A stretch of 64,000 nt of DNA from Streptomyces graminofaciens (lineage in GTDB: Bacteria; Actinomycetota; Actinomycetes; Streptomycetales; Streptomycetaceae). This document shows positions 1 to 64,000 of this stretch, in pieces. Positions within the stretch are counted from its first letter, which is position 1; every line of letters starts with the position of its first letter. The notes beneath the pieces were generated by a model. That model worked only from the letters and a program-made list of their open reading frames with translations, was not told the DNA's origin and did not search any database. The DNA is taken from the NCBI RefSeq assembly GCF_030294945.1, contig NZ_AP018448.1:4432001-4496000 (forward strand), written 5' to 3'. A program made the position numbers and the translations under genes.

Positions 1-952
1 CCGCCGGGGCGAAGTGCGCCTCGACCTTGCCCATGTCGACCTCGCGGTCGCCGGGGACACCGATGGCCACGATCTCGCCGTCGACCTTCACGAGGAGGTT
101 CTTCAGCGTGGCGGAGGCCGGGACGCCGAGGTGGGCGGCGAGGGTCTCGATGGTGGGGGTGTCGGGGGTCGGGATCTCCTCGAGAGCGGCCACGCCGTCG
201 GCGTCCACCGGCTTCAACCCGTAGGTGATCGCCTCGGTGTTGGCCGCGAAGTCGCAGTTCGGGCAGTCCGCGAAGGTGTCCTCGCCGGCCCCGGCCGGGG
301 CGAGGAACTCCTCCGACTTCGAGCCGCCCATCGCACCGGCGGTCGCGGCACAGATGCGGTAGTCGAGGCCGAGGCGCTCGAAGACCTTCTGGTACGCCTG
401 GCGGTGCAGGGCGTACGACTGGGCGAGGCCTTCGTCCTCCAGGTCGAAGGAGTAGGAGTCCTTCATCAGGAACTCGCGGCCGCGCAGGATGCCGGCCCGG
501 GGGCGGGCCTCGTCACGGAACTTCGTCTGGATCTGGTAGAGGATGACCGGCAGGTCCTTGTAGGAGGACGCCTGGTCCTTCACGATCAGCGTGAAGATCT
601 CCTCGTGGGTCGGGCCGAGGAGGTAGTCGCCGCCCTTGCGGTCCTTCAGACGGAACAGCTCGGGGCCGTACTCGTCCCAGCGGCCCGTCGCCTCGTACGG
701 CTCACGCGGCAGCAGCGCGGGGAGCAGGACCTCCTGGGCGCCGATCGCGTCCATCTCCTCACGGACGACGCGCTCCACGTTGGCGAGGACCTTCTTGCCG
801 AGCGGCAGCCAGGTCCACACACCGGCGGCGGTACGGCGGACGTAGCCCGCCCGGACGAGCAGCTTGTGGCTGAGGACCTCGGCGTCCGCCGGGTCGTCGC
901 GCAGCGTCTTCGCCATCAACTGGGACATGCGCTGGACCGGTGCGTTCGCCAT
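1..952 (-). CDS. proS: Prolyl-tRNA synthetase, N-terminal part (runs off the window)
   Basis: Class II aminoacyl-tRNA synthetase that charges tRNA-Pro in the cytoplasm. About 317 codons are visible; the 3' end lies beyond base 1. The product begins [20 protein letters not shown] and shows the ProS class II core: [17 protein letters not shown], the GPTHEE stretch, and motif 2 around [20 protein letters not shown]. The last part seen ([26 protein letters not shown]) belongs to the inserted editing domain of bacterial-type ProS. The ATG at 952 is chosen because conserved sequence starts directly after it. The next gene on the same strand, a GNAT protein, ends 88 bases upstream. Identification is secure. 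Confidence 0.95.
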
Positions 953-1040
953 GGTTCTCGTACTCCTGCCGGGGTGGACTGATGGCAGGAGGTTAGCCGG
1001 GTGGTGCGGGGCGGTGGAAATCGATTGGCGGGTGGCCTGG

Positions 1041-1577
1041 TCAGTGGCCGCGGCGGCGCAGGGGCAGGGGGGCGCCCATCACGGCGTACGGCCTCGGGGC
1101 GCTGGGGAAGTGGACCTGGCGGGCCAGGTCGACATAACCGAGCGAGTGGTACAGGCCTCGGGCCGGGCTGTCGATGTCGATCGCCGAGAGGATCGAGCGG
1201 GGTTCGGTCGCGCTGTCGGTGAGGGTGGTGATCAGCCGGCGGCCGACGCCCCTGTTCTGGTAGACCGGGTGGACGTGCAGTTCGGTGATCACGAAGGAGT
1301 CGTCCAGCCAGGCCTCGTGGCCGCCGGCGCGGAGGTAGGGCTCGACGACGGTTGACCACCAGTGGGTGCGGTCGTTGGGCATGCCGTAGACGAAGCCGAC
1401 GAGTCGGCCTGCGGTGGTGGCGCCGAGGGCGCGGGCGCCGGGGTGTGTCATGTGGCGCAGGACGATCTGGCGGCGTACGGCCACCTCGTCGGGGCCCAGT
1501 CCGAAGGCGACGGCTTGGACGGCTAGGGCCTCGTCTACGTGGGCGGAGAGGTCCAAGGGGCCGATGACGAGGTCCAT
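1041..1577 (-). CDS. GNAT family N-acetyltransferase
   Basis: A 178-residue soluble acetyltransferase of the GNAT fold; the substrate cannot be read from sequence. The acetyl-CoA binding motif A is visible as [12 protein letters not shown] (Q/RxxGxG/A type) about two thirds along, after a beta strand [11 protein letters not shown]. The reading frame is open upstream to 1670, but that extension (low-complexity, proline-rich) does not resemble the family, so the ATG at 1577 ([10 protein letters not shown]) is preferred. It lies between proS and a second, unrelated GNAT gene on the same strand. Confidence 0.8.
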
Positions 1578-1698
1578 GTCCCGGGAGCCTACAGGGGGGT
1601 TCGGGATGTCTGCGGGGTGCGGGCCGGATGTGGCTGGTCGCGCGGTTCCCCGCGCCCCCGAGTCGGCCACTCGCGCCCGCTGACAGGTGTGCGTCCCC
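1578..1698. other. Intergenic spacer with a Streptomyces-type dispersed repeat
   Basis: The spacer between the two GNAT genes holds, at about 1631-1661, a G/C-rich element (GGTCGCGCGGTTCCCCGCGC followed by CCCC). The same core recurs at 9776-9818, 35219-35243 and 44031-44063 in this window. No gene is seen in it. Confidence 0.5.
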
Positions 1699-2553
1699 TC
1701 AGAACAAGACGCTCATGAAGGCGCCGACCTCCTGGAAGCCGACCCTCGTGTACGTCCTTCTCGCAGGCGTGTTGAAGTCGTTCACATAGAGGCTGACCAC
1801 CGGGGCGACGTCGGCCAGGGCGTAGCGGAGTACCGCTGCCATGCCGGGGGCGGCGATGCCCCGGCCCCGGTACTCGGGGGCCACCCAGACGCCCTGGATC
1901 TGGCAGGCCTGGGGGGTCGCGGCGCCGATCTCGGCCTTGAAGACGACGCGGCCGTCGGCGTCGAGGCGGGCGAAGGAGCGGCCGGAGCCGACCAGTTCGG
2001 CGACCCTGGCCTGGTAGAGGAGGCCGCCGTCGCCCGCCATTGGCGATACGCCGACCTCCTCGGTGAACATCGCCACGCACGCCGGCATGATCGTCTCCAT
2101 CTCGTCCTTGCGGACGCGGCGGACGTACGGATCCGGGGTGACGACGGCGGGGTCGGGGAGCCGGTCGGTGACCATCAGCGGCTGGTGGGCGCGGACCTCG
2201 CGGGCCGGGCCCCAGCTGGGTTCGAGGAGTCGCCAGAGCAAAGCGGTGGCTTCGACGGGGCCGACGATCGAGGAGCAGCGGCGGCCTGCCCTGCGGGCGC
2301 GGTCGGCGAAGGCGCGGACGGCTCGCGGGGTGGCGCAGATGGGGACGAGGTTGGCGCCGGCGTAGCAGAGGGAGGTGAGGGCGCCGTCCTCGTACCAGCC
2401 CCATATCTCGCCGCCGAGCCGCCAGGGGTCCAGGCCGGCGACCTGGACGCGAGATGTCACGAAGGCGTTGGTGACGGGCTCGCGGTCCAGGACGGCGAGT
2501 GCGGCGTCCAGGTCACTCGGTTCGAGGACCCGGGTTGTGGTCTGGGTCAACAC
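1699..2553 (-). CDS. GNAT acetyltransferase with N-terminal DUF4081-type domain
   Basis: A 284-residue cytoplasmic protein. The C-terminal third is a clear GNAT domain: ACQIQGVWVAPEYRGRGIA is motif A and VVSLYVNDFNTPARRTYTRVGF is motif B. The N-terminal part (ALAVLDREPVTNAFVTSRV, GWYEDGALTSLCYAGANLVP) matches the actinobacterial DUF4081/GNAT architecture. Substrate is unknown. The frame is open to a GTG at 2568; the GTG at 2553 (MLTQTTTRVLEPSD) is chosen because GTGAGG lies 9 bases before it and the family starts there. It directly follows ispG, separated by a repeat-containing spacer, and both genes are on the minus strand. Confidence 0.85.
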   Translation of the reverse strand: MLTQTTTRVLEPSDLDAALAVLDREPVTNAFVTSRVQVAGLDPWRLGGEIWGWYEDGALTSLCYAGANLVPICATPRAVRAFADRARRAGRRCSSIVGPVEATALLWRLLEPSWGPAREVRAHQPLMVTDRLPDPAVVTPDPYVRRVRKDEMETIMPACVAMFTEEVGVSPMAGDGGLLYQARVAELVGSGRSFARLDADGRVVFKAEIGAATPQACQIQGVWVAPEYRGRGIAAPGMAAVLRYALADVAPVVSLYVNDFNTPARRTYTRVGFQEVGAFMSVLF

Positions 2554-2651
2554 GTGCGGGGGCCTCACCCTGGGGTCTGCGCTGATCTCCGCACTGTACC
2601 CTGCGGGGCTTTGCCGGGCGTATGGGAGCTCGGGAGGAGCTGTGCTTCGGC

Positions 2652-2721
2652 GGGTGCGGGTTCGTCGTGGCTTGTCGCGCCCACGCGGCGGGGCCGCACA
2701 TCGATACAGCCCCGCGCCCCT
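2652..2721. repeat. About 70-bp dispersed intergenic repeat, copy 1
   Basis: This stretch (TGCGGGTTCGTCGTGGC, then TTGTCGCGCCCACG, GGCGGGGCCG and CAGCCCCGCGCCCC) matches 7461-7532 closely along its length. Both copies lie between genes. It is not an ORF, and such non-coding G/C-rich elements are common in Streptomyces intergenic DNA. Confidence 0.6.
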
Positions 2722-2722
2722 C

Positions 2723-2741
2723 GAGGGGTCTGCGGCCCCTC
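2723..2741 (-). terminator. Short GC hairpin after ispG
   Basis: GAGGGG and CCCCTC pair across a short loop just downstream of the ispG stop. There is no T-tract, as is usual for Streptomyces terminators. The stem is only 6 bp, so the call is weak. Confidence 0.4.
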
Positions 2742-2756
2742 AAGAAGCGCGAACCC

Positions 2757-3914
2757 TCAGCCCGCTACCGCCACCGTCGGCTCGCCCGAGGTCACGCCGG
2801 CCTTCTCCATCTCCTCGGCGATCTTCATCGCCTCCTCGATGAGGGTCTCGACGATCTTGGACTCGGGGACCGTCTTGATGACCTCGCCCTTGACGAAGAT
2901 CTGGCCCTTGCCGTTGCCGGAGGCGACGCCGAGGTCGGCTTCGCGGGCCTCGCCCGGGCCGTTCACGACGCAGCCCATGACGGCGACGCGGAGGGGGACC
3001 TCCATGCCGGTCAGGCCCGCGGTGACTTCCTCGGCGAGCTTGTAGACGTCGACCTGGGCGCGACCGCAGGACGGGCAGGAGACGATCTCCAGGCCGCGCT
3101 GGCGGAGGTTCAGGGATTCGAGGATCTGGGTGCCGACCTTGACCTCTTCGACGGGGGGCGCGCTCAGCGAGACACGGATCGTGTCGCCGATGCCCTCGGC
3201 GAGCAGGGCGCCGAAGGCCACCGCCGACTTGATCGTGCCCTGGAACGCCGGGCCCGCCTCCGTGACGCCGAGGTGGAGGGGGTAGTCGCACTGGGCGGCC
3301 AGCTGGCGGTAGGCGTTGACCATGACGACGGGGTCGTTGTGCTTGACCGAGATCTTGATGTCGCGGAAGCCGTGCTCCTCGAAGAGGGAGGCCTCCCACA
3401 GGGCCGACTCGACGAGCGCCTCGGGGGTCGCCTTGCCGTACTTCTGGAGCAGCCGGCGGTCGAGCGAACCGGCGTTGACGCCGATGCGGATCGGGGTGCC
3501 GTGGTCGTTCGCGGCCTGCGCGATCTCCTTGACCTTGTCGTCGAACTGCTTGATGTTGCCGGGGTTCACCCGGACCGCCGCGCAGCCCGCCTCGATGGCG
3601 GCGAAGACGTACTTCGGCTGGAAGTGGATGTCCGCGATCACCGGGATCTGCGACTTGCGGGCGATGGTGGCGAGGGCGTCGGCGTCGTCCTGCGTGGGGC
3701 AGGCCACGCGCACGATCTGGCAGCCGGACGCCGTCAGCTCGGCGATCTGCTGCAAGGTGGCACCGATGTCCGACGTACGCGTCGTCGTCATCGACTGCAC
3801 CGACACCGGCGCGTCTCCGCCGACCGCCACGGACCCGACCTGGATCTGCCGGCTCTTGCGGCGCTCGGCGAGCTTGGTCGGAACGGACGGCATGCCGAGA
3901 GAAATCGCAGTCAT
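2757..3914 (-). CDS. ispG: (E)-4-hydroxy-3-methylbut-2-enyl-diphosphate synthase
   Basis: Penultimate enzyme of the MEP isoprenoid pathway: reduces MEcPP to HMBPP with a [4Fe-4S] cluster. The 385-residue product is full length for the short bacterial form. The N-terminal TIM barrel carries [17 protein letters not shown] and VRVNPGNI. The C-terminal half has the cluster cysteines in [13 protein letters not shown] and [12 protein letters not shown]; the NGPGE stretch contains the conserved glutamate. The ATG at 3914 ([11 protein letters not shown]) gives the usual start; an upstream in-frame ATG at 3932 would add six residues without homology. It sits after dxr and the site-2 protease on the same strand, but a strong hairpin at 4132-4167 separates it from them, so it probably has its own promoter in 3915-4131. 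Confidence 0.96.
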
Positions 3915-4017
3915 CTGCTGTAACAACCCCAAGTTGTGGATCAGGATCGGGTTTCCCGGAACAAGCGGGCTCCAGGGCTCCGGGCTACGAGATTACGGCA
4001 CCGGCGCGGGGCCCAGC

Positions 4018-4061
4018 ACTCCCCCACCTCGAATCACGCTCGGCGGGGGGACCCCCATCGG
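4018..4061. repeat. REP-like dispersed palindromic element
   Basis: ACTCCCCCACCTCG...CGGCGGGGGGACCCCCATCGG can fold with its C-run against its G-run. A closely similar element lies at 25263-25306, there inside a coding sequence. A degenerate related stretch may lie near 50418-50450. Confidence 0.6.
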
Positions 4062-4097
4062 CCCGTAAACCCACCCGTACCCGTAAACCCACCCGTA
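4062..4097. repeat. 18-bp tandem direct repeat
   Basis: CCCGTAAACCCACCCGTA occurs twice head to tail (4062-4079 and 4080-4097) upstream of ispG. It could be a binding site or simple duplication; nothing decides between these. Confidence 0.8.
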
Positions 4098-4132
4098 AGG
4101 GAAAGCGGACGCGCGTACGACTTTCCGACATG

Positions 4133-4166
4133 ACGACGGCCGGGCACCAGCGTGCCCGGCCGTCGT
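4133..4166 (-). terminator. Strong perfect hairpin after the site-2 protease gene
   Basis: ACGACGGCCGGGCA (4133-4146) is followed after six bases by its exact reverse complement TGCCCGGCCGTCGT (4153-4166). It stands 14 bases beyond the stop of the rseP-like gene and is the best terminator candidate for the dxr-protease pair. Confidence 0.75.
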
Positions 4167-4179
4167 GAACTTCTGGTGA

Positions 4180-5484
4180 CTACGAGATGCGCACCGGGTT
4201 CACCACGTCCGCGATCAGCACCAGGATCGTGAAGCAGACGAAGATTCCGGCCACGACGTACGCGACGGGCATCAGCTTCGCCACGTCGAACGGGCCGGGG
4301 TCCGGGCGGCGCAGCACCTTGGCCGCGTTCCGGCGCAGCGACTCCCACAGGGCGCCCGCGATGTGTCCGCCGTCGAGCGGGAGCAGCGGGAGCATGTTGA
4401 ACAGGAACAGGGAGAGGTTGAAGCCGGCCAGCAGCATCAGGAACGTGGCGAGCTGCTGCGTGGCGGGGATGTCCATGGTGAAGATCTCGCCGCCGACGCG
4501 GGCCGCGCCGACCACGCCCATGGGGGAGTCCGCCTCGCGTTCGCCGTCGCCGAAGGTCGCGTCCCACAGGGCGGGGATCTTGGCGGGCAGGGAGATCAAC
4601 GACTCGACGCCGTTCTCCATCATGTCGCCCATGCGGTCCACGGACTCGGTGAAGGAGAGCGGGACGATGCCGGCGGCGGGCGTGAAGCCGAGGAAGCCGG
4701 CGTAGACGTACTTGCCCTCGACGTAGCCGCCCTGGCCGTCGGTCTTGCTGACCTGGTTCTTGATGAGGGTGGTCGTGAGGTCGAGCTCCTTGCCCTTGCG
4801 CTCGACGGTGAGGGTGACCTGCTTGCCGGGGTTGGAGCGGATGTCGGCCTGGAGGGCGGCCCAGTCCTCGACACGTTCGCCGTCGAAGGCGACGATCTTG
4901 TCTCCGGCCTTCAGGCCCGCGGCCTTGGCGGGGGTGTCCTCGTCGCCCTTCGCGCACTTCGTGCGCTCCTCGCTGGCCTGGATGACGCAGTCGGAGACCT
5001 TGCCGACCGTGGTCGTCTGGGCCTGGGCGCCGAACGTCATCATCACGCCGAGGAAGATCGCGACGGCGAGGACAAGGTTCATGAACGGGCCCGCGAACAT
5101 CACGATGACGCGCTTCCAGGGCTTGCGCGTGTAGAACATCCGGTTCTCGTCGCCCGGCTTGAGCTCCTCGAACGCGGCGGCGCGGGCGTCCTCGATCATC
5201 CCGCGGAACGGGGACGTCGAGCGGGCCTCGATGCGGCCGTCCTGGCCCGGCGGGAACATGCCGATCATGCGGATGAAGCCGCCGAGCGGGATCGCCTTGA
5301 TGCCGTACTCCGTCTCGCCCTTCTGCCGTGACCAGACGGTCGGGCCGAAGCCCACCATGTACTGGGGCACGCGGATACCGAAGAGCTTGGCGGTGGAGAG
5401 GTGGCCCAGCTCGTGCCAGGCGATGGAGATTGCGAGGCCGATCGCGAAGACGACTATGCCGAGGATGAACATCAGGGTCGTCAT
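4180..5484 (-). CDS. Site-2 (intramembrane) zinc metalloprotease, RseP/M50 family
   Basis: A 434-residue polytopic membrane protease of family M50B, which cleaves membrane-anchored substrates such as anti-sigma factors within the bilayer. The zinc motif HELGH is at residues 24-28 in the first membrane helix, and the partner motif [12 protein letters not shown] is near residue 375. A PDZ domain lies between ([22 protein letters not shown]). The C-terminus is a hydrophobic helix ([20 protein letters not shown]). The ATG at 5484 overlaps the dxr stop by ATGA, so translation is probably coupled. The dxr-protease-ispG order is conserved in many actinobacteria. Its substrate in this organism cannot be inferred. 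Confidence 0.93.
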
Positions 5485-6758
5485 GCACGGGCCTCCGCGG
5501 TCGTCCGCTCGGTGGGTTCGTCGTCTGTCGTACGCGTGAGCTCACGGGCCCGGGCGCGGGCCCAGGTCTCCGCTTCGAGGACGTCGGCCACGGTCAGGGA
5601 AGTTCCCGTTCCGGGTGTGCCGTGCTCCTCGACCACGCGGGTCACGGTCTCGATGATCGAGTTGAACTGCAGGCCGCCCTTGAGGAACGCGTCGACGCAC
5701 TCCTCGTTGGCCGCATTGAACACCGCCGGGGCGGTGCCCGCGAGCTGTCCCACGTGCCGCGCGAGGCCGACCGACGGGAAGGCGTCGTTGTCGAGCGGGA
5801 AGAACTCCCAGCTGGAGGCCTTGCTCCAGTCGAAGGCGGGCGCCGCGCCCGGGACCCGCTCCGGCCAGCCGAGGCCGATGGCGATGGGGCCGCGCATGTC
5901 GGGGGGCGTCGCCTGCGCCATCGTCGATCCGTCCGTGAACTCAACCATCGAGTGGACATACGACTGGGGGTGCACGACGACCTCAATGCGGTCGAAGGGA
6001 ATGTCGTAGAGGAGGTGTGCCTCGATGACTTCCAGGCCCTTGTTGACGAGGGTCGCGGAGTTGATCGTGATGACCGGGCCCATGGCCCAGGTGGGGTGCG
6101 CGAGCGCGTCGGCGGGCGTCACATCGGCCAGCTCCGCCTTCGTACGGCCGCGGAACGGGCCCCCGGAGGCGGTCACGACCAGCTTGCGCACGTCGGCCCG
6201 GGTGCCCGAGGCGAGGGCCTGGAAGAGGGCGGCGTGCTCGGAGTCGACCGGGATGATCTGGCCCGGCTTGGCCAGCGCCTTCACCAACGGGCCGCCGACG
6301 ATGAGCGACTCCTTGTTGGCGAGCGCGAGGGTGCGGCCCGCCTCCAGGGCGGCGAGGGTGGGGGCCAGGCCGATGGAGCCGGTGATGCCGTTGAGCACCG
6401 TGTGGCAGTCGGAGGCGGCGAGCTCTGTGGCCGCGTCGGGTCCCGCGAGGATCTCGGGAAGGGGCTCCCCGGCCCCGTACGCGGCGGTCAGGGCCTCACG
6501 CAGTGCCGGGGCGGTGTCCTCCCGGGCGACGGCGACGGTCCGTACCCGCAGGCGGTGCGCCTGCTCGGCGAGCAGTTCCACCCTCCCCCCGGCGGCGGAG
6601 AGCCCGGTGACGCGGAAGCGGTCCGGGTTGCGCAGGACGAGGTCGATGGCCTGGGTGCCGATCGAGCCGGTCGATCCGAGGATCACCACATCCCGTACGC
6701 CCTCGACGGGGTCGAAGACGAGATGCGGGTCGGCGAGGGGGGCGGGACTGTCGCTCAT
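5481..6758 (-). CDS. dxr: 1-deoxy-D-xylulose-5-phosphate reductoisomerase
   Basis: Second enzyme of the MEP pathway, converting DXP to MEP with NADPH. The 425-residue product has the Rossmann NADPH site ([18 protein letters not shown]), KESLIVGG, the substrate-loop region [10 protein letters not shown], and the metal-binding stretch [13 protein letters not shown]. The frame is open far upstream, but the ATG at 6758 ([13 protein letters not shown]) is preferred: conserved sequence starts soon after, and further upstream is the divergent promoter region of the secreted LTD gene. The 3' end overlaps the protease start by four bases. With ispG it gives two pathway genes within 4 kb. Confidence 0.95.
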
Positions 6759-6975
6759 CCCTCCATTGTTGCCGCATCCGGTGTCCGGCAGGACCACGCG
6801 TCCCCCCGTTGACCCACTTCGTGCCGTGTGTGGTTGACGAGGGCATTTCTCCGTTTGTGAAGCACGGGTGAAGAGGGAGGTGGTATGACTTCTCCCCTGA
6901 ACCGGTCCGATAGTCGGATCAACCGATCGTCGGTGGTTGAGGACGATCGTGAACGAGGATCCTGGGGGGATCTGC

Positions 6976-7437
6976 ATGCCCTTGCGCATACGCGCCCGCG
7001 CCGCCCTGCCCGCGCTCGCCGGAGCCGTGGCCCTCACCGGCACCCTGCTGAGCAGCCCCGCCGGGGCCGCCGGCGGCGTGATCATCTACCGGGTCTACTT
7101 CGACACCCCGGGCAAGGACACGCGGACGAACGCGGCCTACAACGGCGAGTGGGTTCAGATCAAGAACACGAGCTCGAAGGCGATCTCGCTGAAGGGCTGG
7201 GTGCTCAAGGACCCCGACAACCACAAGTACACGTTCCTCGACGTGAAGATCGGGGCGGGCAAGTACATCAAGGTCCGCACGGGGTCGGGCACCGACACCG
7301 CCGCGACCAAGTACCAGAACCGCAGGGCCTACGTGTGGAACAACACCAGTGACACGGCGACGCTGCTGAAGGCGAGCGGGTCGAAGGTGGACTCCTGTTC
7401 CTGGAGCACGCGGGACGGCAGCGACAAGTACTGCTGA
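6976..7437 (+). CDS. Small secreted lamin-tail-domain (LTD) protein
   Basis: A 153-residue secreted protein. Residues 1 to about 32 are a Sec signal peptide ([20 protein letters not shown] ending near AGAAGG). The rest is one lamin-tail beta sandwich: [28 protein letters not shown], then [22 protein letters not shown] and [13 protein letters not shown]. Two cysteines near the C-terminus (DSCSW, DKYC) could form a disulfide. In bacteria such domains are found on exported proteins, sometimes fused to nucleases; here the domain stands alone and its role is unknown. GGGGGA five bases upstream supports the ATG at 6976. It is transcribed divergently from dxr. Confidence 0.85.
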
Positions 7438-7460
7438 CGCTTCGCCGGGGGGCCGTGTTT

Positions 7461-7532
7461 CGGCTGCGGGTCGGTCGGGGCCGGTCGCGCCCACGTGGCG
7501 GAGCCGTATGCCGACGCAGCCCCGCGCCCCCG
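7461..7532. repeat. About 70-bp dispersed intergenic repeat, copy 2
   Basis: Matches 2652-2721 (CTGCGGGTCGGTCGGGGC, GGTCGCGCCCACG, GGCGGAGCCG, CGACGCAGCCCCGCGCCCC). It lies between convergent genes, so it may also act in transcription termination. Confidence 0.6.
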
Positions 7533-7562
7533 AGTTGCATGGAGGCGCGGGGAACTGTGAAG

Positions 7563-9503
7563 TCACCGGATGCGGCGGTGGACGTTCTCCTTCTCGCTCC
7601 GGCCCGGGGTCGCGTCGGCGATCCACGGGCCCTCGCCCGACGGGTCGATCACGCCCTCCTCCAGCCATTCGTACACTCCCCCGAGCACGCCCTTGACCAC
7701 CTTGCGGTCGAGGTCGTCGGTGTTGCTCCAGAGGCGGCCGAAGAGTTCCTCGACCCGTAGGCGTGACTGGCGGCAGAAGGCGTCGGCCAGTTGGTAGGCC
7801 TCACGGCCGTGGTCGGTGGTGGTGCGGAGCAGTTCCGCGCGCACCACGGCCGCGCTCATCGCGAAGAGTTCGGCGCCGATGTCGACGATCCGGCCCAGGA
7901 AGCCCTGCTTGGTCTCCATACGGCCCTGCCAGCGGGACATGGCGTAGAAGGTCGAGCGGGCTAGCTTGCGGGCGTTCCGTTCGACGTAGCGCAGATGGGC
8001 GGAGAGGTCGGGGTGGCCTGCGGGGTGGAAGTCGCCGTACGAGCGTGGGAGCTGGCCCGGGCCCGCGACGAGTTTCGGCAGCCACCTGGCGTAGAAGACG
8101 CCCGCGTTCGCGCCCGCCCTCGCCTTGTCGGACAGGGATTTCTCGGGGTCGATGAGGTCGCCGGCCACGGAGAGGTGGGCGTCGACGGCCTCGCGGGCGA
8201 TCAGCAGGTGCATGATCTCCGTGGAGCCCTCGAAGATCCGGTTGATGCGCAGGTCGCGCAGCATCTGCTCGGCGGGGACGGCCCGTTCGCCACGGGCCCG
8301 CAGGGAGTCGGCGGTCTCGAAGCCGCGACCGCCGCGGATCTGGACCAGTTCGTCGGCCATGCGCCAGCCCCACTCGGAGGCGAAGAGCTTGGCCAGGGCG
8401 CCCTCGATGCGGATGTCGTTGCGGTCCTCGTCGGCCATCTGGCTGGAGAGGTCCAGTACGGCCTCCAGGGCGAAGGTCGTCGCCGCGATGAAGCTGATCT
8501 TCGCGCCGACCGCCTCGTGGTGGGCGACCGGCTTGCCCCACTGCTCACGGGCCGCCGACCACTCGCGGGCGATCTTCAGACACCACTTCCCGGCGGCCAC
8601 GCAGGACGCGGGCAGGGACAGCCGGCCGGTGTTGAGGGTGGTGAGGGCGATCTTCAGGCCCGCGCCCTCGGGGCCGATGCGGTTCGCGGCGGGGACCCGG
8701 ACCTGGTGGAAACGGGTGACGCCGTTCTCGATGCCGCGCAGACCCATGAAGGCGTTGCGGTTCTCGACGGTGATGCCGGGCGAGTCGCTCTCCACGACGA
8801 AGGCGGTGATGCCGCCCTTGTGGCCCTCGCTCTTCGGGACGCGGGCCATCACGACCAGCAGGTCCGCGACCACGCCGTTCGTCGTCCACAGTTTCACCCC
8901 GTCGAGGACGTAGTCGTCCCCGTCGGGCACCGCGCTCGTCGCGAGGCGGGCCGGGTCGGAGCCGACGTCCGGCTCGGTGAGGAGGAAGGCGCTGATGTCC
9001 GTGCGGGCGCAGCGCGGCAGGAACTCTTCCTTCTGTTCGGGGGTGCCGAACAGCTTCAGCGGCTGGGGTGCGCCGATCGACTGGTGCGCAGAGAGCAGCA
9101 CGCCGATCGCCGGGCTTGCCGAGCCGACCAGGGCCAGCGCCTTGTTGTAGTACACCTGGGTGAGGCCGAGACCGCCGTACTTGGGGTCGATCTTCATGCC
9201 GAGGGCGCCGAGTTCCTTGAGGCCGTTGACGACCTCGTCGGGGATCCGGGCCTCGCGCTCGATCAGGGCGCCGTCGACCTTCGTCTCGCAGAAGGCGCGG
9301 AGCTTGGTCAGGAACTGCTCTCCGCGCCGTACGGCCTCGTCGGTGGGGAGCGGGTGGGGATGGATGAGGTCTAGGCGGAACCGGCCCAGGAACAGTTCCT
9401 TGGCGAAGCTGGGCTTGCGCCAGTCCTGCTCACGGGCGGCTTCCGCCACCTGGCGGGCCTCACGTTCGGTGACGCCGGGCTTCTTGAGGGGTGGTGCGGA
9501 CAT
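7563..9503 (-). CDS. Acyl-CoA dehydrogenase family protein (large form)
   Basis: A 646-residue flavoprotein likely to oxidise acyl-CoA thioesters, with about 200 residues beyond the standard 380-residue dehydrogenase. Visible family signatures are FLLTEPDVGSDPARLAT (FAD/substrate strand), the ENGVTRFHQVRVPAANRIG region, the helical bundle, and QIRGGRGFETADS with a later RINRIFEGSTEIMHLLIAREA. The tail (SHLRYVERNARKLARSTF, WQGRMETKQGFLGRIVDIG) resembles the C-terminal extension of VLCAD-like enzymes. Start at ATG 9503 has GGTGAG just upstream. The chain-length preference is unknown, and no beta-oxidation partner gene is adjacent. Confidence 0.88.
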   Translation of the reverse strand: MSAPPLKKPGVTEREARQVAEAAREQDWRKPSFAKELFLGRFRLDLIHPHPLPTDEAVRRGEQFLTKLRAFCETKVDGALIEREARIPDEVVNGLKELGALGMKIDPKYGGLGLTQVYYNKALALVGSASPAIGVLLSAHQSIGAPQPLKLFGTPEQKEEFLPRCARTDISAFLLTEPDVGSDPARLATSAVPDGDDYVLDGVKLWTTNGVVADLLVVMARVPKSEGHKGGITAFVVESDSPGITVENRNAFMGLRGIENGVTRFHQVRVPAANRIGPEGAGLKIALTTLNTGRLSLPASCVAAGKWCLKIAREWSAAREQWGKPVAHHEAVGAKISFIAATTFALEAVLDLSSQMADEDRNDIRIEGALAKLFASEWGWRMADELVQIRGGRGFETADSLRARGERAVPAEQMLRDLRINRIFEGSTEIMHLLIAREAVDAHLSVAGDLIDPEKSLSDKARAGANAGVFYARWLPKLVAGPGQLPRSYGDFHPAGHPDLSAHLRYVERNARKLARSTFYAMSRWQGRMETKQGFLGRIVDIGAELFAMSAAVVRAELLRTTTDHGREAYQLADAFCRQSRLRVEELFGRLWSNTDDLDRKVVKGVLGGVYEWLEEGVIDPSGEGPWIADATPGRSEKENVHRRIR

Positions 9504-9775
9504 GAGGCTCACCTCGCCGCGAATCGGGGTCTTGGACCACATCGGTTACCGATGGGTGCTACTCGATCGTTGGTACCCGATCCCGGGCGAGGTGGCCACC
9601 CCACGCGCGTCCGTTCAGCCGAAGCCGGGGCCTTCCCGGCCATCGCCGCGGCGACGGGGGCGCCGACCGCCGGAGCGGTGACGTACGGGAGCGGGTCGCC
9701 GCCAAACGAGGAGAAGGCCGCCGTCGGGTTCTAAGCTGAGACGCGGGGCAGCTTTCAAGCCAAGGGCGCACCCGA

Positions 9776-9818
9776 CAGGGGCGCGGGGAACTGCGCGACC
9801 AGCCCCCACGCACCCGCG
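9776..9818. repeat. Dispersed intergenic repeat (GGGGAACTGCGCG type)
   Basis: CAGGGGCGCGGGGAACTGCG then CGACCAGCCCCCACGCACCC is the plus-strand form of the element also present in inverted form at 1631-1661 and 35219-35243. Confidence 0.55.
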
Positions 9819-9874
9819 CTCGCCGACGAACCGGACACCCCCACCCCCACAGGCGTCGCGTTCCCCAGAGCGGC

Positions 9875-9890
9875 GTCGAAGCGCTTCGAC
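9875..9890. promoter_or_regulatory. LacI-type operator, perfect palindrome
   Basis: GTCGAAGCGCTTCGAC is a perfect 16-bp palindrome 107 bases before the LacI start. Its 14-bp core, TCGAAGCGCTTCGA, recurs exactly at 39200-39213 and 39405-39418. LacI-family proteins usually bind such CG-centred palindromes. Confidence 0.75.
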
Positions 9891-9964
9891 AACCTATGGA
9901 CACCCAACCAGCGCCGAGCTACTGTCGAGCCACCCTCACTCGACCTTGTTCACAGAACGCGCGC

Positions 9965-9982
9965 TGTCGAAGCGCTTAAACA
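9965..9982. promoter_or_regulatory. Imperfect second copy of the LacI operator
   Basis: TGTCGAAGCGCTTAAACA keeps the left half and centre of the 9875-9890 palindrome and lies just before the ribosome binding site of the LacI gene, well placed for autorepression. Confidence 0.6.
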
Positions 9983-9997
9983 CGCTTGGAGAGCTGG

Positions 9998-11011
9998 ATG
10001 GTCACCCTCGCCGAGGTCGCCACGCACGCCGGAGTCTCGGCGAGCACGGTGAGCTATGTCCTCAGCGGCAAGCGGTCCATCTCCGCGGGCACCCGGCAGC
10101 GGGTCGAGCGGAGCATCCAGGAGCTCGGCTACCACCCGAACGCGGGCGCCCGGGCCCTGGCGAGCAACAAGTCGAACATCATCGCCCTGATGGTCCCGCT
10201 CCGTACCGACATGTACGTACCCGTGATGATGGAGATCGCCATCGCGGTCGCCACCACGGCCCGTACGCACGGCTACGACGTGCTGCTGCTCACCGGCGAG
10301 GAGGGTCCCGACGCGGTGCGCCGCGTCACCGGCAGCGGGCTCGCCGACGCGATGATCCTGATGGACGTCGAGATGGACGACGAGCGGCTGCCGTTGCTGC
10401 GCGGCACCGACCAGCCGTCCGTGCTCATCGGACTGCCCGCCGACACCAGCGGCCTGACCTGCGTGGATCTCGACTTCGCGGCGACGGGCGCGCTGTGCGT
10501 GGAGCATCTGGCGACGCTCGGCCACCGGGACATCGCGGTGATCGGCGAGGCCCCCGGGGTGTACGAGCGGCACACCGGGTTCGCCGAGCGCACCCTGGAG
10601 GGACTCCGCTCCCGGGCTCGGGAGCTGGGGCTGCGGGTGCTGCACCGGCCGTGCGAGGGCGGGTACGACGCGATGACCCTGACCCTGGCCCGGATCTTCG
10701 ACGAGCGGCCGGACACCACGGGGTTCGTGGTGCAGAACGAGTCCGCCGTCGAGCCGCTGCTCGCGCTGCTGCGCCGGCAGAGCCGGGCCGTGCCCGAGGA
10801 CGTCTCCGTGATCGCCGTCTGCCCGGACCAGGTCGCCGTGCAGGCCTCGGTGCGGCTGACGTCCGTCGCCATCCCGGCCCAGGAGATGGGCCGGCGGGCC
10901 GTCGAGCAGCTGGTCGCCAAGCTGGACGGCCGGGACACGGACGAGGTGGTGCTGCTCGCCCCCGAGTTGACGATCCGCGCGAGCACGGGCCCGGTGTCCA
11001 CGCTCTCCTGA
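9998..11011 (+). CDS. LacI-family transcriptional regulator (proposed xyloglucan regulon repressor)
   Basis: A 337-residue sugar-responsive DNA-binding protein. The N-terminal helix-turn-helix is VTLAEVATHAGVSASTVSYVLSGK with the hinge helix near NAGARALASNKSN. The rest is the periplasmic-binding-protein-like effector domain (IIALMVPLRTDMYVPVMMEIA, VIGEAPGVYERHTGF, VSVIAVCPDQVAVQASVRLTSV). GGAGAG five bases before the ATG at 9998 fixes the start. GH31 follows on the same strand after 81 bases. The palindrome in front of this gene is repeated exactly in front of the GH3 gene and the sugar transporter 29 kb away. This is the reason for proposing a shared regulon; the effector sugar is not known. 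Confidence 0.88.
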   Translation: MVTLAEVATHAGVSASTVSYVLSGKRSISAGTRQRVERSIQELGYHPNAGARALASNKSNIIALMVPLRTDMYVPVMMEIAIAVATTARTHGYDVLLLTGEEGPDAVRRVTGSGLADAMILMDVEMDDERLPLLRGTDQPSVLIGLPADTSGLTCVDLDFAATGALCVEHLATLGHRDIAVIGEAPGVYERHTGFAERTLEGLRSRARELGLRVLHRPCEGGYDAMTLTLARIFDERPDTTGFVVQNESAVEPLLALLRRQSRAVPEDVSVIAVCPDQVAVQASVRLTSVAIPAQEMGRRAVEQLVAKLDGRDTDEVVLLAPELTIRASTGPVSTLS

Positions 11012-11092
11012 CCACCCGCGCTCATCCGGTCCGCCCCTCCCCTCGCTTCCCTTCCTCGGCACCCCATGTCCGCTCTCCTCCAGGAGCCCCTC

Positions 11093-13144
11093 GTGAATCA
11101 GCCTGCCGAATCCCACCCCCAGCCGGGCGCGGTCAGCCTCGCCCAGTCCTCCCCCACCGTCGGCACGTTCCGTGAGCGGGACGGTGCCCTGGAGTGGAGC
11201 GGACGCCAGGAGACCCTGCGGATCGAGCCCTGGGGGCCGGACGCGGTCCGGGTCCGCGCCCGCCTGGGCGGCCCGATCCTCCAGGGGCTGCCGGGCGCCC
11301 TGCTCGACACCCCGGACAGCACCGCGAGCACCGTCAAGATCGAGGGCGGGGAGGGCCGGCTGACCGTCGGCGCACTCACCGTCGAGGTCAGCGCCGAGGG
11401 CCTCGTCCGGTACACGCGCACGGACGACGGGGTCGAGCTGCTGTCCGAGGCACGTGCCCACTTCTGGTGGCCGGGCTCGCGCCTGTACACCGCCGTCGGC
11501 AACGGCCACCACCGGCTGGAGCAGCGGTTCGCCGCGTACGACGGCGAGAAGCTGTACGGCCTGGGTCAGCACCAGCACGGGCGGCTCGACCAGAAGGGGC
11601 TGGTCCTCGACCTGGTGCAGCGCAACGCGGAGGTCGGCATCCCGGTGCTCACCTCCAGCCGCGGCTACACCCTCCTGTGGAACAACCCGGCGATCGGCCG
11701 TGTCGAGCTGGCGGGCAACGGCACGCGCTGGGTCGCCGACTCCGCCCGGCAGATCGACTACTGGATCACCGCGGGCGCCCCGGCCGACGCGCAGCGCCGT
11801 TACAGCGCGGCGACGGGCCGTACGCCGATGCTGCCGGAGTGGGCGGCCGGCTTCTGGCAGTGCAAGCTGCGCTACCGCACGCAGGACGAACTCCTCGCCG
11901 TGGCACGGGAGTACAAGCGGCGGGGCCTGCCCATCGACGTCATCGTCTGCGACTTCTTCCACTGGACGCATCTGGGCGAGTGGAAGTTCGATCTGAACGA
12001 GTGGCCCGACCCCGCGGCCATGGTCCGCGAGCTGGCCGAGCTGGGCATCAAGCTGGTGGTCAGCGTGTGGCCGTCGGTGTCTCCGCTCTCCGAGAACCAC
12101 GGGCCCATGGAGCAGCGCGGCTACTTCATCGGCACGCAGTACGGCCCGATGGCGCACGCCGACTGGCCGGACAAGGAGGTCGCGTCGACGGTCCAGGTGG
12201 CCTTCTACGACGCGACGAACCCCGACGCGCGCGACTTCGTGTGGTCGCGGGTGAAGGAGAACTACCTGGAGCCGTACGGCATCAAGGCGTTCTGGCTGGA
12301 CGCGTGCGAGCCGGAGATCAAGCCGGGGTTCCAGGAGAACCTGCGCTACTGGACGGGTCCCGGTCTGGAGGTCGGCAACATCTACCCGGCCGAGAACGCC
12401 CGCACCTTCTACGAGGGGCTGCGGGCGTCCGGCGAGGACGAGATCATCACCCTCAACCGCTCGGCCTGGGCGGGCAGTCAGCGCTACGGCGCCGCGCTGT
12501 GGTCCGGTGACATCGGTACCGACTTCACGGCGCTGCGTGAGCAGATCGCGGCGGGGCTCAACACGGCGTTGTCCGGCATCCCCTGGTGGAACACCGACAT
12601 CGGCGGCTTCCACGGCGGGAACCCGGACGATCCGGCGTACCGCGAGGTGATGGTCCGGTGGTTCCAGTTCGGCGCCTTCTCGCCGCTGATGAGGCTGCAC
12701 GGGTTCCGTGAGCCCGGGATGCCGCTGGGGCCGGACATGACCGGTGGGCCCAACGAGGTCTGGTCGTACGGGGAGGAGGCCGGGGCCGTTCTGGAGCGGT
12801 ACCTGCGGCTGCGGGAGCGGCTGAAGCCGTATGTGCTGACGGTCATGCGGGAGGCCCATGAGGAGGGGCTGCCGGTGATGCGGCCGCTGTTCCTGGAGTT
12901 CCCCGAGGACGAGCGGGCCTGGGCGGTCGACGACGCGTACCTGTTCGGGCGGGATGTCTTGGTCGCGCCTGTGTTGGAGGCGGGGGCTCGGAGCTGGACG
13001 ACGTATCTTCCGGTGGGGGCGCGTTGGACGGACGCGTGGACGGGTGAGTCGTACGAGGGGGGTGCGTCCGTCACTGTCGACGCGCCGCTGGACCGTATCC
13101 CGCTGTTCCTGCGGGACGGGGCGTCCTTGCCGATCGCGGAGTAG
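11093..13144 (+). CDS. GH31 glycoside hydrolase, probable alpha-xylosidase
   Basis: A 683-residue cytoplasmic retaining hydrolase with no signal peptide. Residues to about 215 form the N-terminal beta-sandwich (AAYDGEKLYGLGQHQHGRLDQKG). The TIM barrel follows with the catalytic nucleophile Asp403 in FWLDACEPE and the acid/base Asp473 in WSGDIG. A C-terminal beta domain ends the protein. The motif forms and the insert before the nucleophile look more like alpha-xylosidases than alpha-glucosidases, and a role in removing xylose from xyloglucan oligosaccharides fits the rest of the window, but specificity is inferred. CAGGAG lies upstream of GTG 11093; an in-frame ATG at 11066 has no binding site. 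It is probably cotranscribed with the LacI gene. Confidence 0.88.
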   Translation: MNQPAESHPQPGAVSLAQSSPTVGTFRERDGALEWSGRQETLRIEPWGPDAVRVRARLGGPILQGLPGALLDTPDSTASTVKIEGGEGRLTVGALTVEVSAEGLVRYTRTDDGVELLSEARAHFWWPGSRLYTAVGNGHHRLEQRFAAYDGEKLYGLGQHQHGRLDQKGLVLDLVQRNAEVGIPVLTSSRGYTLLWNNPAIGRVELAGNGTRWVADSARQIDYWITAGAPADAQRRYSAATGRTPMLPEWAAGFWQCKLRYRTQDELLAVAREYKRRGLPIDVIVCDFFHWTHLGEWKFDLNEWPDPAAMVRELAELGIKLVVSVWPSVSPLSENHGPMEQRGYFIGTQYGPMAHADWPDKEVASTVQVAFYDATNPDARDFVWSRVKENYLEPYGIKAFWLDACEPEIKPGFQENLRYWTGPGLEVGNIYPAENARTFYEGLRASGEDEIITLNRSAWAGSQRYGAALWSGDIGTDFTALREQIAAGLNTALSGIPWWNTDIGGFHGGNPDDPAYREVMVRWFQFGAFSPLMRLHGFREPGMPLGPDMTGGPNEVWSYGEEAGAVLERYLRLRERLKPYVLTVMREAHEEGLPVMRPLFLEFPEDERAWAVDDAYLFGRDVLVAPVLEAGARSWTTYLPVGARWTDAWTGESYEGGASVTVDAPLDRIPLFLRDGASLPIAE

Positions 13145-13251
13145 GCACCCGGGGGTGCGGCTGGGCGGGGCGGGGTTCCGCGGCTCGGCGGTCACGAGGT
13201 GCCGCTGCGCCCACCCGTGCCGCCCCAGCGGCACGACTGCCCGCAGCTACG

Positions 13252-14166
13252 TCATGAGGCGGTCTGTGCGGTCAGGGCCGTGTGGAGCCACTCCTGGGCC
13301 GCGCCCAAGGTGGGGGTGTGGGGCTCCGCCAGGTCGCCGGCCAGTTGCCAGTAGTGGTCCATCACCGGGTGGGCGGCGGCGTCGAGGCGCGACCGCAGCG
13401 TACGGCGGAACTCGGGGGTGTCCCTGACCCCGTGGGCGTGGGCGTAGGCCGAGACGAAGCAGTCGAGTGCCTCGCCCTCGTGCGGGGCGCGGCCCGTCGT
13501 CAGGGCCGGGGCCGCCAGCTCGTACGCCTCCCCGAGGCCGTCGTAGAGGACGGTCGCGCGGTACTCCGTGTCGCGTTCCGGGGGCGGCGGCCGCCAGTCG
13601 TCGCCCGGCGGGCAGGGCATCGTGACGAGCGCGTGCAGCCGGGCGAAGGCCAGCACCTGGGCCGGGGTGGGGTCGGCGGGCGGCTGCGGCACGGCGGCGT
13701 CGAGGATCCATGAGACCTGGCGGGCCGGCAGCCGCAGGGGCAGTACCCGGCGCCAGAAGCGGGCCAGGGCCGTCGTGTCCGGCGGCGCCGTGATCGCGCC
13801 GACCAGGCGCAGCCGGTCGGCCCGCTCCTCCGCCGTGCAGTCACGCACCAGACGCAGGGCCGCCTGGCGCCAGCGCAGGGCCGCGAGTTGGGAGCCGAGC
13901 TGCCGCAACTGGCCCGCTATGACGTCGTCCAGCGTGTCCTCCTCGCCCAGGACGCGGTCGATGTCGCCGACCGGCAGGTCCAGCGTGCGCAACGAGCGGA
14001 TCAGGCGGAGCCTGTCGATGGCCTCGGGGCCGTACCGGCGGTGGCCTCCGGCGCTGCGGGCGGCCTCGGGCAGCAGGCCGCGGTCGGAGTAGAAGCGGAC
14101 GGTCTTCACGGTGACGCCCGCGTGCTCGGCGAGCTCCCCGATGCTCCACAACCCGTCTGCGGACAC
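13252..14166 (-). CDS. MerR-family transcriptional regulator
   Basis: A 304-residue regulator with the MerR winged helix at the N-terminus (WSIGELAEHAGVTVKTVRFYSDRGLLPEAARSAGGHRRYG), then a coiled dimerisation helix (IAGQLRQLGSQLAALRWRQAALRLVRDC). The remaining about 180 residues are a large C-terminal region, probably an effector domain of the TipA/multidrug-binding kind, but without a motif that names the ligand. The start is the GTG at 14166 with GGGAGG eight bases upstream. It is divergent from an alpha/beta hydrolase whose promoter has the stretched spacing typical of MerR control. Confidence 0.85.
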   Translation of the reverse strand: MSADGLWSIGELAEHAGVTVKTVRFYSDRGLLPEAARSAGGHRRYGPEAIDRLRLIRSLRTLDLPVGDIDRVLGEEDTLDDVIAGQLRQLGSQLAALRWRQAALRLVRDCTAEERADRLRLVGAITAPPDTTALARFWRRVLPLRLPARQVSWILDAAVPQPPADPTPAQVLAFARLHALVTMPCPPGDDWRPPPPERDTEYRATVLYDGLGEAYELAAPALTTGRAPHEGEALDCFVSAYAHAHGVRDTPEFRRTLRSRLDAAAHPVMDHYWQLAGDLAEPHTPTLGAAQEWLHTALTAQTAS

Positions 14167-14169
14167 GAC

Positions 14170-14200
14170 TTGAACCTCCCTCAGGGGGAGTTCCTACCGT
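14170..14200 (+). promoter_or_regulatory. MerR-type promoter with 19-bp spacer and internal palindrome
   Basis: TTGAAC (14170-14175) and TACCGT (14195-14200) are separated by 19 bp, the over-long spacing that MerR regulators correct by distorting the DNA. The spacer contains the imperfect inverted repeat CTCCC-TCAG-GGGGAG. It faces the hydrolase at 14264 and overlaps the leader of the MerR gene. Confidence 0.65.
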
Positions 14201-14263
14201 ACCGGCGAGCGCGGGCGGCCGATCGGGCGGCCCGGGTGGACGGGACTGGCCGAGGAGGGGTTC

Positions 14264-15775
14264 ATGACGGCGTTCGTACTGGTGGCGGGCTGCTTCACCG
14301 ATGCGAGGATCTGGCACGAAGTGGCCGAAGGGCTGCGGGAGTCGGGGGCCGAGGTGCATCCGGTGACGCTCACCGGCATGGGGGACCGCCGGGAGGAAGC
14401 GGGCTCCGGCGTCGATCTGGAGACGCACATCGAGGATGTGCTGCGGGTGCTCGACGGCGTGGCCGCGCCGGAGGCGGTGATCGTCGGCCACGACTACGGC
14501 ATCCACCCGGTGCTGGGCGCCGCCGACCGCCGACCGGAGCGGATCCGCCGGGTCGTGTATCTGGACGCGGGCATGCCACGGGACGGGGACACGGCCCTGC
14601 AGTCGGTGACGGATCAGGAGATCCGGGCGCGGGTGCTGGACCCGGCGGAGGGCGACGGTCCGTTCGTCGCCGCGCCCGCGTCCGCCGAGGAGTGGCGGCG
14701 CTGGGGCAGCACCGAGGGGCTCACCGACGAGGCGCTGGCCCGGCTGACCCGGCTCGCCGCGCCGCAGCCGGTGGGCACGCTCACCCGACCGCTCCGGCTC
14801 TCCGGCGCGGGCGCGGGACTGCCGAACACCGGAGTCCTGTGCACCGGGAGCGGACTGAACATCGCGCTGATCGAGGACATGGTCGCCACGGGGTTGCCGC
14901 AGTTCCAGGTTCTCGCCCGCCCCGAGGTGACCTTCTTCGAACTCGCCACCGGGCACTGGCCGATGCTGTCCTGCCCGGAGGAACTGACGGCCGTGCTGCT
15001 CGCGGCGGCGCGGGACGAGGGGCACCGGATCACCGCGACCGCCGAAGTGCCCTCGTACTTGCGGCCCTTCGTGCTGGACGTACCGGAGCGGCCGCGTGAG
15101 CGGGTCGGGCGGGTCGACCTGTACCTCCCCGACCGGGCGGTGGCCGATGGGCCTCGGCCCGCCGTGCTGTTCGTGCACGGCGGCCCGGTGCCCGTCGAGC
15201 TGCGGCCGACGCCGCGCGACTGGCCGGTCTTCGTCGGGTACGCCGGTCACGCCGCGCGTCTGGGTGTGGTCGGGGCGACCGTCGACCACCGGCTGCACGG
15301 CCTCGACGACTACCCGCTCGCCGCCGAGGACGTCGCGGAGGCGGTCGCGCTGCTGCGGGCCGACCCGCGTGTCGACGCCGAGCGCATCGCCGTGTGGTAC
15401 TTCTCCGGCGGCGGTCTGCTGCTCGCCGACGCGCTCGCCGATCCGCCGTCGTGGCTGAGGTGCGTGGCGGCGTCATATCCCGTCCTCGCGCCGCTGCCCG
15501 CCTGGGGTGCCGTCGATCGCCGCTTCCGTCCGGCCGAGGCGGTGGCGGGTGCGGGGCGGCTGCCGCTGGTGCTGACCCGGGCGGGCCTGGAGAACGCGGA
15601 GATCGCGGCCACGGTCGAGGAGTTCCTGACCGCCGCGAAGGAGTGCGGGGCCGAGGTCGAGGTGATCGACGTGCCGGAGGGGCGGCACGCGTTCGACACG
15701 ATCGACGACCCCGAGCGGGTGCGCGACGCCGTGGAGCGGGCCATGCGGAGCGTCGTGGCCCGGCTGCTCGGCTGA
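14264..15775 (+). CDS. Tandem two-domain alpha/beta hydrolase
   Basis: A 503-residue cytoplasmic protein made of two consecutive alpha/beta-hydrolase folds. Domain 1 (about 1-245) has FVLVAGCFTDARIW, the nucleophile elbow VGHDYGIH with aspartate in place of serine, and a C-terminal histidine in LATGHWPML. Domain 2 (about 280-503) has AVLFVHGGPVPVE, the elbow WYFSGGG with serine, and PEGRHAFD with a candidate catalytic histidine. An Asp elbow is known in epoxide hydrolases and haloalkane dehalogenases, while the second half looks like an esterase/peptidase. Substrates are unknown. The MerR-type promoter in front suggests induction by a small molecule that the enzyme may detoxify. Confidence 0.8.
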   Translation: MTAFVLVAGCFTDARIWHEVAEGLRESGAEVHPVTLTGMGDRREEAGSGVDLETHIEDVLRVLDGVAAPEAVIVGHDYGIHPVLGAADRRPERIRRVVYLDAGMPRDGDTALQSVTDQEIRARVLDPAEGDGPFVAAPASAEEWRRWGSTEGLTDEALARLTRLAAPQPVGTLTRPLRLSGAGAGLPNTGVLCTGSGLNIALIEDMVATGLPQFQVLARPEVTFFELATGHWPMLSCPEELTAVLLAAARDEGHRITATAEVPSYLRPFVLDVPERPRERVGRVDLYLPDRAVADGPRPAVLFVHGGPVPVELRPTPRDWPVFVGYAGHAARLGVVGATVDHRLHGLDDYPLAAEDVAEAVALLRADPRVDAERIAVWYFSGGGLLLADALADPPSWLRCVAASYPVLAPLPAWGAVDRRFRPAEAVAGAGRLPLVLTRAGLENAEIAATVEEFLTAAKECGAEVEVIDVPEGRHAFDTIDDPERVRDAVERAMRSVVARLLG

Positions 15776-15817
15776 CCGCGCCGGGCGCCCGGCCGTCCCG
15801 CACCGCGCGCGCGGTGA

Positions 15818-15837
15818 CCCTCCGGTGTGCCGGAGGG
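15818..15837 (+). terminator. Hairpin after the hydrolase gene
   Basis: CCCTCCGG and CCGGAGGG pair perfectly across TGTG, 43 bases after the hydrolase stop and before the AI-2E gene. Confidence 0.5.
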
Positions 15838-15929
15838 CGCCAACTCGGGGGCACCCGGGCCCGATCGCGTCGCGGGGCCGGGTCTACGCTATGGCGGCCA
15901 CGGACAGGCGTGATCTTCAGGAGTGCACC

Positions 15930-17213
15930 ATGAGCAGCCGTACGGGAGACCCCCGCAGAGAGCCTCGCGGGGGACGGCCGGGTCGTCCGGGCGGCCCCAC
16001 GAGAAGGCCGGTACGCGGGCCGATGCACCGGACGCGTACGACGATACGCAGCGCGGGGGTGCCCCTGGCACCGGCGGTGGCCGGCGAGCCCGCTCCGGTC
16101 GTCGCCGGGCAGGGGCCGGGGGCCGTGCCGCCGGGCTTTCTGCCCGGGCCGGCCCGGCACATAGCCGTGTGGAGCGCGCTCACGCTGCTCGTCACCGGTG
16201 TGATCTCGGTGGGCGTGTGGCTGTGCATCACGTTCCAGACGGCGGTGACGCCCGTGCTGCTCGCGCTGCTGGGTACGGCGCTGCTCGGGCCGTTCTACCG
16301 GCGGCTGGTCGCGATGAAGTTCAACAAGTCCCTTGCCGCCGGGCTCACTTGCGCGGCTGTGGTCCTGGTGATGGGTGGCGCCGGGTACATCGTGGTGTCC
16401 GCGCTGATCGACACCGGTAACCAGATCATCGACTCGTTGCGGGACGCGGCGAAGTCGCTGAGCGACGAGTTCGGGCTGGCCGGGACCTCGCTGGACGACC
16501 TCGCGAAGAACGCCAAGAGCCTGCTGTCGAAGTTCGGCGGCACCGCGGCCTCCGGGGTGCTCAGCGGGGTCGGTGTCATCAGCGAGTTCGTCGCGACGGC
16601 GATCCTGGCGATGCTGTTGATGTTCTTCTTCCTGCGCGACTCGGACAAGGCGGTCGCGTCCCTGCACTCGCTCGCGCCGCGCGGCACCGGTGACACGCTG
16701 GAGGTGATGGCCCGGCGCGCCTTCCAGGCCATCGAGGGGTTCATGCGGGGTACGACGCTCATCGCCTTCATCGACGGTGTCTGCATCGCCATCGGTCTGC
16801 TGATCCTCCAGGTGCCGGGGGCCATCGGCCTCGGGGCGCTGGTGTTCGTCGGGGCGTACATCCCGTATCTGGGCGCGTTCCTGTCGGGCGCGGTGGCGAT
16901 CCTCGTCGCGTTCGCGGACCGGGGTCTGGTGACCGCGCTGTGGGCGCTCGGCGTGGTCTTCCTGGTGCAGCTGCTCGAAGGGAACGTGCTCCAGCCGATG
17001 ATCCACAGCCGGACCGTGCAGATGCACCCGGCGGCGATCCTGCTGGCCCTCACGGCGGGCGCCTCGATCGCCGGCATCCTCGGCATGCTTCTGTCGGTGC
17101 CGCTCACGGCGGCGGCGTTCGGTGTGCTGTCGGAGCTGCGGGGGCGGTACGGGGACGGTACGGCCGGGGCGGTACCCGGGGAGAAGGAGGTGGCGGCGCG
17201 CGGGGCAGGATGA
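15930..17213 (+). CDS. AI-2E family transporter (PerM-like membrane protein)
   Basis: A 427-residue inner-membrane protein of the AI-2E exporter/PerM superfamily. A charged, proline-rich cytoplasmic N-terminus of about 75 residues precedes helices such as HIAVWSALTLLVTGVISVGV and PVLLALLGTALLGPFYRRLV. The family's conserved core appears as FFFLRDSDKAV, FMRGTTLIAFIDGVCIAIGL and VFVGAYIPYLGAFLSGAVA, with QLLEGNVLQPMIHSRTVQMHP near the end. AGGAG seven bases before ATG 15930 sets the start; upstream in-frame codons lack a site. Members range from autoinducer exporters to ion antiporters, so the transported substrate is not known. Confidence 0.87.
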   Translation: MSSRTGDPRREPRGGRPGRPGGPTRRPVRGPMHRTRTTIRSAGVPLAPAVAGEPAPVVAGQGPGAVPPGFLPGPARHIAVWSALTLLVTGVISVGVWLCITFQTAVTPVLLALLGTALLGPFYRRLVAMKFNKSLAAGLTCAAVVLVMGGAGYIVVSALIDTGNQIIDSLRDAAKSLSDEFGLAGTSLDDLAKNAKSLLSKFGGTAASGVLSGVGVISEFVATAILAMLLMFFFLRDSDKAVASLHSLAPRGTGDTLEVMARRAFQAIEGFMRGTTLIAFIDGVCIAIGLLILQVPGAIGLGALVFVGAYIPYLGAFLSGAVAILVAFADRGLVTALWALGVVFLVQLLEGNVLQPMIHSRTVQMHPAAILLALTAGASIAGILGMLLSVPLTAAAFGVLSELRGRYGDGTAGAVPGEKEVAARGAG

Positions 17214-17276
17214 TCACCGGCGCCCCCCACCAGTGGTGCCCGTGACCGCGCCCGCCTTCGGAAAGGAAGCCTCCAC

Positions 17277-18199
17277 GTGTCCTCCACTCCCCTGCCCCTG
17301 ACGCTGGCCAATCTGTTACTGCGGCCGGCGCTCGGCTCACGGCACGACGCGGACCGGGCCTTCGAGCGGATCGTCGCCAAGGCCGGGCAGGCGGACGGGG
17401 ACGAGGAGTTCGTCGACGGCTTCCGGTTCCTGCCGCGTGAGTGGGCGGGCGACGAGGGTCTCAGTCCGGTCGGCTGGCAGGCCGCGCAGGCGCACGTCCG
17501 CAGGCATCTGACCAACCGGGCCCGGATACGGCGGCTGATCGCCGAGCACCCCGGGATCGAGCGGGAGCCCGTCGAGCGGCCGGTGTTCGTGGTGGGCCTG
17601 CCGCGCACCGCCACCACGCTCACCCACAGCGTGCTGTCCCTCTCGGACGACCACCGCTGTCCGCTGCTGTGGGAGCTGATCGCCCCCGGTCTCGAACCCT
17701 CCACGCAGCAGCGGAAGAAGGCCGTCACGACGGCCCGCCGGACGCTCGACGCGGCGCACCTCCTCACCCCGCCCCTGCGGGACATCCACCCGATGACGGC
17801 CGAGGGCCCCGAGGAGTGCACGTTCCTCCTGCCTAGGGCATGATCACCGGGCGGCGCGAGGTCGATCTCCGCCACCTCGGCGCCACCTGGCTCGACCTGC
17901 TGAGCCGCTCGGTGCGGCGGGGTCTCGCGGCCCGGGCCGGCATTCCTCAGGACGCGGTGGTGGACGTGCCGTACTCCTGGCTGGGCTCCGACCCGGCCTC
18001 GGGCGCCCCGAAGCTCTACGACGCCGTCGGCGCCCGCTGGACCGACGCCGACGCGGCCCGCCTGCCCGGGGTCGCCACCAAACTCAGGGGCAAGCGCCCC
18101 CACCACTACGACCTGGCCCGCTACGGCCTGACGCGCGAGGACGTCGAGTCGGCGTTCACCGAATACAACGCGCTGCGGGCGGATGTCGACGGGGCCTGA
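17277..18199 (+). pseudogene. Broken sulfotransferase-family gene (internal deletion with frame change)
   Basis: The first part (17277-17843) encodes a sulfotransferase N-terminus with the PAPS-binding loop FVVGLPRTATTLTHS, continuing to GPEECTFLLP and then stopping after two foreign residues. The second part (17840-18199, a different frame) encodes the family's C-terminus (LDLLSRSVRRGLAARAG, VDVPYSWLGSDP). Roughly the middle third, which should include the 3'-phosphate binding region and the second half of the active site, is missing. The join is at the rare sequence CCTAGG (17832-17837). A TTA (bldA) codon is at 17316-17318. GTG 17277 has AAGGAAG upstream. It is almost certainly inactive as a sulfotransferase. 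Confidence 0.75.
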
Positions 18200-18208
18200 G
18201 ACACGGGA

Positions 18209-18256
18209 AAGGCCCTCGGTGACCGGTCTTGCGTTCCCGTGGTCGCCGAGGGCCTT
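18209..18256. terminator. Bidirectional hairpin between convergent genes
   Basis: AAGGCCCTCGGTGACC (18209-18224) pairs with GGTCGCCGAGGGCCTT (18241-18256) with one mismatch. It lies between the sulfotransferase remnant and the convergent glycoside hydrolase. Confidence 0.7.
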
Positions 18257-18273
18257 CGAGCCGTCTGTGCGTC

Positions 18274-20847
18274 CTAGCCGACGACCCGGCCCAGCTCGAT
18301 CCTGTCGATGTTCGGGGCCCATGCGCCCGCGTTGCCGAACGTCACCTTGTTGGCGCCCTTCCTCAGGTCGACCGGGACGCCCACGGTCCAGTAGTCGTCC
18401 CAGCTCCAGGTGTTCTTGAAGGTGACCCTGCGCGGCTCGGCGGCCCCGACGGTGATGTCCGCCGTACGGGACATGATGTCGGTGTTGTAGGCGTGGCCGT
18501 TGTCGCGGCGGTCGTTGTGGGCGTAGTGGACGACGAGGACGTAGCGGCCGGCCCTGGGCGCGTCCACCGTGAACTCGGCGGTGCTGGTGGGGCTGTTGCC
18601 GAGCCATCCGATGTACGAGCCGGCGGAGGCGTACGCCGAGTCGACGAGCTTGGCGCCGCCCGCGAGGACCGCCGAGGCGCCCTCGTAGGAGAGCGTGCCC
18701 TTCGCCGAGCCGTCGCCCGAGATGTGCAGGGAGCGGACGGCGGCGTGCTTGGCGGTCACGGCGACGCGGTTGTTGCCTGCGACGAGGTACAGCCGCAGCG
18801 GCCGGCTGGGTGCCGCCGCGACCGTCTCGCCGTGCAGTGCGAGCCGCACCGGCGCCGACGCCCGCGACACCACCGTGTAGTAGCCGTCGCGCGGGGCGTA
18901 CACGTCGAAGACGGCCTTGTCACCGGAGCGCAGGACGAGGGCGCCGGTGCCGACACCGGCCGACGAGGAGTAGTCGTACGACGGCTTCCCGCTGATGTCG
19001 GCGAGCGTGGCCTCGTAGGAGGCGGCGGGCGTGGTGGTGCGGGCGGTGAGGTCGATGCGGTCGAGGGTGACCTCGGTGTCGCCCTTGGCGAGGGTCAGCC
19101 GGTGGGTGCCCGCCGGGAGTTCGACGGTGACGTCCTTCTTGGCGCGGTAGGTCCAGTTCTCGGTGGACGGGTAGGTGACCGTGACCGGGGCGCCGCCGTC
19201 GATCGACAGCTTCTGGGTGGCCGGGGTGCCGGACTGGTTGCCGTACAGGATCGCGAGGTCGTACGTGCCGTCCGCCGGGACGGACACCGTGAACTCGACC
19301 TTGCTGCTCGCGGTGTTGAGCGAGCCGACGTCCTTGGTGCCGGAGGCCGCGTAGCCGTTGGCGTTGCTCACCGTGCCCTGGGTGTAGACCTTGCCGTCGG
19401 TGATGGCGGCGTCCTCGGCCTCGTAGGAGGCGGACCAGGGGACGGACGCGGCCGACGGGGTGCCGGAGCCGCCGGGGGTGAGGACGATCCGGTAGGCGGA
19501 CATCTTGTGCAGGCCGCGCAGCGGGACGGTCACCGTGCCGTCGTCCGCGACCTTCACCTTCGTACGGGCGAGGACGCGCGGGGCGGCGTGCTGTCCCTCG
19601 TAACCGGTCCAATCGGTTACGGCGACGGTCGCGGTGACCGTACGGCCGAACACGGCCCGGGGGACGTGCTGGATCGCCACGTCCGTGTCCGCCGCGGAGC
19701 CACCGAGCAGGACCTGGGCCTGGCGGCGGGAGGTGTCGAGGGAGGCGAGGCCCTGGAGGGTGTCGATGGTGTTCGCCTGCGGCGGGGTCACCTTGACGGT
19801 GTCGCCGGTCAGTCCCGCGTACCAGCGGAAGAACCACCAGCCGCCGTTCGGGATGTTGGAGCGGACGACGTTGCCGTCCAGGTTGCCGGCGGCGTCCCAG
19901 TAGGCCTGGTTGGCGTACACCTTGTTGCGCTCGAACATCGAGACCCACTGGACGAGCTGGCCGGGGACGGACAGGTCGCGGCGGTTGGCGTACTCGTCGA
20001 TGTTGATCGTGAGCGGGTCTATCCCCAACTGCCGTTCGATCGCACGGTAATTGTCGTAGTGACCCTGGAAGTCGCGCAGCGAACCCGAGCCCAGCTCGTG
20101 CCAGGTCATGATCTGCGGAAGGACGTTCTCGCGCTTGGCGAAGGCGAGGAAGTCGGTGATCAGGCGGGAGTGGTAGCCGGACTCGTTCGGGCCCGCGATG
20201 CGCGCGTCCGGGTCGATCGCGCGGATGCGCTGGAAGACCGTCTTCCAGTCCTTGAGGAACCGGTCGCGGTTGGCCTCGTACTTCGACTGGTCGGAGGCGT
20301 TGAGGCCGTACCAGATCAGATCGGGTTCGTTGAAGGGGATGTAGACGAAACGGTCGCTGTTCGGGGCGGCCGAGACCTCCTTGGCGATCTTGTCGACCTT
20401 GGGGAGGTAGTCCTCGATGCCGAGGTCGTCGTACGGCCACTTGGGATAGATGTCCTGCATCATCACCAGGACCTCGCCGCCGCCGCTGCGGAAGAAGGAC
20501 TTGGCGACCGTCAGCGCGTCACCGTTGGGGTGCTGGGCGCCGCCCTCCGGCTTCTGCGAGATGCTGGTGATCTTCAGGGGCGCGAGGGCCGCGTCGCTGG
20601 GCACGCCGTCGTCGCTGAGTCCGTAGAGCGCCCCGTTGGCTCCGCGCAGCACCGGGCCCTCGGAGGCCGAGAGGTCGACGGTGAGACGCTGTGGATCGGC
20701 GGCGGCTGCCGCGGACGATCCGGTGGCGGGGAGGGTGCCTGCCATTGCGGTGACTCCAAGTAGGGCGGTGACCAGGGCGATTCTGGTGCGGGATCTCGTA
20801 CGTGTGCGGTTGCTGGTACGGGTTCGCGTGCGGGTGGGGGTGATCAC
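18274..20847 (-). CDS. Secreted clan GH-A-like glycoside hydrolase with CBM35-type modules
   Basis: An 857-residue exported enzyme. The signal peptide has an unusual arginine-threonine n-region (TPTRTRTRTSNRTRTR) before ALVTALLGVTAMAGTL. The catalytic part has YIPFNEPDLIWY (candidate acid/base Glu174) and INIDEYANRR (candidate nucleophile Glu285), the two-glutamate pattern of GH39-like clan GH-A enzymes; the exact family is not certain. After a beta domain come CBM35-like modules (SYEAEDAAITDGKVYTQG and later SYEATLADISGKPSYDYSSS, TLSYEGASAVLAGGAKLVDS). GTG 20847 has GGAGG nine bases upstream. It is the last gene of the transporter operon, 16 bases after the second permease, so its products probably feed that transporter. 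Confidence 0.75.
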   Translation of the reverse strand: MITPTRTRTRTSNRTRTRSRTRIALVTALLGVTAMAGTLPATGSSAAAAADPQRLTVDLSASEGPVLRGANGALYGLSDDGVPSDAALAPLKITSISQKPEGGAQHPNGDALTVAKSFFRSGGGEVLVMMQDIYPKWPYDDLGIEDYLPKVDKIAKEVSAAPNSDRFVYIPFNEPDLIWYGLNASDQSKYEANRDRFLKDWKTVFQRIRAIDPDARIAGPNESGYHSRLITDFLAFAKRENVLPQIMTWHELGSGSLRDFQGHYDNYRAIERQLGIDPLTINIDEYANRRDLSVPGQLVQWVSMFERNKVYANQAYWDAAGNLDGNVVRSNIPNGGWWFFRWYAGLTGDTVKVTPPQANTIDTLQGLASLDTSRRQAQVLLGGSAADTDVAIQHVPRAVFGRTVTATVAVTDWTGYEGQHAAPRVLARTKVKVADDGTVTVPLRGLHKMSAYRIVLTPGGSGTPSAASVPWSASYEAEDAAITDGKVYTQGTVSNANGYAASGTKDVGSLNTASSKVEFTVSVPADGTYDLAILYGNQSGTPATQKLSIDGGAPVTVTYPSTENWTYRAKKDVTVELPAGTHRLTLAKGDTEVTLDRIDLTARTTTPAASYEATLADISGKPSYDYSSSAGVGTGALVLRSGDKAVFDVYAPRDGYYTVVSRASAPVRLALHGETVAAAPSRPLRLYLVAGNNRVAVTAKHAAVRSLHISGDGSAKGTLSYEGASAVLAGGAKLVDSAYASAGSYIGWLGNSPTSTAEFTVDAPRAGRYVLVVHYAHNDRRDNGHAYNTDIMSRTADITVGAAEPRRVTFKNTWSWDDYWTVGVPVDLRKGANKVTFGNAGAWAPNIDRIELGRVVG

Positions 20848-20863
20848 TCTGCTGGACCTCCAG

Positions 20864-21694
20864 TCATTTGACGGCTCCACTGGTGATTCCGGACACGATC
20901 TTGCGCTGGCCGACGAGGAACACGGCGACCATCGGCAGGCTCATCACCACGACGTACGCGAAGACGAGATGCCAGTTGTTGAGATAGAGCTGGGCGCTGG
21001 CGACCTTGTAGAGGCCCAGCGGGAGCGTGGCCCGCTCGCCGCCGCCAAGCACGAAGAAGGCGTAGAAGATGTCGCTCCAGGCGTAGAGCATCACCATGAT
21101 CGTCGCGGTGGCGATGACCGGTCTGAGCAGGGGAAGGACGATCCGGACGAAGATCCGGGACGGCTTCGCCCCGTCGATCCGGGCGGCCTCCTCCAGCTCC
21201 ATCGGGATGGACCGGATGAAGCCGGTCATGAAGAAGATGGAGGTGGAGAGGTACATGCCGGTGTAGACGGCGATCATTCCCGGCCGGGTGCCGGCCAGGC
21301 CCAGCTGCCGCAGCTCCATCACGATGGTGATGACGGCGGGCGGCAGCAGCAGTCCGCTGATGCAGAGCGCGTACGCCGCCGAGACCAGCCTGGACCTGCG
21401 GCGCGCGAAGACCCAGGCGGCGCCCGCGCCCAGGATCAGCACGAGGACCACCGAGGGGACGACGACGAGCAGGGAGTTGAGGAGGCCGCGCAGCATCTCG
21501 CCCTGGCCGACGGCGTCGTCGTAGTTGCTGCCCGGCTGCCAGTGCGCCGGCAGGTCGAGGTTGGGCTTGATGGCCTCCGCCTGCGGTTTGGCGGAGGTGA
21601 CGAGGACCAGCCAGAGGGGGACGCCGACGGCGAGGCCGGCGAGGAGGAGAACCAGGGCCGGTCGGCCGTACCGCCAGAGGACGGAAGGGCTCAC
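20864..21694 (-). CDS. Carbohydrate ABC transporter permease (MalG type)
   Basis: A 276-residue inner-membrane subunit of a CUT1 sugar importer. It has six expected helices (ALVLLLAGLAVGVPLWLVLV at the start, VVLVLILGAGAAWVFARR, and others) and the EAA loop MELEEAARIDGAKPSRIFVRIVLPLLRP that contacts the ATPase. The GTG at 21694 overlaps the stop of the partner permease by GTGA. No ATPase gene is nearby; in Streptomyces the shared ATPase MsiK often serves such systems. Confidence 0.92.
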   Translation of the reverse strand: MSPSVLWRYGRPALVLLLAGLAVGVPLWLVLVTSAKPQAEAIKPNLDLPAHWQPGSNYDDAVGQGEMLRGLLNSLLVVVPSVVLVLILGAGAAWVFARRRSRLVSAAYALCISGLLLPPAVITIVMELRQLGLAGTRPGMIAVYTGMYLSTSIFFMTGFIRSIPMELEEAARIDGAKPSRIFVRIVLPLLRPVIATATIMVMLYAWSDIFYAFFVLGGGERATLPLGLYKVASAQLYLNNWHLVFAYVVVMSLPMVAVFLVGQRKIVSGITSGAVK

Positions 21695-22614
21695 AGGAGC
21701 TGCTCCCTTCGCCGCAGGCCCACGACCAGCGGGACCGCCACCGCGACCACCACCAGGAAGAGAACGAGGCTCATCGCGGAGGCCTGGGCGTAAAGGCCCT
21801 GTCCGAAGACTCGGAACATGTAGATGTTGAAGACCTCGGTGGAACCCGCGGGCCCGCCGCCCGTCGTGGCCTGCACGATGTCGAAGGTGTTCATCGAGCC
21901 GATGAGCGCCGTGGTGACGTTGAAGGTGAGGGCGGGCGCGAGCATCGGCCAGCGCACCGACCAGAACGTCCGCCAGGGCCCGGCGCCGTCCATCCGGGCC
22001 GCTTCCAGCATGTCGCCGGGGATGCCCTTCAGCCCCGCCAGATAGATCAGCATCGACAGGCCCATCCACTTCCAGCCGTGGATGAGGGTGACGAGAACGA
22101 GTGTCCAGGTCGTCGAGCCCAGCCAGGGGACGTCCGCGCCGAGCACGGAGTTGACGGCGCCGTCCTGGTCGAGGAGGGCCTGGAAGACGTAACCGGTGGC
22201 GAGGGCCGAGATCAGCACCGGGAGGAAGAAGACGGCACGGAAGAAGCGGTTGAAGCGGGTGTCGTCCTCCAGCAGCAGCGCCAGCACCAGCCCGAAGCCG
22301 TTCTGGAAGAGCGCCGCCAGCAGGGCGTAGAGGAGGGTCGTGCGGATGGCCCGGACGAGGGTGCCGTCGTCGGCGATGGTCCTGAAGTTGTCGAGGCCGG
22401 CGAAGGCGATGTCCGGGTGGTACGAGGACCAGTCGGTGAACGGGTAGTAGAAGTTGAGCAGGTTGGGCACCAGGAAGAAGCCCGCGAAGACGACGACCGC
22501 GGGGAGCGCGAACCACCAGGGGTGGTGCACGGCGGCGCGCGGGAGCCGTCCGACGGCCTTGGGTGCGCCCGTCACGGCGGGCTGCTTACGTGTACGTACG
22601 ACCGTGTCCGCCAT
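21691..22614 (-). CDS. Carbohydrate ABC transporter permease (MalF type)
   Basis: A 307-residue inner-membrane permease paired with the MalG-type subunit downstream. A long cytoplasmic N-terminus leads to HPWWFALPAVVVFAGFFLVP; the EAA loop is GDMLEAARMDGAGPWRTFWSVRWPML. The ATG at 22614 is two bases after the stop of the binding-protein gene, so the three transport genes form one tight operon. Substrate is inferred only from neighbours (a galactosidase and a CBM35 hydrolase). Confidence 0.92.
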   Translation of the reverse strand: MADTVVRTRKQPAVTGAPKAVGRLPRAAVHHPWWFALPAVVVFAGFFLVPNLLNFYYPFTDWSSYHPDIAFAGLDNFRTIADDGTLVRAIRTTLLYALLAALFQNGFGLVLALLLEDDTRFNRFFRAVFFLPVLISALATGYVFQALLDQDGAVNSVLGADVPWLGSTTWTLVLVTLIHGWKWMGLSMLIYLAGLKGIPGDMLEAARMDGAGPWRTFWSVRWPMLAPALTFNVTTALIGSMNTFDIVQATTGGGPAGSTEVFNIYMFRVFGQGLYAQASAMSLVLFLVVVAVAVPLVVGLRRREQLL

Positions 22615-22616
22615 GG

Positions 22617-23942
22617 CTAGAAACCGGGCGCGCCCTGGGCCTTGGCCACCTGCGCGAACTGGTCCTGGATGGCCTGGGCGACCTGCTGCGGGCTCTTCTT
22701 GTCGTAGAGCATGTCGGCGAGGTACAGGTGCGTGTCGGGGGCGACGATCGCCTTGGCCTGGAAGACGCCGATGGCGGTGGGCAAGGCCGCGACCTGGTCC
22801 TTCGACGTCTGCGGGAGCCCCTCCGGAGTGGGTACGGACGGCTGCACGGACGGGATCTTCATCGTCTTGATGTAGTCGGCGTAGTCCGGGCCGAGCCAGA
22901 AGGCGAGGAACTGCCGGGCCGCGTTCTGCCGCTTGTCGTCACCGGTCCTGAAGGCGACGACGCCGTTGGTCTGGTCGGGCGAGTACAGGCCGGTGGCCGA
23001 GGAGTTGGCGATCGGGAACCAGCCGATCTTCTTGTCGATCTCGGCGGTGGAGTACTTGGCCTGCAGCTGGCTCTGGAAGGAGGTGACGTTGAGGACCATG
23101 CCGGCCTCGCCCTTCCACAGCGCGTCGGCCTGCCCGGTGAACGTGCCCGTCCTGTAGTTCTTCTGGGCGAGCCCGGCGTCGAGCAGCTTCTCCTTGTACT
23201 TCTTGATCGCGCCGACGACGACCGGGTCGGTCCACTTCTCCTTGTTCTCGTTCAGCCCGGCCCACCACTGCTTGTCGAGGTCCGTGAGCTGGATCTGCAT
23301 CTGCCACTGCAACGGCCACTTGTCGCCGCCGGCCTCGTAGAAGGCGGCCGCGTCGGTCTTGTCGATGACCTTGTGGCCGAGGGCGAGCAGCTCGTCGTAC
23401 GACTTGGGGAAGTCCTTCTCGCTCAGCCCGGCCTTCTTGAAGACGTCCTTGTTGTAGTAGACGCCGAGCATGGCGGGGGTGGTGACGATGGCCGCGTACC
23501 GCTTGCCGTCGATGACGCCCAGCGACTTCTCCGTGTCGCCCAGCTTGGAGACCCACTCCTCCTTGTCGAGGGTGAGGAGGTTCTGCTTCGGCTGGATGAA
23601 GGGGAGCGTGGAGATGGACGGCTGCCAGAACATCAGATCGGGGCGGTCGCCGGAGGCCAGCTTGGTCGGCACGTTCGACTCGTAGGGGTCCGGGACCGCC
23701 TGGGTCTCCACCTCGGCACCGGTGGCCTTCTCGAAGGCCTCGACGACCTGCTTGGGCGCGCCCACCGTGTTCTGCGCGGTCCACATCGTCAGCTTCACGC
23801 CGTCGAGCCGGGCGGTGGGGTCGACGGCGGTCTGCTTCGCGTCCGAGGCCCCGGAGTCACCGGCGGTGGGGTCACTGCACGCGGTGGCGGCCAGGCCCAC
23901 AGCGCATATGAGGGCCAGGGCGGGGAGGGCTCTTGTCTTCAT
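22617..23942 (-). CDS. Sugar-binding lipoprotein of the ABC transporter
   Basis: A 441-residue extracellular solute-binding protein of the family 1 (MalE-like) type. The lipoprotein signal is MKTRALPALALICAVGLAAT with the lipobox AATAC. The mature part shows KLTMWTAQNTVGAPKQVVEAFEKATG, DLMFWQPSISTLPFI and a C-terminal ADMLYDKKSPQQVAQAIQDQFAQV. It captures an oligosaccharide and presents it to the two downstream permeases. GAAAGGCG lies before the ATG at 23942. The LacI-type regulator gene is 77 bases upstream in the same direction, so the whole set may be one transcript. Confidence 0.92.
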   Translation of the reverse strand: MKTRALPALALICAVGLAATACSDPTAGDSGASDAKQTAVDPTARLDGVKLTMWTAQNTVGAPKQVVEAFEKATGAEVETQAVPDPYESNVPTKLASGDRPDLMFWQPSISTLPFIQPKQNLLTLDKEEWVSKLGDTEKSLGVIDGKRYAAIVTTPAMLGVYYNKDVFKKAGLSEKDFPKSYDELLALGHKVIDKTDAAAFYEAGGDKWPLQWQMQIQLTDLDKQWWAGLNENKEKWTDPVVVGAIKKYKEKLLDAGLAQKNYRTGTFTGQADALWKGEAGMVLNVTSFQSQLQAKYSTAEIDKKIGWFPIANSSATGLYSPDQTNGVVAFRTGDDKRQNAARQFLAFWLGPDYADYIKTMKIPSVQPSVPTPEGLPQTSKDQVAALPTAIGVFQAKAIVAPDTHLYLADMLYDKKSPQQVAQAIQDQFAQVAKAQGAPGF

Positions 23943-24019
23943 CGTGCGCCTTTCGCCTTTCAAGAACGGGTGGTTCAGGGCAGGGCAGGATGCGGAACGA
24001 CTGTGCTCGTACGGGGTGT

Positions 24020-25057
24020 TCAGGCCTTGGCGGGCGGTGGCGCCGAGCTCTCCCGCACCACCAGTTCCGGTACGGACACCGGGTGCGGGGCGACCTGCGC
24101 GGACTCCTCCAGCACGCCGTGCAGCAGGGCGAACGCGGAGCGGCCGAGGCCCGTGAAGTCCAGGCGTACGGTCGTCAGGGACGGGGTCAGATAGGCGGAG
24201 TGCGGGGCGTCGTCGAAGCCGGCCACGCTGACCTCGCCGGGTACGGCACGACCGGTCTCGTGCAGGGCCCGCAGCACACCGAGGGCGAGGTCGTCGTTGC
24301 CGCAGAGGATCGCGGTGACGGAGGGGTCCTTCGCCAGCCGCAGCCCCGCCGTGTGACCGCCCGCCGGGCCCCAGCTGCCCTGCACCGGACGGGGTTCGGG
24401 CGCTCCGGCCTCCTTCAGCGCCTGACGCCAGCCGCTGGTGCGGGCGCTGGTGCGCCGGGTGCTGGACGGGATGGCGACGTAGTGCACGGTCTCGTGGCCG
24501 AGGGAGAGCAGGTGCCGGGTGGCCTCGTAGGCGGCCTCGCGGTCGTCCGTCCACACCCAGGGGCGGTCGCCGCCGGGCGGGGTGGCCGGGGTCTCGACCA
24601 CGCCGACGACCGGCAGCTCGGCGGGGACGGCGGCGAGGGCCCCGACACCGGCCGGATCGTAGGCGATCACGATCAGACCGCCGCCCGCGTCGGCGGCCCG
24701 CTGCACCTCGGCGGCGACGGCGGCCTCGTCCGCCGACTCCAGCACTCCGATCCCGACCGCGTACGACGCCGCCCGGGCCGCCTCCTCGATGCCCTGGAGG
24801 ATCGAGGCGTAGCCGTGGTGGGTGGTGTTGGCGGTGAGCACGGTCACGGCCCGGCTGCGGCCGCTGGCCAGCGCGAGCGCGGTGGCGTTGCGGCGAAAGC
24901 CCAGCTCGTCGATGGCGGCCAGCACCCGCTCTCGGGTGGACGGCTTGACGCTGGGATGGCCGTTGATCACCCGCGAGACCGTCTGGTACGACACCCCGGC
25001 GGCGGTCGCCACGTCCCTGATGCTCGCCGGGCGCCTTGTGTGACCGGTCACATTCAT
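24020..25057 (-). CDS. LacI-family regulator of the galacto-oligosaccharide island
   Basis: A 345-residue regulator: helix-turn-helix ASIRDVATAAGVSYQTVSRVINGH near the start, then hinge ATALALASGRSRAVTVLT and a sugar-binding domain ending VVRESSAPPPAKA. The frame is open to GTG 25114. ATG 25057 (MNVTGHTRRPAS) is preferred because it places conserved sequence close to the start, though no Shine-Dalgarno is visible, so the mRNA may be leaderless. Two TGTGACCGGTCACA palindromes flank this start, one upstream and one within codons 2-6. It sits between the transporter genes and the divergent GH36 gene, the usual place for their repressor. Confidence 0.88.
   Translation of the reverse strand: MNVTGHTRRPASIRDVATAAGVSYQTVSRVINGHPSVKPSTRERVLAAIDELGFRRNATALALASGRSRAVTVLTANTTHHGYASILQGIEEAARAASYAVGIGVLESADEAAVAAEVQRAADAGGGLIVIAYDPAGVGALAAVPAELPVVGVVETPATPPGGDRPWVWTDDREAAYEATRHLLSLGHETVHYVAIPSSTRRTSARTSGWRQALKEAGAPEPRPVQGSWGPAGGHTAGLRLAKDPSVTAILCGNDDLALGVLRALHETGRAVPGEVSVAGFDDAPHSAYLTPSLTTVRLDFTGLGRSAFALLHGVLEESAQVAPHPVSVPELVVRESSAPPPAKA
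25039..25052. promoter_or_regulatory. LacI operator inside the start of the regulator gene
   Basis: TGTGACCGGTCACA, a perfect 14-bp palindrome, overlaps the codons for Val-Thr-Gly-His just after the proposed start. Confidence 0.75.
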
Positions 25058-25065
25058 GTCAGGAT

Positions 25066-25079
25066 TGTGACCGGTCACA
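25066..25079. promoter_or_regulatory. LacI operator in the divergent LacI/GH36 region
   Basis: An exact second copy of TGTGACCGGTCACA, 27 bp (centre to centre) from the first, upstream of both the LacI gene and the GH36 gene. The pair could hold two dimers on nearly the same face of the helix. Confidence 0.78.
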
Positions 25080-25140
25080 CAGGAGTCGTCAAGAGACCGT
25101 AACGAGGGATTCACTCGAGCCGCCCAGGAAGGGAAGCGTC

Positions 25141-27456
25141 TTGACTTCAGCGAGGACCACGAGCTCCGACTCCCCGCACATCGCGTTCACTTGGGGGCAC
25201 TCGGCGCTGGAGGCCGCGTTCGCCACCGCTGCCGACGGGACCCTGCGGCTGGTTCGGCTGGGCCTCCCCCACTCCCCACTTCGTTCGAGCAGGGGGACTC
25301 CCATCGGCGCCCCCGATCCCGAAGTCGCGCTCCCGTTGGTCGAGTTGACCGCTGTCGGCCATGGGAGCGGCTGGTCCGGGCCGCGTTTCACCGGTACGGC
25401 CTTCGGCGCCCGGCTCGCGTACCGGGGTCACTGCGTCGGCAGTCGCCCCGGCTGGGAGTGGCTGACTGTCGAACTCCACGACCCGGCAACGCAGTTGACC
25501 GCCTTCGTCGAGCTGTCCTCGCCCGCCGGGATCCCGGTGCTGCGCTCCCGGGTCCGCCTCCGCAACGACGGCACGGAACCCCTCGTCGTCCAGTCCGTCA
25601 GCAGCCTGCTGCTCGGCGGGCTGCCCTCCCCCGACGCGCTCGAAGTGCACCGGGCTCGCAACGACTGGCTCGCGGAGTGCCGTTGGTACGCCGAGCCGCT
25701 GCGCGACACGGTCGCCGACATCAGCGTGGACGTCCACCAGCACGACAGCCGGGCCGCCCTCACCCTCACCGGGCGCGGCAGCTGGCCCACCGACGGCCAT
25801 CTGCCGATGGGCGCGTTGACGGAACGGGGCGGCGGCCGGGTGTGGCTGTGGCAGGTGGAGTCACCGGCCGGCTGGCGCTGGGACCTGGGGGAACGCGCGC
25901 ACGGCACATATCTCGCCCTGAACGGTCCGACGGACGCCGAGCACCAGTGGCGGGTACGACTGGCGCCGGGTGCGGAGTACACGACGGTGGCGGGGGTGGT
26001 GGCTCTGGGCTCAGGACAAGGGGCGGGGGTCGAGGCCGGGTCGGGGTCCGGGGCGGGCTCCGAGGCCGGATTCGCGTCCGGGTCCGGGTCCGGGGCGGGC
26101 TCGGGCTCGGGATCCCGGTTCGGCTCCGGCTCCGGCGCCGGGTTCGGCTCCGGGTTCGGCTCCGGGTTCGACGACGCGTGGGCCGCCCTCACCTCGTACC
26201 GCCGTGCCCTACGCCGTCCGCATCCGGACCACGCCACCCTCCCCGTGGTCTTCAACGACTACATGAACACCCTCATGGGCGACCCGACCACGCAGAAGCT
26301 GCTGCCGCTGATCGACGCGGCGGCGAGCGCGGGCGCGGAGGTCTTCTGCATCGACTCCGGCTGGTACGACGACTCGGTGGACGGCGGCTGGTGGGACAGC
26401 GTGGGCGAGTGGCTGCCGTCGCCGCGCCGCTTCCCCGGCAGCGGATCAGGGGACAGAGCCGACAGCGGCATCCGGGCCGTCCTGGACCGTATCCGGGAGC
26501 GCGGCATGGTGCCCGGTCTGTGGCTGGAGCCCGAGGTCGTCGGCGTGCGCAGTCCGGTCGCGGCCGGACTCCCGCCCGAGGCCTTCTTCCAACGCGACGG
26601 TGTGCGCCTCGCCGAGCAGGGCCGTCATCAGCTCGACCTCCGTCACCCGGCCGCCCGTGCCCATCTCGACAAGACGGTGGACCGGATCGTCGGCGACTGG
26701 GGCGTGGGCTATCTGAAGCTCGACTACAACATCGTGGTCGACCCGGGCACCTGCGCCCCCGGCGACCTCTCCCCCGGTGCCGGACTCCTCGGTCACGCCC
26801 ACGCCTACCTGGACTGGCTGTCCGACATCCTGGACCGCCACCCCGGTCTGGTGGTCGAGAACTGCGCCTCCGGCGGTATGCGCATGGACGGCGCCACCCT
26901 GGCCGTGGCCCAGCTCCAGTCCATCAGCGACCAGCAGGACCCGCTCCGCTTCCCGCCCATCGCCGCCGCCGCGCCCACCGCGGTCCCCCCGGAACAGGGC
27001 GCCGTCTGGGCCTATCCGCAGCCCGACCACGACGACGACCTGATCACCTTCACCCTGGGCGGCGCCCTCCTCGGCCGCATCCACCTCTCGGGCCACCTCA
27101 ACCGCATGACCGCACACCAACTCGGTCTCGTACGCGACGCGTTGAACACCTACAAGTCGATCCGTGGCGATCTCGCACGCGCCCTGCCCTTCTGGCCGCT
27201 CGGCCTGCCGGGCTGGACGGACGCGTGGCCGGCGCTGGGGCTCAGGGTGCCGGACGGGCCGTCGTACGTGTCGGTGTGGCGGCGCGGCGGGGAGGCCGAA
27301 CTGCTGCTTCCGATCGGGCACTTGGCCGGTCGGAGGATCGGTGCGAAGGTCCTGCACGGGTCGGGCTCGGCGGCCTGGGACGGGGACGCGCTGCGTGTGT
27401 CACTGCCGCGGACGCCGGGTGTACTGCTGGTCCGCCTCACCGTCCAGGAAGGGTGA
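25141..27456 (+). CDS. GH36 alpha-galactosidase
   Basis: A 771-residue cytoplasmic retaining alpha-galactosidase. Family landmarks are VVFNDYMNTLMGDPTTQKLL, FCIDSGWYDD, the nucleophile Asp528 in YLKLDYN, NCASGGMRMDG, and the acid/base Asp597 in ISDQQDP. The start is a TTG at 25141 behind AGGAAGGGA. Two odd insertions stand out: a REP-like palindrome read through as coding near residues 42-56, and a run of about 50 Gly/Ser-rich residues (26011-26170) in the loop before the catalytic barrel. It is divergent from the LacI gene and probably induced with the transporter. Confidence 0.92.
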   Translation: MTSARTTSSDSPHIAFTWGHSALEAAFATAADGTLRLVRLGLPHSPLRSSRGTPIGAPDPEVALPLVELTAVGHGSGWSGPRFTGTAFGARLAYRGHCVGSRPGWEWLTVELHDPATQLTAFVELSSPAGIPVLRSRVRLRNDGTEPLVVQSVSSLLLGGLPSPDALEVHRARNDWLAECRWYAEPLRDTVADISVDVHQHDSRAALTLTGRGSWPTDGHLPMGALTERGGGRVWLWQVESPAGWRWDLGERAHGTYLALNGPTDAEHQWRVRLAPGAEYTTVAGVVALGSGQGAGVEAGSGSGAGSEAGFASGSGSGAGSGSGSRFGSGSGAGFGSGFGSGFDDAWAALTSYRRALRRPHPDHATLPVVFNDYMNTLMGDPTTQKLLPLIDAAASAGAEVFCIDSGWYDDSVDGGWWDSVGEWLPSPRRFPGSGSGDRADSGIRAVLDRIRERGMVPGLWLEPEVVGVRSPVAAGLPPEAFFQRDGVRLAEQGRHQLDLRHPAARAHLDKTVDRIVGDWGVGYLKLDYNIVVDPGTCAPGDLSPGAGLLGHAHAYLDWLSDILDRHPGLVVENCASGGMRMDGATLAVAQLQSISDQQDPLRFPPIAAAAPTAVPPEQGAVWAYPQPDHDDDLITFTLGGALLGRIHLSGHLNRMTAHQLGLVRDALNTYKSIRGDLARALPFWPLGLPGWTDAWPALGLRVPDGPSYVSVWRRGGEAELLLPIGHLAGRRIGAKVLHGSGSAAWDGDALRVSLPRTPGVLLVRLTVQEG
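25263..25306. repeat. REP-like element within the GH36 coding sequence
   Basis: CCTCCCCCACTCCCCACTTC then GTTCGAGCAGGGGGACTCCC resembles the intergenic element at 4018-4061. It is translated in frame as PHSPLRSSRGTPIG. Confidence 0.6.
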
Positions 27457-27462
27457 CGCGGA

Positions 27463-27510
27463 GGGGCCCGGGCCGGTGCCGCGTGGGGGTACGGCGTCGA
27501 CCCGGGCCCC
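27463..27510. terminator. Bidirectional hairpin between GH36 and GH12
   Basis: GGGGCCCGGG (27463-27472) pairs with CCCGGGCCCC (27501-27510), with partial further pairing inside. It lies between the convergent ends of the alpha-galactosidase and the endoglucanase. Confidence 0.7.
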
Positions 27511-27516
27511 GGGTGC

Positions 27517-28263
27517 TCAACTGCTGCTGACGGTCAGGTTGTTGGTCCGGAAGTCCAGACCACCGGAGGACGACGTGATCTCGAAGCCGAACTGCACGTC
27601 GCCGATGGTCTCGTTGCCCATCCAGCCCTTGGTGTCCTTGATCCACTTCAGGATCGGGAGGATCTGGACCGTGCCGGAGGTGGAGTCCGAGGTGCGCAGG
27701 AAGGAGAAGACGTCCCAGTAGGTGCCGTCGGAGCGGGTGACCCGGCCCTTGTAGACGTTCCAGCTGTGGCCGCCGAGCGTCGCGCTGCCCTGGTAGGTGC
27801 CGAGCGCGCCGACATCGCCGTTGTAGTTGACCCACAGCATGATCTCGTAGTCGTAGTCCGTGTCCCAGACGTCGTACGAGGTGTTGTACGCGCCCGAGGA
27901 CGGGACCGTGACGTTGTACGTGCTGTTCAGCGAGCCCAGCGAGGTGATCGTCTTGTTGATCACCTTCTTGGAGTTGGGGTACGACTTGATGCCGCCGGTG
28001 TTGGGGTGGTTGGCCCAGACCCCCCAGTTCGTACCGGAGTTGGCCCAGATGCACTGGCTGCCGCCGCCGGAGCCCCAGATGTTGTTGTAGAGCGTGTAGC
28101 CGTTCAGGCTCGTGTTGCCCCACTGGTCACAGCTGTTCCAGACGGCGGCCGAGGCGGGGGCGGAGGCGAGGCCCACGATGGCGCCGAGCGCGAGCGCGGG
28201 GGGCAGCAGGACCTTGCCGATCCTGCTCAGCGTGCGGGTGCGGATGCGGGTGCTTGTTGCCAT
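27517..28263 (-). CDS. Secreted GH12 endo-glucanase / xyloglucanase
   Basis: A 248-residue secreted retaining endo-enzyme that cuts beta-1,4-glucan backbones. The Sec signal ends near ASAPASA-AVW at residue 40. The compact jelly-roll has the nucleophile Glu140 in DYEIMLWVNY and the acid/base Glu228 in FGFEITSSS. There is no binding module. GH12 enzymes act on cellulose or xyloglucan; the surrounding GH74, GH42, GH95 and transporter genes point to xyloglucan. It follows the GH95 gene by 52 bases on the same strand and is probably the last gene of the long operon starting at 39068. Confidence 0.9.
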   Translation of the reverse strand: MATSTRIRTRTLSRIGKVLLPPALALGAIVGLASAPASAAVWNSCDQWGNTSLNGYTLYNNIWGSGGGSQCIWANSGTNWGVWANHPNTGGIKSYPNSKKVINKTITSLGSLNSTYNVTVPSSGAYNTSYDVWDTDYDYEIMLWVNYNGDVGALGTYQGSATLGGHSWNVYKGRVTRSDGTYWDVFSFLRTSDSTSGTVQILPILKWIKDTKGWMGNETIGDVQFGFEITSSSGGLDFRTNNLTVSSS

Positions 28264-28315
28264 GGGGTGTCGGTTCCTTCCATGGGTGGGGGGAAATGCG
28301 GGGAATTGCGGTGAT

Positions 28316-30829
28316 CTACCACGCCCCCAGGGTGAGGGCGCGGTCTTCTCCGGCGACGAGGTCGAGCGGCTCGGCGCGGGTCGAAGTCCTGAGTTCGACG
28401 CGGCAGGTCCGGGTGGGGCGGATCACCGCGGTCATTTCGTGCGGGCTCCAGGTGAGGTCGAGTTCGGCCCCGAATCGCGTACGGACGCCGCACAGCCGGC
28501 CCGTCGGACACGCCCTCGGGAGCGCGGGCAGCAGCACCAGTCGGTCGGGGGTCGACTGCACCAGCATCTCGATCAGCACGGCGGGCAGGGTGTGCGCGGC
28601 GTCCGCGTTGTAGACGTCACGCTTCGGGTAGTGCGCGCTCATCAGGGAGGCGTGGAAGAAGTCCCCGTCGAGGACCTGGCCCAGCGCGTGCGCGACCCGT
28701 TCGCCGTCGCGCAGCCGGGCCGCGACGAGGGCGTGGTGCAGATGACCGTGGGCCGAGTCGTTCTCCGCGCCCCGGAGTTCGAGGGCCCGATGGGCGGCGG
28801 CCGCGAGGTCCGGGGTGTCGTACGGGTTGATCTCGTCGAGGGGCCAGACGCCGTACAGGTGACTGAGGTGACGGTGGTCGTAGGTGTCGTCGAGGCCGGG
28901 CCAGGCCCACTCGGCGAGGGCACCGTCGGCGTTGACCCGGTGGGGCGGCAGCCGGTCGGCGAGCGCGCGCCAGCGGTCCGCCCGCTCTGGCTGGTCGGGG
29001 TGGTACGCGGCGGCGGTGAGCAGGGCGTGCCGGGCGGCCGACAGGTCCATGGCCGCGTTGATCGCCCCCCAGCTCGCGTTCGCGGGACGGTTCTCGGGCG
29101 AGTAGGAGGGGACGACGACGATGTTTCCGTCGGTGTCGGTGCGGGTGAGAAAGTCCTCGTAGAACAGGGCGACTTCGGCGAGCGCGGAGGCGGTGCGCGG
29201 GTCGCGTTCGCCGCGGATCTCGTCGTGGTCGACGAGCGGCTTGAGCAGCCAGTCCGCGCCCGCCGTCCACAGGTGCAGCGGGTACTCGCGGCTGAAGTGG
29301 TACGTCAGGCCACTCTCGCCGTCGGAGTGCGGCGGTGCGACGACACCGCGGGCACCGAAGATCGCCCGGGCGTTGTCCCGCCAGTCGGCGAGCTGACCGT
29401 GGATCAGGGAAGCATGCGCCTCGGTGACCTCGGGCAGGGCGGCTGCCGCCGCGGAGGACGTCTGGAGGTTGAGGTTGGCATCGTTGGTGAACGCCCCCGC
29501 CCAGGCCGTGTTCCAGTCGCCGGTCCACAGGCCGACGAGGCGGGGCGGAAGCAGGCCGCTGGAGGAGAGTAGGTGGTAGCGACCGGCGGCGAAGAGGCGT
29601 TCGAGGAGGGCGGGGGTGTGGGGGTGGGGGTTTGAGTGGGGGTTTGAGTGGGGGTTCGAGTGGGGGCTCGAGTGGGAGTGGGTGTGGCGGAGGAGGTCGG
29701 AGCCGGGGAGGGAGCGTTCGTTTTGGTTGCGGGGGGCCGGGAACGAACCTTCGTTTTTGTTGTCAGCGTCACGGAACGAACCTTCGTTTTCGTTGGCCGC
29801 CCGGAACGAACCTTCGTTTTCGGCGCCACCACGGAACGAACCTTCGCTTTGCCCACCTCGACGCGAGAACGAACCTTCGTTTTCGCCCGCCCCGCCACCA
29901 CCCCCGAGTTCAAGCGACACCCGCCCATACGCCGGCCCATGCAGCGCCACATGCCGGTCCAGTAGCCAGGGCCAGTCATCCGCCTCCGCACCCTCGGGCA
30001 GCAACCCCCGCAGCCCCTGCCTCTCCGCCACCCCGTCCAGCTCGCCGGTGTGCCGTCGCACCCGGGTGAGCAGTAGCACCGCCTGGGCCCGTTCCACATG
30101 GACGCCGGGCGGGGTGAGTGTCGTGCGGCCGCCGGTGACGACGACGAGCGTGGTGCCGGTGTACGCGCGGTCGCTCCCCGGGTAGCGGGCGCGCAGGCTC
30201 AGCGACGCACCCTCGGGGGTGAGGACCGCACCGTGTCCGACCCTGAGGTCGGTGGGCGCGCTCGGCAGCCGGTGGTCCAGGTCGATGTCCAGGGTGAGCC
30301 GGGGTCCCGTGACGTGCTGGACGATCACGTCGTCGGCGCGTGAGACGAAGACCCGGCTGCGCCAGCCCTCGCAGGCCGCCTCGACGACTCCGGTGGTGAA
30401 GTCGACCGAGCGACGGTAGCCGCGCCGCCCGCTCCGTTCCGCATCCGCCCTTTCCGCACTTTCCGCACTTTCCACCCTCTCCGCCCGCCTCAGCCGCACC
30501 TGGAACGCGGGGTGGAAGGGCTGCACCCACTGCAACTCCCGCCCGTCCGTGAACCCTTCGGCGGCCGTGACGTCCCCGGCCAGCAGCCGGTCCTGCAGCG
30601 AGGCGAGTCCGTCGGCGAGCCGTGGCGGCCGAGCCCGTTCGCCGCCGTTGGGGCGTACGAGGGTGTGATGGTTGACGATGACACGGTCGTCGGTCGGGTC
30701 GCCGAACACCATCACGCCGTGTCGGCCGTTGCCGCTCAGGAAGGCGTCCTCCCAGCGGGCGGCCGGGGTCGGCTCCCAAGTGCCGTGCCGGGTGGCTCTG
30801 TCGGTCGGGTTCGAGTTGTCCATGGTCAT
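28316..30829 (-). CDS. GH95 alpha-L-fucosidase family protein
   Basis: An 837-residue cytoplasmic enzyme expected to remove terminal alpha-1,2-linked fucose. The N-terminal beta domain starts AARWEDAFLSGNGRHGVMVFG; the alpha/alpha barrel includes RLVGLWTGDWNTAWAGAFTNDANLNLQ, YHFSREYPLHLWTAGADWLLKPL and PSYSPENRPANASWGAINAAMDL, all typical of GH95. Some family members act on galactose instead, so fucose is the likely but not certain substrate. In the middle (about residues 315-400) is a long non-family insert of NEGSF repeats and a His/Ser/Asn/Pro run. The ATG at 30829 overlaps the GH42 stop by ATGA. Confidence 0.86.
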   Translation of the reverse strand: MTMDNSNPTDRATRHGTWEPTPAARWEDAFLSGNGRHGVMVFGDPTDDRVIVNHHTLVRPNGGERARPPRLADGLASLQDRLLAGDVTAAEGFTDGRELQWVQPFHPAFQVRLRRAERVESAESAERADAERSGRRGYRRSVDFTTGVVEAACEGWRSRVFVSRADDVIVQHVTGPRLTLDIDLDHRLPSAPTDLRVGHGAVLTPEGASLSLRARYPGSDRAYTGTTLVVVTGGRTTLTPPGVHVERAQAVLLLTRVRRHTGELDGVAERQGLRGLLPEGAEADDWPWLLDRHVALHGPAYGRVSLELGGGGGAGENEGSFSRRGGQSEGSFRGGAENEGSFRAANENEGSFRDADNKNEGSFPAPRNQNERSLPGSDLLRHTHSHSSPHSNPHSNPHSNPHPHTPALLERLFAAGRYHLLSSSGLLPPRLVGLWTGDWNTAWAGAFTNDANLNLQTSSAAAAALPEVTEAHASLIHGQLADWRDNARAIFGARGVVAPPHSDGESGLTYHFSREYPLHLWTAGADWLLKPLVDHDEIRGERDPRTASALAEVALFYEDFLTRTDTDGNIVVVPSYSPENRPANASWGAINAAMDLSAARHALLTAAAYHPDQPERADRWRALADRLPPHRVNADGALAEWAWPGLDDTYDHRHLSHLYGVWPLDEINPYDTPDLAAAAHRALELRGAENDSAHGHLHHALVAARLRDGERVAHALGQVLDGDFFHASLMSAHYPKRDVYNADAAHTLPAVLIEMLVQSTPDRLVLLPALPRACPTGRLCGVRTRFGAELDLTWSPHEMTAVIRPTRTCRVELRTSTRAEPLDLVAGEDRALTLGAW
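29622..29680. repeat. Simple tandem repeat in the GH95 gene
   Basis: GGGGGTTTGAGT-like units of 12 bp repeat about four to five times and encode the HSNPHSNPHSNPH run on the minus strand. Confidence 0.8.
29742..29881. repeat. Five-copy phased palindrome array inside the GH95 gene
   Basis: AACGAACCTTCGTT (a 14-bp inverted repeat, AACGAA-CC-TTCGTT) starts at 29742, 29775, 29805, 29835 (last base pair altered) and 29868. Spacings are 33, 30, 30 and 33 bp, near three helical turns and always whole codons. Each copy encodes NEGSF or a close variant. Confidence 0.85.
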
Positions 30830-32904
30830 GATGTGAGCACCGCCACGCCGTACCGGCCGAGGGTCAGCAAATCGGTGACCTCGGCGCCGGTCAGCAGGTC
30901 GCGGTGGGTGCCCGGTACGTCGACGGTGACCTCGTCCCGGCCGTGGTTGAGCACGAACAGCGCCTCGCCCCGCCGTACCGCCTCGACCCCGTCGGGCAGC
31001 CCGTCGAGCACCGGCCGCACCCCCGCGTCCGCCGCCACCCGTGTCAACAGGGCGCGCAGATCGGCGGGTTCGGGCAGCGTGGAGACGTACCAGGCACGCC
31101 CCTTCCGCAGCACCGCCGGAAGCCCGTCGAGTTCACCACCCTTGTACGGGGCGACCTCGTCCGCGTCCGCCGCCTCGATCTCCTCGGACCACAAGGTCCC
31201 CCGGAAACTTCCCTGGAAGCCCTCTTCAGAGCCCCTTTGAGAGCCCTCGGGGAAACCGTCGCAGTCGACGCTCTCCCCGGCGTCCAGCGGCCACCACTCG
31301 TGCAGGGTGCGGATGCCGAACAGTTCGCGCAGGCGCGCGTCCATGCCTCCGGGCCGTACCCGGTCGTCCTCGTCGGCGACGCCGGTCAGGAAGCCGCAGA
31401 CGAGGGTGCCGCCGTCGCGTACGTACGCGAGGAGGTTCTCGATCGCCGTGTCCGTGAGCAGGTAGAGCTGAGGTACGACGACGAGTCCGTACCCGGAGAG
31501 GTCGTGCTCGGGGTGCGCGAAGGCCGTGGTGAGGTGGGCCTCCCAGAGGGCGCGGTGCCAGGACCGTACGATCTGTGGAAGGTCCACCTCGGACGAGAGG
31601 CGGCCGTCCTGCGCGCCGGCCCACCAGGAGTGCCAGTCGAACAGCAGCGCCACGGAGGAGTCGATGTGCTGTCCCGTCACCTCGTGGCCGATGGCGGCGA
31701 GTTCGGCGCCGAGCTGCTTGACCTCCTGGAACGTGCGCCCATGCTCGCCCGCGTGGCTGACCATGCCCGAGTGGAACTTCTCCGAGCCCTGCCGCGACTG
31801 CCGCCACTGGAAGTAGCAGACGGCGTCGGCGCCCCGGGCGACGGCCTGGAGGGACCAGAGGCGGTTGAGCCCGCGTGGTTTGGGGTGGTTGACGCCACGC
31901 CAGTTGACGGGTCCCGCAGCCTGTTCCATGAGCATCCAGGGGCCGCCGCCCGCCTGCGAGCGGGTCATGTCCTGGACGAGAGCCCCGTTCTGCGCGCCGA
32001 ACGGATCACGCGGATCCGGATAGATGTCGACGGAGACGACGTCCTCCTCCTCCGCCCAGCGCCACGCGTCCTGCCCCACCCACATCGGCATGAAGTTGGT
32101 GGTGACCGGGATGTGCGGGGTGTGCCGGCGGACGATGTCGCGCTCGGCGAGGTAGCACTCCAGGAGGGCGTCGGAGGTGAACCGCTTGAAGTCGAGTACG
32201 TGGCTGGGGTTGCGCATGTAGTGGGCGCGGCGCGGGGGCAGCACCTCGTACCAGTCGCCGTACCCCTGGCTCCAGAAGGCCGTGCCCCAGGCGGTGTTGA
32301 GGGCGTCGAGCGTGCCGTACCTGTCCTGGAGCCAGCTGCGGAACGCGGCCGCGGCCTCGTCGCCCCAGTCGTAGGTGCAGTACTCGTTGTTGATGTGCCA
32401 CATGGTGAGGGCCGGGTGGCCGCCGTAGCGGGCGGCGAGGTCCTCGGTGATGGCGGCGGCGTAGCGGCGGTAGGTGGCGCTGGAGTGTGCGAAGTGCTGG
32501 CGGGAGCCCCACCACTCGATCTGCCCGTTCTCGTCGCGTGGCAGGGTCTCGGGGTGCAGGCGGCCCATCCACGGGGGCGGGGACGAGGTGGGCGTGGCGA
32601 GGACGACGCCGATGCCGTGGGCGTGCATCAGGTCCATCAGCCGGTCCAGCCAGCCGAACTCGCGTTCTCCCGGGCGGGGTTCGAGCTTGGCCCAGGAGAA
32701 GACGCCGAGGGTGACGGAGTTGACGCCGGCCTCCTTCATGAGGCGTACGTCGTCCTGCCAGACCTCCTCGGGCCACTGCTCGGGGTTGTAGTCGCCGCCG
32801 AAGAGGACGCGGCCCCGGGTGGCGTGGGCGAGGGTGGGGCGCGTGGCGTCGCCCCGGCCGGGCGGGGTGGTGCGCTTCGGGTCCGGCTGTGTCGCCTCCG
32901 GCAT
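30826..32904 (-). CDS. GH42 beta-galactosidase
   Basis: A 692-residue cytoplasmic retaining beta-galactosidase. The barrel begins GRVLFGGDYNPEQWPEEVW, the acid/base Glu174 is in WHINNEYCTYDWG, and the nucleophile Glu327 is in GPWMLMEQAAGPVNWRG. A trimerisation domain follows (ALLFDWHSWWAGAQDGR) and a small beta domain ends the protein. Near residue 560 a low-complexity stretch (EGSQRGSEEGFQGSFRG) interrupts the usual sequence. Its start overlaps the GH74 stop by one base (TGATG) and its end overlaps the GH95 start, so the three enzymes are translationally coupled. Likely job: remove galactose from xyloglucan side chains. Confidence 0.92.
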   Translation of the reverse strand: MPEATQPDPKRTTPPGRGDATRPTLAHATRGRVLFGGDYNPEQWPEEVWQDDVRLMKEAGVNSVTLGVFSWAKLEPRPGEREFGWLDRLMDLMHAHGIGVVLATPTSSPPPWMGRLHPETLPRDENGQIEWWGSRQHFAHSSATYRRYAAAITEDLAARYGGHPALTMWHINNEYCTYDWGDEAAAAFRSWLQDRYGTLDALNTAWGTAFWSQGYGDWYEVLPPRRAHYMRNPSHVLDFKRFTSDALLECYLAERDIVRRHTPHIPVTTNFMPMWVGQDAWRWAEEEDVVSVDIYPDPRDPFGAQNGALVQDMTRSQAGGGPWMLMEQAAGPVNWRGVNHPKPRGLNRLWSLQAVARGADAVCYFQWRQSRQGSEKFHSGMVSHAGEHGRTFQEVKQLGAELAAIGHEVTGQHIDSSVALLFDWHSWWAGAQDGRLSSEVDLPQIVRSWHRALWEAHLTTAFAHPEHDLSGYGLVVVPQLYLLTDTAIENLLAYVRDGGTLVCGFLTGVADEDDRVRPGGMDARLRELFGIRTLHEWWPLDAGESVDCDGFPEGSQRGSEEGFQGSFRGTLWSEEIEAADADEVAPYKGGELDGLPAVLRKGRAWYVSTLPEPADLRALLTRVAADAGVRPVLDGLPDGVEAVRRGEALFVLNHGRDEVTVDVPGTHRDLLTGAEVTDLLTLGRYGVAVLTS

Positions 32905-35126
32905 CAGACCGGCTCCCCGTACTGGATGCCGCGCCCGTTCGTCGCCAGGTACACACGGCCGTACACACGCGGGTCGCCGATGATGATCTCGCCGGTCCAG
33001 CCCCACTGGTGGGCGTCGTCGTTGATGCGGGTCCAGGTCCTGGCGCCGTCGTCGGAGCGGTAGACGGCGGTGATGGTCTCGGTCGAGCCGACCTGGTAGA
33101 TCGCCGGGTAGTCGGCGCCGTGGGCGGCCTTGCCGAAGCCGAGGGTGTACGAGGCCCAGCAGCTGTCGACCTTCGAGAAGCTCGCGCCGCCGTCGGTGGA
33201 GCGGTACAGCCCGTTCCATTTCACGCTCAGCCACAGGTCACCGGTGCGTCCGGGGGCCGCGACCAGCTTGAACTGGGTGTCACCCTTGGGCAGTCCGGTC
33301 GCACGGGCCGTGAACGAACGGCCACTGTCAGTGCTGGCGTATAGCGTTCCTGTGTCGGTGTCGTATGCGTAGAAGAGCGTCGGGTCGGCCGGGTCGGCGA
33401 CCGGCGTGGCGCCCTTCGGGAAGGAGGAGACCTCGGACCAGGTCGCGCCGTTGTCGGTGGAGCGGTGGGCTGCGTACTTCGTGCCGTCCCAGTGCACGAA
33501 GGACCACAGCAGCGCGCTGCCGTCGGCGTTGGTGGCGATCGGCCCCGGTGCGTTCTTGGCGATGTCGGGCTGGGCCTTGAAGGGCGCCCAGGTCTGCCCG
33601 CCGTCGTTGGAGTAGGCGCCGTTGCCGTTGTCGCCCCAGCCGGTGCGGACCACGTACGACGGCTTCGCCGAGGCCTGGGCCAGCCCCGTCGCCGACCCGA
33701 ACACGGGGTTCGACGCCATGCCTCGTGACGGGGACGCCGTGAGCCGCTCGTGGTACATCGTGCCGATGTCCCCGAGTCCGCTGATCAGGTGTGCCTCTCC
33801 GACCGGAGGCGAGATCAGCTGGCGCACGGACGTCTCCTCCAGGCCCCGGATCTGCGGCGCCCAGTGCTTGAGGTCCCGGGTGCCGTAGAGGGTCGCGCCG
33901 GTGCCGTACACGATGTGCTTCGAGTCGTACGGGTCGAGGGCGACCGCCTGGATCCACCAGCCGAACTTCGGTTTGTCGTTGCCCCACTTGAGATAAGGAG
34001 TCTCGGACACGTCGAAGACAGCGGAGTCCTTGAGGGACGTCCAGGTACGGCCGCCGTTGGTGGACCGGAAGACCGTGTCGACCTCCGTCCAGCGGTTGTT
34101 GGTGGAGACGATCACCGTGCCGGGGCGGCAGGCGTCGATGGCGACCCCGCCGTAGCCGAAGGCGTCGGTGGAGCCGCCGGTCGTCGTGCCGCCCGGCTTC
34201 ACGGGGGTCACGTCGGTCCACTTGCCGGTGGTGGTGCGGAGCTTGTGCACACTGCCGTCGGACTGGCCGTTGGGGCCGGGCGCGTCGGCGTACGTCAGGT
34301 ACAGCTCACGGGTGTGCTTGTCGTACGCGGCGCGGATCGGGACCTTGGCGGAGGTGCCGGTGGGCTGTCCGGGGACGGCCTCCCAGGTGGCGCCGTCGCT
34401 GGTCCGGTAGAGGTTGGCGGAGGTGCCGTCGCCGTCGCCCCAGCCGGCGTAGAGGGTGCGGCCGGCGGCCACGAGCAGGGTGACGCCCTGACCGGTGGCG
34501 CTGGGGGTCGCCGGGAAGCCTGTCGCCTTCGCCCAGGTGGCGCCCCGGTCGGTCGACTTGAGCAGGCCGTCGTGTCGGGTGCCCAGCCACAGGGTGTCGC
34601 TGTCGCGCGGGTCGACGAGGAGGCGCTCGCCCGCGCCCCGGCCGTCCTCGTTGGCGCCGAGCTTCACGGTGAGGTCGGTGCGGGACCAGGTGGCGCCGCG
34701 GTCGTCGGAGCGGAGGATCGCGCCGTTGCCGGCCCAGGACTGGGCGTAGGTGCCGAGGGCGAGGTAGAGGCGGTTCGGGTGGGCGGGGTCGATGGCGATG
34801 GCCTCCACACCGAGGAGGTTCCAGTCGTCCCAGCCGAGGTGGTCGGTCAGCGGGGTCCAGCGGGCCTTGCGGTCGTCCCAGCGGTAGGCGCCGCCGATGT
34901 CCGTGCGGGCGTAGGCGAGGCCCCGCGTCGTCGGGTGGAAGAGGATGCCGGTGACGAAGCCGGTGCCGCCGATCACGGCGGTGCGCCATCGGTATGCCGT
35001 GGCGGCGGCGTCGGCGTCGACTTCCGCGGCGTGGGCGGGGGTCTCCAGCGCGGGGAGGGCGGTGAGCGCGGCGGCGGCCGCGGTTCCGGCGAGTACGGAG
35101 CGACGGCTCGGCTGGGGCGTGCGCAT
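32904..35126 (-). CDS. Secreted GH74 xyloglucanase
   Basis: A 740-residue endo- or oligo-xyloglucanase built from two seven-bladed beta propellers. The signal is of Tat type (PSRRSVLAGTAAAAALTALP). The first propeller has RWRTAVIGGTGFVTGILFHP and AYARTDIGGAYRWDD, with the catalytic-type aspartate in TDIGG; repeated sialidase-like Asp-box strands such as SDDRGATWSRTD, STDRGATWAK and STNGGRTWTS recur through the protein. There is no carbohydrate-binding module. GH74 proteins act almost exclusively on xyloglucan, so this gene is the main evidence for the substrate of the locus. ATG 35126 opens the enzyme part of the operon, 239 bases after the second permease gene. Confidence 0.93.
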   Translation of the reverse strand: MRTPQPSRRSVLAGTAAAAALTALPALETPAHAAEVDADAAATAYRWRTAVIGGTGFVTGILFHPTTRGLAYARTDIGGAYRWDDRKARWTPLTDHLGWDDWNLLGVEAIAIDPAHPNRLYLALGTYAQSWAGNGAILRSDDRGATWSRTDLTVKLGANEDGRGAGERLLVDPRDSDTLWLGTRHDGLLKSTDRGATWAKATGFPATPSATGQGVTLLVAAGRTLYAGWGDGDGTSANLYRTSDGATWEAVPGQPTGTSAKVPIRAAYDKHTRELYLTYADAPGPNGQSDGSVHKLRTTTGKWTDVTPVKPGGTTTGGSTDAFGYGGVAIDACRPGTVIVSTNNRWTEVDTVFRSTNGGRTWTSLKDSAVFDVSETPYLKWGNDKPKFGWWIQAVALDPYDSKHIVYGTGATLYGTRDLKHWAPQIRGLEETSVRQLISPPVGEAHLISGLGDIGTMYHERLTASPSRGMASNPVFGSATGLAQASAKPSYVVRTGWGDNGNGAYSNDGGQTWAPFKAQPDIAKNAPGPIATNADGSALLWSFVHWDGTKYAAHRSTDNGATWSEVSSFPKGATPVADPADPTLFYAYDTDTGTLYASTDSGRSFTARATGLPKGDTQFKLVAAPGRTGDLWLSVKWNGLYRSTDGGASFSKVDSCWASYTLGFGKAAHGADYPAIYQVGSTETITAVYRSDDGARTWTRINDDAHQWGWTGEIIIGDPRVYGRVYLATNGRGIQYGEPV

Positions 35127-35365
35127 GACATACCTCGTTTTACGGGGAGGGTGTGCGGGTGTGGTCGCCCAGAAGCTCGGTCGATCCGGTTCATCGGCGA
35201 CTGCGGGTCATGTGTGGCGGGTCGCGCAGTTTCCCGCGCCTCTGAAAAGCACGGGGCGCAGCCCCGGCCGCAGAGCACCGGGCGGAGAGTTTCGCTGGGG
35301 CCCGCCGTACCCGGCCGGGTGACAGGCACGGCCGGGTGCGGCGGGGTCGGTGGGGCGGCCGGGGG
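35127..35365. other. Spacer between transporter and GH74 genes
   Basis: It contains a copy of the dispersed element (35219-35243, GGTCGCGCAGTTTCCCGCGC). No palindromic operator of the TCGAAGCGCTTCGA type and no gene is seen, so GH74 is either read through from the transporter genes or has an unrecognised promoter. Confidence 0.5.
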
Positions 35366-36319
35366 TCAGCCCTTGACCGCGCCGGTGAGCATGCCCTTCT
35401 TGAAGTGTTTCTGGACGAAGGGCGAGAGGACCGCGACCGGGAGCAGGGCCATCACCATGACCGCCATCTGGATGGCGATCGGGGAGAGCTGGCCGGTGTT
35501 GATCTGGGCGGAGAGGCCGACCGGGCGTTCCTGTTTCTGGACGAGCTGGATCATGACGTTCTGCAGCGGCATCATGTCCTGGTCGGTGAGGTAGATGGAG
35601 GCGTTGAACCACGCGCTCCAGTAGCCGACCGCGTAGAACAGGGCGATGACCGCGAGGACGGCCCTCGACAGCGGCATCACGATCTTCCACAGGATGCGCC
35701 AGTCTCCGGCGCCGTCGATGCGGGCGCTGTCGATCAGCTCCGGCGAGATGCCCATGAAGAACGAGCGCAGGACCAGGATGTTGAAGACGCTCACGGCGCT
35801 GGGGAGGATCAGCGCGAGGTAGGTGTCGGTGAGGCCGAGGGCCTGGACCAGCAGATAGGTCGGGATGAGGCCGGCGCCGAAGAACATCGTGGCGAGCAGG
35901 GTCATCAGGATCCAGCGGTGGCCGAGAGAGCCGACGCGGGAGAGACCGTAGGCGCACAGGACCGAGACGGTCATGCTGAACAGGGTGCCGACGAGCGTGA
36001 CGCCCACGCTGACCAGCGCCGCCGTCTGGACCTGGCCGCCGCCGAGGAGTTCCCGGTAGGCGACGAAGGTGATGCTCTTGGGGATGACGACCAGGCCGCC
36101 CGCCTCGTCGATGGTCTTCTTCGTCTGGAGGCTGGTGACGATGACGATCCAGAGGGGGAAGAGGATCGCGAAGCAGGCGAAGCCGAGGGCGAGTCCCTTG
36201 CCCGCGAGTCCGGCCTTGGAGGGTTCCTCCTCCCAGGTCGGGCGGGGCGGGGCCGCCCAGCGGCCGGGCTTCCGCACCGTCGGCCGCTCGTCGGCCGGCT
36301 TGTCGAGGACGGCGCTCAT
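35366..36319 (-). CDS. Carbohydrate ABC transporter permease (YtcP/MalG type)
   Basis: A 317-residue inner-membrane permease of the CUT1 family, with a proline-rich cytoplasmic N-terminus of about 50 residues. The EAA loop is SPELIDSARIDGAGDWRILWKIVMPLSRA, and the C-terminus KHFKKGMLTGAVKG is the standard ending for YtcP-like partners of LplB. The ATG at 36319 overlaps the LplB-type stop by ATGA. It should import the oligosaccharides released by GH74 and GH12. Confidence 0.92.
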   Translation of the reverse strand: MSAVLDKPADERPTVRKPGRWAAPPRPTWEEEPSKAGLAGKGLALGFACFAILFPLWIVIVTSLQTKKTIDEAGGLVVIPKSITFVAYRELLGGGQVQTAALVSVGVTLVGTLFSMTVSVLCAYGLSRVGSLGHRWILMTLLATMFFGAGLIPTYLLVQALGLTDTYLALILPSAVSVFNILVLRSFFMGISPELIDSARIDGAGDWRILWKIVMPLSRAVLAVIALFYAVGYWSAWFNASIYLTDQDMMPLQNVMIQLVQKQERPVGLSAQINTGQLSPIAIQMAVMVMALLPVAVLSPFVQKHFKKGMLTGAVKG

Positions 36320-37353
36320 TTCTTGTACACCCCCTGCTCACCCATGAGATGGGCGACCTTGTTGGCGGTCAGCACCAGTGCGAGGCCGACCACGCCCTTG
36401 ATGAGGCCTGCGGCGGCGGCGTAGCTGAAGTCCTGGTTGCGGATACCGTTCCACCACACATAGGTGTCGAGGACGTCGGAGGCGTCGACGCCCACCGCCT
36501 GCCGTTGGAGCAGCAGTTGTTCGAAGCCGACGGTCAGGGCGTCGCCGACGCGCAGCACCAGCAGCAGGGCGATCACCGGGCGCAGGGCGGGCAGCGTGAT
36601 GTGCCACATGCGCCGCCAGCGTCCGGCGCCGTCCATGGCGGCGGCCTCGTAGAGGTCGTTGGAGACGGAGGAGAGCGCGGCGAGGAAGACGATGATGCCC
36701 CAGCCTGCGTCCTTCCAGATGCTCTCGGCGGTGACCAGGTACTTGAAGATCTCCGGGTCGGTCATCAGGTCGAAGCCCTCGTAGCCGTGTTGGCGGAGGG
36801 TCTGCGCGATGATGCCCGCGCCACCGAAGATCTGCATGAAGACGGTGACGACGAGGACCCAGGAGAAGAAGTGCGGGAGGTACATGATCGCCTGGGCGAC
36901 CGCCCGGACCCGGGGCCTGACCACGCTGTTGATGAGCAGCGCGAGCAAAATCGGGATCGGGAAGAACAGGACGAGCTGGAGGAAGAACAGCACGAAGGTG
37001 TTCTGCACCGCGTGCCAGAAGGCCGAGTCCTCGAAGATCCTCTCGAACTGCTCGAAGCCGATCCAGGGGCTCTGGAAAATGGCGACGAAGCCGTTCTCGC
37101 TGAGGTACGGGTCGTAGTCCTGGAAGGCGACCACATTGCCGAGGATCGGTATGTAGTTGAAGACCAGGATGAGCAGCACCGTCGGCAGCGTCATCAGGAT
37201 CAGCGTGCGGTCACGCCGGAATCTGAGCCGGAGACTCAGTTTCCCCGCGCGTTTGCCGCCCCGGGAGCCGGACCCGGCGCCGTCGGACGGCGCCGGGTTC
37301 TTCTCGGGGGTCTTCGCCTCGGCCCTGGACCGGGGCACCGTGCTGTGGGACAC
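36316..37353 (-). CDS. Carbohydrate ABC transporter permease (LplB type)
   Basis: A 345-residue inner-membrane permease. A basic N-terminal tail of about 50 residues precedes RTLILMTLPTVLLILVFNYIPI. The typical LplB stretches follow: FQDYDPYLSENGFVAIFQSP, WIGFEQFERIF, YLPHFFSWVLVVTVFMQIFG, and the EAA loop YEAAAMDGAGRWRRMWHITLPALRP. It starts at GTG 37353, 26 bases after the binding-protein gene. No ATPase is encoded nearby. Confidence 0.92.
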   Translation of the reverse strand: MSHSTVPRSRAEAKTPEKNPAPSDGAGSGSRGGKRAGKLSLRLRFRRDRTLILMTLPTVLLILVFNYIPILGNVVAFQDYDPYLSENGFVAIFQSPWIGFEQFERIFEDSAFWHAVQNTFVLFFLQLVLFFPIPILLALLINSVVRPRVRAVAQAIMYLPHFFSWVLVVTVFMQIFGGAGIIAQTLRQHGYEGFDLMTDPEIFKYLVTAESIWKDAGWGIIVFLAALSSVSNDLYEAAAMDGAGRWRRMWHITLPALRPVIALLLVLRVGDALTVGFEQLLLQRQAVGVDASDVLDTYVWWNGIRNQDFSYAAAAGLIKGVVGLALVLTANKVAHLMGEQGVYKK

Positions 37354-37379
37354 GGCGTTCTCCTTGCCTCAGCCCCGGG

Positions 37380-39068
37380 TCAGTTCGCCGAACCGGTCTC
37401 GTCGAGCAGCTTCTTGTACCAGTCGCGCAGCCCGTCGCCGCCCTTGCTCTTCCAGTCGGACACCGCCTGCTGGACGTCGCTGATCTTCTTGCGGCCGCGC
37501 ACGACGTCGTCCTCCAACTGCTCGAAGTTGTCGGCGAGGTTGGCCCAGCGGTTCGGTTCGGTGACGGTCAGCCCGAAGAAGGAGGTCTTCTTGGTGAAGG
37601 CGCCCATGCGCTGCTGCCACTCGACGATGCCCTTGGTGACCTCGGGGAAGTCGGGGTAGGCGACGTACGGGGCGGGGTTGCCGGTGTAGTCGTAGGCGCC
37701 GTTGACCTCGTTGACGCCCGTGGTGCTCTTGACCGGCAGGCCCTTCTTCATGTCGTAGTCCGTGCCCTCGACGCCGTAGGCGGTGAGCATGAACTCCTTG
37801 GTGCCGTAAGGCGCGGCGCAGTAGTTGCAGAGGGCGAGGAAGTCCTTGATCTGTTGCTTGGTCGCCTTCTTGCTGATGAAGGTGAAGATGTTGGCGGGCT
37901 GGACCGCCCACAGGGTGGGGTCGCCGCCGTCGGGGCCGAAGATGTCGAACGCGGCCATGTCGAAGTCGGAGTTCTGGGTGGCCTGTTCGGAGACCGAGCC
38001 CCACCAGGCGGAGATGTTCCCGTTGAAGACCAGGGACTGACCGGCCGTGAACCGGTTCCTGGCGTCGCCACCCGCCTTGCCGGAGACCGCGTCCGGGTGG
38101 ACCACATCGGCCGCGTAGAGCTTGCGCGTCCACTCCAGGGCCTCGAGGAACTCCTCGGTCTCGATGCGATTGACCAGCTTGCCGTCGACCAGGTTCCACC
38201 ACAGCGCCTTGTCGCTGCCGGGGAAGACACCGTAGATGTTGAACGCCGTCCACTTCATGTCGTCGCAGGCCCACACCTTCGACTTGGCGTCGGTGGCCTC
38301 CTTCGCCCAGGACAGGAACTCGTCGGGGCTGGTCGGGACGCTGTAGCCCTTCTTCTTGAAGATGTCCCTGCGGTACATGGGCGCGATGTCGGTGACGTAC
38401 GGGGCGGGGAACGGGATCGCGCGCAGTTGGCCGCCGAAGATGCCGCGCTGCCAGGCCTCGGAGGGGACGGCCGCGAGGTTCGGGTAGTCCTTGACCTTGT
38501 CGCCGGAGAGGTACGGGCCGAGGTCGGCGAACTTGGCGTTGATGGCGCTGGGTATCTTGCCCATCAGGTTCCAGCCGGGCACGACCACGACGTCGGGGAT
38601 GTCGCTGGAGGCGAGGACCGCGCCGAGCTTCTGGTCGTAGGTGACGCCGTCCTGGTTCTGCCAGGTCACCTCTACGCCCGCGGCCTCGTTCATCGCCGAG
38701 TAGTACGGGTTGTCGGCCTTCGGCGGGGTGCCCCAGAACGGGGACATGATCTTCAGCTTGCCGCCGCTGCCGAGCTTCTTCGGCACCGAGGTCTTCAGGT
38801 CGGCGGTGGCGATCGCCTTGCTGAAGCCGGCGGGTGCGCCGTTCTTCGCCGGGATGTCGGGCGCCACGACGCTCGACGCGACGAACGTCGGAAGGATCTT
38901 CTGCGCGTCCTTGCCCGACGTCGTGCCCTCCTTGCGTCCTTCCTGCGAGCCGCCGCAGGCGGACAGCAGCGGCACTCCCCCCGCGACCACTGCGGCGGCG
39001 ACCGCCGTGGAGGCGAGGAAGCTTCTCCGGCTGGGCTCGGAGGAGGTGGTGGCGGAGTTCGGCGTCAT
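37380..39068 (-). CDS. Extracellular sugar-binding lipoprotein (LplA type, Tat exported)
   Basis: A 562-residue binding protein, longer than MalE-like proteins and typical of LplA/YtcQ partners of LplB-YtcP. The signal combines a twin arginine (PSRRSFLASTAVAAA) with a lipobox (LLSAC), so it is probably exported folded and then lipidated. Mature-domain features include LKIMSPFWGTPPKADNPYY, PDVVVVPGWNLMGKIP, and WACDDMKWTAFNIYGVFPGS. As the first gene of the operon it lies next to the operator region 39069-39454. Its ligand is proposed, from the enzymes, to be xyloglucan oligosaccharides. Confidence 0.92.
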   Translation of the reverse strand: MTPNSATTSSEPSRRSFLASTAVAAAVVAGGVPLLSACGGSQEGRKEGTTSGKDAQKILPTFVASSVVAPDIPAKNGAPAGFSKAIATADLKTSVPKKLGSGGKLKIMSPFWGTPPKADNPYYSAMNEAAGVEVTWQNQDGVTYDQKLGAVLASSDIPDVVVVPGWNLMGKIPSAINAKFADLGPYLSGDKVKDYPNLAAVPSEAWQRGIFGGQLRAIPFPAPYVTDIAPMYRRDIFKKKGYSVPTSPDEFLSWAKEATDAKSKVWACDDMKWTAFNIYGVFPGSDKALWWNLVDGKLVNRIETEEFLEALEWTRKLYAADVVHPDAVSGKAGGDARNRFTAGQSLVFNGNISAWWGSVSEQATQNSDFDMAAFDIFGPDGGDPTLWAVQPANIFTFISKKATKQQIKDFLALCNYCAAPYGTKEFMLTAYGVEGTDYDMKKGLPVKSTTGVNEVNGAYDYTGNPAPYVAYPDFPEVTKGIVEWQQRMGAFTKKTSFFGLTVTEPNRWANLADNFEQLEDDVVRGRKKISDVQQAVSDWKSKGGDGLRDWYKKLLDETGSAN

Positions 39069-39199
39069 TGCGTCAACCCTTCATGGCGCACACCAGGACA
39101 CCCGGCGGTGGCCGTCGGCTGCGGTGTCTTGAGTGGGACTGGCTGTGCTGAAGCGATGAACCGGAGGGATGTGAGCACGCGAAGCGTTTCCCTCCGCAG

Positions 39200-39213
39200 T
39201 CGAAGCGCTTCGA
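39200..39213. promoter_or_regulatory. LacI-type operator on the transporter side
   Basis: TCGAAGCGCTTCGA, a perfect 14-bp palindrome identical to the core of the site before the LacI gene at 9998; 132 bases upstream of the binding-protein start. Confidence 0.75.
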
Positions 39214-39348
39214 TGTTGCTGCGAGGTTAAGTGAACGACCGGGGGTGCACAAGGGTCGATTCCAAGATTGACCCGCGGAATGAAAGCGGTTGAGAGGACC
39301 CGAACTGCCAGTTCCGACCCCCGAAATGACAGTGTTTATGACGATGAG

Positions 39349-39364
39349 GAAACGGATCCGTTTC
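39349..39364. promoter_or_regulatory. Second type of perfect palindrome, GAAACGGATCCGTTTC
   Basis: A perfect 16-bp palindrome with a different core from the LacI operator, 12 bases before the TTGACA of the GH3 gene. It could bind another regulator. Confidence 0.6.
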
Positions 39365-39375
39365 AGCTTGGTCTC

Positions 39376-39418
39376 TTGACACCCACCCCACCGTCGATCG
39401 AGCATCGAAGCGCTTCGA
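39376..39418 (+). promoter_or_regulatory. GH3 promoter with overlapping LacI-type operator
   Basis: TTGACA (39376-39381) is followed 18 bp later by a weak -10, GAGCAT (39400-39405), and the exact palindrome TCGAAGCGCTTCGA (39405-39418) covers the expected transcription start. This layout suits direct repression. Confidence 0.6.
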
Positions 39419-39454
39419 AAGCGCCTCGCCGCTCCACCTCAAAGGGATCCCCAC

Positions 39455-42301
39455 GTGACCGCACAGACGACGCCCACGCCGCCTTTCCGCGATCCGCAGC
39501 TGCCGCTCGCGAAGCGCATCGACGATCTTCTCCAGCGGCTCACGCTCGACGAGAAGATCGCGTTCCTGCACCAGTTCGCACCCGCCGTCGACCGCCTCGG
39601 CGTCGCCGCGTTCCGCACCGGCCAGGAGGCCCTGCACGGCGTCGCCTGGATGGGCCCCGCGACGGTGTTCCCGCAGGCCGTCGGCCTCGGCGCGACCTGG
39701 AACGACGACCTCGTCCGCCGCGTCGGCGAGGCCGTGTCGACGGAGGTCCGCGCCATGCGCGCCCGCGACGACCGCGTCGGCCTCAACGTCTGGTCCCCCA
39801 CGGTGAACCTGCTGCGCCACCCGCTGTGGGGCCGCAACGAGGAGGGCTACTCCGAGGACCCCAAGCTGACCTCGGCCATCGCGACCGCGTACACCCGCGG
39901 CCTGCGCGGCGACCACCCCACGTACTGGCGTACGGCCCCCGTGCTCAAGCACTGGCTGGCGCACAACAACGAGACCGACCGCTCCGTCACGTCCTCCTCG
40001 GTCCGCCCGCGCGTCCTCCACGAGTACGACCTGCGCGCCTTCCGCGAGACGGTCGAGGCGGGCGCGGTGGCCGGCGTCATGCCCGCGTACAACCTGGTCA
40101 ACGGCCGCCCCAACCATGTCTCGCCGTATCTGTCCGAGCATCTGCGCACCTGGACCGACGAGGAGCTGCTGGTCTGCTCGGACGCGGGCGCGCCCTCCAA
40201 CCTGGTCGACTCCGAGCACTACTTCGACACCCACGAGGAGGCCACGGCGGCCTCGCTGCGCGCCGGTGTCGACAGCTTCACCGACCACGGCACGGACGGC
40301 TCGACGATGGCCGAACGCATCACGAAGGCCCATGAGCAGGGCCTGCTGACCGAGGCGGACATCGACACGGCGGTCCGCCGCCAGCTCTCGGTCCGCTTCC
40401 GCCTCGGCGAGTTCGACCCCGACCTCGACCCGTACGGCGACAGCAAGGACTTCGACACCCCGGCGCACCGCGCCCTCGCCCAGGAGGCCGCCGAGCAGGC
40501 GATCGTGCTGCTGAAGAACGACAGCCTGCTGCCGTTCGCCGAGGGCACCCGGATCGCCGTGGTCGGCCTTCTCGCCGACGAGTGCAAGCTCGACTGGTAC
40601 AGCGGCACCCTCATCCACCGCTCGACCCCGCTCGAAGGCCTGTACGACCGGTTCGGCGCCGAGCGTGTGACCTTCGCGGAGGGCGTGGACCGCGTACGAC
40701 TGCGCACCTCCACGGGCGCGTATCTGCGTGTGGCCGATGCCGTCGAAGCCGGCGACGAGGTGCGGGGCGCGGCGGGCGCCCTCGACCCGGCGCTGCTCGC
40801 GGGCCGCACGGACCTGCCGCCACTGACGATCGACGCGGCCGGCACCGAGCTGGCGATGGTCGACTGGGGCGAGGGCGTGCTCACCTTCCGCGCACCGGAC
40901 GGCCGCTATCTCTCGGTCGCCGAGGACGGCTACCTGCGGGCCTCCGCCGACCAGCCGGGCGGCTGGGTGATCCAGGAGACATTCCATCTGGAACGCCATG
41001 AAACCCATGAGAACGGTCACCTCCTCAAGCACGCAGGGACGGGCCAGTACGTGTCGGTCGCCGCCGACGGAGTGAAGGTTGCCGCCGAGAACGCGGAAAT
41101 CTTCGAGCTCATCGTGACCCAGCCCGGCGAGGAGGCCGTGGCCAGGGTCGCCGCCGAGGCCGACGTGGTCGTCGTGTTCGCGGGCAACGACCCGCACATC
41201 AACGGCCGCGAGACGGAGGACCGCCCGACCCTGGCCCTCCCCGACCACCAGGAACGCCTGCTGCGCGCGGCCCGCGCCGCCAACCCGAACACGGCGCTGG
41301 TCCTGGTCTCGGCCTACCCGTACGCCGTCGATCCCGCGGAGATCCCGGCCGTCCTGTGGACCGCGCACGGCGGCCAGGCCGCGGGCACGGCTCTGGCGCG
41401 CGCCCTCGCCGGTGACGTCTCCCCCGCGGGCCGCCTCCCGCAGACCTGGTACGCCTCCGACGCCGACCTGCCCGGTCTCCTCGACTACGACGTGATCGGC
41501 GCCCGCCAGACGTATCTGTACTTCGAGGGCACCCCCTTGTTCCCCTTCGGCCACGGCCTGTCCTACGCGCAGTTCGCGTACGGGAACCTTGAGGCGCGGG
41601 TGGCCGGGAACGAGGTGACGGTCTCCTTCACGGTCACCAACACGGGCGGGGTGACGGCGGACGAGGTGGCCCAGCTCTATGTCCGGGCGGTGGAGCCGTC
41701 GGTGCCGCGTCCTCGCCGGGAGCTGCTCGGCCACCGCCGGGTCACCCTGGCGGCGGGCGCATCGACCGAGCTGACGTTCCGGCTCCCGCTGTCGGCGTTC
41801 GAGTTCTGGGACGTGGCGCACGGCCGGTGGCGCCTGGAGCCCGGCGCGTACGAGCTGCTGGTCGGCGCGTCGAGCGAGGACGTGCGGGTCCGTACGACGA
41901 TCCTCCTGGCGGGCGAGCCCGCGGCCCCACGCCCGGTCGTCGCGCACGGCCTGAACGGCGCCGACTTCGACGAGCAGCGCGGCACGGAGATCGTCGACCG
42001 CACGAAGGCGTCGGGCGACGCGGTGACCGCGGTGGAGGGCGGCTCGGGTGGGCTGCTCTTCCACGACTGCGACTTCGGCCCAGGCGTCACCGAGGTGACG
42101 GTGGAGGTCGCGGGCGAGGGCACGGTCGAGTTCTCGCTGAACGGCGGCCCGGTGCTGGCGACGCTGACATCGGCCCCGGCCACGGCGGACCCGTACACGT
42201 ACACGACCGTGCGCGGCGCCGTCTCGGCCGCCGGGGTGCACGACGTCCACCTCAAGCTGCGCGGCCCGCTGCGGCTCGCGCGCGTCGGCTTCTCCGGTTG
42301 A
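39455..42301 (+). CDS. GH3 beta-glucosidase with inserted fascin-like and C-terminal CBM-like domains
   Basis: A 948-residue cytoplasmic retaining glycosidase. The N-terminal barrel starts DPQLPLAKRIDDLLQRLTLDEK and has NVWSPTVNLLRHPLWGRNEEGYSED and the nucleophile Asp243 in LLVCSDAGAPSNL. The C-terminal alpha/beta sandwich follows (EQAIVLLKNDSLLPF). At about residues 410-550 it is interrupted by a beta-trefoil, fascin-like insert (VRLRTSTGAYLRVADAV, FRAPDGRYLSVAEDGYLRAS, GTGQYVSVAADGVKVAA). A fibronectin-type domain (EVAQLYVRAVEPSVPRPRRE) and a C-terminal CBM6-like domain end it. GTG 39455 has AAAGGGA upstream. It probably trims glucose or xylose from imported oligosaccharides. Confidence 0.9.
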   Translation: MTAQTTPTPPFRDPQLPLAKRIDDLLQRLTLDEKIAFLHQFAPAVDRLGVAAFRTGQEALHGVAWMGPATVFPQAVGLGATWNDDLVRRVGEAVSTEVRAMRARDDRVGLNVWSPTVNLLRHPLWGRNEEGYSEDPKLTSAIATAYTRGLRGDHPTYWRTAPVLKHWLAHNNETDRSVTSSSVRPRVLHEYDLRAFRETVEAGAVAGVMPAYNLVNGRPNHVSPYLSEHLRTWTDEELLVCSDAGAPSNLVDSEHYFDTHEEATAASLRAGVDSFTDHGTDGSTMAERITKAHEQGLLTEADIDTAVRRQLSVRFRLGEFDPDLDPYGDSKDFDTPAHRALAQEAAEQAIVLLKNDSLLPFAEGTRIAVVGLLADECKLDWYSGTLIHRSTPLEGLYDRFGAERVTFAEGVDRVRLRTSTGAYLRVADAVEAGDEVRGAAGALDPALLAGRTDLPPLTIDAAGTELAMVDWGEGVLTFRAPDGRYLSVAEDGYLRASADQPGGWVIQETFHLERHETHENGHLLKHAGTGQYVSVAADGVKVAAENAEIFELIVTQPGEEAVARVAAEADVVVVFAGNDPHINGRETEDRPTLALPDHQERLLRAARAANPNTALVLVSAYPYAVDPAEIPAVLWTAHGGQAAGTALARALAGDVSPAGRLPQTWYASDADLPGLLDYDVIGARQTYLYFEGTPLFPFGHGLSYAQFAYGNLEARVAGNEVTVSFTVTNTGGVTADEVAQLYVRAVEPSVPRPRRELLGHRRVTLAAGASTELTFRLPLSAFEFWDVAHGRWRLEPGAYELLVGASSEDVRVRTTILLAGEPAAPRPVVAHGLNGADFDEQRGTEIVDRTKASGDAVTAVEGGSGGLLFHDCDFGPGVTEVTVEVAGEGTVEFSLNGGPVLATLTSAPATADPYTYTTVRGAVSAAGVHDVHLKLRGPLRLARVGFSG

Positions 42302-42325
42302 GGGTCCGGAAGAGGCCGGCACACA

Positions 42326-42367
42326 GAAGGGGCCCGGCACCGGAAGGCATCGGTGCCGGGCCCCTTC
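42326..42367. terminator. Perfect 17-bp hairpin between GH3 and aldehyde dehydrogenase
   Basis: GAAGGGGCCCGGCACCG (42326-42342) is followed after eight bases by its exact complement (42351-42367). It closes the GH3 gene and probably also the convergent aldehyde dehydrogenase. Confidence 0.85.
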
Positions 42368-42447
42368 ATCCCGGGATCTGACCCCAGGCTACCTGAAAAC
42401 GATTGTCAGAAGCTAGAGGTTGTGCCGGACATTCCTGGAGGCGCTGC

Positions 42448-43893
42448 TCAGAGCGCGAGGCCGGTGAGCACCAGCACCCGCTCGTAGGTGTAGTCGTCCA
42501 TCGCGAACTTCACGCCCTCACGTCCGACGCCGGACTGCTTGGCACCGCCGTACGGCATCTGGTCGGCGCGGTAGGAGGGCACGTCGCCGATGACGACACC
42601 GCCGACCTCCAGCGCGCGGTGGGCGCGGAAGGCGGTCTGCAGGTCGTGAGTGAAGACGCCCGCCTGGAGGCCGTACTTGGAGTCGTTGACGGCGGCGAAG
42701 GCCGCGGCCTCCCCGTCCACCTTCTGCACGGTGAGGACGGGCCCGAAGACCTCCTCGCAGGAGAGCGTGGCGGTCGCCGGTACGTCGGTGAGGACGGTCG
42801 GCGCGTACGAGGCGCCGTCGCGCTTGCCGCCGGTGAGGAGGGCGGCACCGGCGTCGACGGCCTCCCGCACCCACGACTCGACCCGCTTGGCGGCGTCCTC
42901 GCTGACGAGCGGCCCCACGTCGGTCCTGTCGTCGCTCGGGTCGCCGGTGGCCTGGGCCTCGACGGCGGCGACGATGCGGGGCAGCAGCCGGTCGTACACG
43001 GAGGCGTCCGCGATCACCCGCTGCACGGAGATGCAGGACTGGCCGCCCTGGTAGTTGGAGAAGGTGGCGATGCGGGTGGCGGCCCAGTCGAGATCGGCGT
43101 CGGAGGCGTAGTCGCCGAGGACGACCGCGGCGCCGTTGCCGCCCAGCTCCAGGGTGCAGTGCTTGCGCGGCACCGAATCCATGATCGCGTAGCCGACCTT
43201 CTCCGAACCGGTGAAGGAGATGACGGGCAGCCGCGGGTCCTGTACGAGGGCGGGCATACGGTCGTTGGAGACCGGGAGGATGCTCCAGGAACCGGCGGGA
43301 AGCTCGGTCTCGGCCAGCAGCTCACCGATGACGAGGCCGGACAGCGGGGTCGCCGGGGCGGGCTTGAGGATGATCGGCACGCCGGCCGCGATCGCCGGGG
43401 CGATCTTGTGGGCGCAGAGGTTGAGCGGGAAGTTGAAGGGCGCGATACCGAGGACGACGCCCTTGGGGAAGCGGCGGGTGACGGCGAGGCGGCCCTGACC
43501 ACCGAGATCGGTGTCGAGCCGCTGGGCCTCGCCACCGTTGAACCGCCGGGCCTCCTCGGCGGCGAACCGGAACACGGAGACGGCCCGCCCGACCTCGCCC
43601 CTGGCCCACTTGATCGGCTTGCCGTTCTCGGCGGAGATGAGCTGGGCGATCTCCTCGGTGCGCTCGGCGAGCCGCCGGCTCACCCGGTCGAGGGCGGCGG
43701 CGCGGACGTGGGCCGGGGTGCCGGCGAACTCGTCCCGCACGGCGTACGCGGCGGCGACCGCCTCCTCGACCTGTGCCTCGGTCGGGACGCTCACCTTCCC
43801 GACGAGGCGTCCGTCCCACGGGGAGGTGACGTCGAACGTGGTCTCGCCGGTGACGTGACGGCCGGCGAGCCAGAAGGCGTGGGTTGCGGTCAT
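42448..43893 (-). CDS. NAD(P)-dependent aldehyde dehydrogenase
   Basis: A 481-residue cytoplasmic enzyme that oxidises an aldehyde to its acid. Visible catalytic features are IAPFNFPLNLCAHKIAPAIAAG (cofactor binding), ISFTGSEKVG, the general base Glu in LELGGNGAAVV, and the nucleophile Cys in NYQGGQSCISVQ. The C-terminus has CEEVFGPVL and PYGGAKQSGVGREG. The start is ATG 43893 (MTATHAFWLAG); the open frame upstream is not family-like. It shares its strand and neighbourhood with a PucR regulator and gabT, so it may oxidise succinate semialdehyde or a polyamine-derived aldehyde, but the substrate is not shown by sequence. Confidence 0.9.
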   Translation of the reverse strand: MTATHAFWLAGRHVTGETTFDVTSPWDGRLVGKVSVPTEAQVEEAVAAAYAVRDEFAGTPAHVRAAALDRVSRRLAERTEEIAQLISAENGKPIKWARGEVGRAVSVFRFAAEEARRFNGGEAQRLDTDLGGQGRLAVTRRFPKGVVLGIAPFNFPLNLCAHKIAPAIAAGVPIILKPAPATPLSGLVIGELLAETELPAGSWSILPVSNDRMPALVQDPRLPVISFTGSEKVGYAIMDSVPRKHCTLELGGNGAAVVLGDYASDADLDWAATRIATFSNYQGGQSCISVQRVIADASVYDRLLPRIVAAVEAQATGDPSDDRTDVGPLVSEDAAKRVESWVREAVDAGAALLTGGKRDGASYAPTVLTDVPATATLSCEEVFGPVLTVQKVDGEAAAFAAVNDSKYGLQAGVFTHDLQTAFRAHRALEVGGVVIGDVPSYRADQMPYGGAKQSGVGREGVKFAMDDYTYERVLVLTGLAL

Positions 43894-44030
43894 GGTCGAG
43901 TCCCGGCCCTTCGGTGGTTGATGCTTCGGCTTCCGGGTCAACCGTAGGGCCGGGGCGGCGAGCGGTCGTTTGTCCGGTGCGTATGAGTGGGGGTGGGGGG
44001 TGTGCCGGATTGGCCTGGTCGTGGGGGGCG

Positions 44031-44063
44031 AGTTCCCCACGCCCCTTCAGTGGCGCGGGGACT
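44031..44063. repeat. Dispersed intergenic hairpin element
   Basis: AGTTCCCCACGCC and GGCGCGGGGACT pair across a short loop. It belongs to the same family as 9776-9818 and lies in the 287-bp spacer between aldehyde dehydrogenase and the PucR gene, which otherwise holds no gene. Confidence 0.55.
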
Positions 44064-44180
44064 GCGCGAACGGGGCGAAGGGTCTTGGGCGGAGCCCCGG
44101 CTCCTTGGCCCCGGCGGGGTCGAAGGGGCAGCCGCCCCTGAGGAGAGGACGGGTAGGGGCGGCGGGGGCGAGAAAACCCC

Positions 44181-45878
44181 CTACTCCCCCGCCGCAGCCG
44201 TGGCCTTCAACGCCAGCCACAGCTCCATCCGCACATCGGGGTCGTCCAGCGACCGCCCGAGGATCTCCTCCACCCGCCGCATCCGGTACCGCAGCGTGTG
44301 CCGGTGCACACCGAGATCCGCGGCCGCCGCGTCCCACTGCCCGTGCCGCGACAACCACGCCCGCAGCGAGGCCACCAGATCCCCCCGTCCCGTCGCGTCG
44401 TGCTCGCGCAGCGCCCGGAGCATGCCGTCGGCGAACGCCCGCACCGCGTCGTCGGCGAGCAGCGGCAACACGGAACCGGCCGCCAGCGACTCGTGCTCGA
44501 CGAGGCACCGCCCCCGCCGCCGGGCCACGGCCAGCGACTGCTCGGCCTGCTTGTAGGCGGCCGCGACGGCGATCGGCCCGACGGGGGCGGAGAGCCCCAT
44601 GACCAGTTCGCCGTCCTCCGCGGAGGAACCCCCGGCGGGGCCCACGGACGAGCCCATGGACACTCCTTCCCGGCCGGCGGCCCGCGCCGCCTCCAGCGCC
44701 ACCGCGTACTCCCCGCACGCCGCCACCGCCGCACCCCCGTCGACGGTGAGCACGACGAGCCGCTCCCCGTCCGCCCCGTCGGGCACGACGAGCACCGGCT
44801 CCCCCGCCCGCGCGGCGGCCGACTCCACGACTTCGGCGACCTCGGCGAGCTGCCCGACCTCACCCGGCCCCGAACCGGAAGCGGAACCCAGGCCCGCACC
44901 CGCACCCGAGCCCGACCCGGAGCCCGAGCCCGACCCGCCCGTGGTGGCCCACTCCGCGAGGATCAGCCGGAACGGCGCGTCCAGCAGCTCCCCGTACAGC
45001 TCCCCGGCCACGGCCCGCGCATGGTCGGACTCCCCGGCCAGCAGCAGGCCCAGCACGGCCGCTCCGATCCGCTGCTCGGCGGCGTGCAACGACCGCGACC
45101 GCTCCGTGGTGAGCGTCAGCAGCGCGATGGCCGAGTGGACGGCGTACCGCTCGGCCGTGCCCAGGGCTGCGGCCGTCCCCACGGCGAGCGCCGCGCGCGC
45201 CCGGCGGCCCGTGCCCAGGGAGTGCAGCTCCACCCGGTCCTCGCCGCCCACCACCGCGCTGGCCGGCGCGGGCCGCTCCCGCAGCCGTTCGACGTCCGCC
45301 GTGAGCCGCCCGGCGCGCCGCCCGGCCCAGTCGGGCGCCGCCGCGACGACCGCACCGGAGGCGTCGTACAACGCCGCCCACCCGTCGACCTGCGCGGCGA
45401 GCGCGGTGAGCAGCCCCTCCGGTCCATCGCTCAGGGCATGTTTCGTCAGCTCCCGCTGGGCCGCGAAGCCGGCCGTGACGGCACGGTACTGATCGGCGGC
45501 GATGGCGGCCGAGACGGCCTTGCTGATGGCGAGGAAGGGGGTGCGTCTGGGGACCTCCAGCAGCGGCAGCCCGGCCTCCGCCGCCGCGTCCACGAGCGCC
45601 TTCGGGACCTCGTCGTAGTTCACCCCGACCGCGAAGCCGAGGCCTACGACGCCCGCCCCCACCAGCCGCCGCACATAGCGCCGCATGGCCTCCGGATCCT
45701 CCGCGTCCAGCTTCAGCGCGGTGATCAGCAGCAGCTCGCCGCCCTCCATGTACGGCACGGGGTCGGCGAGTTCGCTGACGTGCGCCCAGCGGACGGGCAC
45801 GTCCAGGCGGTCGTCGCCCGCCCGCACGGTCAGCTTGAGCGCGGAGTGATGGACGAGCGAGGCGAGCGTGGGAGGCAT
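44181..45878 (-). CDS. PucR-family transcriptional regulator
   Basis: A 565-residue regulator. The N-terminal PucR domain (LASLVHHSALKLTVRAG, RWAHVSELADPVPYMEGGELLLITAL) is followed by a GGDEF-like middle part. The C-terminal helix-turn-helix is WDAAAADLGVHRHTLRYRMRRVEEILGR. A run of about 30 Gly/Ser/Ala residues (GGSGSGSGSGSGAGAG onward) interrupts the middle domain at 44866-44945. PucR proteins control catabolism of nitrogen compounds; EpuRI of S. coelicolor, of this family, governs polyamine use. With gabT and pot genes nearby, polyamine or GABA control is likely. Start is ATG 45878. Confidence 0.87.
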   Translation of the reverse strand: MPPTLASLVHHSALKLTVRAGDDRLDVPVRWAHVSELADPVPYMEGGELLLITALKLDAEDPEAMRRYVRRLVGAGVVGLGFAVGVNYDEVPKALVDAAAEAGLPLLEVPRRTPFLAISKAVSAAIAADQYRAVTAGFAAQRELTKHALSDGPEGLLTALAAQVDGWAALYDASGAVVAAAPDWAGRRAGRLTADVERLRERPAPASAVVGGEDRVELHSLGTGRRARAALAVGTAAALGTAERYAVHSAIALLTLTTERSRSLHAAEQRIGAAVLGLLLAGESDHARAVAGELYGELLDAPFRLILAEWATTGGSGSGSGSGSGAGAGLGSASGSGPGEVGQLAEVAEVVESAAARAGEPVLVVPDGADGERLVVLTVDGGAAVAACGEYAVALEAARAAGREGVSMGSSVGPAGGSSAEDGELVMGLSAPVGPIAVAAAYKQAEQSLAVARRRGRCLVEHESLAAGSVLPLLADDAVRAFADGMLRALREHDATGRGDLVASLRAWLSRHGQWDAAAADLGVHRHTLRYRMRRVEEILGRSLDDPDVRMELWLALKATAAAGE

Positions 45879-46099
45879 ACGGCCTTCAGTTCGGCGTCAG
45901 GGCGGTGTGGCGACGGTCGGGGTCCGGAGTCGGCTCGGCGTTCGGCGTCGGGGCAAGCCGCATGGCCGCGGCTCGTGTGACTCCCGTGACGACGGTGACG
46001 ACAGTGGGCCCTTTCGCCACCATGTATGAACGACCTGTGCCGATTGTGCCTCACTGTACGGTCCCGCACCCCGAACGGCTCAGCCGCACGCCAGACCGC

Positions 46100-48565
46100 T
46101 CACCCCCGCAGGTCCACCAGCAACGGCGGCGCGTGCTCCCCCCGCACATTCGTCAACGACAGCACCGCGTGCCCGGGCGGCACCCCGTGCGCCAACTCGG
46201 ACGCGGACCAGCGCTCCCGCTCGACCTGGCGTACGGTCACGGCGTCCGTGGTCACGGCCTTGCCGGTGACCAGTTTGCGCAGGGCGTGGATGGCCCGGGT
46301 CATCGGCTGGTCGGCGAAGACCGTGTGCTTGGCGACCTCCGTGGTCTCCACCCACTCGGTGCCCCAGGTCTGGGCGAACCGGCTGCCGTCCCAGGTGGTG
46401 ATCCCGGAGAACGCCATCCGGCAGCCGACGGCCCCGTACAGCGGCCCGTGCAGGGCCTCCGGAACGTCGCCGATCGTGCGCAGAGCCAGTACGACACCGG
46501 CGTTCTGCGAGCGCAGCCGCTGGATGCGGCGCACCGATCCGGCGGTCACCGTGCCCGTGGCGTCGTCCAGGACCAGACAGACGAAGTGGGTGCGCCGCCC
46601 CTCCCGGACGACGGCGTGGAACTGGGCGAGGACGAGCCGGGTGATCAGTCGGCCGGCCTCCTCGTAACCGTGCTCGGGCAGGTCGATGCGGACCCGGAGC
46701 GGGTGGTGGGCGACCGCGCGGAGCGAGAACGGCCGTTGCGCGCCGCCTCCCCCGCCGAAGAACTCGGCGAACACCGGCCGGTTCAGCAGGGCGAGCCGGT
46801 CGGCGAGCGCGCGGCCCGCGTCCCCGGGCATACCGGTCTGCCGGATGCGCGCCTCCAGCTCTCGGCGCATCACCTCGTCCCCGGCCACCGCCTCCCTCAG
46901 CACCGACAGCGCCGACGGCTCGCCCTCCAGGAGCTCACGCAGCTCGGGGAACGTGGGGAAGTGTCCGTGCGCGGTCCGGTACGGGCCCAGCAGCTGGGCG
47001 AGCGTGGTGGCCGCGCTCTGCGCGCTCACCGTGTCGAGATCGCCGACCAGCGCCTCGGCCAGGATCGCGGCCGCCTCGTCGGGGTCGTCGGTCTCGGCGT
47101 AGGGGTCCAGGTCGTGTACCGAGGACGGGTCGCCGATCCGGACGATCACGTCGAAGGCGGAGTCGGCGCCGAGCGGGCGGCTGCCGGGCGAGGACACCGC
47201 TACGACCGCGCAGCCGCCGGTCAGCGCCTGCAGGGCCAGCGCCTCGGTCAGCGGCTCGACCAGAGTGCGGGTCTTGCCCGAGCCGGACGGGCCGACGGCC
47301 AGCAGGGACGTGCCCAGCAGGTCCGGGCCGAGCGCGGCACCCACGTCGTGGTAGGCGACCGGGGTGCGCTCGGCGGGCACCCAGCGACCGATGCGCACCT
47401 GCCCGGCGAGCAGGTCATGGCGCGCGGAGCGCTGGGGCAGGTCGCGCGCGCCGGAGGGATGGGTCCAGGCAGCGCCGCCCTGGCGCAGCACGGTCTCCCG
47501 GAAGCCGGACAGACCCACCGTCCAGGCCCGCCGCACGCGCGCGCAGTCGACGTCGTTCATCCGCCCGGTGCCCACCTCGCCCGTGAGCAGTTCGGCCGCC
47601 TCGTGCTGCCCGGCGTCGCGCAGTTCGGGCCATTGGGCGAGGGGCCGCTCCTCGGCGACGGTGTTCGCCACCGGGCGTTCGCGGGAGACGAGCCGCTCCT
47701 TCGCGTACGTCCACCAGCCGCCGACCCTGGCGAACGGCCACACCACCAGCACGGTGACGATCGCGTACAGCGTGTTCGTGGACAGGACCGAGGTGAACAC
47801 CTCGTAGCTCCCGGAGATCAGGACGATCAGGGAGAAGAGCGGACCGACCACGGGCAGCGCGTCCCAGCCGACCCCGAAGGCATTGGGGAACACAAGGCTC
47901 AGGGCGGCCAGCGCGCACAGCAGAGCGAGCAGGGCCCGGGCGGGCTGCGGGCGGCGGCCGATGAAGTGTTGGGCGATGGCGGGCCAGCCGCCCAGTCGGA
48001 CGACGGCCCAGACGAGCAGAGCGAAGAAGACACCCGAGTAGACCTCCAGTGCCTCCCGGCCCGGCAGTGCCACCTCCTGCCCCTCCTGCGGTTTGGGCGC
48101 GACCAGCGTGCCGCCCCACCACCAGTCGCCCGGGGTGAACACCCGCAGCAGCTCGTACTGGTAGGGAACGGCGCCCCGCTGCCACAGCGACCACACGAAG
48201 AGCGCCACGACCAGGGGGATGATCATGCCGACGACCGTGACGGGCGCGAGCCGATCGGCTGGTTCCGCGCCCTTCGGCAGCCGGTACCCGAAGCGCCAGA
48301 TGCCGGGCTTCGTGGCGGGCCGCTCCTCGTTCAGCCAGGCGGCGACGGCGGACGAGGGGGACGGCTTCTGCGCAGGTGGCGGCCCAGGCGCGTGTACGGG
48401 GGCCGGCGGCATGCCGGGCATCCCCGGCGCCCCCGCCCCCACCCCCGGCGTCCCCGCAGGCATGGGCGGCAGAGCGGGCGCCGGTGGCACATCCGGTGGT
48501 CCCGTCGGGCGCGGCACAGGATTCGCATGCGTGCCCCGCGCGTCCCGCGTCCCGTCGCTGTCCAT
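46100..48565 (-). CDS. Membrane-anchored ATP-binding protein, TraG/FtsK-like
   Basis: An 821-residue protein. About 85 proline-rich residues come first. Several hydrophobic helices follow between about residues 100 and 290 (LAPVTVVGMIIPLVVALFVW, FFALLVWAVVRLGGWPAIAQ, LLALLCALAALSLVFP). The ATPase part has Walker A VGPSGSGKTRT (Lys431) and a Walker-B-like FVCLVLDDATG. It resembles type IV coupling or conjugation ATPases, but no transfer, relaxase or secretion gene is nearby, so the role is unknown. The frame is open to ATG 48601; ATG 48565 is chosen because AGGGGG lies eight bases before it. Confidence 0.78.
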   Translation of the reverse strand: MDSDGTRDARGTHANPVPRPTGPPDVPPAPALPPMPAGTPGVGAGAPGMPGMPPAPVHAPGPPPAQKPSPSSAVAAWLNEERPATKPGIWRFGYRLPKGAEPADRLAPVTVVGMIIPLVVALFVWSLWQRGAVPYQYELLRVFTPGDWWWGGTLVAPKPQEGQEVALPGREALEVYSGVFFALLVWAVVRLGGWPAIAQHFIGRRPQPARALLALLCALAALSLVFPNAFGVGWDALPVVGPLFSLIVLISGSYEVFTSVLSTNTLYAIVTVLVVWPFARVGGWWTYAKERLVSRERPVANTVAEERPLAQWPELRDAGQHEAAELLTGEVGTGRMNDVDCARVRRAWTVGLSGFRETVLRQGGAAWTHPSGARDLPQRSARHDLLAGQVRIGRWVPAERTPVAYHDVGAALGPDLLGTSLLAVGPSGSGKTRTLVEPLTEALALQALTGGCAVVAVSSPGSRPLGADSAFDVIVRIGDPSSVHDLDPYAETDDPDEAAAILAEALVGDLDTVSAQSAATTLAQLLGPYRTAHGHFPTFPELRELLEGEPSALSVLREAVAGDEVMRRELEARIRQTGMPGDAGRALADRLALLNRPVFAEFFGGGGGAQRPFSLRAVAHHPLRVRIDLPEHGYEEAGRLITRLVLAQFHAVVREGRRTHFVCLVLDDATGTVTAGSVRRIQRLRSQNAGVVLALRTIGDVPEALHGPLYGAVGCRMAFSGITTWDGSRFAQTWGTEWVETTEVAKHTVFADQPMTRAIHALRKLVTGKAVTTDAVTVRQVERERWSASELAHGVPPGHAVLSLTNVRGEHAPPLLVDLRG

Positions 48566-48851
48566 CGCGCTTGCCCCCTGACCAGCCGTTCCGTCCACCA
48601 TCAGCGAGCCAATCTAACGCTCTCGCAAGGGGAGTTCACCGTTTACGCGGCCGTGCGGACCGGGAAGCCCCTCGCCGACGACCTGTCGGCATCGTGGACG
48701 ACACCCCATGAGTGCCATGTCCACCGAGGACAACCGGCGCCGCCGACAACGCCCACATGGAGCATGCCCACCTCTCGTCCCCGGTCCTAGCCTGCGAGAA
48801 AAGAAGGCAAGCGTCCGCACAGCCCGGTCCGTGAAACCCCAGGAGCCCCAC

Positions 48852-50186
48852 ATGAGCGCACTTCCGCAGGAGCGCCGCGTCGTCACCGCCATCCCCGGTC
48901 CGAAGTCGCAGGAGCTGCAGGCCCGCCGTGTCGCCGCGGTCGCGGCGGGGGTGGGGTCGGTGCTGCCGGTGTTCACCGCGCGCGCGGGCGGCGGCATCAT
49001 CGAGGACGTCGACGGCAACCGCCTCATCGACTTCGGCTCCGGCATCGCGGTGACGTCCGTCGGCGCCTCCGCCGAGGCCGTCGTACGCCGGGCCTCGGCC
49101 CAGCTCCAGGACTTCACGCACACCTGTTTCATGGTCACGCCGTACGAGGGCTATGTGGAGGTCGCCGAGGCCCTCGCCGAGCTGACCCCGGGTGACCACG
49201 CCAAGAAGAGCGCCCTGTTCAACAGCGGCGCCGAGGCCGTCGAGAACGCCGTCAAGATCGCCCGGTCCTACACCAAGCGGCAGGCCGTGGTCGTGTTCGA
49301 CCACGGCTACCACGGGCGCACCAACCTCACGATGGCGCTGACCGCCAAGAACATGCCGTACAAGCACGGCTTCGGGCCGTTCGCGCCCGAGGTCTACCGC
49401 ATGCCCCTCGCCTACGGCTACCGCTGGCCGACCGGTCCGGAGAACGCGGGCCCGGAGGCCGCCGCGCAGGCCATCGACCAGATCACCAAGCAGGTCGGCC
49501 CGGACAACGTGGCCGCGATCATCATCGAGCCGGTGCTCGGCGAGGGCGGCTTCATCGAGCCGGCGAAGGGCTTCCTGCCGGCGATCAGCAAGTTCGCCAA
49601 GGACAACGGCATCGTCTTCGTCGCCGACGAGATCCAGTCCGGCTTCTGCCGTACCGGGCAGTGGTTCGCCTGCGAGGACGAGGGCATCGTCCCGGACCTG
49701 ATCACCACGGCCAAGGGCATCGCGGGCGGTCTGCCGCTCGCCGCCGTCACCGGCCGCGCCGAGATCATGGACGCCGCGCACGCCGGTGGCCTGGGCGGTA
49801 CGTACGGCGGCAACCCGGTCGCCTGCGCGGGCGCGCTCGGCTCGATCGAGACGATGAAGGAGCTCGACCTCAACGCGAAGGCGAAGGGCATCGAGGCGAC
49901 GATGAAGGCCCGCCTCACCGCCATGGCCGAGAAGTTCGACGTCATCGGTGACATCCGCGGCCGCGGCGCGATGATCGCGATCGAGCTGGTCAAGGACCGT
50001 ACGACGAAGGAGCCGAACCCGGAGGCGACCGCCGCGCTGGCGAAGGCCTGTCACCAGGAGGGCCTGCTGGTCCTGACCTGTGGCACCTACGGCAACGTTC
50101 TGCGCTTCCTGCCGCCGCTCGTCATCGGCGACGACCTGCTGAACGAGGGTCTCGACATCATCGAGCAGGCGTTCACGCGCATCTGA
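48852..50186 (+). CDS. gabT: 4-aminobutyrate aminotransferase
   Basis: A 444-residue class III PLP aminotransferase that transfers the amino group of GABA to 2-oxoglutarate, giving succinate semialdehyde. Landmarks are LFNSGAEAVENAVKIAR, the cofactor-contacting DHGYHGRTNLTMALT, VADEIQSGFCRTG, and the PLP lysine Lys288 in ITTAKGIAGGLP, then GTYGGNPVACAGAL. AGGAG six bases before ATG 48852 sets the start; upstream in-frame codons lack it. It is divergent from the membrane ATPase. It completes a route from putrescine to succinate with the dehydrogenases and oxidoreductase encoded at 42.4-59.3 kb. Confidence 0.94.
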   Translation: MSALPQERRVVTAIPGPKSQELQARRVAAVAAGVGSVLPVFTARAGGGIIEDVDGNRLIDFGSGIAVTSVGASAEAVVRRASAQLQDFTHTCFMVTPYEGYVEVAEALAELTPGDHAKKSALFNSGAEAVENAVKIARSYTKRQAVVVFDHGYHGRTNLTMALTAKNMPYKHGFGPFAPEVYRMPLAYGYRWPTGPENAGPEAAAQAIDQITKQVGPDNVAAIIIEPVLGEGGFIEPAKGFLPAISKFAKDNGIVFVADEIQSGFCRTGQWFACEDEGIVPDLITTAKGIAGGLPLAAVTGRAEIMDAAHAGGLGGTYGGNPVACAGALGSIETMKELDLNAKAKGIEATMKARLTAMAEKFDVIGDIRGRGAMIAIELVKDRTTKEPNPEATAALAKACHQEGLLVLTCGTYGNVLRFLPPLVIGDDLLNEGLDIIEQAFTRI

Positions 50187-50246
50187 GCCCCCGCTCGCCC
50201 ACCGCGCATACGGAATCCCCCATCCGCCTCCGACGTCCCACGCTTC

Positions 50247-50280
50247 CCGGAACCGGAATCCCGCCCGGATTCCGGTCCGG
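50247..50280 (+). terminator. Hairpin after gabT
   Basis: CCGGAACCGGAATCC pairs with GGATTCCGGTCCGG (one base bulged) about 60 bases after the gabT stop. Confidence 0.65.
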
Positions 50281-50375
50281 GTCGGCAACGGTCAGAGGGC
50301 GTGAAGAAGGTGTGCAAGGTGCATGACGGGACGCGATTCTGTCTGTCGTCACCGCATCCACTGTCGTAGGTTCTT

Positions 50376-51221
50376 ATGCAGATGAGAGATACACCCCGCC
50401 CACAGGGGACTGTGGGCGAGTCCAGGTCGGGGCCTCCCCAGCTTCGCTCTGGTCGTGCCCTCGCGCACACACCCGGAGCTTCCGGCTCCGGTTCTCCTCA
50501 CCGATCGGATGGCCGCTCGCCCCAAACCCCCCGGGGCGCGCGGCACACCGATCCGGTCGGCCGTCCTCGAACCTCCCCCCCTGTTCGAGGACGGCCGACC
50601 ATCTTCTCCGGCCGTCGCGCCGCCCTCCTCCTTCTCGGCGCCCCGGCCCTCCTCTTCGCGTTGATCACCTGGCAGGTCCTCACGCACGGCCCGCTGGCCC
50701 GCGCGGACGAGCGTCTCAGTGACTCCCTGGTCCACCGGGGCGACGCCACCCAGTTCCTGGCCGACCTCGGCAATGTCACGGTCGCCGTCCCGGTTCTGGC
50801 CGTCGTCGCCGCGTATGCCGCGTGGCGTGCCCGTGCCACTGGTGGGGACCACTGGTGGCGGCGGCCCGCCGCCGCTGCCCTCCTCATGGCCGCGGTGCCG
50901 CTCTGGGTCGTCCCGCTGAAGGAGCTCATCGCCCGCTCGGGCCCCGCGATCATGGGCCCGGGCACGGGTTTCTACCCGTCCGGCCACACGGCGACCGCCT
51001 CCATGGCGTACGGCGGTGCCGTCCTGCTTCTGCTGCCCCGGCTGCGCGGCGCTCTCGCCCGCCGCGCGCTCGTCGTCCTCGCGCTCGTCGTGAACCTCGG
51101 GGTCGGCTTCGGCCTGGTGCGCCAGGGCTACCACTGGCCGTTCGACGTGGTGGCGAGCTGGTGCGTGTGCGCGCTGCTGCTCTCCACTCCGTGGTTGCGG
51201 GTGGGTCGCCCCGCTGGATGA
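50376..51221 (+). CDS. PAP2-family membrane phosphatase
   Basis: A 281-residue inner-membrane protein of the phosphatidic acid phosphatase 2 superfamily, which removes phosphate from lipid or isoprenoid phosphates on the outer face. A positively charged, low-complexity N-terminus of about 75 residues precedes RAALLLLGAPALLFALITW. The three catalytic motifs are visible: KELIARSGP, PSGHTATASMAYG, and RQGYHWPFDVVA (His and Asp pair). An alternative ATG lies two codons downstream. The exact lipid substrate is unknown. Confidence 0.85.
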   Translation: MQMRDTPRPQGTVGESRSGPPQLRSGRALAHTPGASGSGSPHRSDGRSPQTPRGARHTDPVGRPRTSPPVRGRPTIFSGRRAALLLLGAPALLFALITWQVLTHGPLARADERLSDSLVHRGDATQFLADLGNVTVAVPVLAVVAAYAAWRARATGGDHWWRRPAAAALLMAAVPLWVVPLKELIARSGPAIMGPGTGFYPSGHTATASMAYGGAVLLLLPRLRGALARRALVVLALVVNLGVGFGLVRQGYHWPFDVVASWCVCALLLSTPWLRVGRPAG

Positions 51222-51334
51222 GGTCGCGCCGCTCCACCGGGTGACGTCGGCGTCGGCCGCACGGGCGGCCGACGAGAGCGCGTCGCGGCCGGGGAACGGC
51301 CGCCGTCACGACGTGTGTGGCTGTCAGCCCCCGG

Positions 51335-51787
51335 CTACCGGTCCTCGTCCCCGGCCAGGCTCGCCGCGGCCTCGTGCATCGCCAGTTCGAGGAGCGCCGG
51401 GTCGGTGAGCGTGCCGGTGCCGTCCGGCGGGATCAGCCAGCGCGCAGCGCCGCTCTGGCGTCCCGGGTACGGCACCACGATCCAGGTGCCGTAGCCCGCG
51501 CTGCGCACGCCTGTGCCGAGCCACCGGGACGCCGTGCCCGGCGGTACGAAGAACCCCATGCGGTCGTCGCCGAAGCCGACGAGTACGGGTCCGGGCTGGT
51601 CGATGATGCGGGTCAGGACGTCGAGCGTGGGGTAGCCGAGTTCGCCCGGCAGGATCAGCACGTCCCAGGCCCTGCCCGCCGGGAGCAGGGCGACCCCCAG
51701 GGGGTTGCGCTCCCACTCCCAGCGGCAGGCCTCCGGATCCGGTGCTGCGGATGCCAGCCACTCGACCGCCGTCTTGGCCCCAGTCAT
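51335..51787 (-). CDS. Conserved Streptomyces protein of unknown function (primase/polymerase N-domain-like)
   Basis: A 150-residue soluble protein. The sequence AWDVLILPGELGYPTLDVL, GFFVPPGTASRWLGTG and LIPPDGTGTLTDPALLELAMHEAA recalls the N-terminal part of the bifunctional DNA primase/polymerase (prim-pol) domain found in many short actinobacterial proteins. The acidic active-site set of a working polymerase is not evident, so no activity is claimed. The ATG at 51787 is the only reasonable start. It is separated by 187 bases from the polyamine operon on the same strand. Confidence 0.6.
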   Translation of the reverse strand: MTGAKTAVEWLASAAPDPEACRWEWERNPLGVALLPAGRAWDVLILPGELGYPTLDVLTRIIDQPGPVLVGFGDDRMGFFVPPGTASRWLGTGVRSAGYGTWIVVPYPGRQSGAARWLIPPDGTGTLTDPALLELAMHEAAASLAGDEDR

Positions 51788-51974
51788 GACAGGGACGTTC
51801 CTCTCTGTTGTCCTCCCGAGGACGCTGTTCGCGTCAGGAGCACAGACAGAGGTCCCGGCCGGGCATTACGCGGGTTTTCTCAACTTGTCGGTGGTGAAGG
51901 AGCAGCGGTGATCGAGCAGGGCGTACGCCTACTGGTCACGAGTGCTCCGACGCGCCGGTACCGGCGCCGGGGCG

Positions 51975-53393
51975 TCAGCTGTCGAAGCCCAGCCCCATCC
52001 GGTCCATCGCCTTCAGCCACAGGTTGCGCCGGCCCCCGTGGGAGTCGGCGCGGGCCAGGGACCACTTGGTGAGGGCGATACCCGTCCAGGCGAACGGCTC
52101 GGGCGGGAAGGGCAGCGGCTTCTTGCGGACCATCTCCAGTTCGGTCAGCTCGGTGCGCTCCCCCGACAGCAGGTCGAGCATCACCTCGGCGCCGAACCGG
52201 GTGGCCCCGACGCCCAGCCCGGTGTACCCGGCCGCGTACGCCACCTTGCCCTGGTGGGCCGTGCCGAAGAACGCCGAGAAGCGCGAGCAGGTGTCGATGG
52301 CCCCGCCCCAGGCGTTGGTGAACCGGACGCCCTCCAGCTGCGGGAAGCAGGTGAAGAAGTGCCCGGCGAGCTTGGCGTACGTCTCGGGCCGGTCGTCGTA
52401 CTCGGCGCGGAGGCGACCGCCGTACTGATAGATCGCGTCGTAGCCGCCCCAGAGGATGCGGTTGTCGGCGGACAGCCGGAAGTAGTGGAACTGGTTGGCC
52501 GAGTCGCCGAGCCCCTGCCGGTTCTTCCAGCCGATCGAGTCGAGCTGCTCGGCGGTCAGCGGCTCGGTCATCAGGGCGTAGTCGTAGACCGGGACGGTGT
52601 ACGCGCGGACGCGCTTGACCAGGCTCGGGAAGATGTTCGTGCCGAGGGCGATGTGCCGGGCGCGGACGCTGCCGTACGGGGTGCGTACGGCCATACCGGC
52701 GCCATAGGGCTTCAGCGTCAGCGCGGGGGTGTGCTCGTAGACGCGGACGCCGAGCCGCACGCAGGCCCGCTTCAGGTTCCACGCCAGCTTCGCGGGGTGC
52801 AGCATGGCGACTCCCCGGCGGTCGTGCAGGCCCGCCTCGAAGGTCGGGGAGGCGACCTGGTCGCGGACCGCGTCGGCGTCGAGGAACTCGATGCCGTCGG
52901 CGAGGCCCTTGCGTTCGATCTCCTCGTACCAGTCACGCAGTTCCCACGCCTGGTACGTCTCGGTGGCCACGTCGATCTCGCCGGTGCGTTCGAAGTCGCA
53001 GTCGAGATCGTGCCGGGCGACCGCCGCCTCGATCTCGTCGAGGTTGCGGTCCCCCAGCTCCTGGAGCTTGTGGATCTCGTCGGGCCAGCGGGCGAGGCCG
53101 TTGGCCAGGCCGTGGGTGATCGAGGCGGCGCAGAAGCCGCCGTTGCGACCGGAGGCGGCCCAGCCCACCTCGCGGCCTTCCAGCAGGACGACATCCCGCC
53201 CCGGCTCGCGCTCCTTGGCGACGAGCGCGGTCCACAGTCCGCTGTAGCCGCCGCCGACGACCAGCAGATCGCAGGTCTCGGTGCCGGTCAGCGCGGGCTC
53301 GGGGTGGGGCTTGCCCGGGTCTTCGAGCCAGTACGGAACCGGCTGTGCGTCGGAAAGAGACTTTGTCCAACGGGTCATGGCGCTTGGGGCCAT
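51975..53393 (-). CDS. FAD-dependent amine oxidoreductase (DAO / PuuB-like)
   Basis: A 472-residue flavoprotein of the D-amino-acid oxidase superfamily. The FAD-binding Rossmann motif is CDLLVVGGGYSGLWTALVAK, with GREVGWAASGRNGGFC as the second FAD contact and AAGYTGLGVGATRFGAE near the C-terminus. Enzymes of this kind beside potABCD oxidise putrescine or gamma-glutamyl-putrescine; no gamma-glutamyl-putrescine synthetase is in the window, so the exact substrate is open. GGGAG lies eight bases before ATG 53393. It follows potC by 40 bases, the last gene of a six-gene run. Confidence 0.85.
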   Translation of the reverse strand: MAPSAMTRWTKSLSDAQPVPYWLEDPGKPHPEPALTGTETCDLLVVGGGYSGLWTALVAKEREPGRDVVLLEGREVGWAASGRNGGFCAASITHGLANGLARWPDEIHKLQELGDRNLDEIEAAVARHDLDCDFERTGEIDVATETYQAWELRDWYEEIERKGLADGIEFLDADAVRDQVASPTFEAGLHDRRGVAMLHPAKLAWNLKRACVRLGVRVYEHTPALTLKPYGAGMAVRTPYGSVRARHIALGTNIFPSLVKRVRAYTVPVYDYALMTEPLTAEQLDSIGWKNRQGLGDSANQFHYFRLSADNRILWGGYDAIYQYGGRLRAEYDDRPETYAKLAGHFFTCFPQLEGVRFTNAWGGAIDTCSRFSAFFGTAHQGKVAYAAGYTGLGVGATRFGAEVMLDLLSGERTELTELEMVRKKPLPFPPEPFAWTGIALTKWSLARADSHGGRRNLWLKAMDRMGLGFDS

Positions 53394-53433
53394 GATTTCA
53401 ACTCCCTACAGAGCCAATTCGGGTCGCCGAGGC

Positions 53434-54261
53434 TTATGCCTTCTGCTTTTTTCTGCGGTTTCCGATGGCCATTCCGGCCACCACGAACAGTACGGCGACA
53501 AGGAACATGGCCGTACCGATGACATTGATCTGGACGGGCGTGCCGCGCTGTGCCGAGCCCCAGACGAACATGGGGAAGGTGACGGTCGAGCCCGCGTTGA
53601 AATTGGTGATGATGAAGTCGTCGAAGGAGAGCGCGAAGGCCAGCAGCGCGCCCGCGGCGATACCGGGGGCGGCGATGGGCAGGGTGACCCGGACGAAGGT
53701 CTGGACGGGACCGGCGTACAGATCGCGCGCGGCCTCCTCCAGTCTCGGGTCCATCGACATCACGCGCGCCTTGACGGCGACGACGACGAAGCTGAGGCAG
53801 AACATGATGTGGGCGATCAGGATCGTCCAGAAACCCAACTGCGCACCCAGATTGAGGAACAGGGTGAGCAGCGAGGCGGCCATCACGACCTCGGGCATCG
53901 CCATGGGGAGGAAGATCAGCGAGTTCACCGCGCCCCGCGCGCGGAACCGGTAGCGGACGAGCGCGAAGGCGATCATCGTGCCGAGGACGGTCGCGCCGAG
54001 CGTCGCCCAGGCCGCCAGCTGGAGGCTCAGCGAGAGCGAGCCGCACAGGTCGGCGACACCGCACGGATCGGTCCAGGCGGCCGTGGAGAACTGCTGCCAC
54101 TCGTAGTTGAATCGGCCCTTCGGTTGATTGAAGGAGAAGACCGTGACGACGACGTTCGGCAGAAGCAGATAACCGAGTGTCAGCAGTCCCGCGATGACCA
54201 CAAGACGGCTCTTGAGCCAGTTGACGCTCGTGCCGAATATGCGACTCTGTCGCGTGTCCAT
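53434..54261 (-). CDS. potC: Polyamine ABC transporter permease PotC
   Basis: A 275-residue inner-membrane subunit of a spermidine/putrescine importer. It has the expected six helices (VVIAGLLTLGYLLLPNVVVTVFSF first) and the EAA-type loop DPRLEEAARDLYAGPVQTFVRVTLPIAAPG. It starts directly after the potB stop with no gap. The motif DDFIITNFNAGSTVTFPMFVWG is characteristic of PotC. Confidence 0.9.
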   Translation of the reverse strand: MDTRQSRIFGTSVNWLKSRLVVIAGLLTLGYLLLPNVVVTVFSFNQPKGRFNYEWQQFSTAAWTDPCGVADLCGSLSLSLQLAAWATLGATVLGTMIAFALVRYRFRARGAVNSLIFLPMAMPEVVMAASLLTLFLNLGAQLGFWTILIAHIMFCLSFVVVAVKARVMSMDPRLEEAARDLYAGPVQTFVRVTLPIAAPGIAAGALLAFALSFDDFIITNFNAGSTVTFPMFVWGSAQRGTPVQINVIGTAMFLVAVLFVVAGMAIGNRRKKQKA

Positions 54262-55200
54262 TTAAACCAGATCCTCCGTCCCGGACTTGCGGATGTACAC
54301 CGTGACCATGAGCAGGATCGCGGCCATGAGGATGAACGAGAGGGCCGCCGCCGTCGGATAGTCGAGAATCCGCAGGAACTGGCTCTGGATGACGTTTCCG
54401 ATCATCTGGGTGTTGGTGGAGCCGAGCAGTTCGGCGTTCACGTAGTCGCCGCTCGCCGGAATGAAGGTCAGCAGCGTGCCGGAGACGACACCGGGCATGG
54501 ACAGCGGGAAGGTGACCTTGCGGAAGGTCGTGAACGGCCTCGCGTACAGATCGCCGGCCGCCTCGTGCAGCCGCCCGTCGATGCGCTCCAGCGAGGTGTA
54601 CAGCGGCAGGATCATGAACGGCAGGAAGTTGTACGTGAGGCCGCAGACCACCGCGAGCGGGGTGGCCAGCACCCGGTCACCGGCCGTCAGGCCGAGCCAG
54701 CTGGTGACGTCCAGGACGTGCAGCGAGCCGAGGGCGCCGACGACCGGGCCGCCGTCCGAGAGGATCGTCTTCCAGGCGAGCGTACGGATCAGGAAGCTGG
54801 TGAAGAACGGGGCGATCACCAGGATCAGGATCAGATTGCGCCAGCGGCCCGCGCGGAACGCGATCAGATACGCCAGCGGATAGCCGAGCAGCAGACACAG
54901 GATCGTCGCCGAGCCCGCGTAGAGCACCGAGCGCAGGAACTGCGGGTAGTACTCGGACAGCGCGTCCCAGTAGGTCGCGAAGTGCCAGGTGACCTTGTAG
55001 CCGTCCTCCAGCGAGCCTGTCTGCACGGACGTGGAGGCCTGGTAGACCATCGGCATCGCGAAGAACACCACGAGCCAGATGAGACCGGGCGCGAGCAGCA
55101 GATAGGGCGTCCAGCGGCCTCTCTTGCGGGGCGGCTTCGCCGTGGGGCCGGGAGCGAGGGGCGGTGGGGCCTCGGCCGCGGCTTCGGTGAGGGTCGACAT
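54262..55200 (-). CDS. potB: Polyamine ABC transporter permease PotB
   Basis: A 312-residue partner permease. It begins with a proline-rich cytoplasmic stretch, then YLLLAPGLIWLVVFFAMPMVY. The EAA-type loop is DGRLHEAAGDLYARPFTTFRKVTFPLSMPG, and SGDYVNAELLGSTNTQMIGNVIQSQFL is typical of PotB. The ATG at 55200 overlaps the potA stop by one base (TGATG). Confidence 0.9.
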   Translation of the reverse strand: MSTLTEAAAEAPPPLAPGPTAKPPRKRGRWTPYLLLAPGLIWLVVFFAMPMVYQASTSVQTGSLEDGYKVTWHFATYWDALSEYYPQFLRSVLYAGSATILCLLLGYPLAYLIAFRAGRWRNLILILVIAPFFTSFLIRTLAWKTILSDGGPVVGALGSLHVLDVTSWLGLTAGDRVLATPLAVVCGLTYNFLPFMILPLYTSLERIDGRLHEAAGDLYARPFTTFRKVTFPLSMPGVVSGTLLTFIPASGDYVNAELLGSTNTQMIGNVIQSQFLRILDYPTAAALSFILMAAILLMVTVYIRKSGTEDLV

Positions 55201-56378
55201 CAGACGGCCGCCCCTTCTTCGACACCGGCGGAGCCCGCTGTCCCGGCAAGCAGGGACTGGGCCGCGTCCAGGCCGAAGGTGTGGGCCGGGCTCCAGTGCA
55301 GGACGACGTCGGCGCCGGGGACGAGCCGGGCGTCGCGGTCGATGTTCTGGACGTACACCTCGAACTCGGGGCAGACCGAGCTGTCGATGACGTACTGCGT
55401 GGAGACGCCGATGAAGCTGGTGGCGGCGATCTTGCCGGTGATGCGGTTGCGGCCGACGGGGATCTCGCCGGCGTCGTCCGCGTGCGTGAGGGTGATCTTC
55501 TCGGGGCGTACCCCGACGAGGACCTTGCCGCCGGTGCGGGTGGGCGCGGAACATCGCGCCTCGGGGAGGAGCAGCTTGCCGTCGCCCGCCTTCAGCACGA
55601 TCTCGGCGCCGCTCTGGGAGTCGACCTCGGCCTCGATGAGGTTGGAGGTGCCGAGGAAGTTGGCGACGAAGGTGGTCTTCGGGTTCTCGTACAGGTCGGC
55701 CGGGGAGCCGAGCTGCTCGACGCGGCCGCCGTTCATCACCGCGACCGTGTCGGCCATGGTCATGGCCTCCTCCTGGTCGTGCGTGACATGGATGAACGTG
55801 ATGCCGACCTCGGTCTGGATGCGCTTCAGCTCCAGCTGCATCTGGCGGCGCAGCTTGAGGTCGAGGGCGCCGAGGGGCTCGTCGAGGAGCAGGACCTTGG
55901 GGTGGTTGATGAGCGCGCGGGCGACGGCGACGCGCTGCTGCTGGCCGCCGGACAGCTGGTGCGGCTTCTTGCGCGCCTGCTCGCCGAGCTGGACCAGCTC
56001 CAGCATCTCCTCGACCTGCTTCTTCACGCTCTTGATGCCACGCCTGCGCAGGCCGAAGGCGACGTTCTCGAAGATGTCGAGGTGCGGGAAGAGGGCGTAC
56101 GACTGGAAGACCGTGTTCACCGGCCGCTTGTACGGGGGCAGGTTCGTCACGTCGTGGTCGCCGAGCGAGACCGTGCCGCAGGAAGGTTCCTCCAGGCCGG
56201 CGATCATGCGGAGGGTGGTGGTCTTGCCGCAGCCGGAGGCGCCGAGGAGGGCGAAGAAGGAACCTTCCGGCACGGTCAGGTCGAGCGGGTGGACGGCCGT
56301 GAAGGAGCCGTAGGTCTTGCCTATGCCGGAGAGGCGGACGTCACCGCTGCCGTTGTCTGTGGTTTTCTTGCTGGTCAT
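55200..56378 (-). CDS. potA: Polyamine ABC transporter ATP-binding protein PotA
   Basis: A 392-residue ATPase that powers the importer from the cytoplasm. It has Walker A GASGCGKTT, the signature LSGGQQQR, Walker B VLLLDEPLGALD, and the switch histidine in HVTHDQEE; the C-terminal about 150 residues are the regulatory TOBE domain (VGVRPEKITL, AATSFIGVSTQYVI). The start is ATG 56378; GTG 56390 would overlap the potD stop by GTGA and is a good alternative. Unlike the two sugar importers in this window, this one carries its own ATPase. Confidence 0.92.
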   Translation of the reverse strand: MTSKKTTDNGSGDVRLSGIGKTYGSFTAVHPLDLTVPEGSFFALLGASGCGKTTTLRMIAGLEEPSCGTVSLGDHDVTNLPPYKRPVNTVFQSYALFPHLDIFENVAFGLRRRGIKSVKKQVEEMLELVQLGEQARKKPHQLSGGQQQRVAVARALINHPKVLLLDEPLGALDLKLRRQMQLELKRIQTEVGITFIHVTHDQEEAMTMADTVAVMNGGRVEQLGSPADLYENPKTTFVANFLGTSNLIEAEVDSQSGAEIVLKAGDGKLLLPEARCSAPTRTGGKVLVGVRPEKITLTHADDAGEIPVGRNRITGKIAATSFIGVSTQYVIDSSVCPEFEVYVQNIDRDARLVPGADVVLHWSPAHTFGLDAAQSLLAGTAGSAGVEEGAAV

Positions 56379-56386
56379 CGTCCTCG

Positions 56387-57631
56387 TCACGCCCCTGTCA
56401 GCTTCGCGAACTTCTCTTCGTACGCCGTCTCTTCCTTCTGGGTGAGGGAGCGGAAGGCGTGGGACTTGGCTGCCATGGCCGCGTCGGGAATGATCAGCGG
56501 GTTGTTCGCCGCGTCCGGGTCGATCTTGGCCAGCTCCGCCTTCACCCCGTCGACGGGGCACACGTAGTTGATGTACGCGGCGAGCTCGGCGGCCGGCTTC
56601 GGCTCGTAGTAGTAGTCGATGAGCCGTTCGGCGTTGGTCTTGTGCCGGGCCCGGTTGGGGATCAGCAGGTTGTCCGTCGAGGTCAGATAGCCGCTGTCGG
56701 GGATGACGAAGTCGATGTCCGGGGTGTCGGCCTTGAGCTGGACGACGTCGCCGGCCCAGGCGATACAGGCCGCGAGGTCGCCCTTGCTGAGGTCCGAGGT
56801 GTAGTCGTTGCCGGTGAAGCGGCGTATCTGGCCCTTGTCGACGGCCTTCTGCAGGCGGGCGATCGCCGCGTCGAAGTCGTCGTCGGTGAACTTCGCCGGG
56901 TCCTTGCCCATGTCCAGCAGGGTCATGCCCATGCTGTCGCGCATCTCGGAGAGGAAGCCGATCCGGCCCTTCAGTCTGGGGTTGTCGAGCATGTCCGAGA
57001 CCGACTTCACCTCCTCGCCGTCGAGGGCCTTCTTGTTGTAGGCGATGACGGTGGAGATGCCGGTCCAGGGGTACGAGTAGGCGCGCCCGGGGTCCCAGTC
57101 GGGGCCGCGGAACTGCTGGGACAGGTTCAGATAGGCGTGCGGCAGGTTGGACGCGTCGAGTTTCTGGACCCACCCGAAGCGGATCAGCCGGGCGGCGAGC
57201 CAGTCGGTGACGCAGATCAGGTCGCGCCCGGTGTCCTGACCCGCGGCGAGCTGCGGCTTGATCTTGCCGAAGAACTCGACGTTGTCGTTGATGTCCTCGG
57301 TGTACTTGACCGCGATACCGGTGCGCTTGGTGAACTGCTCCAGGCTGGGGTGGTGCTTGCCGCTGTCGTCGACGTCCATGTACTCGGTCCAGTTGGAGAA
57401 GTTGATCTCCTTCTCCTCGGCCGAGTGGTCCTCGGACGAGACGCCCGAGGTGTTCTTCGCCGCGGGGATGCCACAGGCGCTCAGCGCGCCGAGCCCGCCG
57501 ATCGCCAGTGCGCCGCCGGTTCCGGCACGCAGCAGCGAGCGGCGGCCGAGTGCGGCCCTGCCGCTGGTGAGACTGCGCCGCATGGCGGCCACCTGGGCCG
57601 GGGACAGGCGGTCGGGCTCGTACTGCTCCAT
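56387..57631 (-). CDS. potD: Polyamine-binding lipoprotein PotD
   Basis: A 414-residue extracellular binding protein. A long n-region precedes a twin-arginine motif and lipobox (LGRRSLLRAG, GLGALSAC), so it is probably a Tat lipoprotein. The mature part shows INFSNWTEYMDVDD, PYSYP-like region YSYPWTGISTVIAYNKKAL, CIAWAGDVVQL and PDSGYLTSTDNLLIPNRARHKTNAERLIDYYYEPKPAAELAAYINYVCPVDG split across the C-lobe, close to PotD/PotF. GAAAGG lies upstream of ATG 57631. The amine ligand (putrescine, spermidine or other) is not fixed by sequence. Confidence 0.9.
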   Translation of the reverse strand: MEQYEPDRLSPAQVAAMRRSLTSGRAALGRRSLLRAGTGGALAIGGLGALSACGIPAAKNTSGVSSEDHSAEEKEINFSNWTEYMDVDDSGKHHPSLEQFTKRTGIAVKYTEDINDNVEFFGKIKPQLAAGQDTGRDLICVTDWLAARLIRFGWVQKLDASNLPHAYLNLSQQFRGPDWDPGRAYSYPWTGISTVIAYNKKALDGEEVKSVSDMLDNPRLKGRIGFLSEMRDSMGMTLLDMGKDPAKFTDDDFDAAIARLQKAVDKGQIRRFTGNDYTSDLSKGDLAACIAWAGDVVQLKADTPDIDFVIPDSGYLTSTDNLLIPNRARHKTNAERLIDYYYEPKPAAELAAYINYVCPVDGVKAELAKIDPDAANNPLIIPDAAMAAKSHAFRSLTQKEETAYEEKFAKLTGA

Positions 57632-57714
57632 GCGCGTGGTGCCCTTTCGGAGGTGCCCTGTCGGGAAGGTGAGCGGAGACCGGCCGGAGGTCGGGCGGTC
57701 GGACTCCGAGATGG

Positions 57715-59250
57715 CTAGCGGTCCCCGAAGATCGTGCGGTGCCAGTCCTTCCTGGCAACCGCCGTATTGTCGAACATGACGTGCTTGATCTGGGTGTACT
57801 CCTCGAACGAGTACGCGGACATGTCCTTGCCGAAGCCGGACGCCTTGTATCCGCCGTGGGGCATCTCGCTGATGATCGGAATGTGGTCGTTGACCCACAC
57901 ACAGCCCGCCTTGATCTCGCGGGTGGCACGGTTCGCGCGGTAGACGTCCCGGCTCCAGGCGGAGGCGGCGAGCCCATACGGCGTGTCGTTCGCGAGGCGG
58001 ATGCCCTCGTCGTCGCTGTCGAACGGCAGGACGACCAGCACCGGCCCGAAGAGCTCGGACTGGACGATCTCGCTGTCCTGGGGGGCGTCGGCGACGAGGG
58101 TCGGGCGATAGTACGCGCCCTTTTCGAGCTCCCCCTGTGGCGCCTCGCCGCCGGTCACCACGCGCGCGTACGCGCGTGCCCGCTCGACGAACCCGGCGAC
58201 CCTGTCGCGCTGGACGTGCGAGATCAGCGGCCCGAGGTCGGTGCCGTGCGCGAAGGGGTCGCCCAGCCGGACGGTCTCCATGAGGGCGGCCGTTCTCGCG
58301 ACGAACTCCTCGTAGAGGGGACGCTGTACGTACGCGCGCGTGGCGGCCGTGCAGTCCTGCCCGGTGTTGATGAGGGCGCCCGCGACCGCGCCGTTGACGG
58401 CGGCCTCCAGGTCCGCGTCGTCGAAGACGAGGAAGGGGGCCTTGCCGCCCAGCTCCAGATGGATGCGCTTGACGGTGGCGGTGGCGATCTCGGCGACGCG
58501 CTTGCCGACGGCGGTGGAACCGGTGAAGGAGGTCATGGCCACGTCCGGGTGCCCGACGAGGTGCTCGCCGGCCTCCTTGCCGGTGCCGGTGACGATGTTG
58601 ATCACCCCGTCCGGGATGCCCGCGGCGGTGGCGGCCTCCGCGAACAGCAGCGAGGTCAGCGGGGTCAGCTCGGCGGGCTTCAGCACGATCGTGTTGCCCG
58701 CCGCGACGGCCGGGAGGATCTTCCAGGCGGCCATCTGGAGCGGATAGTTCCAGGGCGCGATGGAGCCGACGACCCCGATGGGCTCACGGCGTACGTACGA
58801 GGTGTGGTCGCCGGAGTACTCGCCGGCCGACTGGCCCTGGAGGTGCCGGGCGGCGCCCGCGAAGAACGCGGTGTTGTCGATGGTCCCCGGCACGTCGAAC
58901 TCGCGGGTGAGCTTGAGCGGCTTGCCGCACTGCAGGGACTCGGCCCGCGCGAACTCCTCCGCCCGGTCGGCCAGGACGGCGGCGAAGCGGTGCAGCGCCT
59001 CGGACCGCTCACCGGGCGTGGTGGCGGCCCAGCCCGGGAAGGCGGCGCGGGCGGCGGCCACGGCGGCGTCGACGTCGTCCGTGCCGGCCAGCTCGAAGGT
59101 GTAGACCTCGTCGCCGGTCGCGGGGTCGACGACCGCGTGGGTACGGCCGGTGGTGCCCTTGGTCAGGCGGCCCCCGATGTACTGCGCGCCGGCCGCGAGG
59201 CGTTCCTGCGCGGGGAATCGGTCCGGGGTGGCGGTGCCCGCCTTGTGCAT
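57715..59250 (-). CDS. Aldehyde dehydrogenase, probable gamma-aminobutyraldehyde dehydrogenase
   Basis: A 511-residue NAD-dependent dehydrogenase. It has SIAPWNYPLQMAAWKILPAVAAG, FTGSTAVGKRVAEIA, general base Glu in LELGGKAPFLVF, the nucleophile Cys in NTGQDCTAATRAYVQ, and FGPVLVVLPFDSDDEG. The start ATG 59250 is behind GGAGGAG. As the first gene of the putative operon with potD, potA, potB, potC and the FAD oxidoreductase, it most likely converts 4-aminobutanal to GABA, which gabT at 48.9 kb then uses. The closest family is PatD/gamma-aminobutyraldehyde dehydrogenase, but betaine aldehyde dehydrogenases look similar. Confidence 0.87.
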   Translation of the reverse strand: MHKAGTATPDRFPAQERLAAGAQYIGGRLTKGTTGRTHAVVDPATGDEVYTFELAGTDDVDAAVAAARAAFPGWAATTPGERSEALHRFAAVLADRAEEFARAESLQCGKPLKLTREFDVPGTIDNTAFFAGAARHLQGQSAGEYSGDHTSYVRREPIGVVGSIAPWNYPLQMAAWKILPAVAAGNTIVLKPAELTPLTSLLFAEAATAAGIPDGVINIVTGTGKEAGEHLVGHPDVAMTSFTGSTAVGKRVAEIATATVKRIHLELGGKAPFLVFDDADLEAAVNGAVAGALINTGQDCTAATRAYVQRPLYEEFVARTAALMETVRLGDPFAHGTDLGPLISHVQRDRVAGFVERARAYARVVTGGEAPQGELEKGAYYRPTLVADAPQDSEIVQSELFGPVLVVLPFDSDDEGIRLANDTPYGLAASAWSRDVYRANRATREIKAGCVWVNDHIPIISEMPHGGYKASGFGKDMSAYSFEEYTQIKHVMFDNTAVARKDWHRTIFGDR

Positions 59251-59461
59251 GTCGCTCTCCTCCGCCTGTGCCCCCTCTGCCCCGGGGACGGGTGGCGTAG
59301 CTCCAGCTCGATTTGAGTGCCGATCCTGGCAGAGCAATGGGGCATCAACAAGTGATTCCGTTGTTGCCTTTTGGTTACGCAACGGAATCTGTCGACGGGG
59401 TGTCGACTCGGGGTGAAAAACAGGGGACGGATTGTCAGTGGTGGCTGCCAGACTCGTGGGC

Positions 59462-60022
59462 ATGGGGAAGATCGAATCTTGGGACACCCTCACGAGGGAG
59501 GTCCGTGCGGGGGCGAAGGTCAAGTATCTGCACTTCTGGGGGCACCGGCCGCGGCCCGACGGTCAGGTGGGCGCGAGCTGTCTGAGCCAGTGGTGGCCGT
59601 CGCCGTTCACGGTCGACGGAGTGCGGTACGCGACGGCGGAGCACTGGATGATGGCGTCGAAGGCCCGGCTGTTCGGGGACGAGGAGGCGGCGGAGAAGGC
59701 CGTCGCGGCGTCCAGTCCGGCACTGGCGAAGAAGGTCGGGCGGCTGGTGCGCGACTTCGACGAGTCGATATGGGAGCGGGAGCGCTTCGGGATCGTCGTC
59801 GAGGGCAGCGTCCACAAGTTCGGGGCGCACGAGGACCTGCGGGCGTTCCTGCTGGGCACGGGTCGGCGCGTGCTCGTCGAGGCCAGCCCGGTGGACCGCG
59901 TGTGGGGCATCGGACTGGCCAAGGACGACGAGCGGGCGTACGACCCCGCGCGCTGGCGGGGGCCGAATCTGCTGGGGTTCGCGTTGATGGAGGCGCGGGA
60001 GCGGTTGCTGGGGTCTGTCTGA
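59462..60022 (+). CDS. NADAR-family protein (YbiA-like)
   Basis: A 186-residue soluble protein of the NADAR/DUF1768 family. Characteristic stretches are YLHFWGH, LSQWWPSPFTVDGVRYATAEHWMMASKARLFGD and VDRVWGIGLAKDDERAYDPARWRGPNLLGFALMEARERL. Some members (YbiA) hydrolyse the N-glycosidic bond of riboflavin-pathway intermediates, others handle ADP-ribose derivatives. ATG 59462 has no clear binding site; a GTG near 59438 behind AGGGGACGG is a plausible longer start. It is divergent from the aldehyde dehydrogenase. Confidence 0.85.
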   Translation: MGKIESWDTLTREVRAGAKVKYLHFWGHRPRPDGQVGASCLSQWWPSPFTVDGVRYATAEHWMMASKARLFGDEEAAEKAVAASSPALAKKVGRLVRDFDESIWERERFGIVVEGSVHKFGAHEDLRAFLLGTGRRVLVEASPVDRVWGIGLAKDDERAYDPARWRGPNLLGFALMEARERLLGSV

Positions 60023-60283
60023 CAGTCAGCGGGGGGGGCGGCATAGCACCGGGCGCGTAGACGGCTCCGGGGGCGGGCACCGCGTGTGCCGTTCGGTGCC
60101 TCGTCGGGCGGCGTGCGCGGTCCCCTCTGTTCCGTTCCGTGCCGTCGTACGTTCCGTCATGCTTAGGCCCTGCCTCGGAGGCATGGGCCGCCGCCTACGA
60201 TGATCCCCGAGTCATCGATCAGCCGATCACCCGCGTCCCCGCCGAGGCCATGGTCCCGGGGACGCCGTTCCCGGGGAGGAACC

Positions 60284-61342
60284 TTGACCGACCAGACCGC
60301 CGCACCCGGCGCCCGCGACCTGAACACCTTCATCGCGAGGCTGCCCAAGGCCGAACTGCACGTCCACCACGTCGGCTCCGCCTCCCCCCGGATCGTCTCC
60401 GAGCTGGCCGCCCGTCACCCCGACTCCAAGGTGCCGACCGACCCCGAGGCCCTCGCCGACTACTTCACGTTCACGGACTTCGCGCACTTCATCCAGGTGT
60501 ACCTGTCGGTCGTCGACCTGATCCGCACCCCGGAGGACGTACGGCTGCTGACCTACGAGGTGGCCCGGGAGCTGTCCCGCCAGCAGGTGCGTTACGCCGA
60601 GCTGACCATCACCCCGTACTCCTCCACCCGGCGCGGGATAGACGCGCGGGCCTTCATGGACGCGATCGAGGACGCGCGCAAGGCGGCCGAGGCCGACTTC
60701 GGGACCGTACTGCGGTGGTGCTTCGACATTCCCGGCGAGGCGGGGCTCGTCGCCGCCGAGGAGACGGTCCGGCTCGCCACGGACGACCGGCTGCGGCCGG
60801 AGGGGCTGGTGTCGTTCGGGCTCGGCGGGCCCGAGGTCGGCGTACCGAGGCCGCAGTTCAAGCCGTACTTCGACCGGGCCATCGCCGCCGGTCTGCACTC
60901 CGTGCCGCACGCCGGTGAGACGACCGGCCCGGAAACGGTGTGGGACGCGGTCAACGAGCTGCGCGCCGAGCGGATCGGGCACGGCACCAGCTCCGCGCAG
61001 GACCCGAAGCTCCTCGCCCACCTCGCCGAGCACGGGATCGCGCTGGAGGTGTGCCCGACGTCGAACATCGCGACGCGCGCGGTCCGCGTCCTCGACGAGC
61101 ATCCCGTCAAGGAGTTCGTGAAGGCCGGGGTCCTGGTCACGATCAACTCCGACGACCCGCCGATGTTCGGCACCGACCTCAACACGGAGTACGCGGTCGC
61201 CGCGCGGCTCCTCGACCTCGACGAGCAGGGGCTGGCCGCGCTCGCGAAGAACGCGGTGGAGGCGTCGTTCCTCGACGAGGCGGGCAAGGCGCGGCTGGCC
61301 GGGGAGATCGACACCTACACCTCGGCCTGGCTCACCCCCTGA
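60284..61342 (+). CDS. Adenosine deaminase family protein, probable aminofutalosine deaminase
   Basis: A 352-residue zinc amidohydrolase. Metal and catalytic motifs are HVHH near the start (ELHVHHVGSASPRI), HAGETTGPETVW, RIGHGTSS, LEVCPTSNIATR and INSDDPPMF. The usual adenosine deaminase start motif HxHLDG is replaced by HVHHVGS. That form is what I recall for Streptomyces and Acidothermus enzymes that deaminate 6-aminodeoxyfutalosine in the futalosine route to menaquinone, so that activity is favoured over plain adenosine deaminase. TTG 60284 with GGGGAGGAA upstream is chosen; the frame is open to 60200. No other menaquinone gene is in the window. Confidence 0.82.
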   Translation: MTDQTAAPGARDLNTFIARLPKAELHVHHVGSASPRIVSELAARHPDSKVPTDPEALADYFTFTDFAHFIQVYLSVVDLIRTPEDVRLLTYEVARELSRQQVRYAELTITPYSSTRRGIDARAFMDAIEDARKAAEADFGTVLRWCFDIPGEAGLVAAEETVRLATDDRLRPEGLVSFGLGGPEVGVPRPQFKPYFDRAIAAGLHSVPHAGETTGPETVWDAVNELRAERIGHGTSSAQDPKLLAHLAEHGIALEVCPTSNIATRAVRVLDEHPVKEFVKAGVLVTINSDDPPMFGTDLNTEYAVAARLLDLDEQGLAALAKNAVEASFLDEAGKARLAGEIDTYTSAWLTP

Positions 61343-61355
61343 CCCGAACCGCACA

Positions 61356-62054
61356 ATGGGCGCCATGCGCAACCTGACCGCCGTCGCCCATCGCGGCGCT
61401 CCCTACCGTGTCCGTGAGAACACGCTCGACTCGCTGCGTTCCGCGCTTACCCTCGGCGCGGACGCCGTCGAGTTCGATGTGCGGTCGACGCGCGACGGCG
61501 TACCCGTGCTGCTGCACGACTCCACACTGAACCGGCTCTGGGAACTGGACCGTCCGCTGACCGCGCTCTCCGCCGCCGAGGTGCGGGGCCTCACCGGGGA
61601 GGGCGTCCCCACCCTCGTGGACGCACTGCGGGTCACCGAGGGGGCGCGGGTCATGGTCGACCTGCCCGGGGAGGTCGACACGCGGGGAGCGCGCCGGGTG
61701 GTGGACGTCGTACGGGAGTGCGGGGCGGCGGAGCGGGTGTACTACAGCGCCGGGCCCGCGACGATGCTCGCGGTGCGGTCCGTCGACCCCGCCGCCGAGA
61801 TCGCGCTGACCTGGAAGACCCTCGCACCGCCGCGGCCGGCACTGCTCGACGCGGTACGGCCGCGGTGGCTGAACTACCGGTTCGGGCTGGTGAGCCGGGG
61901 GCTCGTGGAGCGGGTCCACCGGGACGGGTATCTGATGTCCGTGTGGACGCCCGACACTCGACGGTCCATGCGGCGACTGGCCGAGCTGGGGGTGGACTCG
62001 ATCACCACCAACCGGGTCGACACGCTGTGCGCCCTGCGCAAGGGGGGAAGCTGA
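61356..62054 (+). CDS. Glycerophosphodiester phosphodiesterase
   Basis: A 232-residue cytoplasmic GDPD-family enzyme that splits glycerophosphodiesters to glycerol-3-phosphate and an alcohol. Catalytic histidines and metal ligands are in AHRGAPYRVRENTLDSLRSAL and VEFDVRSTRDGVPVLLHDSTLNR; the barrel ends with VWTPDTRRSMRRLAELGVDSITTNRVDTL. No signal peptide is present. The start may be ATG 61356 or ATG 61365 (MRNLTAVAHRG); neither has a clear binding site. It lies 13 bases after the deaminase. Confidence 0.88.
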   Translation: MGAMRNLTAVAHRGAPYRVRENTLDSLRSALTLGADAVEFDVRSTRDGVPVLLHDSTLNRLWELDRPLTALSAAEVRGLTGEGVPTLVDALRVTEGARVMVDLPGEVDTRGARRVVDVVRECGAAERVYYSAGPATMLAVRSVDPAAEIALTWKTLAPPRPALLDAVRPRWLNYRFGLVSRGLVERVHRDGYLMSVWTPDTRRSMRRLAELGVDSITTNRVDTLCALRKGGS

Positions 62055-62066
62055 GGGACGGGCGGC

Positions 62067-63767
62067 CTACACCTTCGACTTCTGCTCCACCGTCGCCGCG
62101 TCCTGCGGCTTCGCCCTCGTCACGTACTGCGGTACCGGCGCCGAGTCCTTGCCGTTGTCCCGGGTCAGGCCGTAGCGGAAGGCGCCCTGGGCGGGGCCGT
62201 GGTTGACGTCCCTGTTCGCCTCGTCCCAGGTGGAGGGGAAGACGATGATGCCGTAGTCACAGCCCCGTTCGTTCTGGGTGAGGGTGACGCTGCCATCGAG
62301 GTAGAAGTACTCGTTCTGCCACATCTGCTGGGTGCCGTCGCGTAGTACGGCGTATCCGATGCTCGCTCCGCCCATGCCGGTCTCGTAGCCGTCGGCGGTG
62401 ACGTGCGGGTCGTCCATGCGGCGGCCGCCGCCCGAGGCCACATGGAACAGCTTGCCCGTCAGGCCGGTCCAGCTCGGCATGACCAGCGCGCCGGGCCTGT
62501 TCCTCGGGGAGATCTGCCAGCGGACGAGGACATAACCCTCGCCGCTGAGCTGCACGCTTTCGCCGCGGTGCTGCATGACCGCCTTCTGGCCCCAGCTGCT
62601 GGTGACGCCCGATTCGGGCCGGCGCGGAAGGGCGGCGGGCCGGGCGTTCGCGTCCGGGGCCCGGTCCACGGCGTCGACGACCGTGCCGTACAGGCCGGTT
62701 TTCGAGCTCGGCGAAGGCGACGGGGAGGAGCTGGGGGACGGTGACGTGGTGGGCGACGGTGGCCTCGTCGGCTGGGCCGCCGCCGGGGCCCGGGCCGTGC
62801 TCAGGGACGTGGGGGCCGCCTGTGGAGGGCGGTCCGCCGGGGGCTGTGTCGCCACGTACGCGCCGCCCGCGACGATCGTCGCGCCCGCCGTCACCGCCAC
62901 CGCGGGCTTGGTGAGCACGCCGAGCACCTTGGCCGACCAGCCGACGGAGGCAGACCCCGTCGCCACAGCCGTCGCCGCCACCGCCGTCTTGCCGCCGAAG
63001 GCGAGGGAGAGGGTGAAGCCGACCGGGATCGGGACGAGGGCGATGCCGACCAGGAGGCGTTCGGCGGGGACCACGACCTCGCCGGGGCTGACCGGGTCGG
63101 AGCAGTGGCCGCAGCCCCGGATGTGGCGGGCGATGCGCTTGCGCCACACCGAGTCGGGCCGTCCGCCCCAGCGGGCGGTGACCGCGCCGAGGTCGGGGCA
63201 GCCGGAGTCGAGGGCGCGGACGATGCCGCGCGCGGTCTCCAGCCGGGCCTTCATCCGCTGGACACGTACGGCGGCGTGCTGGCGGCTGATGCCGACGGCG
63301 GCGGCCAGTTCGCGCCGGGTGAGTTCGCCCGCGACCTCCAGCCACCACAGCGACAGCAGCTGCCGGTCCTCGTCGTCGAGCCAGCGGACGGCTTCCGCGA
63401 CCTCGCGCCGCTGCCCTTCCAACTGGAGCCTGAGGACCGTCAGTTCGGCGAAGTCGGCGGCGGCGTGCGCGTCGCTGTCGTCGTCGAGCGGGTCGGCCGT
63501 ACGCCGGCGCGCCCGGTCCCGTATCTGCCGCATGGCGATGGCGACCAGCCAGGACCGGAAGCTGTCCGGATCGCGAAGCGTGTCGAGGTTGTCGACGGCG
63601 CGCAGCATGGTCTCCTGCACGACGTCGTCGACGTCGGCGTGCCCGTTGAGGGCCCGGCCGACGATGTTGTAGACGAGCGGCAGCCAGCCCTCGATCAGCT
63701 CGTCGAGGGCGCGTCGGTCGCCCGACTGCGCGGCCGCGATGATGGAGCGCCACTGCCGCCCGTCCAC
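62067..63767 (-). CDS. ECF sigma factor fused to membrane and extracytoplasmic domains
   Basis: A 566-residue protein. Residues 1 to about 170 are a normal sigma-70 region 2/4 ECF factor: VYNIVGRALNGHADVDDVVQETMLRAVDNLD (region 2) and AEAVRWLDDEDRQLLSLWWLEVAGELTRRELAAAVGISRQHAAVRVQRMKARLE split over region 4. A zinc-finger-like HIRGCGHC follows, then hydrophobic segments (LLVGIALVPIPVGFTLSLAF, AVAVTAGATIVAGGAYVA), a Pro/Ser/Thr linker and a C-terminal domain of about 170 residues (YVLVRWQISPRNRPGALVMP, FHVASGGGRRMDDPHV, YGIIVFPSTWDEANRD) that should lie outside. GTG 63767 has AAGGGA seven bases upstream. It probably senses envelope conditions without a separate anti-sigma factor. Confidence 0.85.
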   Translation of the reverse strand: MDGRQWRSIIAAAQSGDRRALDELIEGWLPLVYNIVGRALNGHADVDDVVQETMLRAVDNLDTLRDPDSFRSWLVAIAMRQIRDRARRRTADPLDDDSDAHAAADFAELTVLRLQLEGQRREVAEAVRWLDDEDRQLLSLWWLEVAGELTRRELAAAVGISRQHAAVRVQRMKARLETARGIVRALDSGCPDLGAVTARWGGRPDSVWRKRIARHIRGCGHCSDPVSPGEVVVPAERLLVGIALVPIPVGFTLSLAFGGKTAVAATAVATGSASVGWSAKVLGVLTKPAVAVTAGATIVAGGAYVATQPPADRPPQAAPTSLSTARAPAAAQPTRPPSPTTSPSPSSSPSPSPSSKTGLYGTVVDAVDRAPDANARPAALPRRPESGVTSSWGQKAVMQHRGESVQLSGEGYVLVRWQISPRNRPGALVMPSWTGLTGKLFHVASGGGRRMDDPHVTADGYETGMGGASIGYAVLRDGTQQMWQNEYFYLDGSVTLTQNERGCDYGIIVFPSTWDEANRDVNHGPAQGAFRYGLTRDNGKDSAPVPQYVTRAKPQDAATVEQKSKV

Positions 63768-64000
63768 GTACGTCCCTTCCGGTCCTGCCCGGCTCACCCG
63801 GCTCGATCGGTGTGTTCCGTACCTTCTCAGCCAACGCCGTGGCATAGGGAACCCCGAGGCGGAGATCACAGGCCGGGATCACGGTGTGGGAGAGGAGACG
63901 GGGCGGGGGCGGCCCGGATAACAGTTTTTCGTCGCCCCCGCTCAAGGGGTATGTGTCAGCCGACAGCGGCGGCTGTCGGGACTGCCGTCGCCTCCGCCGT
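63768..64000. other. End of window, no supported gene
   Basis: This stretch upstream of the sigma-factor gene shows no clear gene. An ATG at 63951 preceded by AAGGGG could open a gene running off the window, but only about 16 codons are visible. Confidence 0.4.

Follow-up and report, generated by a model that had tools for sequence, protein, structure and literature searches.

Xyloglucan is a major polymer of the plant cell wall, and Streptomyces are leading decomposers in soil. In Xanthomonas citri the xyloglucan locus carries GH74, GH31 and GH95 together and an outer-membrane TonB-dependent receptor. The loci of Bacteroides ovatus and Cellvibrio japonicus likewise employ outer-membrane receptors, with trimming in the periplasm. 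The cluster of Ruminiclostridium cellulolyticum, in which we know of no GH95, is under two-component regulation and involves cellulosomal endo-enzymes, ABC import of the oligosaccharides and then cytoplasmic GH31, GH42 and GH3. Within the genus, the GH74 xyloglucanases of S. avermitilis and S. coelicolor have been characterised singly.

The locus described here (Table 1) lies in a window of 64,000 nucleotides, the whole stretch of Streptomyces graminofaciens DNA analysed, and is a solid example of this known kind of system, not a new kind. With high probability it represents a LacI-controlled Streptomyces xyloglucan regulon, in which the polymer would be cut outside the cell, imported and dismantled inside. 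It resembles the X. citri locus in combining GH74, GH31 and GH95; the nearest fold of its GH95 is X. citri Xac1774, and 7kmp (GH31) and 7kn8 (GH74), presumably from X. citri as is 7kmq (GH95), are among the PDB matches of the Streptomyces GH31 and GH74. It differs in encoding an ABC transporter of the CUT1 type and a lipoprotein SBP in place of the TonB-dependent receptor, and in GH42, GH12 and a LacI regulator. Gram-positive ABC import followed by cytoplasmic GH31, GH42 and GH3 is shared with R. cellulolyticum, whereas the GH74 and GH12 are free, predicted secreted enzymes rather than cellulosomal ones. The predicted set of side-chain activities is that of the B. ovatus and C. japonicus loci, and BoGH31A (5jou) and Xyl31A (2xvg, which we take to be from C. 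japonicus) are PDB relatives of the GH31. Compared with the single GH74 enzymes of S. avermitilis and S. coelicolor, the same family occurs here in an operon with transporter, regulator and operator.

Table 1. Genes and candidate regulatory sites of the locus and of the neighbouring module (positions in the window)
Feature	Position	Strand	Basis or remark
LacI1, LacI-family regulator, predicted xyloglucan repressor	9986-11011	+	Pfam LacI + Peripla_BP_3
GH31 alpha-xylosidase, MeXyl31 type	11066-13144	+	Pfam, PDB
GH12 endo-glucanase, predicted secreted, predicted xyloglucanase	27517-28263	-	Pfam, PDB
GH95, predicted intracellular alpha-L-fucosidase, divergent, accessory	28316-30829	-	Pfam, fold
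GH42 beta-galactosidase	30826-32904	-	Pfam (longer ORF), PDB
GH74 xyloglucanase, Tat-like signal	32904-35126	-	Pfam Sortilin/BNR, PDB
CUT1-type permease B (permB)	35366-36319	-	Pfam BPD_transp_1
CUT1-type permease A (permA)	36316-37353	-	Pfam BPD_transp_1
SBP, Tat-like lipoprotein, predicted xyloglucan-oligosaccharide binder	37380-39068	-	Pfam SBP_bac_8
GH3 beta-glycosidase, C-terminal CBM6	39455-42301	+	Pfam, PDB
Operator TCGAAGCGCTTCGA upstream of LacI1-GH31	9876-9889		Exact palindrome
Degenerate second operator copy TCGAAGCGCTTAAA, adjoining LacI1 start	9967-9980		
Operator TCGAAGCGCTTCGA, copy nearer SBP operon	39200-39213		Exact
Operator TCGAAGCGCTTCGA, 36 bp upstream of GH3 start codon	39405-39418		Exact
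Separately regulated module: GH39-like predicted secreted enzyme with CBMs, two permeases, SBP2, LacI2, GH36	18274-27456		
LacI2 operators (predicted) TGTGACCGGTCACA	25039 and 25066		

The gene families named in the sequence-only reading were borne out by Pfam, and GH3 indeed lies opposite a minus-strand run of GH12, GH95, GH42, GH74, two CUT1 permeases and the Tat-type lipoprotein SBP. The overlapping stops and starts that it described were found at three of the six junctions: GH74 and GH42 have one base in common (TGATG, the GH42 ATG overlapping the GH74 stop), while GH42/GH95 and permA/permB overlap by four bases (ATGA). The other three are gaps of 26 bp (SBP-permA), 239 bp (permB-GH74) and 52 bp (GH95-GH12). 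GH31 had been placed 17 kb away, which is about right (14.4 kb from GH31 stop to GH12 stop). For LacI1, the ATG at 9998 may be the actual start. Export signals, read from the sequences by eye, were seen as claimed in GH12 (Sec-like) and GH74 (Tat, with a Pfam TAT_signal match just under the cut-off) and not in GH95, GH42, GH3 or GH31; the SBP bears one as well (Tat-like followed by LLSACGG). To call the locus complete was too strong, since it has no ATPase gene and a second, YicI-like GH31 lies 1.1 Mb away, outside the window.

Gene content and synteny were compared computationally over 80 related loci, 79 from Streptomyces and one from Kitasatospora, a gene being scored as present at an identity of at least 55% and the raw counts including loci at contig ends. 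GH42 was present in 76, GH12 in 74, permB in 71, permA, SBP and GH3 in 69 each, LacI1 in 68, GH74 in 66 and GH31 in 63. GH74 was missing from seven of the 70 loci with permB and GH42; among the 68 with GH95 and LacI1, three were without GH12 and six without GH31. Two loci (L035 and L037) are devoid of GH74, GH12 and GH31, and in two others with the same reduced set (L133 and L134) a YicI-like GH31 is found 1.4-2.3 kb from GH3. In all 62 loci having both genes the distance between GH12 and GH31 is 58 bp to 4.1 kb, and the two were therefore probably split in this genome by insertion of the GH36/LacI2 module. The sequence-only reading had not mentioned this module between GH31 and GH12. It was rejected as a part of the regulon on the basis of its own LacI and own palindrome TGTGACCGGTCACA and of the occurrence of all six genes together in just 7/80 loci.

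An operator shared with GH31 had been claimed, and exact copies of TCGAAGCGCTTCGA are indeed located upstream of LacI1-GH31, of the SBP operon and of GH3. The pattern used initially (TGAAAGCGCTTNCA, three mismatches allowed) was a guess, giving 10 matches where 5.4 were expected, a number reached in 12 of 100 shuffles; not significant alone, this search led on to the true palindrome. The 80 related loci contain 208 exact TCGAAGCGCTTCGA sites against 0.02 expected, distributed over 78 loci; no other perfect 14-bp palindrome is present in more than 24. All 69 related loci that contain SBP and GH3 have two exact copies in the 700 bp preceding SBP, and 67 of the 68 that contain LacI1 have one in the 400 bp preceding that gene. 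Two were likewise found upstream of SBP in 9/9 loci from GH95-negative genomes. Given the conserved position and the excess of sites, a chance sharing of the GH31 operator was rejected. There are six exact sites in the 11.6-Mb genome; when one mismatch is allowed the count is eight against five for a control pattern, so that weight was given only to exact, position-conserved sites. A second candidate palindrome, GAAACGGATCCGTTTC at 39349, was discarded: it has one match in the window, at least one occurs in 14 of 100 shuffles, and it is not kept in the intergenic alignment. As in a local regulon of the LacI type, the regulator gene adjoins conserved palindromic operators at the target promoters, and 68/80 loci combine the GH genes with LacI1 and its own operator. 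LacI1 probably binds TCGAAGCGCTTCGA, acting as a repressor rather than an activator, and the common operator suggests that the GH31 alpha-xylosidase is co-regulated with the endo-xyloglucanases.

The best PDB matches of GH74 include xyloglucanases, headed by 6p2o (E 2.8e-148). Those of GH12 are 6sdu and 2jem/2jen; of its two catalytic Glu motifs, one is kept in 72 and the other in all 74 orthologues. Judged by sequence, both qualify as endo-xyloglucanase genes. GH31 matched the alpha-xylosidase MeXyl31 (5zn6) with E 4e-203 and 680 bits, followed by another alpha-xylosidase at 346 bits; the alpha-glucosidases scored lower (maltase-glucoamylase 214.2 bits, then an entry named alpha-glucosidase at 179.8). 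By sequence comparison it is thus closer to alpha-xylosidases than to alpha-glucosidases, and both catalytic motifs are present in 63/63 orthologues. GH42, with the query read from 32907, matched a GH42 structure with E 9.6e-161. GH3 matched beta-glucosidase and beta-xylosidase structures, its best NCBIfam score being to a beta-xylosidase model, far under the cut-off. A broader hemicellulose or beta-glucan system, acting on mixed-linkage glucan or galactosylated glucans with GH74 and GH12 as general endoglucanases, would be in keeping with the endoglucanases and the mixed-linkage glucanase among the PDB matches of GH12, with the loss of GH74 from some loci, and with a GH5 gene upstream of LacI1 in three loci (L090, L095 and L171), the operator lying in between. 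It is nevertheless improbable, as an alpha-xylosidase-type GH31 is present in 63/80 loci and adjoins this operator in another family as well, and we know of no obvious role for GH42 or GH95 on mixed-linkage glucan.

Outside the locus, 22 exact TCGAAGCGCTTCGA sites were identified in three genomes of another family of the order, compared with one for the control pattern. Twelve of the 15 sites in the fetched stretches adjoin GH12, GH74, GH31, GH42/GH3 or matching transporter genes, namely LacI1, GH42/GH3, SBP/GH3, GH31 and stand-alone GH12 or GH74 (L151, L152, L153, L155, L156 and L160). The sites in this family are partly unlinked from one another. In the S. graminofaciens genome the operator also lies 90 bp upstream of the annotated start of the YicI-like GH31. 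Only 12/30 YicI-like GH31 loci, the query included, have an exact copy in the 300 bp ahead of the gene; of the ten closest Streptomyces loci four have it and six do not. The operator further occurs next to transporters whose substrate is unclear (L157, L158 and L159), inside a DHDPS coding frame in L014, and twice in L154, once 363 bp ahead of a gene with a weak match to GH12 (28% identity) and once at an unassigned place; its occurrence is thus not confined to xyloglucan genes. That some of these transporters (L157 and, by position, L158) neighbour GH51-like and rhamnogalacturonan-lyase-like genes could be taken to mean that the genes of the locus are neighbours without common control and the operator that of another sugar's regulator. 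This is very improbable in view of the position-conserved operators at SBP and LacI1 and the frequent company of LacI1, with its own site, and the GH genes. The xyloglucan regulon is the preferred reading; conserved synteny, the operator recurring in another family and the match of GH31 to a solved alpha-xylosidase strongly support xyloglucan as substrate class and the scheme of cutting outside and trimming inside, and import followed by intracellular breakdown is well supported, by comparison only.

The locus provides for dedicated uptake: SBP and two permeases, of the CUT1 importer type by Pfam, are encoded in the operon. No ATPase gene is present among the operon's transporter genes; the genome has three OB_MalK matches, two of them outside the window, and a distant ATPase may serve the importer. 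A PDB search revealed no close solved relative of SBP. Its nearest folds are the oligosaccharide binders AlgQ1/AlgQ2 at 15% identity, in a model of mean pLDDT 69.4 which gives no ligand.

GH95 was recognised by PF22124 (191.5 bits, cut-off 27). Its nearest fold is 7kmq, the alpha-L-1,2-fucosidase Xac1774 (24% identity, Foldseek E 3.7e-30), the model having a mean pLDDT of 62.7 and low-confidence active-site segments, too weak for judging residues. A repeat insertion is located near residues 312-400. In alignments the motifs holding E579 and D743 are present in 80/80 orthologues, and D450 stands where 7kmq, 2rdy and 4ufc have Asn; this position, the first of the GH95 Asn pair, is Asp in 66 orthologues, Asn in 12 and unresolved in two. 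The roles of the catalytic Glu, Asp and Asn pair in GH95 are presumably those of B. bifidum AfcA. A relative of SBP (E <= 1e-60) was found in 148 of 296 Streptomyces genomes and a GH95 orthologue in 115; no GH95 orthologue was found in 35 of the 148, four of these 35 having weak SBP matches (1e-61 to 1e-65). Of nine loci hand-picked from genomes without a GH95 orthologue, eight retain the other genes of the operon; in the ninth (L168) neither GH74 nor GH42 nor GH12 was found next to the transporter genes. This makes GH95 accessory and a fucosylated substrate no more than plausible. A search for a FucI-type fucose isomerase (PF07881) found none, while eight GH29 matches in the genome make fucose use plausible.

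The fucosylated, dicot-type xyloglucan proposed by the sequence-only reading therefore stands as plausible, with a GH95 that is divergent and absent from some otherwise similar loci. Alternatively, the substrate may be xyloglucan that is not specifically fucosylated, GH95 removing another alpha-L-linked sugar such as L-galactose or serving a minor side chain. The low identity to the nearest structure, Asp at 450, the GH95-negative genomes and the missing isomerase all point that way, as does the presence among the GH95 matches of 4ufc (BACOVA_03438), which we take to be an alpha-L-galactosidase. We regard this as rather unlikely, given that the best fold match is a fucosidase, the E579 and D743 motifs are kept in all 80 orthologues and the genome has GH29 matches. 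Also less likely than not is the idea that a widespread LacI/TCGAAGCGCTTCGA Streptomyces regulon imports intact, still fucosylated oligosaccharides, with GH95 as a presence/absence cassette sorting species by the type of xyloglucan they can finish and the Asn/Asp switch in its active-site motif as the mark of altered specificity or base catalysis in GH95.

We infer the enzyme substrates, the transported ligand and the inducer as follows. Secreted GH74 and GH12 would cut xyloglucan to oligosaccharides, to be imported by the Tat-exported lipoprotein and the CUT1 permease pair; the energy would come from an ATPase, probably of the MsiK type, whose gene lies elsewhere. In the cytoplasm galactose would be taken off by GH42, xylose by GH31 and backbone glucose by GH3, and in strains that possess it GH95 would remove a terminal sugar in alpha-L linkage, fucose being the likeliest. 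LacI1 on TCGAAGCGCTTCGA would repress all three promoters, its own included, until a xyloglucan fragment taken up by the cell, possibly isoprimeverose, releases it.

With its defined 14-bp operator, the conserved regulon offers a direct handle. Further members can be predicted from the operator, the distant YicI-like GH31 being one, and since some natural loci have GH95 and others lack it, the role of fucose removal is testable by comparison of strains.

The genes of the locus were assigned by Pfam to the families named in the sequence-only reading (GH12, GH95, GH42, GH74, two permeases, a binding lipoprotein (SBP), GH3 and GH31), and the proposal that they serve xyloglucan utilisation was supported in its core. 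Read from the SBP promoter, the minus-strand genes follow one another as SBP, permA, permB, GH74, GH42, GH95 and GH12, with GH3 divergent from this operon. Overlapping stops and starts, claimed for the whole run, were found at three of the six junctions (four bases at permA/permB and GH42/GH95, one base at GH74/GH42) and not at the other three. The permB-GH74 gap of 239 bp includes one copy of a 20-bp repeat which occurs at three places (0-1 mismatch) versus 0.07 expected. In-frame tandem repeats lengthen the linkers of GH95 and GH36.

The top PDB match of GH74 was a xyloglucanase, while those of GH12 were 6sdu and 2jem/2jen, the latter presumably the B. licheniformis xyloglucanase. GH31 matched the MeXyl31 alpha-xylosidase (680 bits) and GH42 matched GH42 beta-galactosidases. 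The matches of GH3 were mixed, beta-glucosidase and beta-xylosidase, and its top NCBIfam model was a beta-xylosidase, far below the cut-off. No close sequence relative of SBP was found in the PDB; the folds nearest to its model (mean pLDDT 69.4) were those of AlgQ1/AlgQ2, alginate-oligosaccharide binders with 15% identity. The modelled fold would fit an oligosaccharide ligand, without naming which one. With Foldseek, the nearest structure to the GH95 model (mean pLDDT 62.7) was the X. citri GH95 alpha-L-1,2-fucosidase (24% identity).

The suggestion that GH31 shares an operator with the main run was borne out by exact copies of a 14-bp palindrome beside LacI1-GH31 and in the SBP/GH3 gap.

Operator copies and repeats in the window
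Feature	Position	Location or detail
Operator TCGAAGCGCTTCGA, exact 14-bp palindrome	9876	LacI1-GH31 side
Operator TCGAAGCGCTTCGA, exact	39200 and 39405	SBP/GH3 gap
Operator, degenerate copy	9967	
Module's own operator TGTGACCGGTCACA	25039 and 25066	GH36/LacI2 module
20-bp repeat GGCGCGGGRAACTGCGCGAC	1637, 9780, 35221	
In-frame tandem repeats	29624-29892	GH95 linker, NEGSF and PHSN-like units
In-frame tandem repeats	26020-26170	GH36 linker, GSGSG-like

The genome, a single contig of 11.6 Mb in which the window spans 4432001-4496000, has six exact operator copies, three of them outside the window. The first precedes the annotated start of a second GH31, of YicI-like type, by 90 bp (L013). The second lies 44 bp past a gene for GH5-CBM_X2-CBM46, with a LacI/SBP group following the site after about 0.6 kb (L012), and the third is within a DHDPS coding frame (L014:8954). 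Allowing one mismatch, eight copies were counted versus five for the control pattern, so that weak copies mean little. When the SBP/GH3 gap was aligned (the window and 16 loci, L064 having the SBP-side site alone), conserved promoter-like blocks were seen to flank each of the two sites: GTGTCAAG, which reads TTGACAC in the GH3 direction, and CTTAACC, which adjoins the SBP-side copy. Judged from sequence, this arrangement would fit a repressor acting on two divergent promoters.

A scan with GH95 confirmed 143 stretches, the best 80 of which were retained for comparison. Of these, 79 are from Streptomyces and one is from Kitasatospora, which points to Streptomyces as the probable genus of the window. 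Among these best 80 of 143, orthologues at >=55% identity, contig ends uncorrected, numbered 76 for GH42, 74 for GH12, 71 for permB, 69 each for permA, SBP and GH3, 68 for LacI1, 66 for GH74 (in L095 a short fragment) and 63 for GH31. GH74 was absent from 7 of the 70 loci that have both permB and GH42; among 68 with GH95 and LacI1, GH12 was absent from three and GH31 from six. Each of the 69 loci that have both SBP and GH3 carries exactly two exact operators within 700 bp upstream of SBP, and one lies within 400 bp upstream of LacI1 in 67 of the 68 loci with that gene. The 80 loci (1.63 Mb) hold 208 exact sites versus 0.02 expected under an order-4 Markov model, and the palindrome occurs in 78 of them, against 24 for the runner-up among perfect 14-bp palindromes; since the loci share kinship, these counts measure conservation and not independent events.

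In three genomes from a different family in the same order (G038, G041 and G046), 22 exact sites were found versus one for the control pattern. Fifteen were examined for neighbouring genes, and 12 of these lie at xyloglucan-set genes: in L151 a pair of GH42 and GH3 genes accompanied by LacI1, and a YicI-like GH31 next to transporter genes; in L153 LacI1 and the gap between SBP and GH3; in L155 the corresponding gap, and LacI1 together with a GH31 of the MeXyl31 type; in L152 and L156 GH12 genes in stretches from which other cluster genes are absent (the second L156 site touching the 5' end of the GH12 match); and in L160 the 5' end of the GH74 frame. Because in this family neither GH12 nor GH74 is linked to the transporter genes, neighbourhood alone cannot explain the common site. 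The three sites off the set were one at another transporter (L159) and a pair in L154, of which one lies 363 bp ahead of a weak GH12 match. An exact site lies <=300 bp upstream of the YicI-like GH31 in 12 of the 30 loci compared, query included: 4 of the 10 closest (Streptomyces), all 8 of the other family and none of the remaining 12. Two of these last 12 have a site with one mismatch. This uneven distribution indicates that regulon membership of the YicI-like GH31 is lineage-dependent. The distance between this gene and GH3 ranges from 27 bp to 2.3 kb in L133, L134 and L135, three divergent loci from Streptomyces.

An operator exclusive to xyloglucan genes is counted against by the sites in L157 and L158. 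In L157 the operator stands ahead of a transporter near GH51-like and rhamnogalacturonan-lyase-like genes (Pfam), a layout matched by L158 (Pfam was run on L157 alone). Exact copies near transporters or other genes are at L012:8764, L154:5091, L157:7426, L158:7322 and L159:7373. In L090, L095 and L171 LacI1 is preceded by a GH5 gene of the same orientation, the operator lying between the two (one mismatch in L090); the GH5 product is 53-55% identical to the GH5-CBM_X2-CBM46 protein of our genome (L012:6789-8720), where the order is similar (GH5, operator, another LacI).

The GH95 motifs with E579 and D743 keep Glu and Asp in 80 of 80 orthologues; we take both residues to be catalytic, from B. 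bifidum AfcA. Where the usual N-x-N motif has its first Asn, 66 orthologues carry Asp and 12 Asn, two being ambiguous. Across 296 Streptomyces genomes (SBP match at E <= 1e-60, GH95 orthologue as best segment at E <= 1.6e-148), SBP and GH95 were found together in 113, SBP only in 35, GH95 only in two and neither in 146, counts that are approximate owing to weak SBP matches (4 of the 35, 1e-61 to 1e-65) and to the scoring of 3-4 candidates per genome. Nine of the 35 SBP-only loci, picked by hand, were inspected; in all of them SBP is preceded by two exact operators, and eight retain the operon without GH95. From GH42 stop to GH12 start, seven of these eight measure 84-219 bp, the corresponding spacing in 70 GH95-positive loci being 2.2-3.3 kb; the eighth (L172) is without GH12, and in the ninth (L168) GH74, GH42 and GH12 were not found. 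Retention of the operon without it marks GH95 as an accessory gene, and the fucosylated substrate deduced from it therefore applies at most to strains that carry it. The genome has eight GH29 matches and no PF07881 fucose isomerase. A second GH95 group (about 50-55% identity to that of the window) occurs in several Streptomyces genomes, some of which carry an orthologue of the window GH95 elsewhere.

GH12 and GH31 are 58 bp to 4.1 kb apart in all 62 loci with both. In the window 14.4 kb separate them, taken up by a GH36/LacI2/SBP2/permease/GH39-like module besides a few further genes, so GH31 belongs to the locus and has probably been displaced. This module (18274-27456) encodes a secreted GH39-like enzyme, a CUT1 transporter, LacI2 and GH36, and is perhaps a system for galactose-rich glycans. 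The GH39-like enzyme has CBM35/CBM6, a C-terminal region related to 2wz8, and PDB matches 8uwt/5u22, for which we assume the family name GH39. Of the 80 related loci, seven carry the complete six-gene module following GH12. Two aldehyde dehydrogenases, a PucR regulator, a class-III aminotransferase, an FAD oxidoreductase and an ABC transporter at 42448-59523 likely form an amine/polyamine catabolism and transport group.

Systems of this kind are already known from Xanthomonas, Ruminiclostridium, Bacteroides and Cellvibrio. What the analysis adds is a predicted assignment of regulator to operator, conserved across a family boundary, together with the probable displacement of GH31, a second GH31 far from the locus, and the status of GH95 as an accessory gene.
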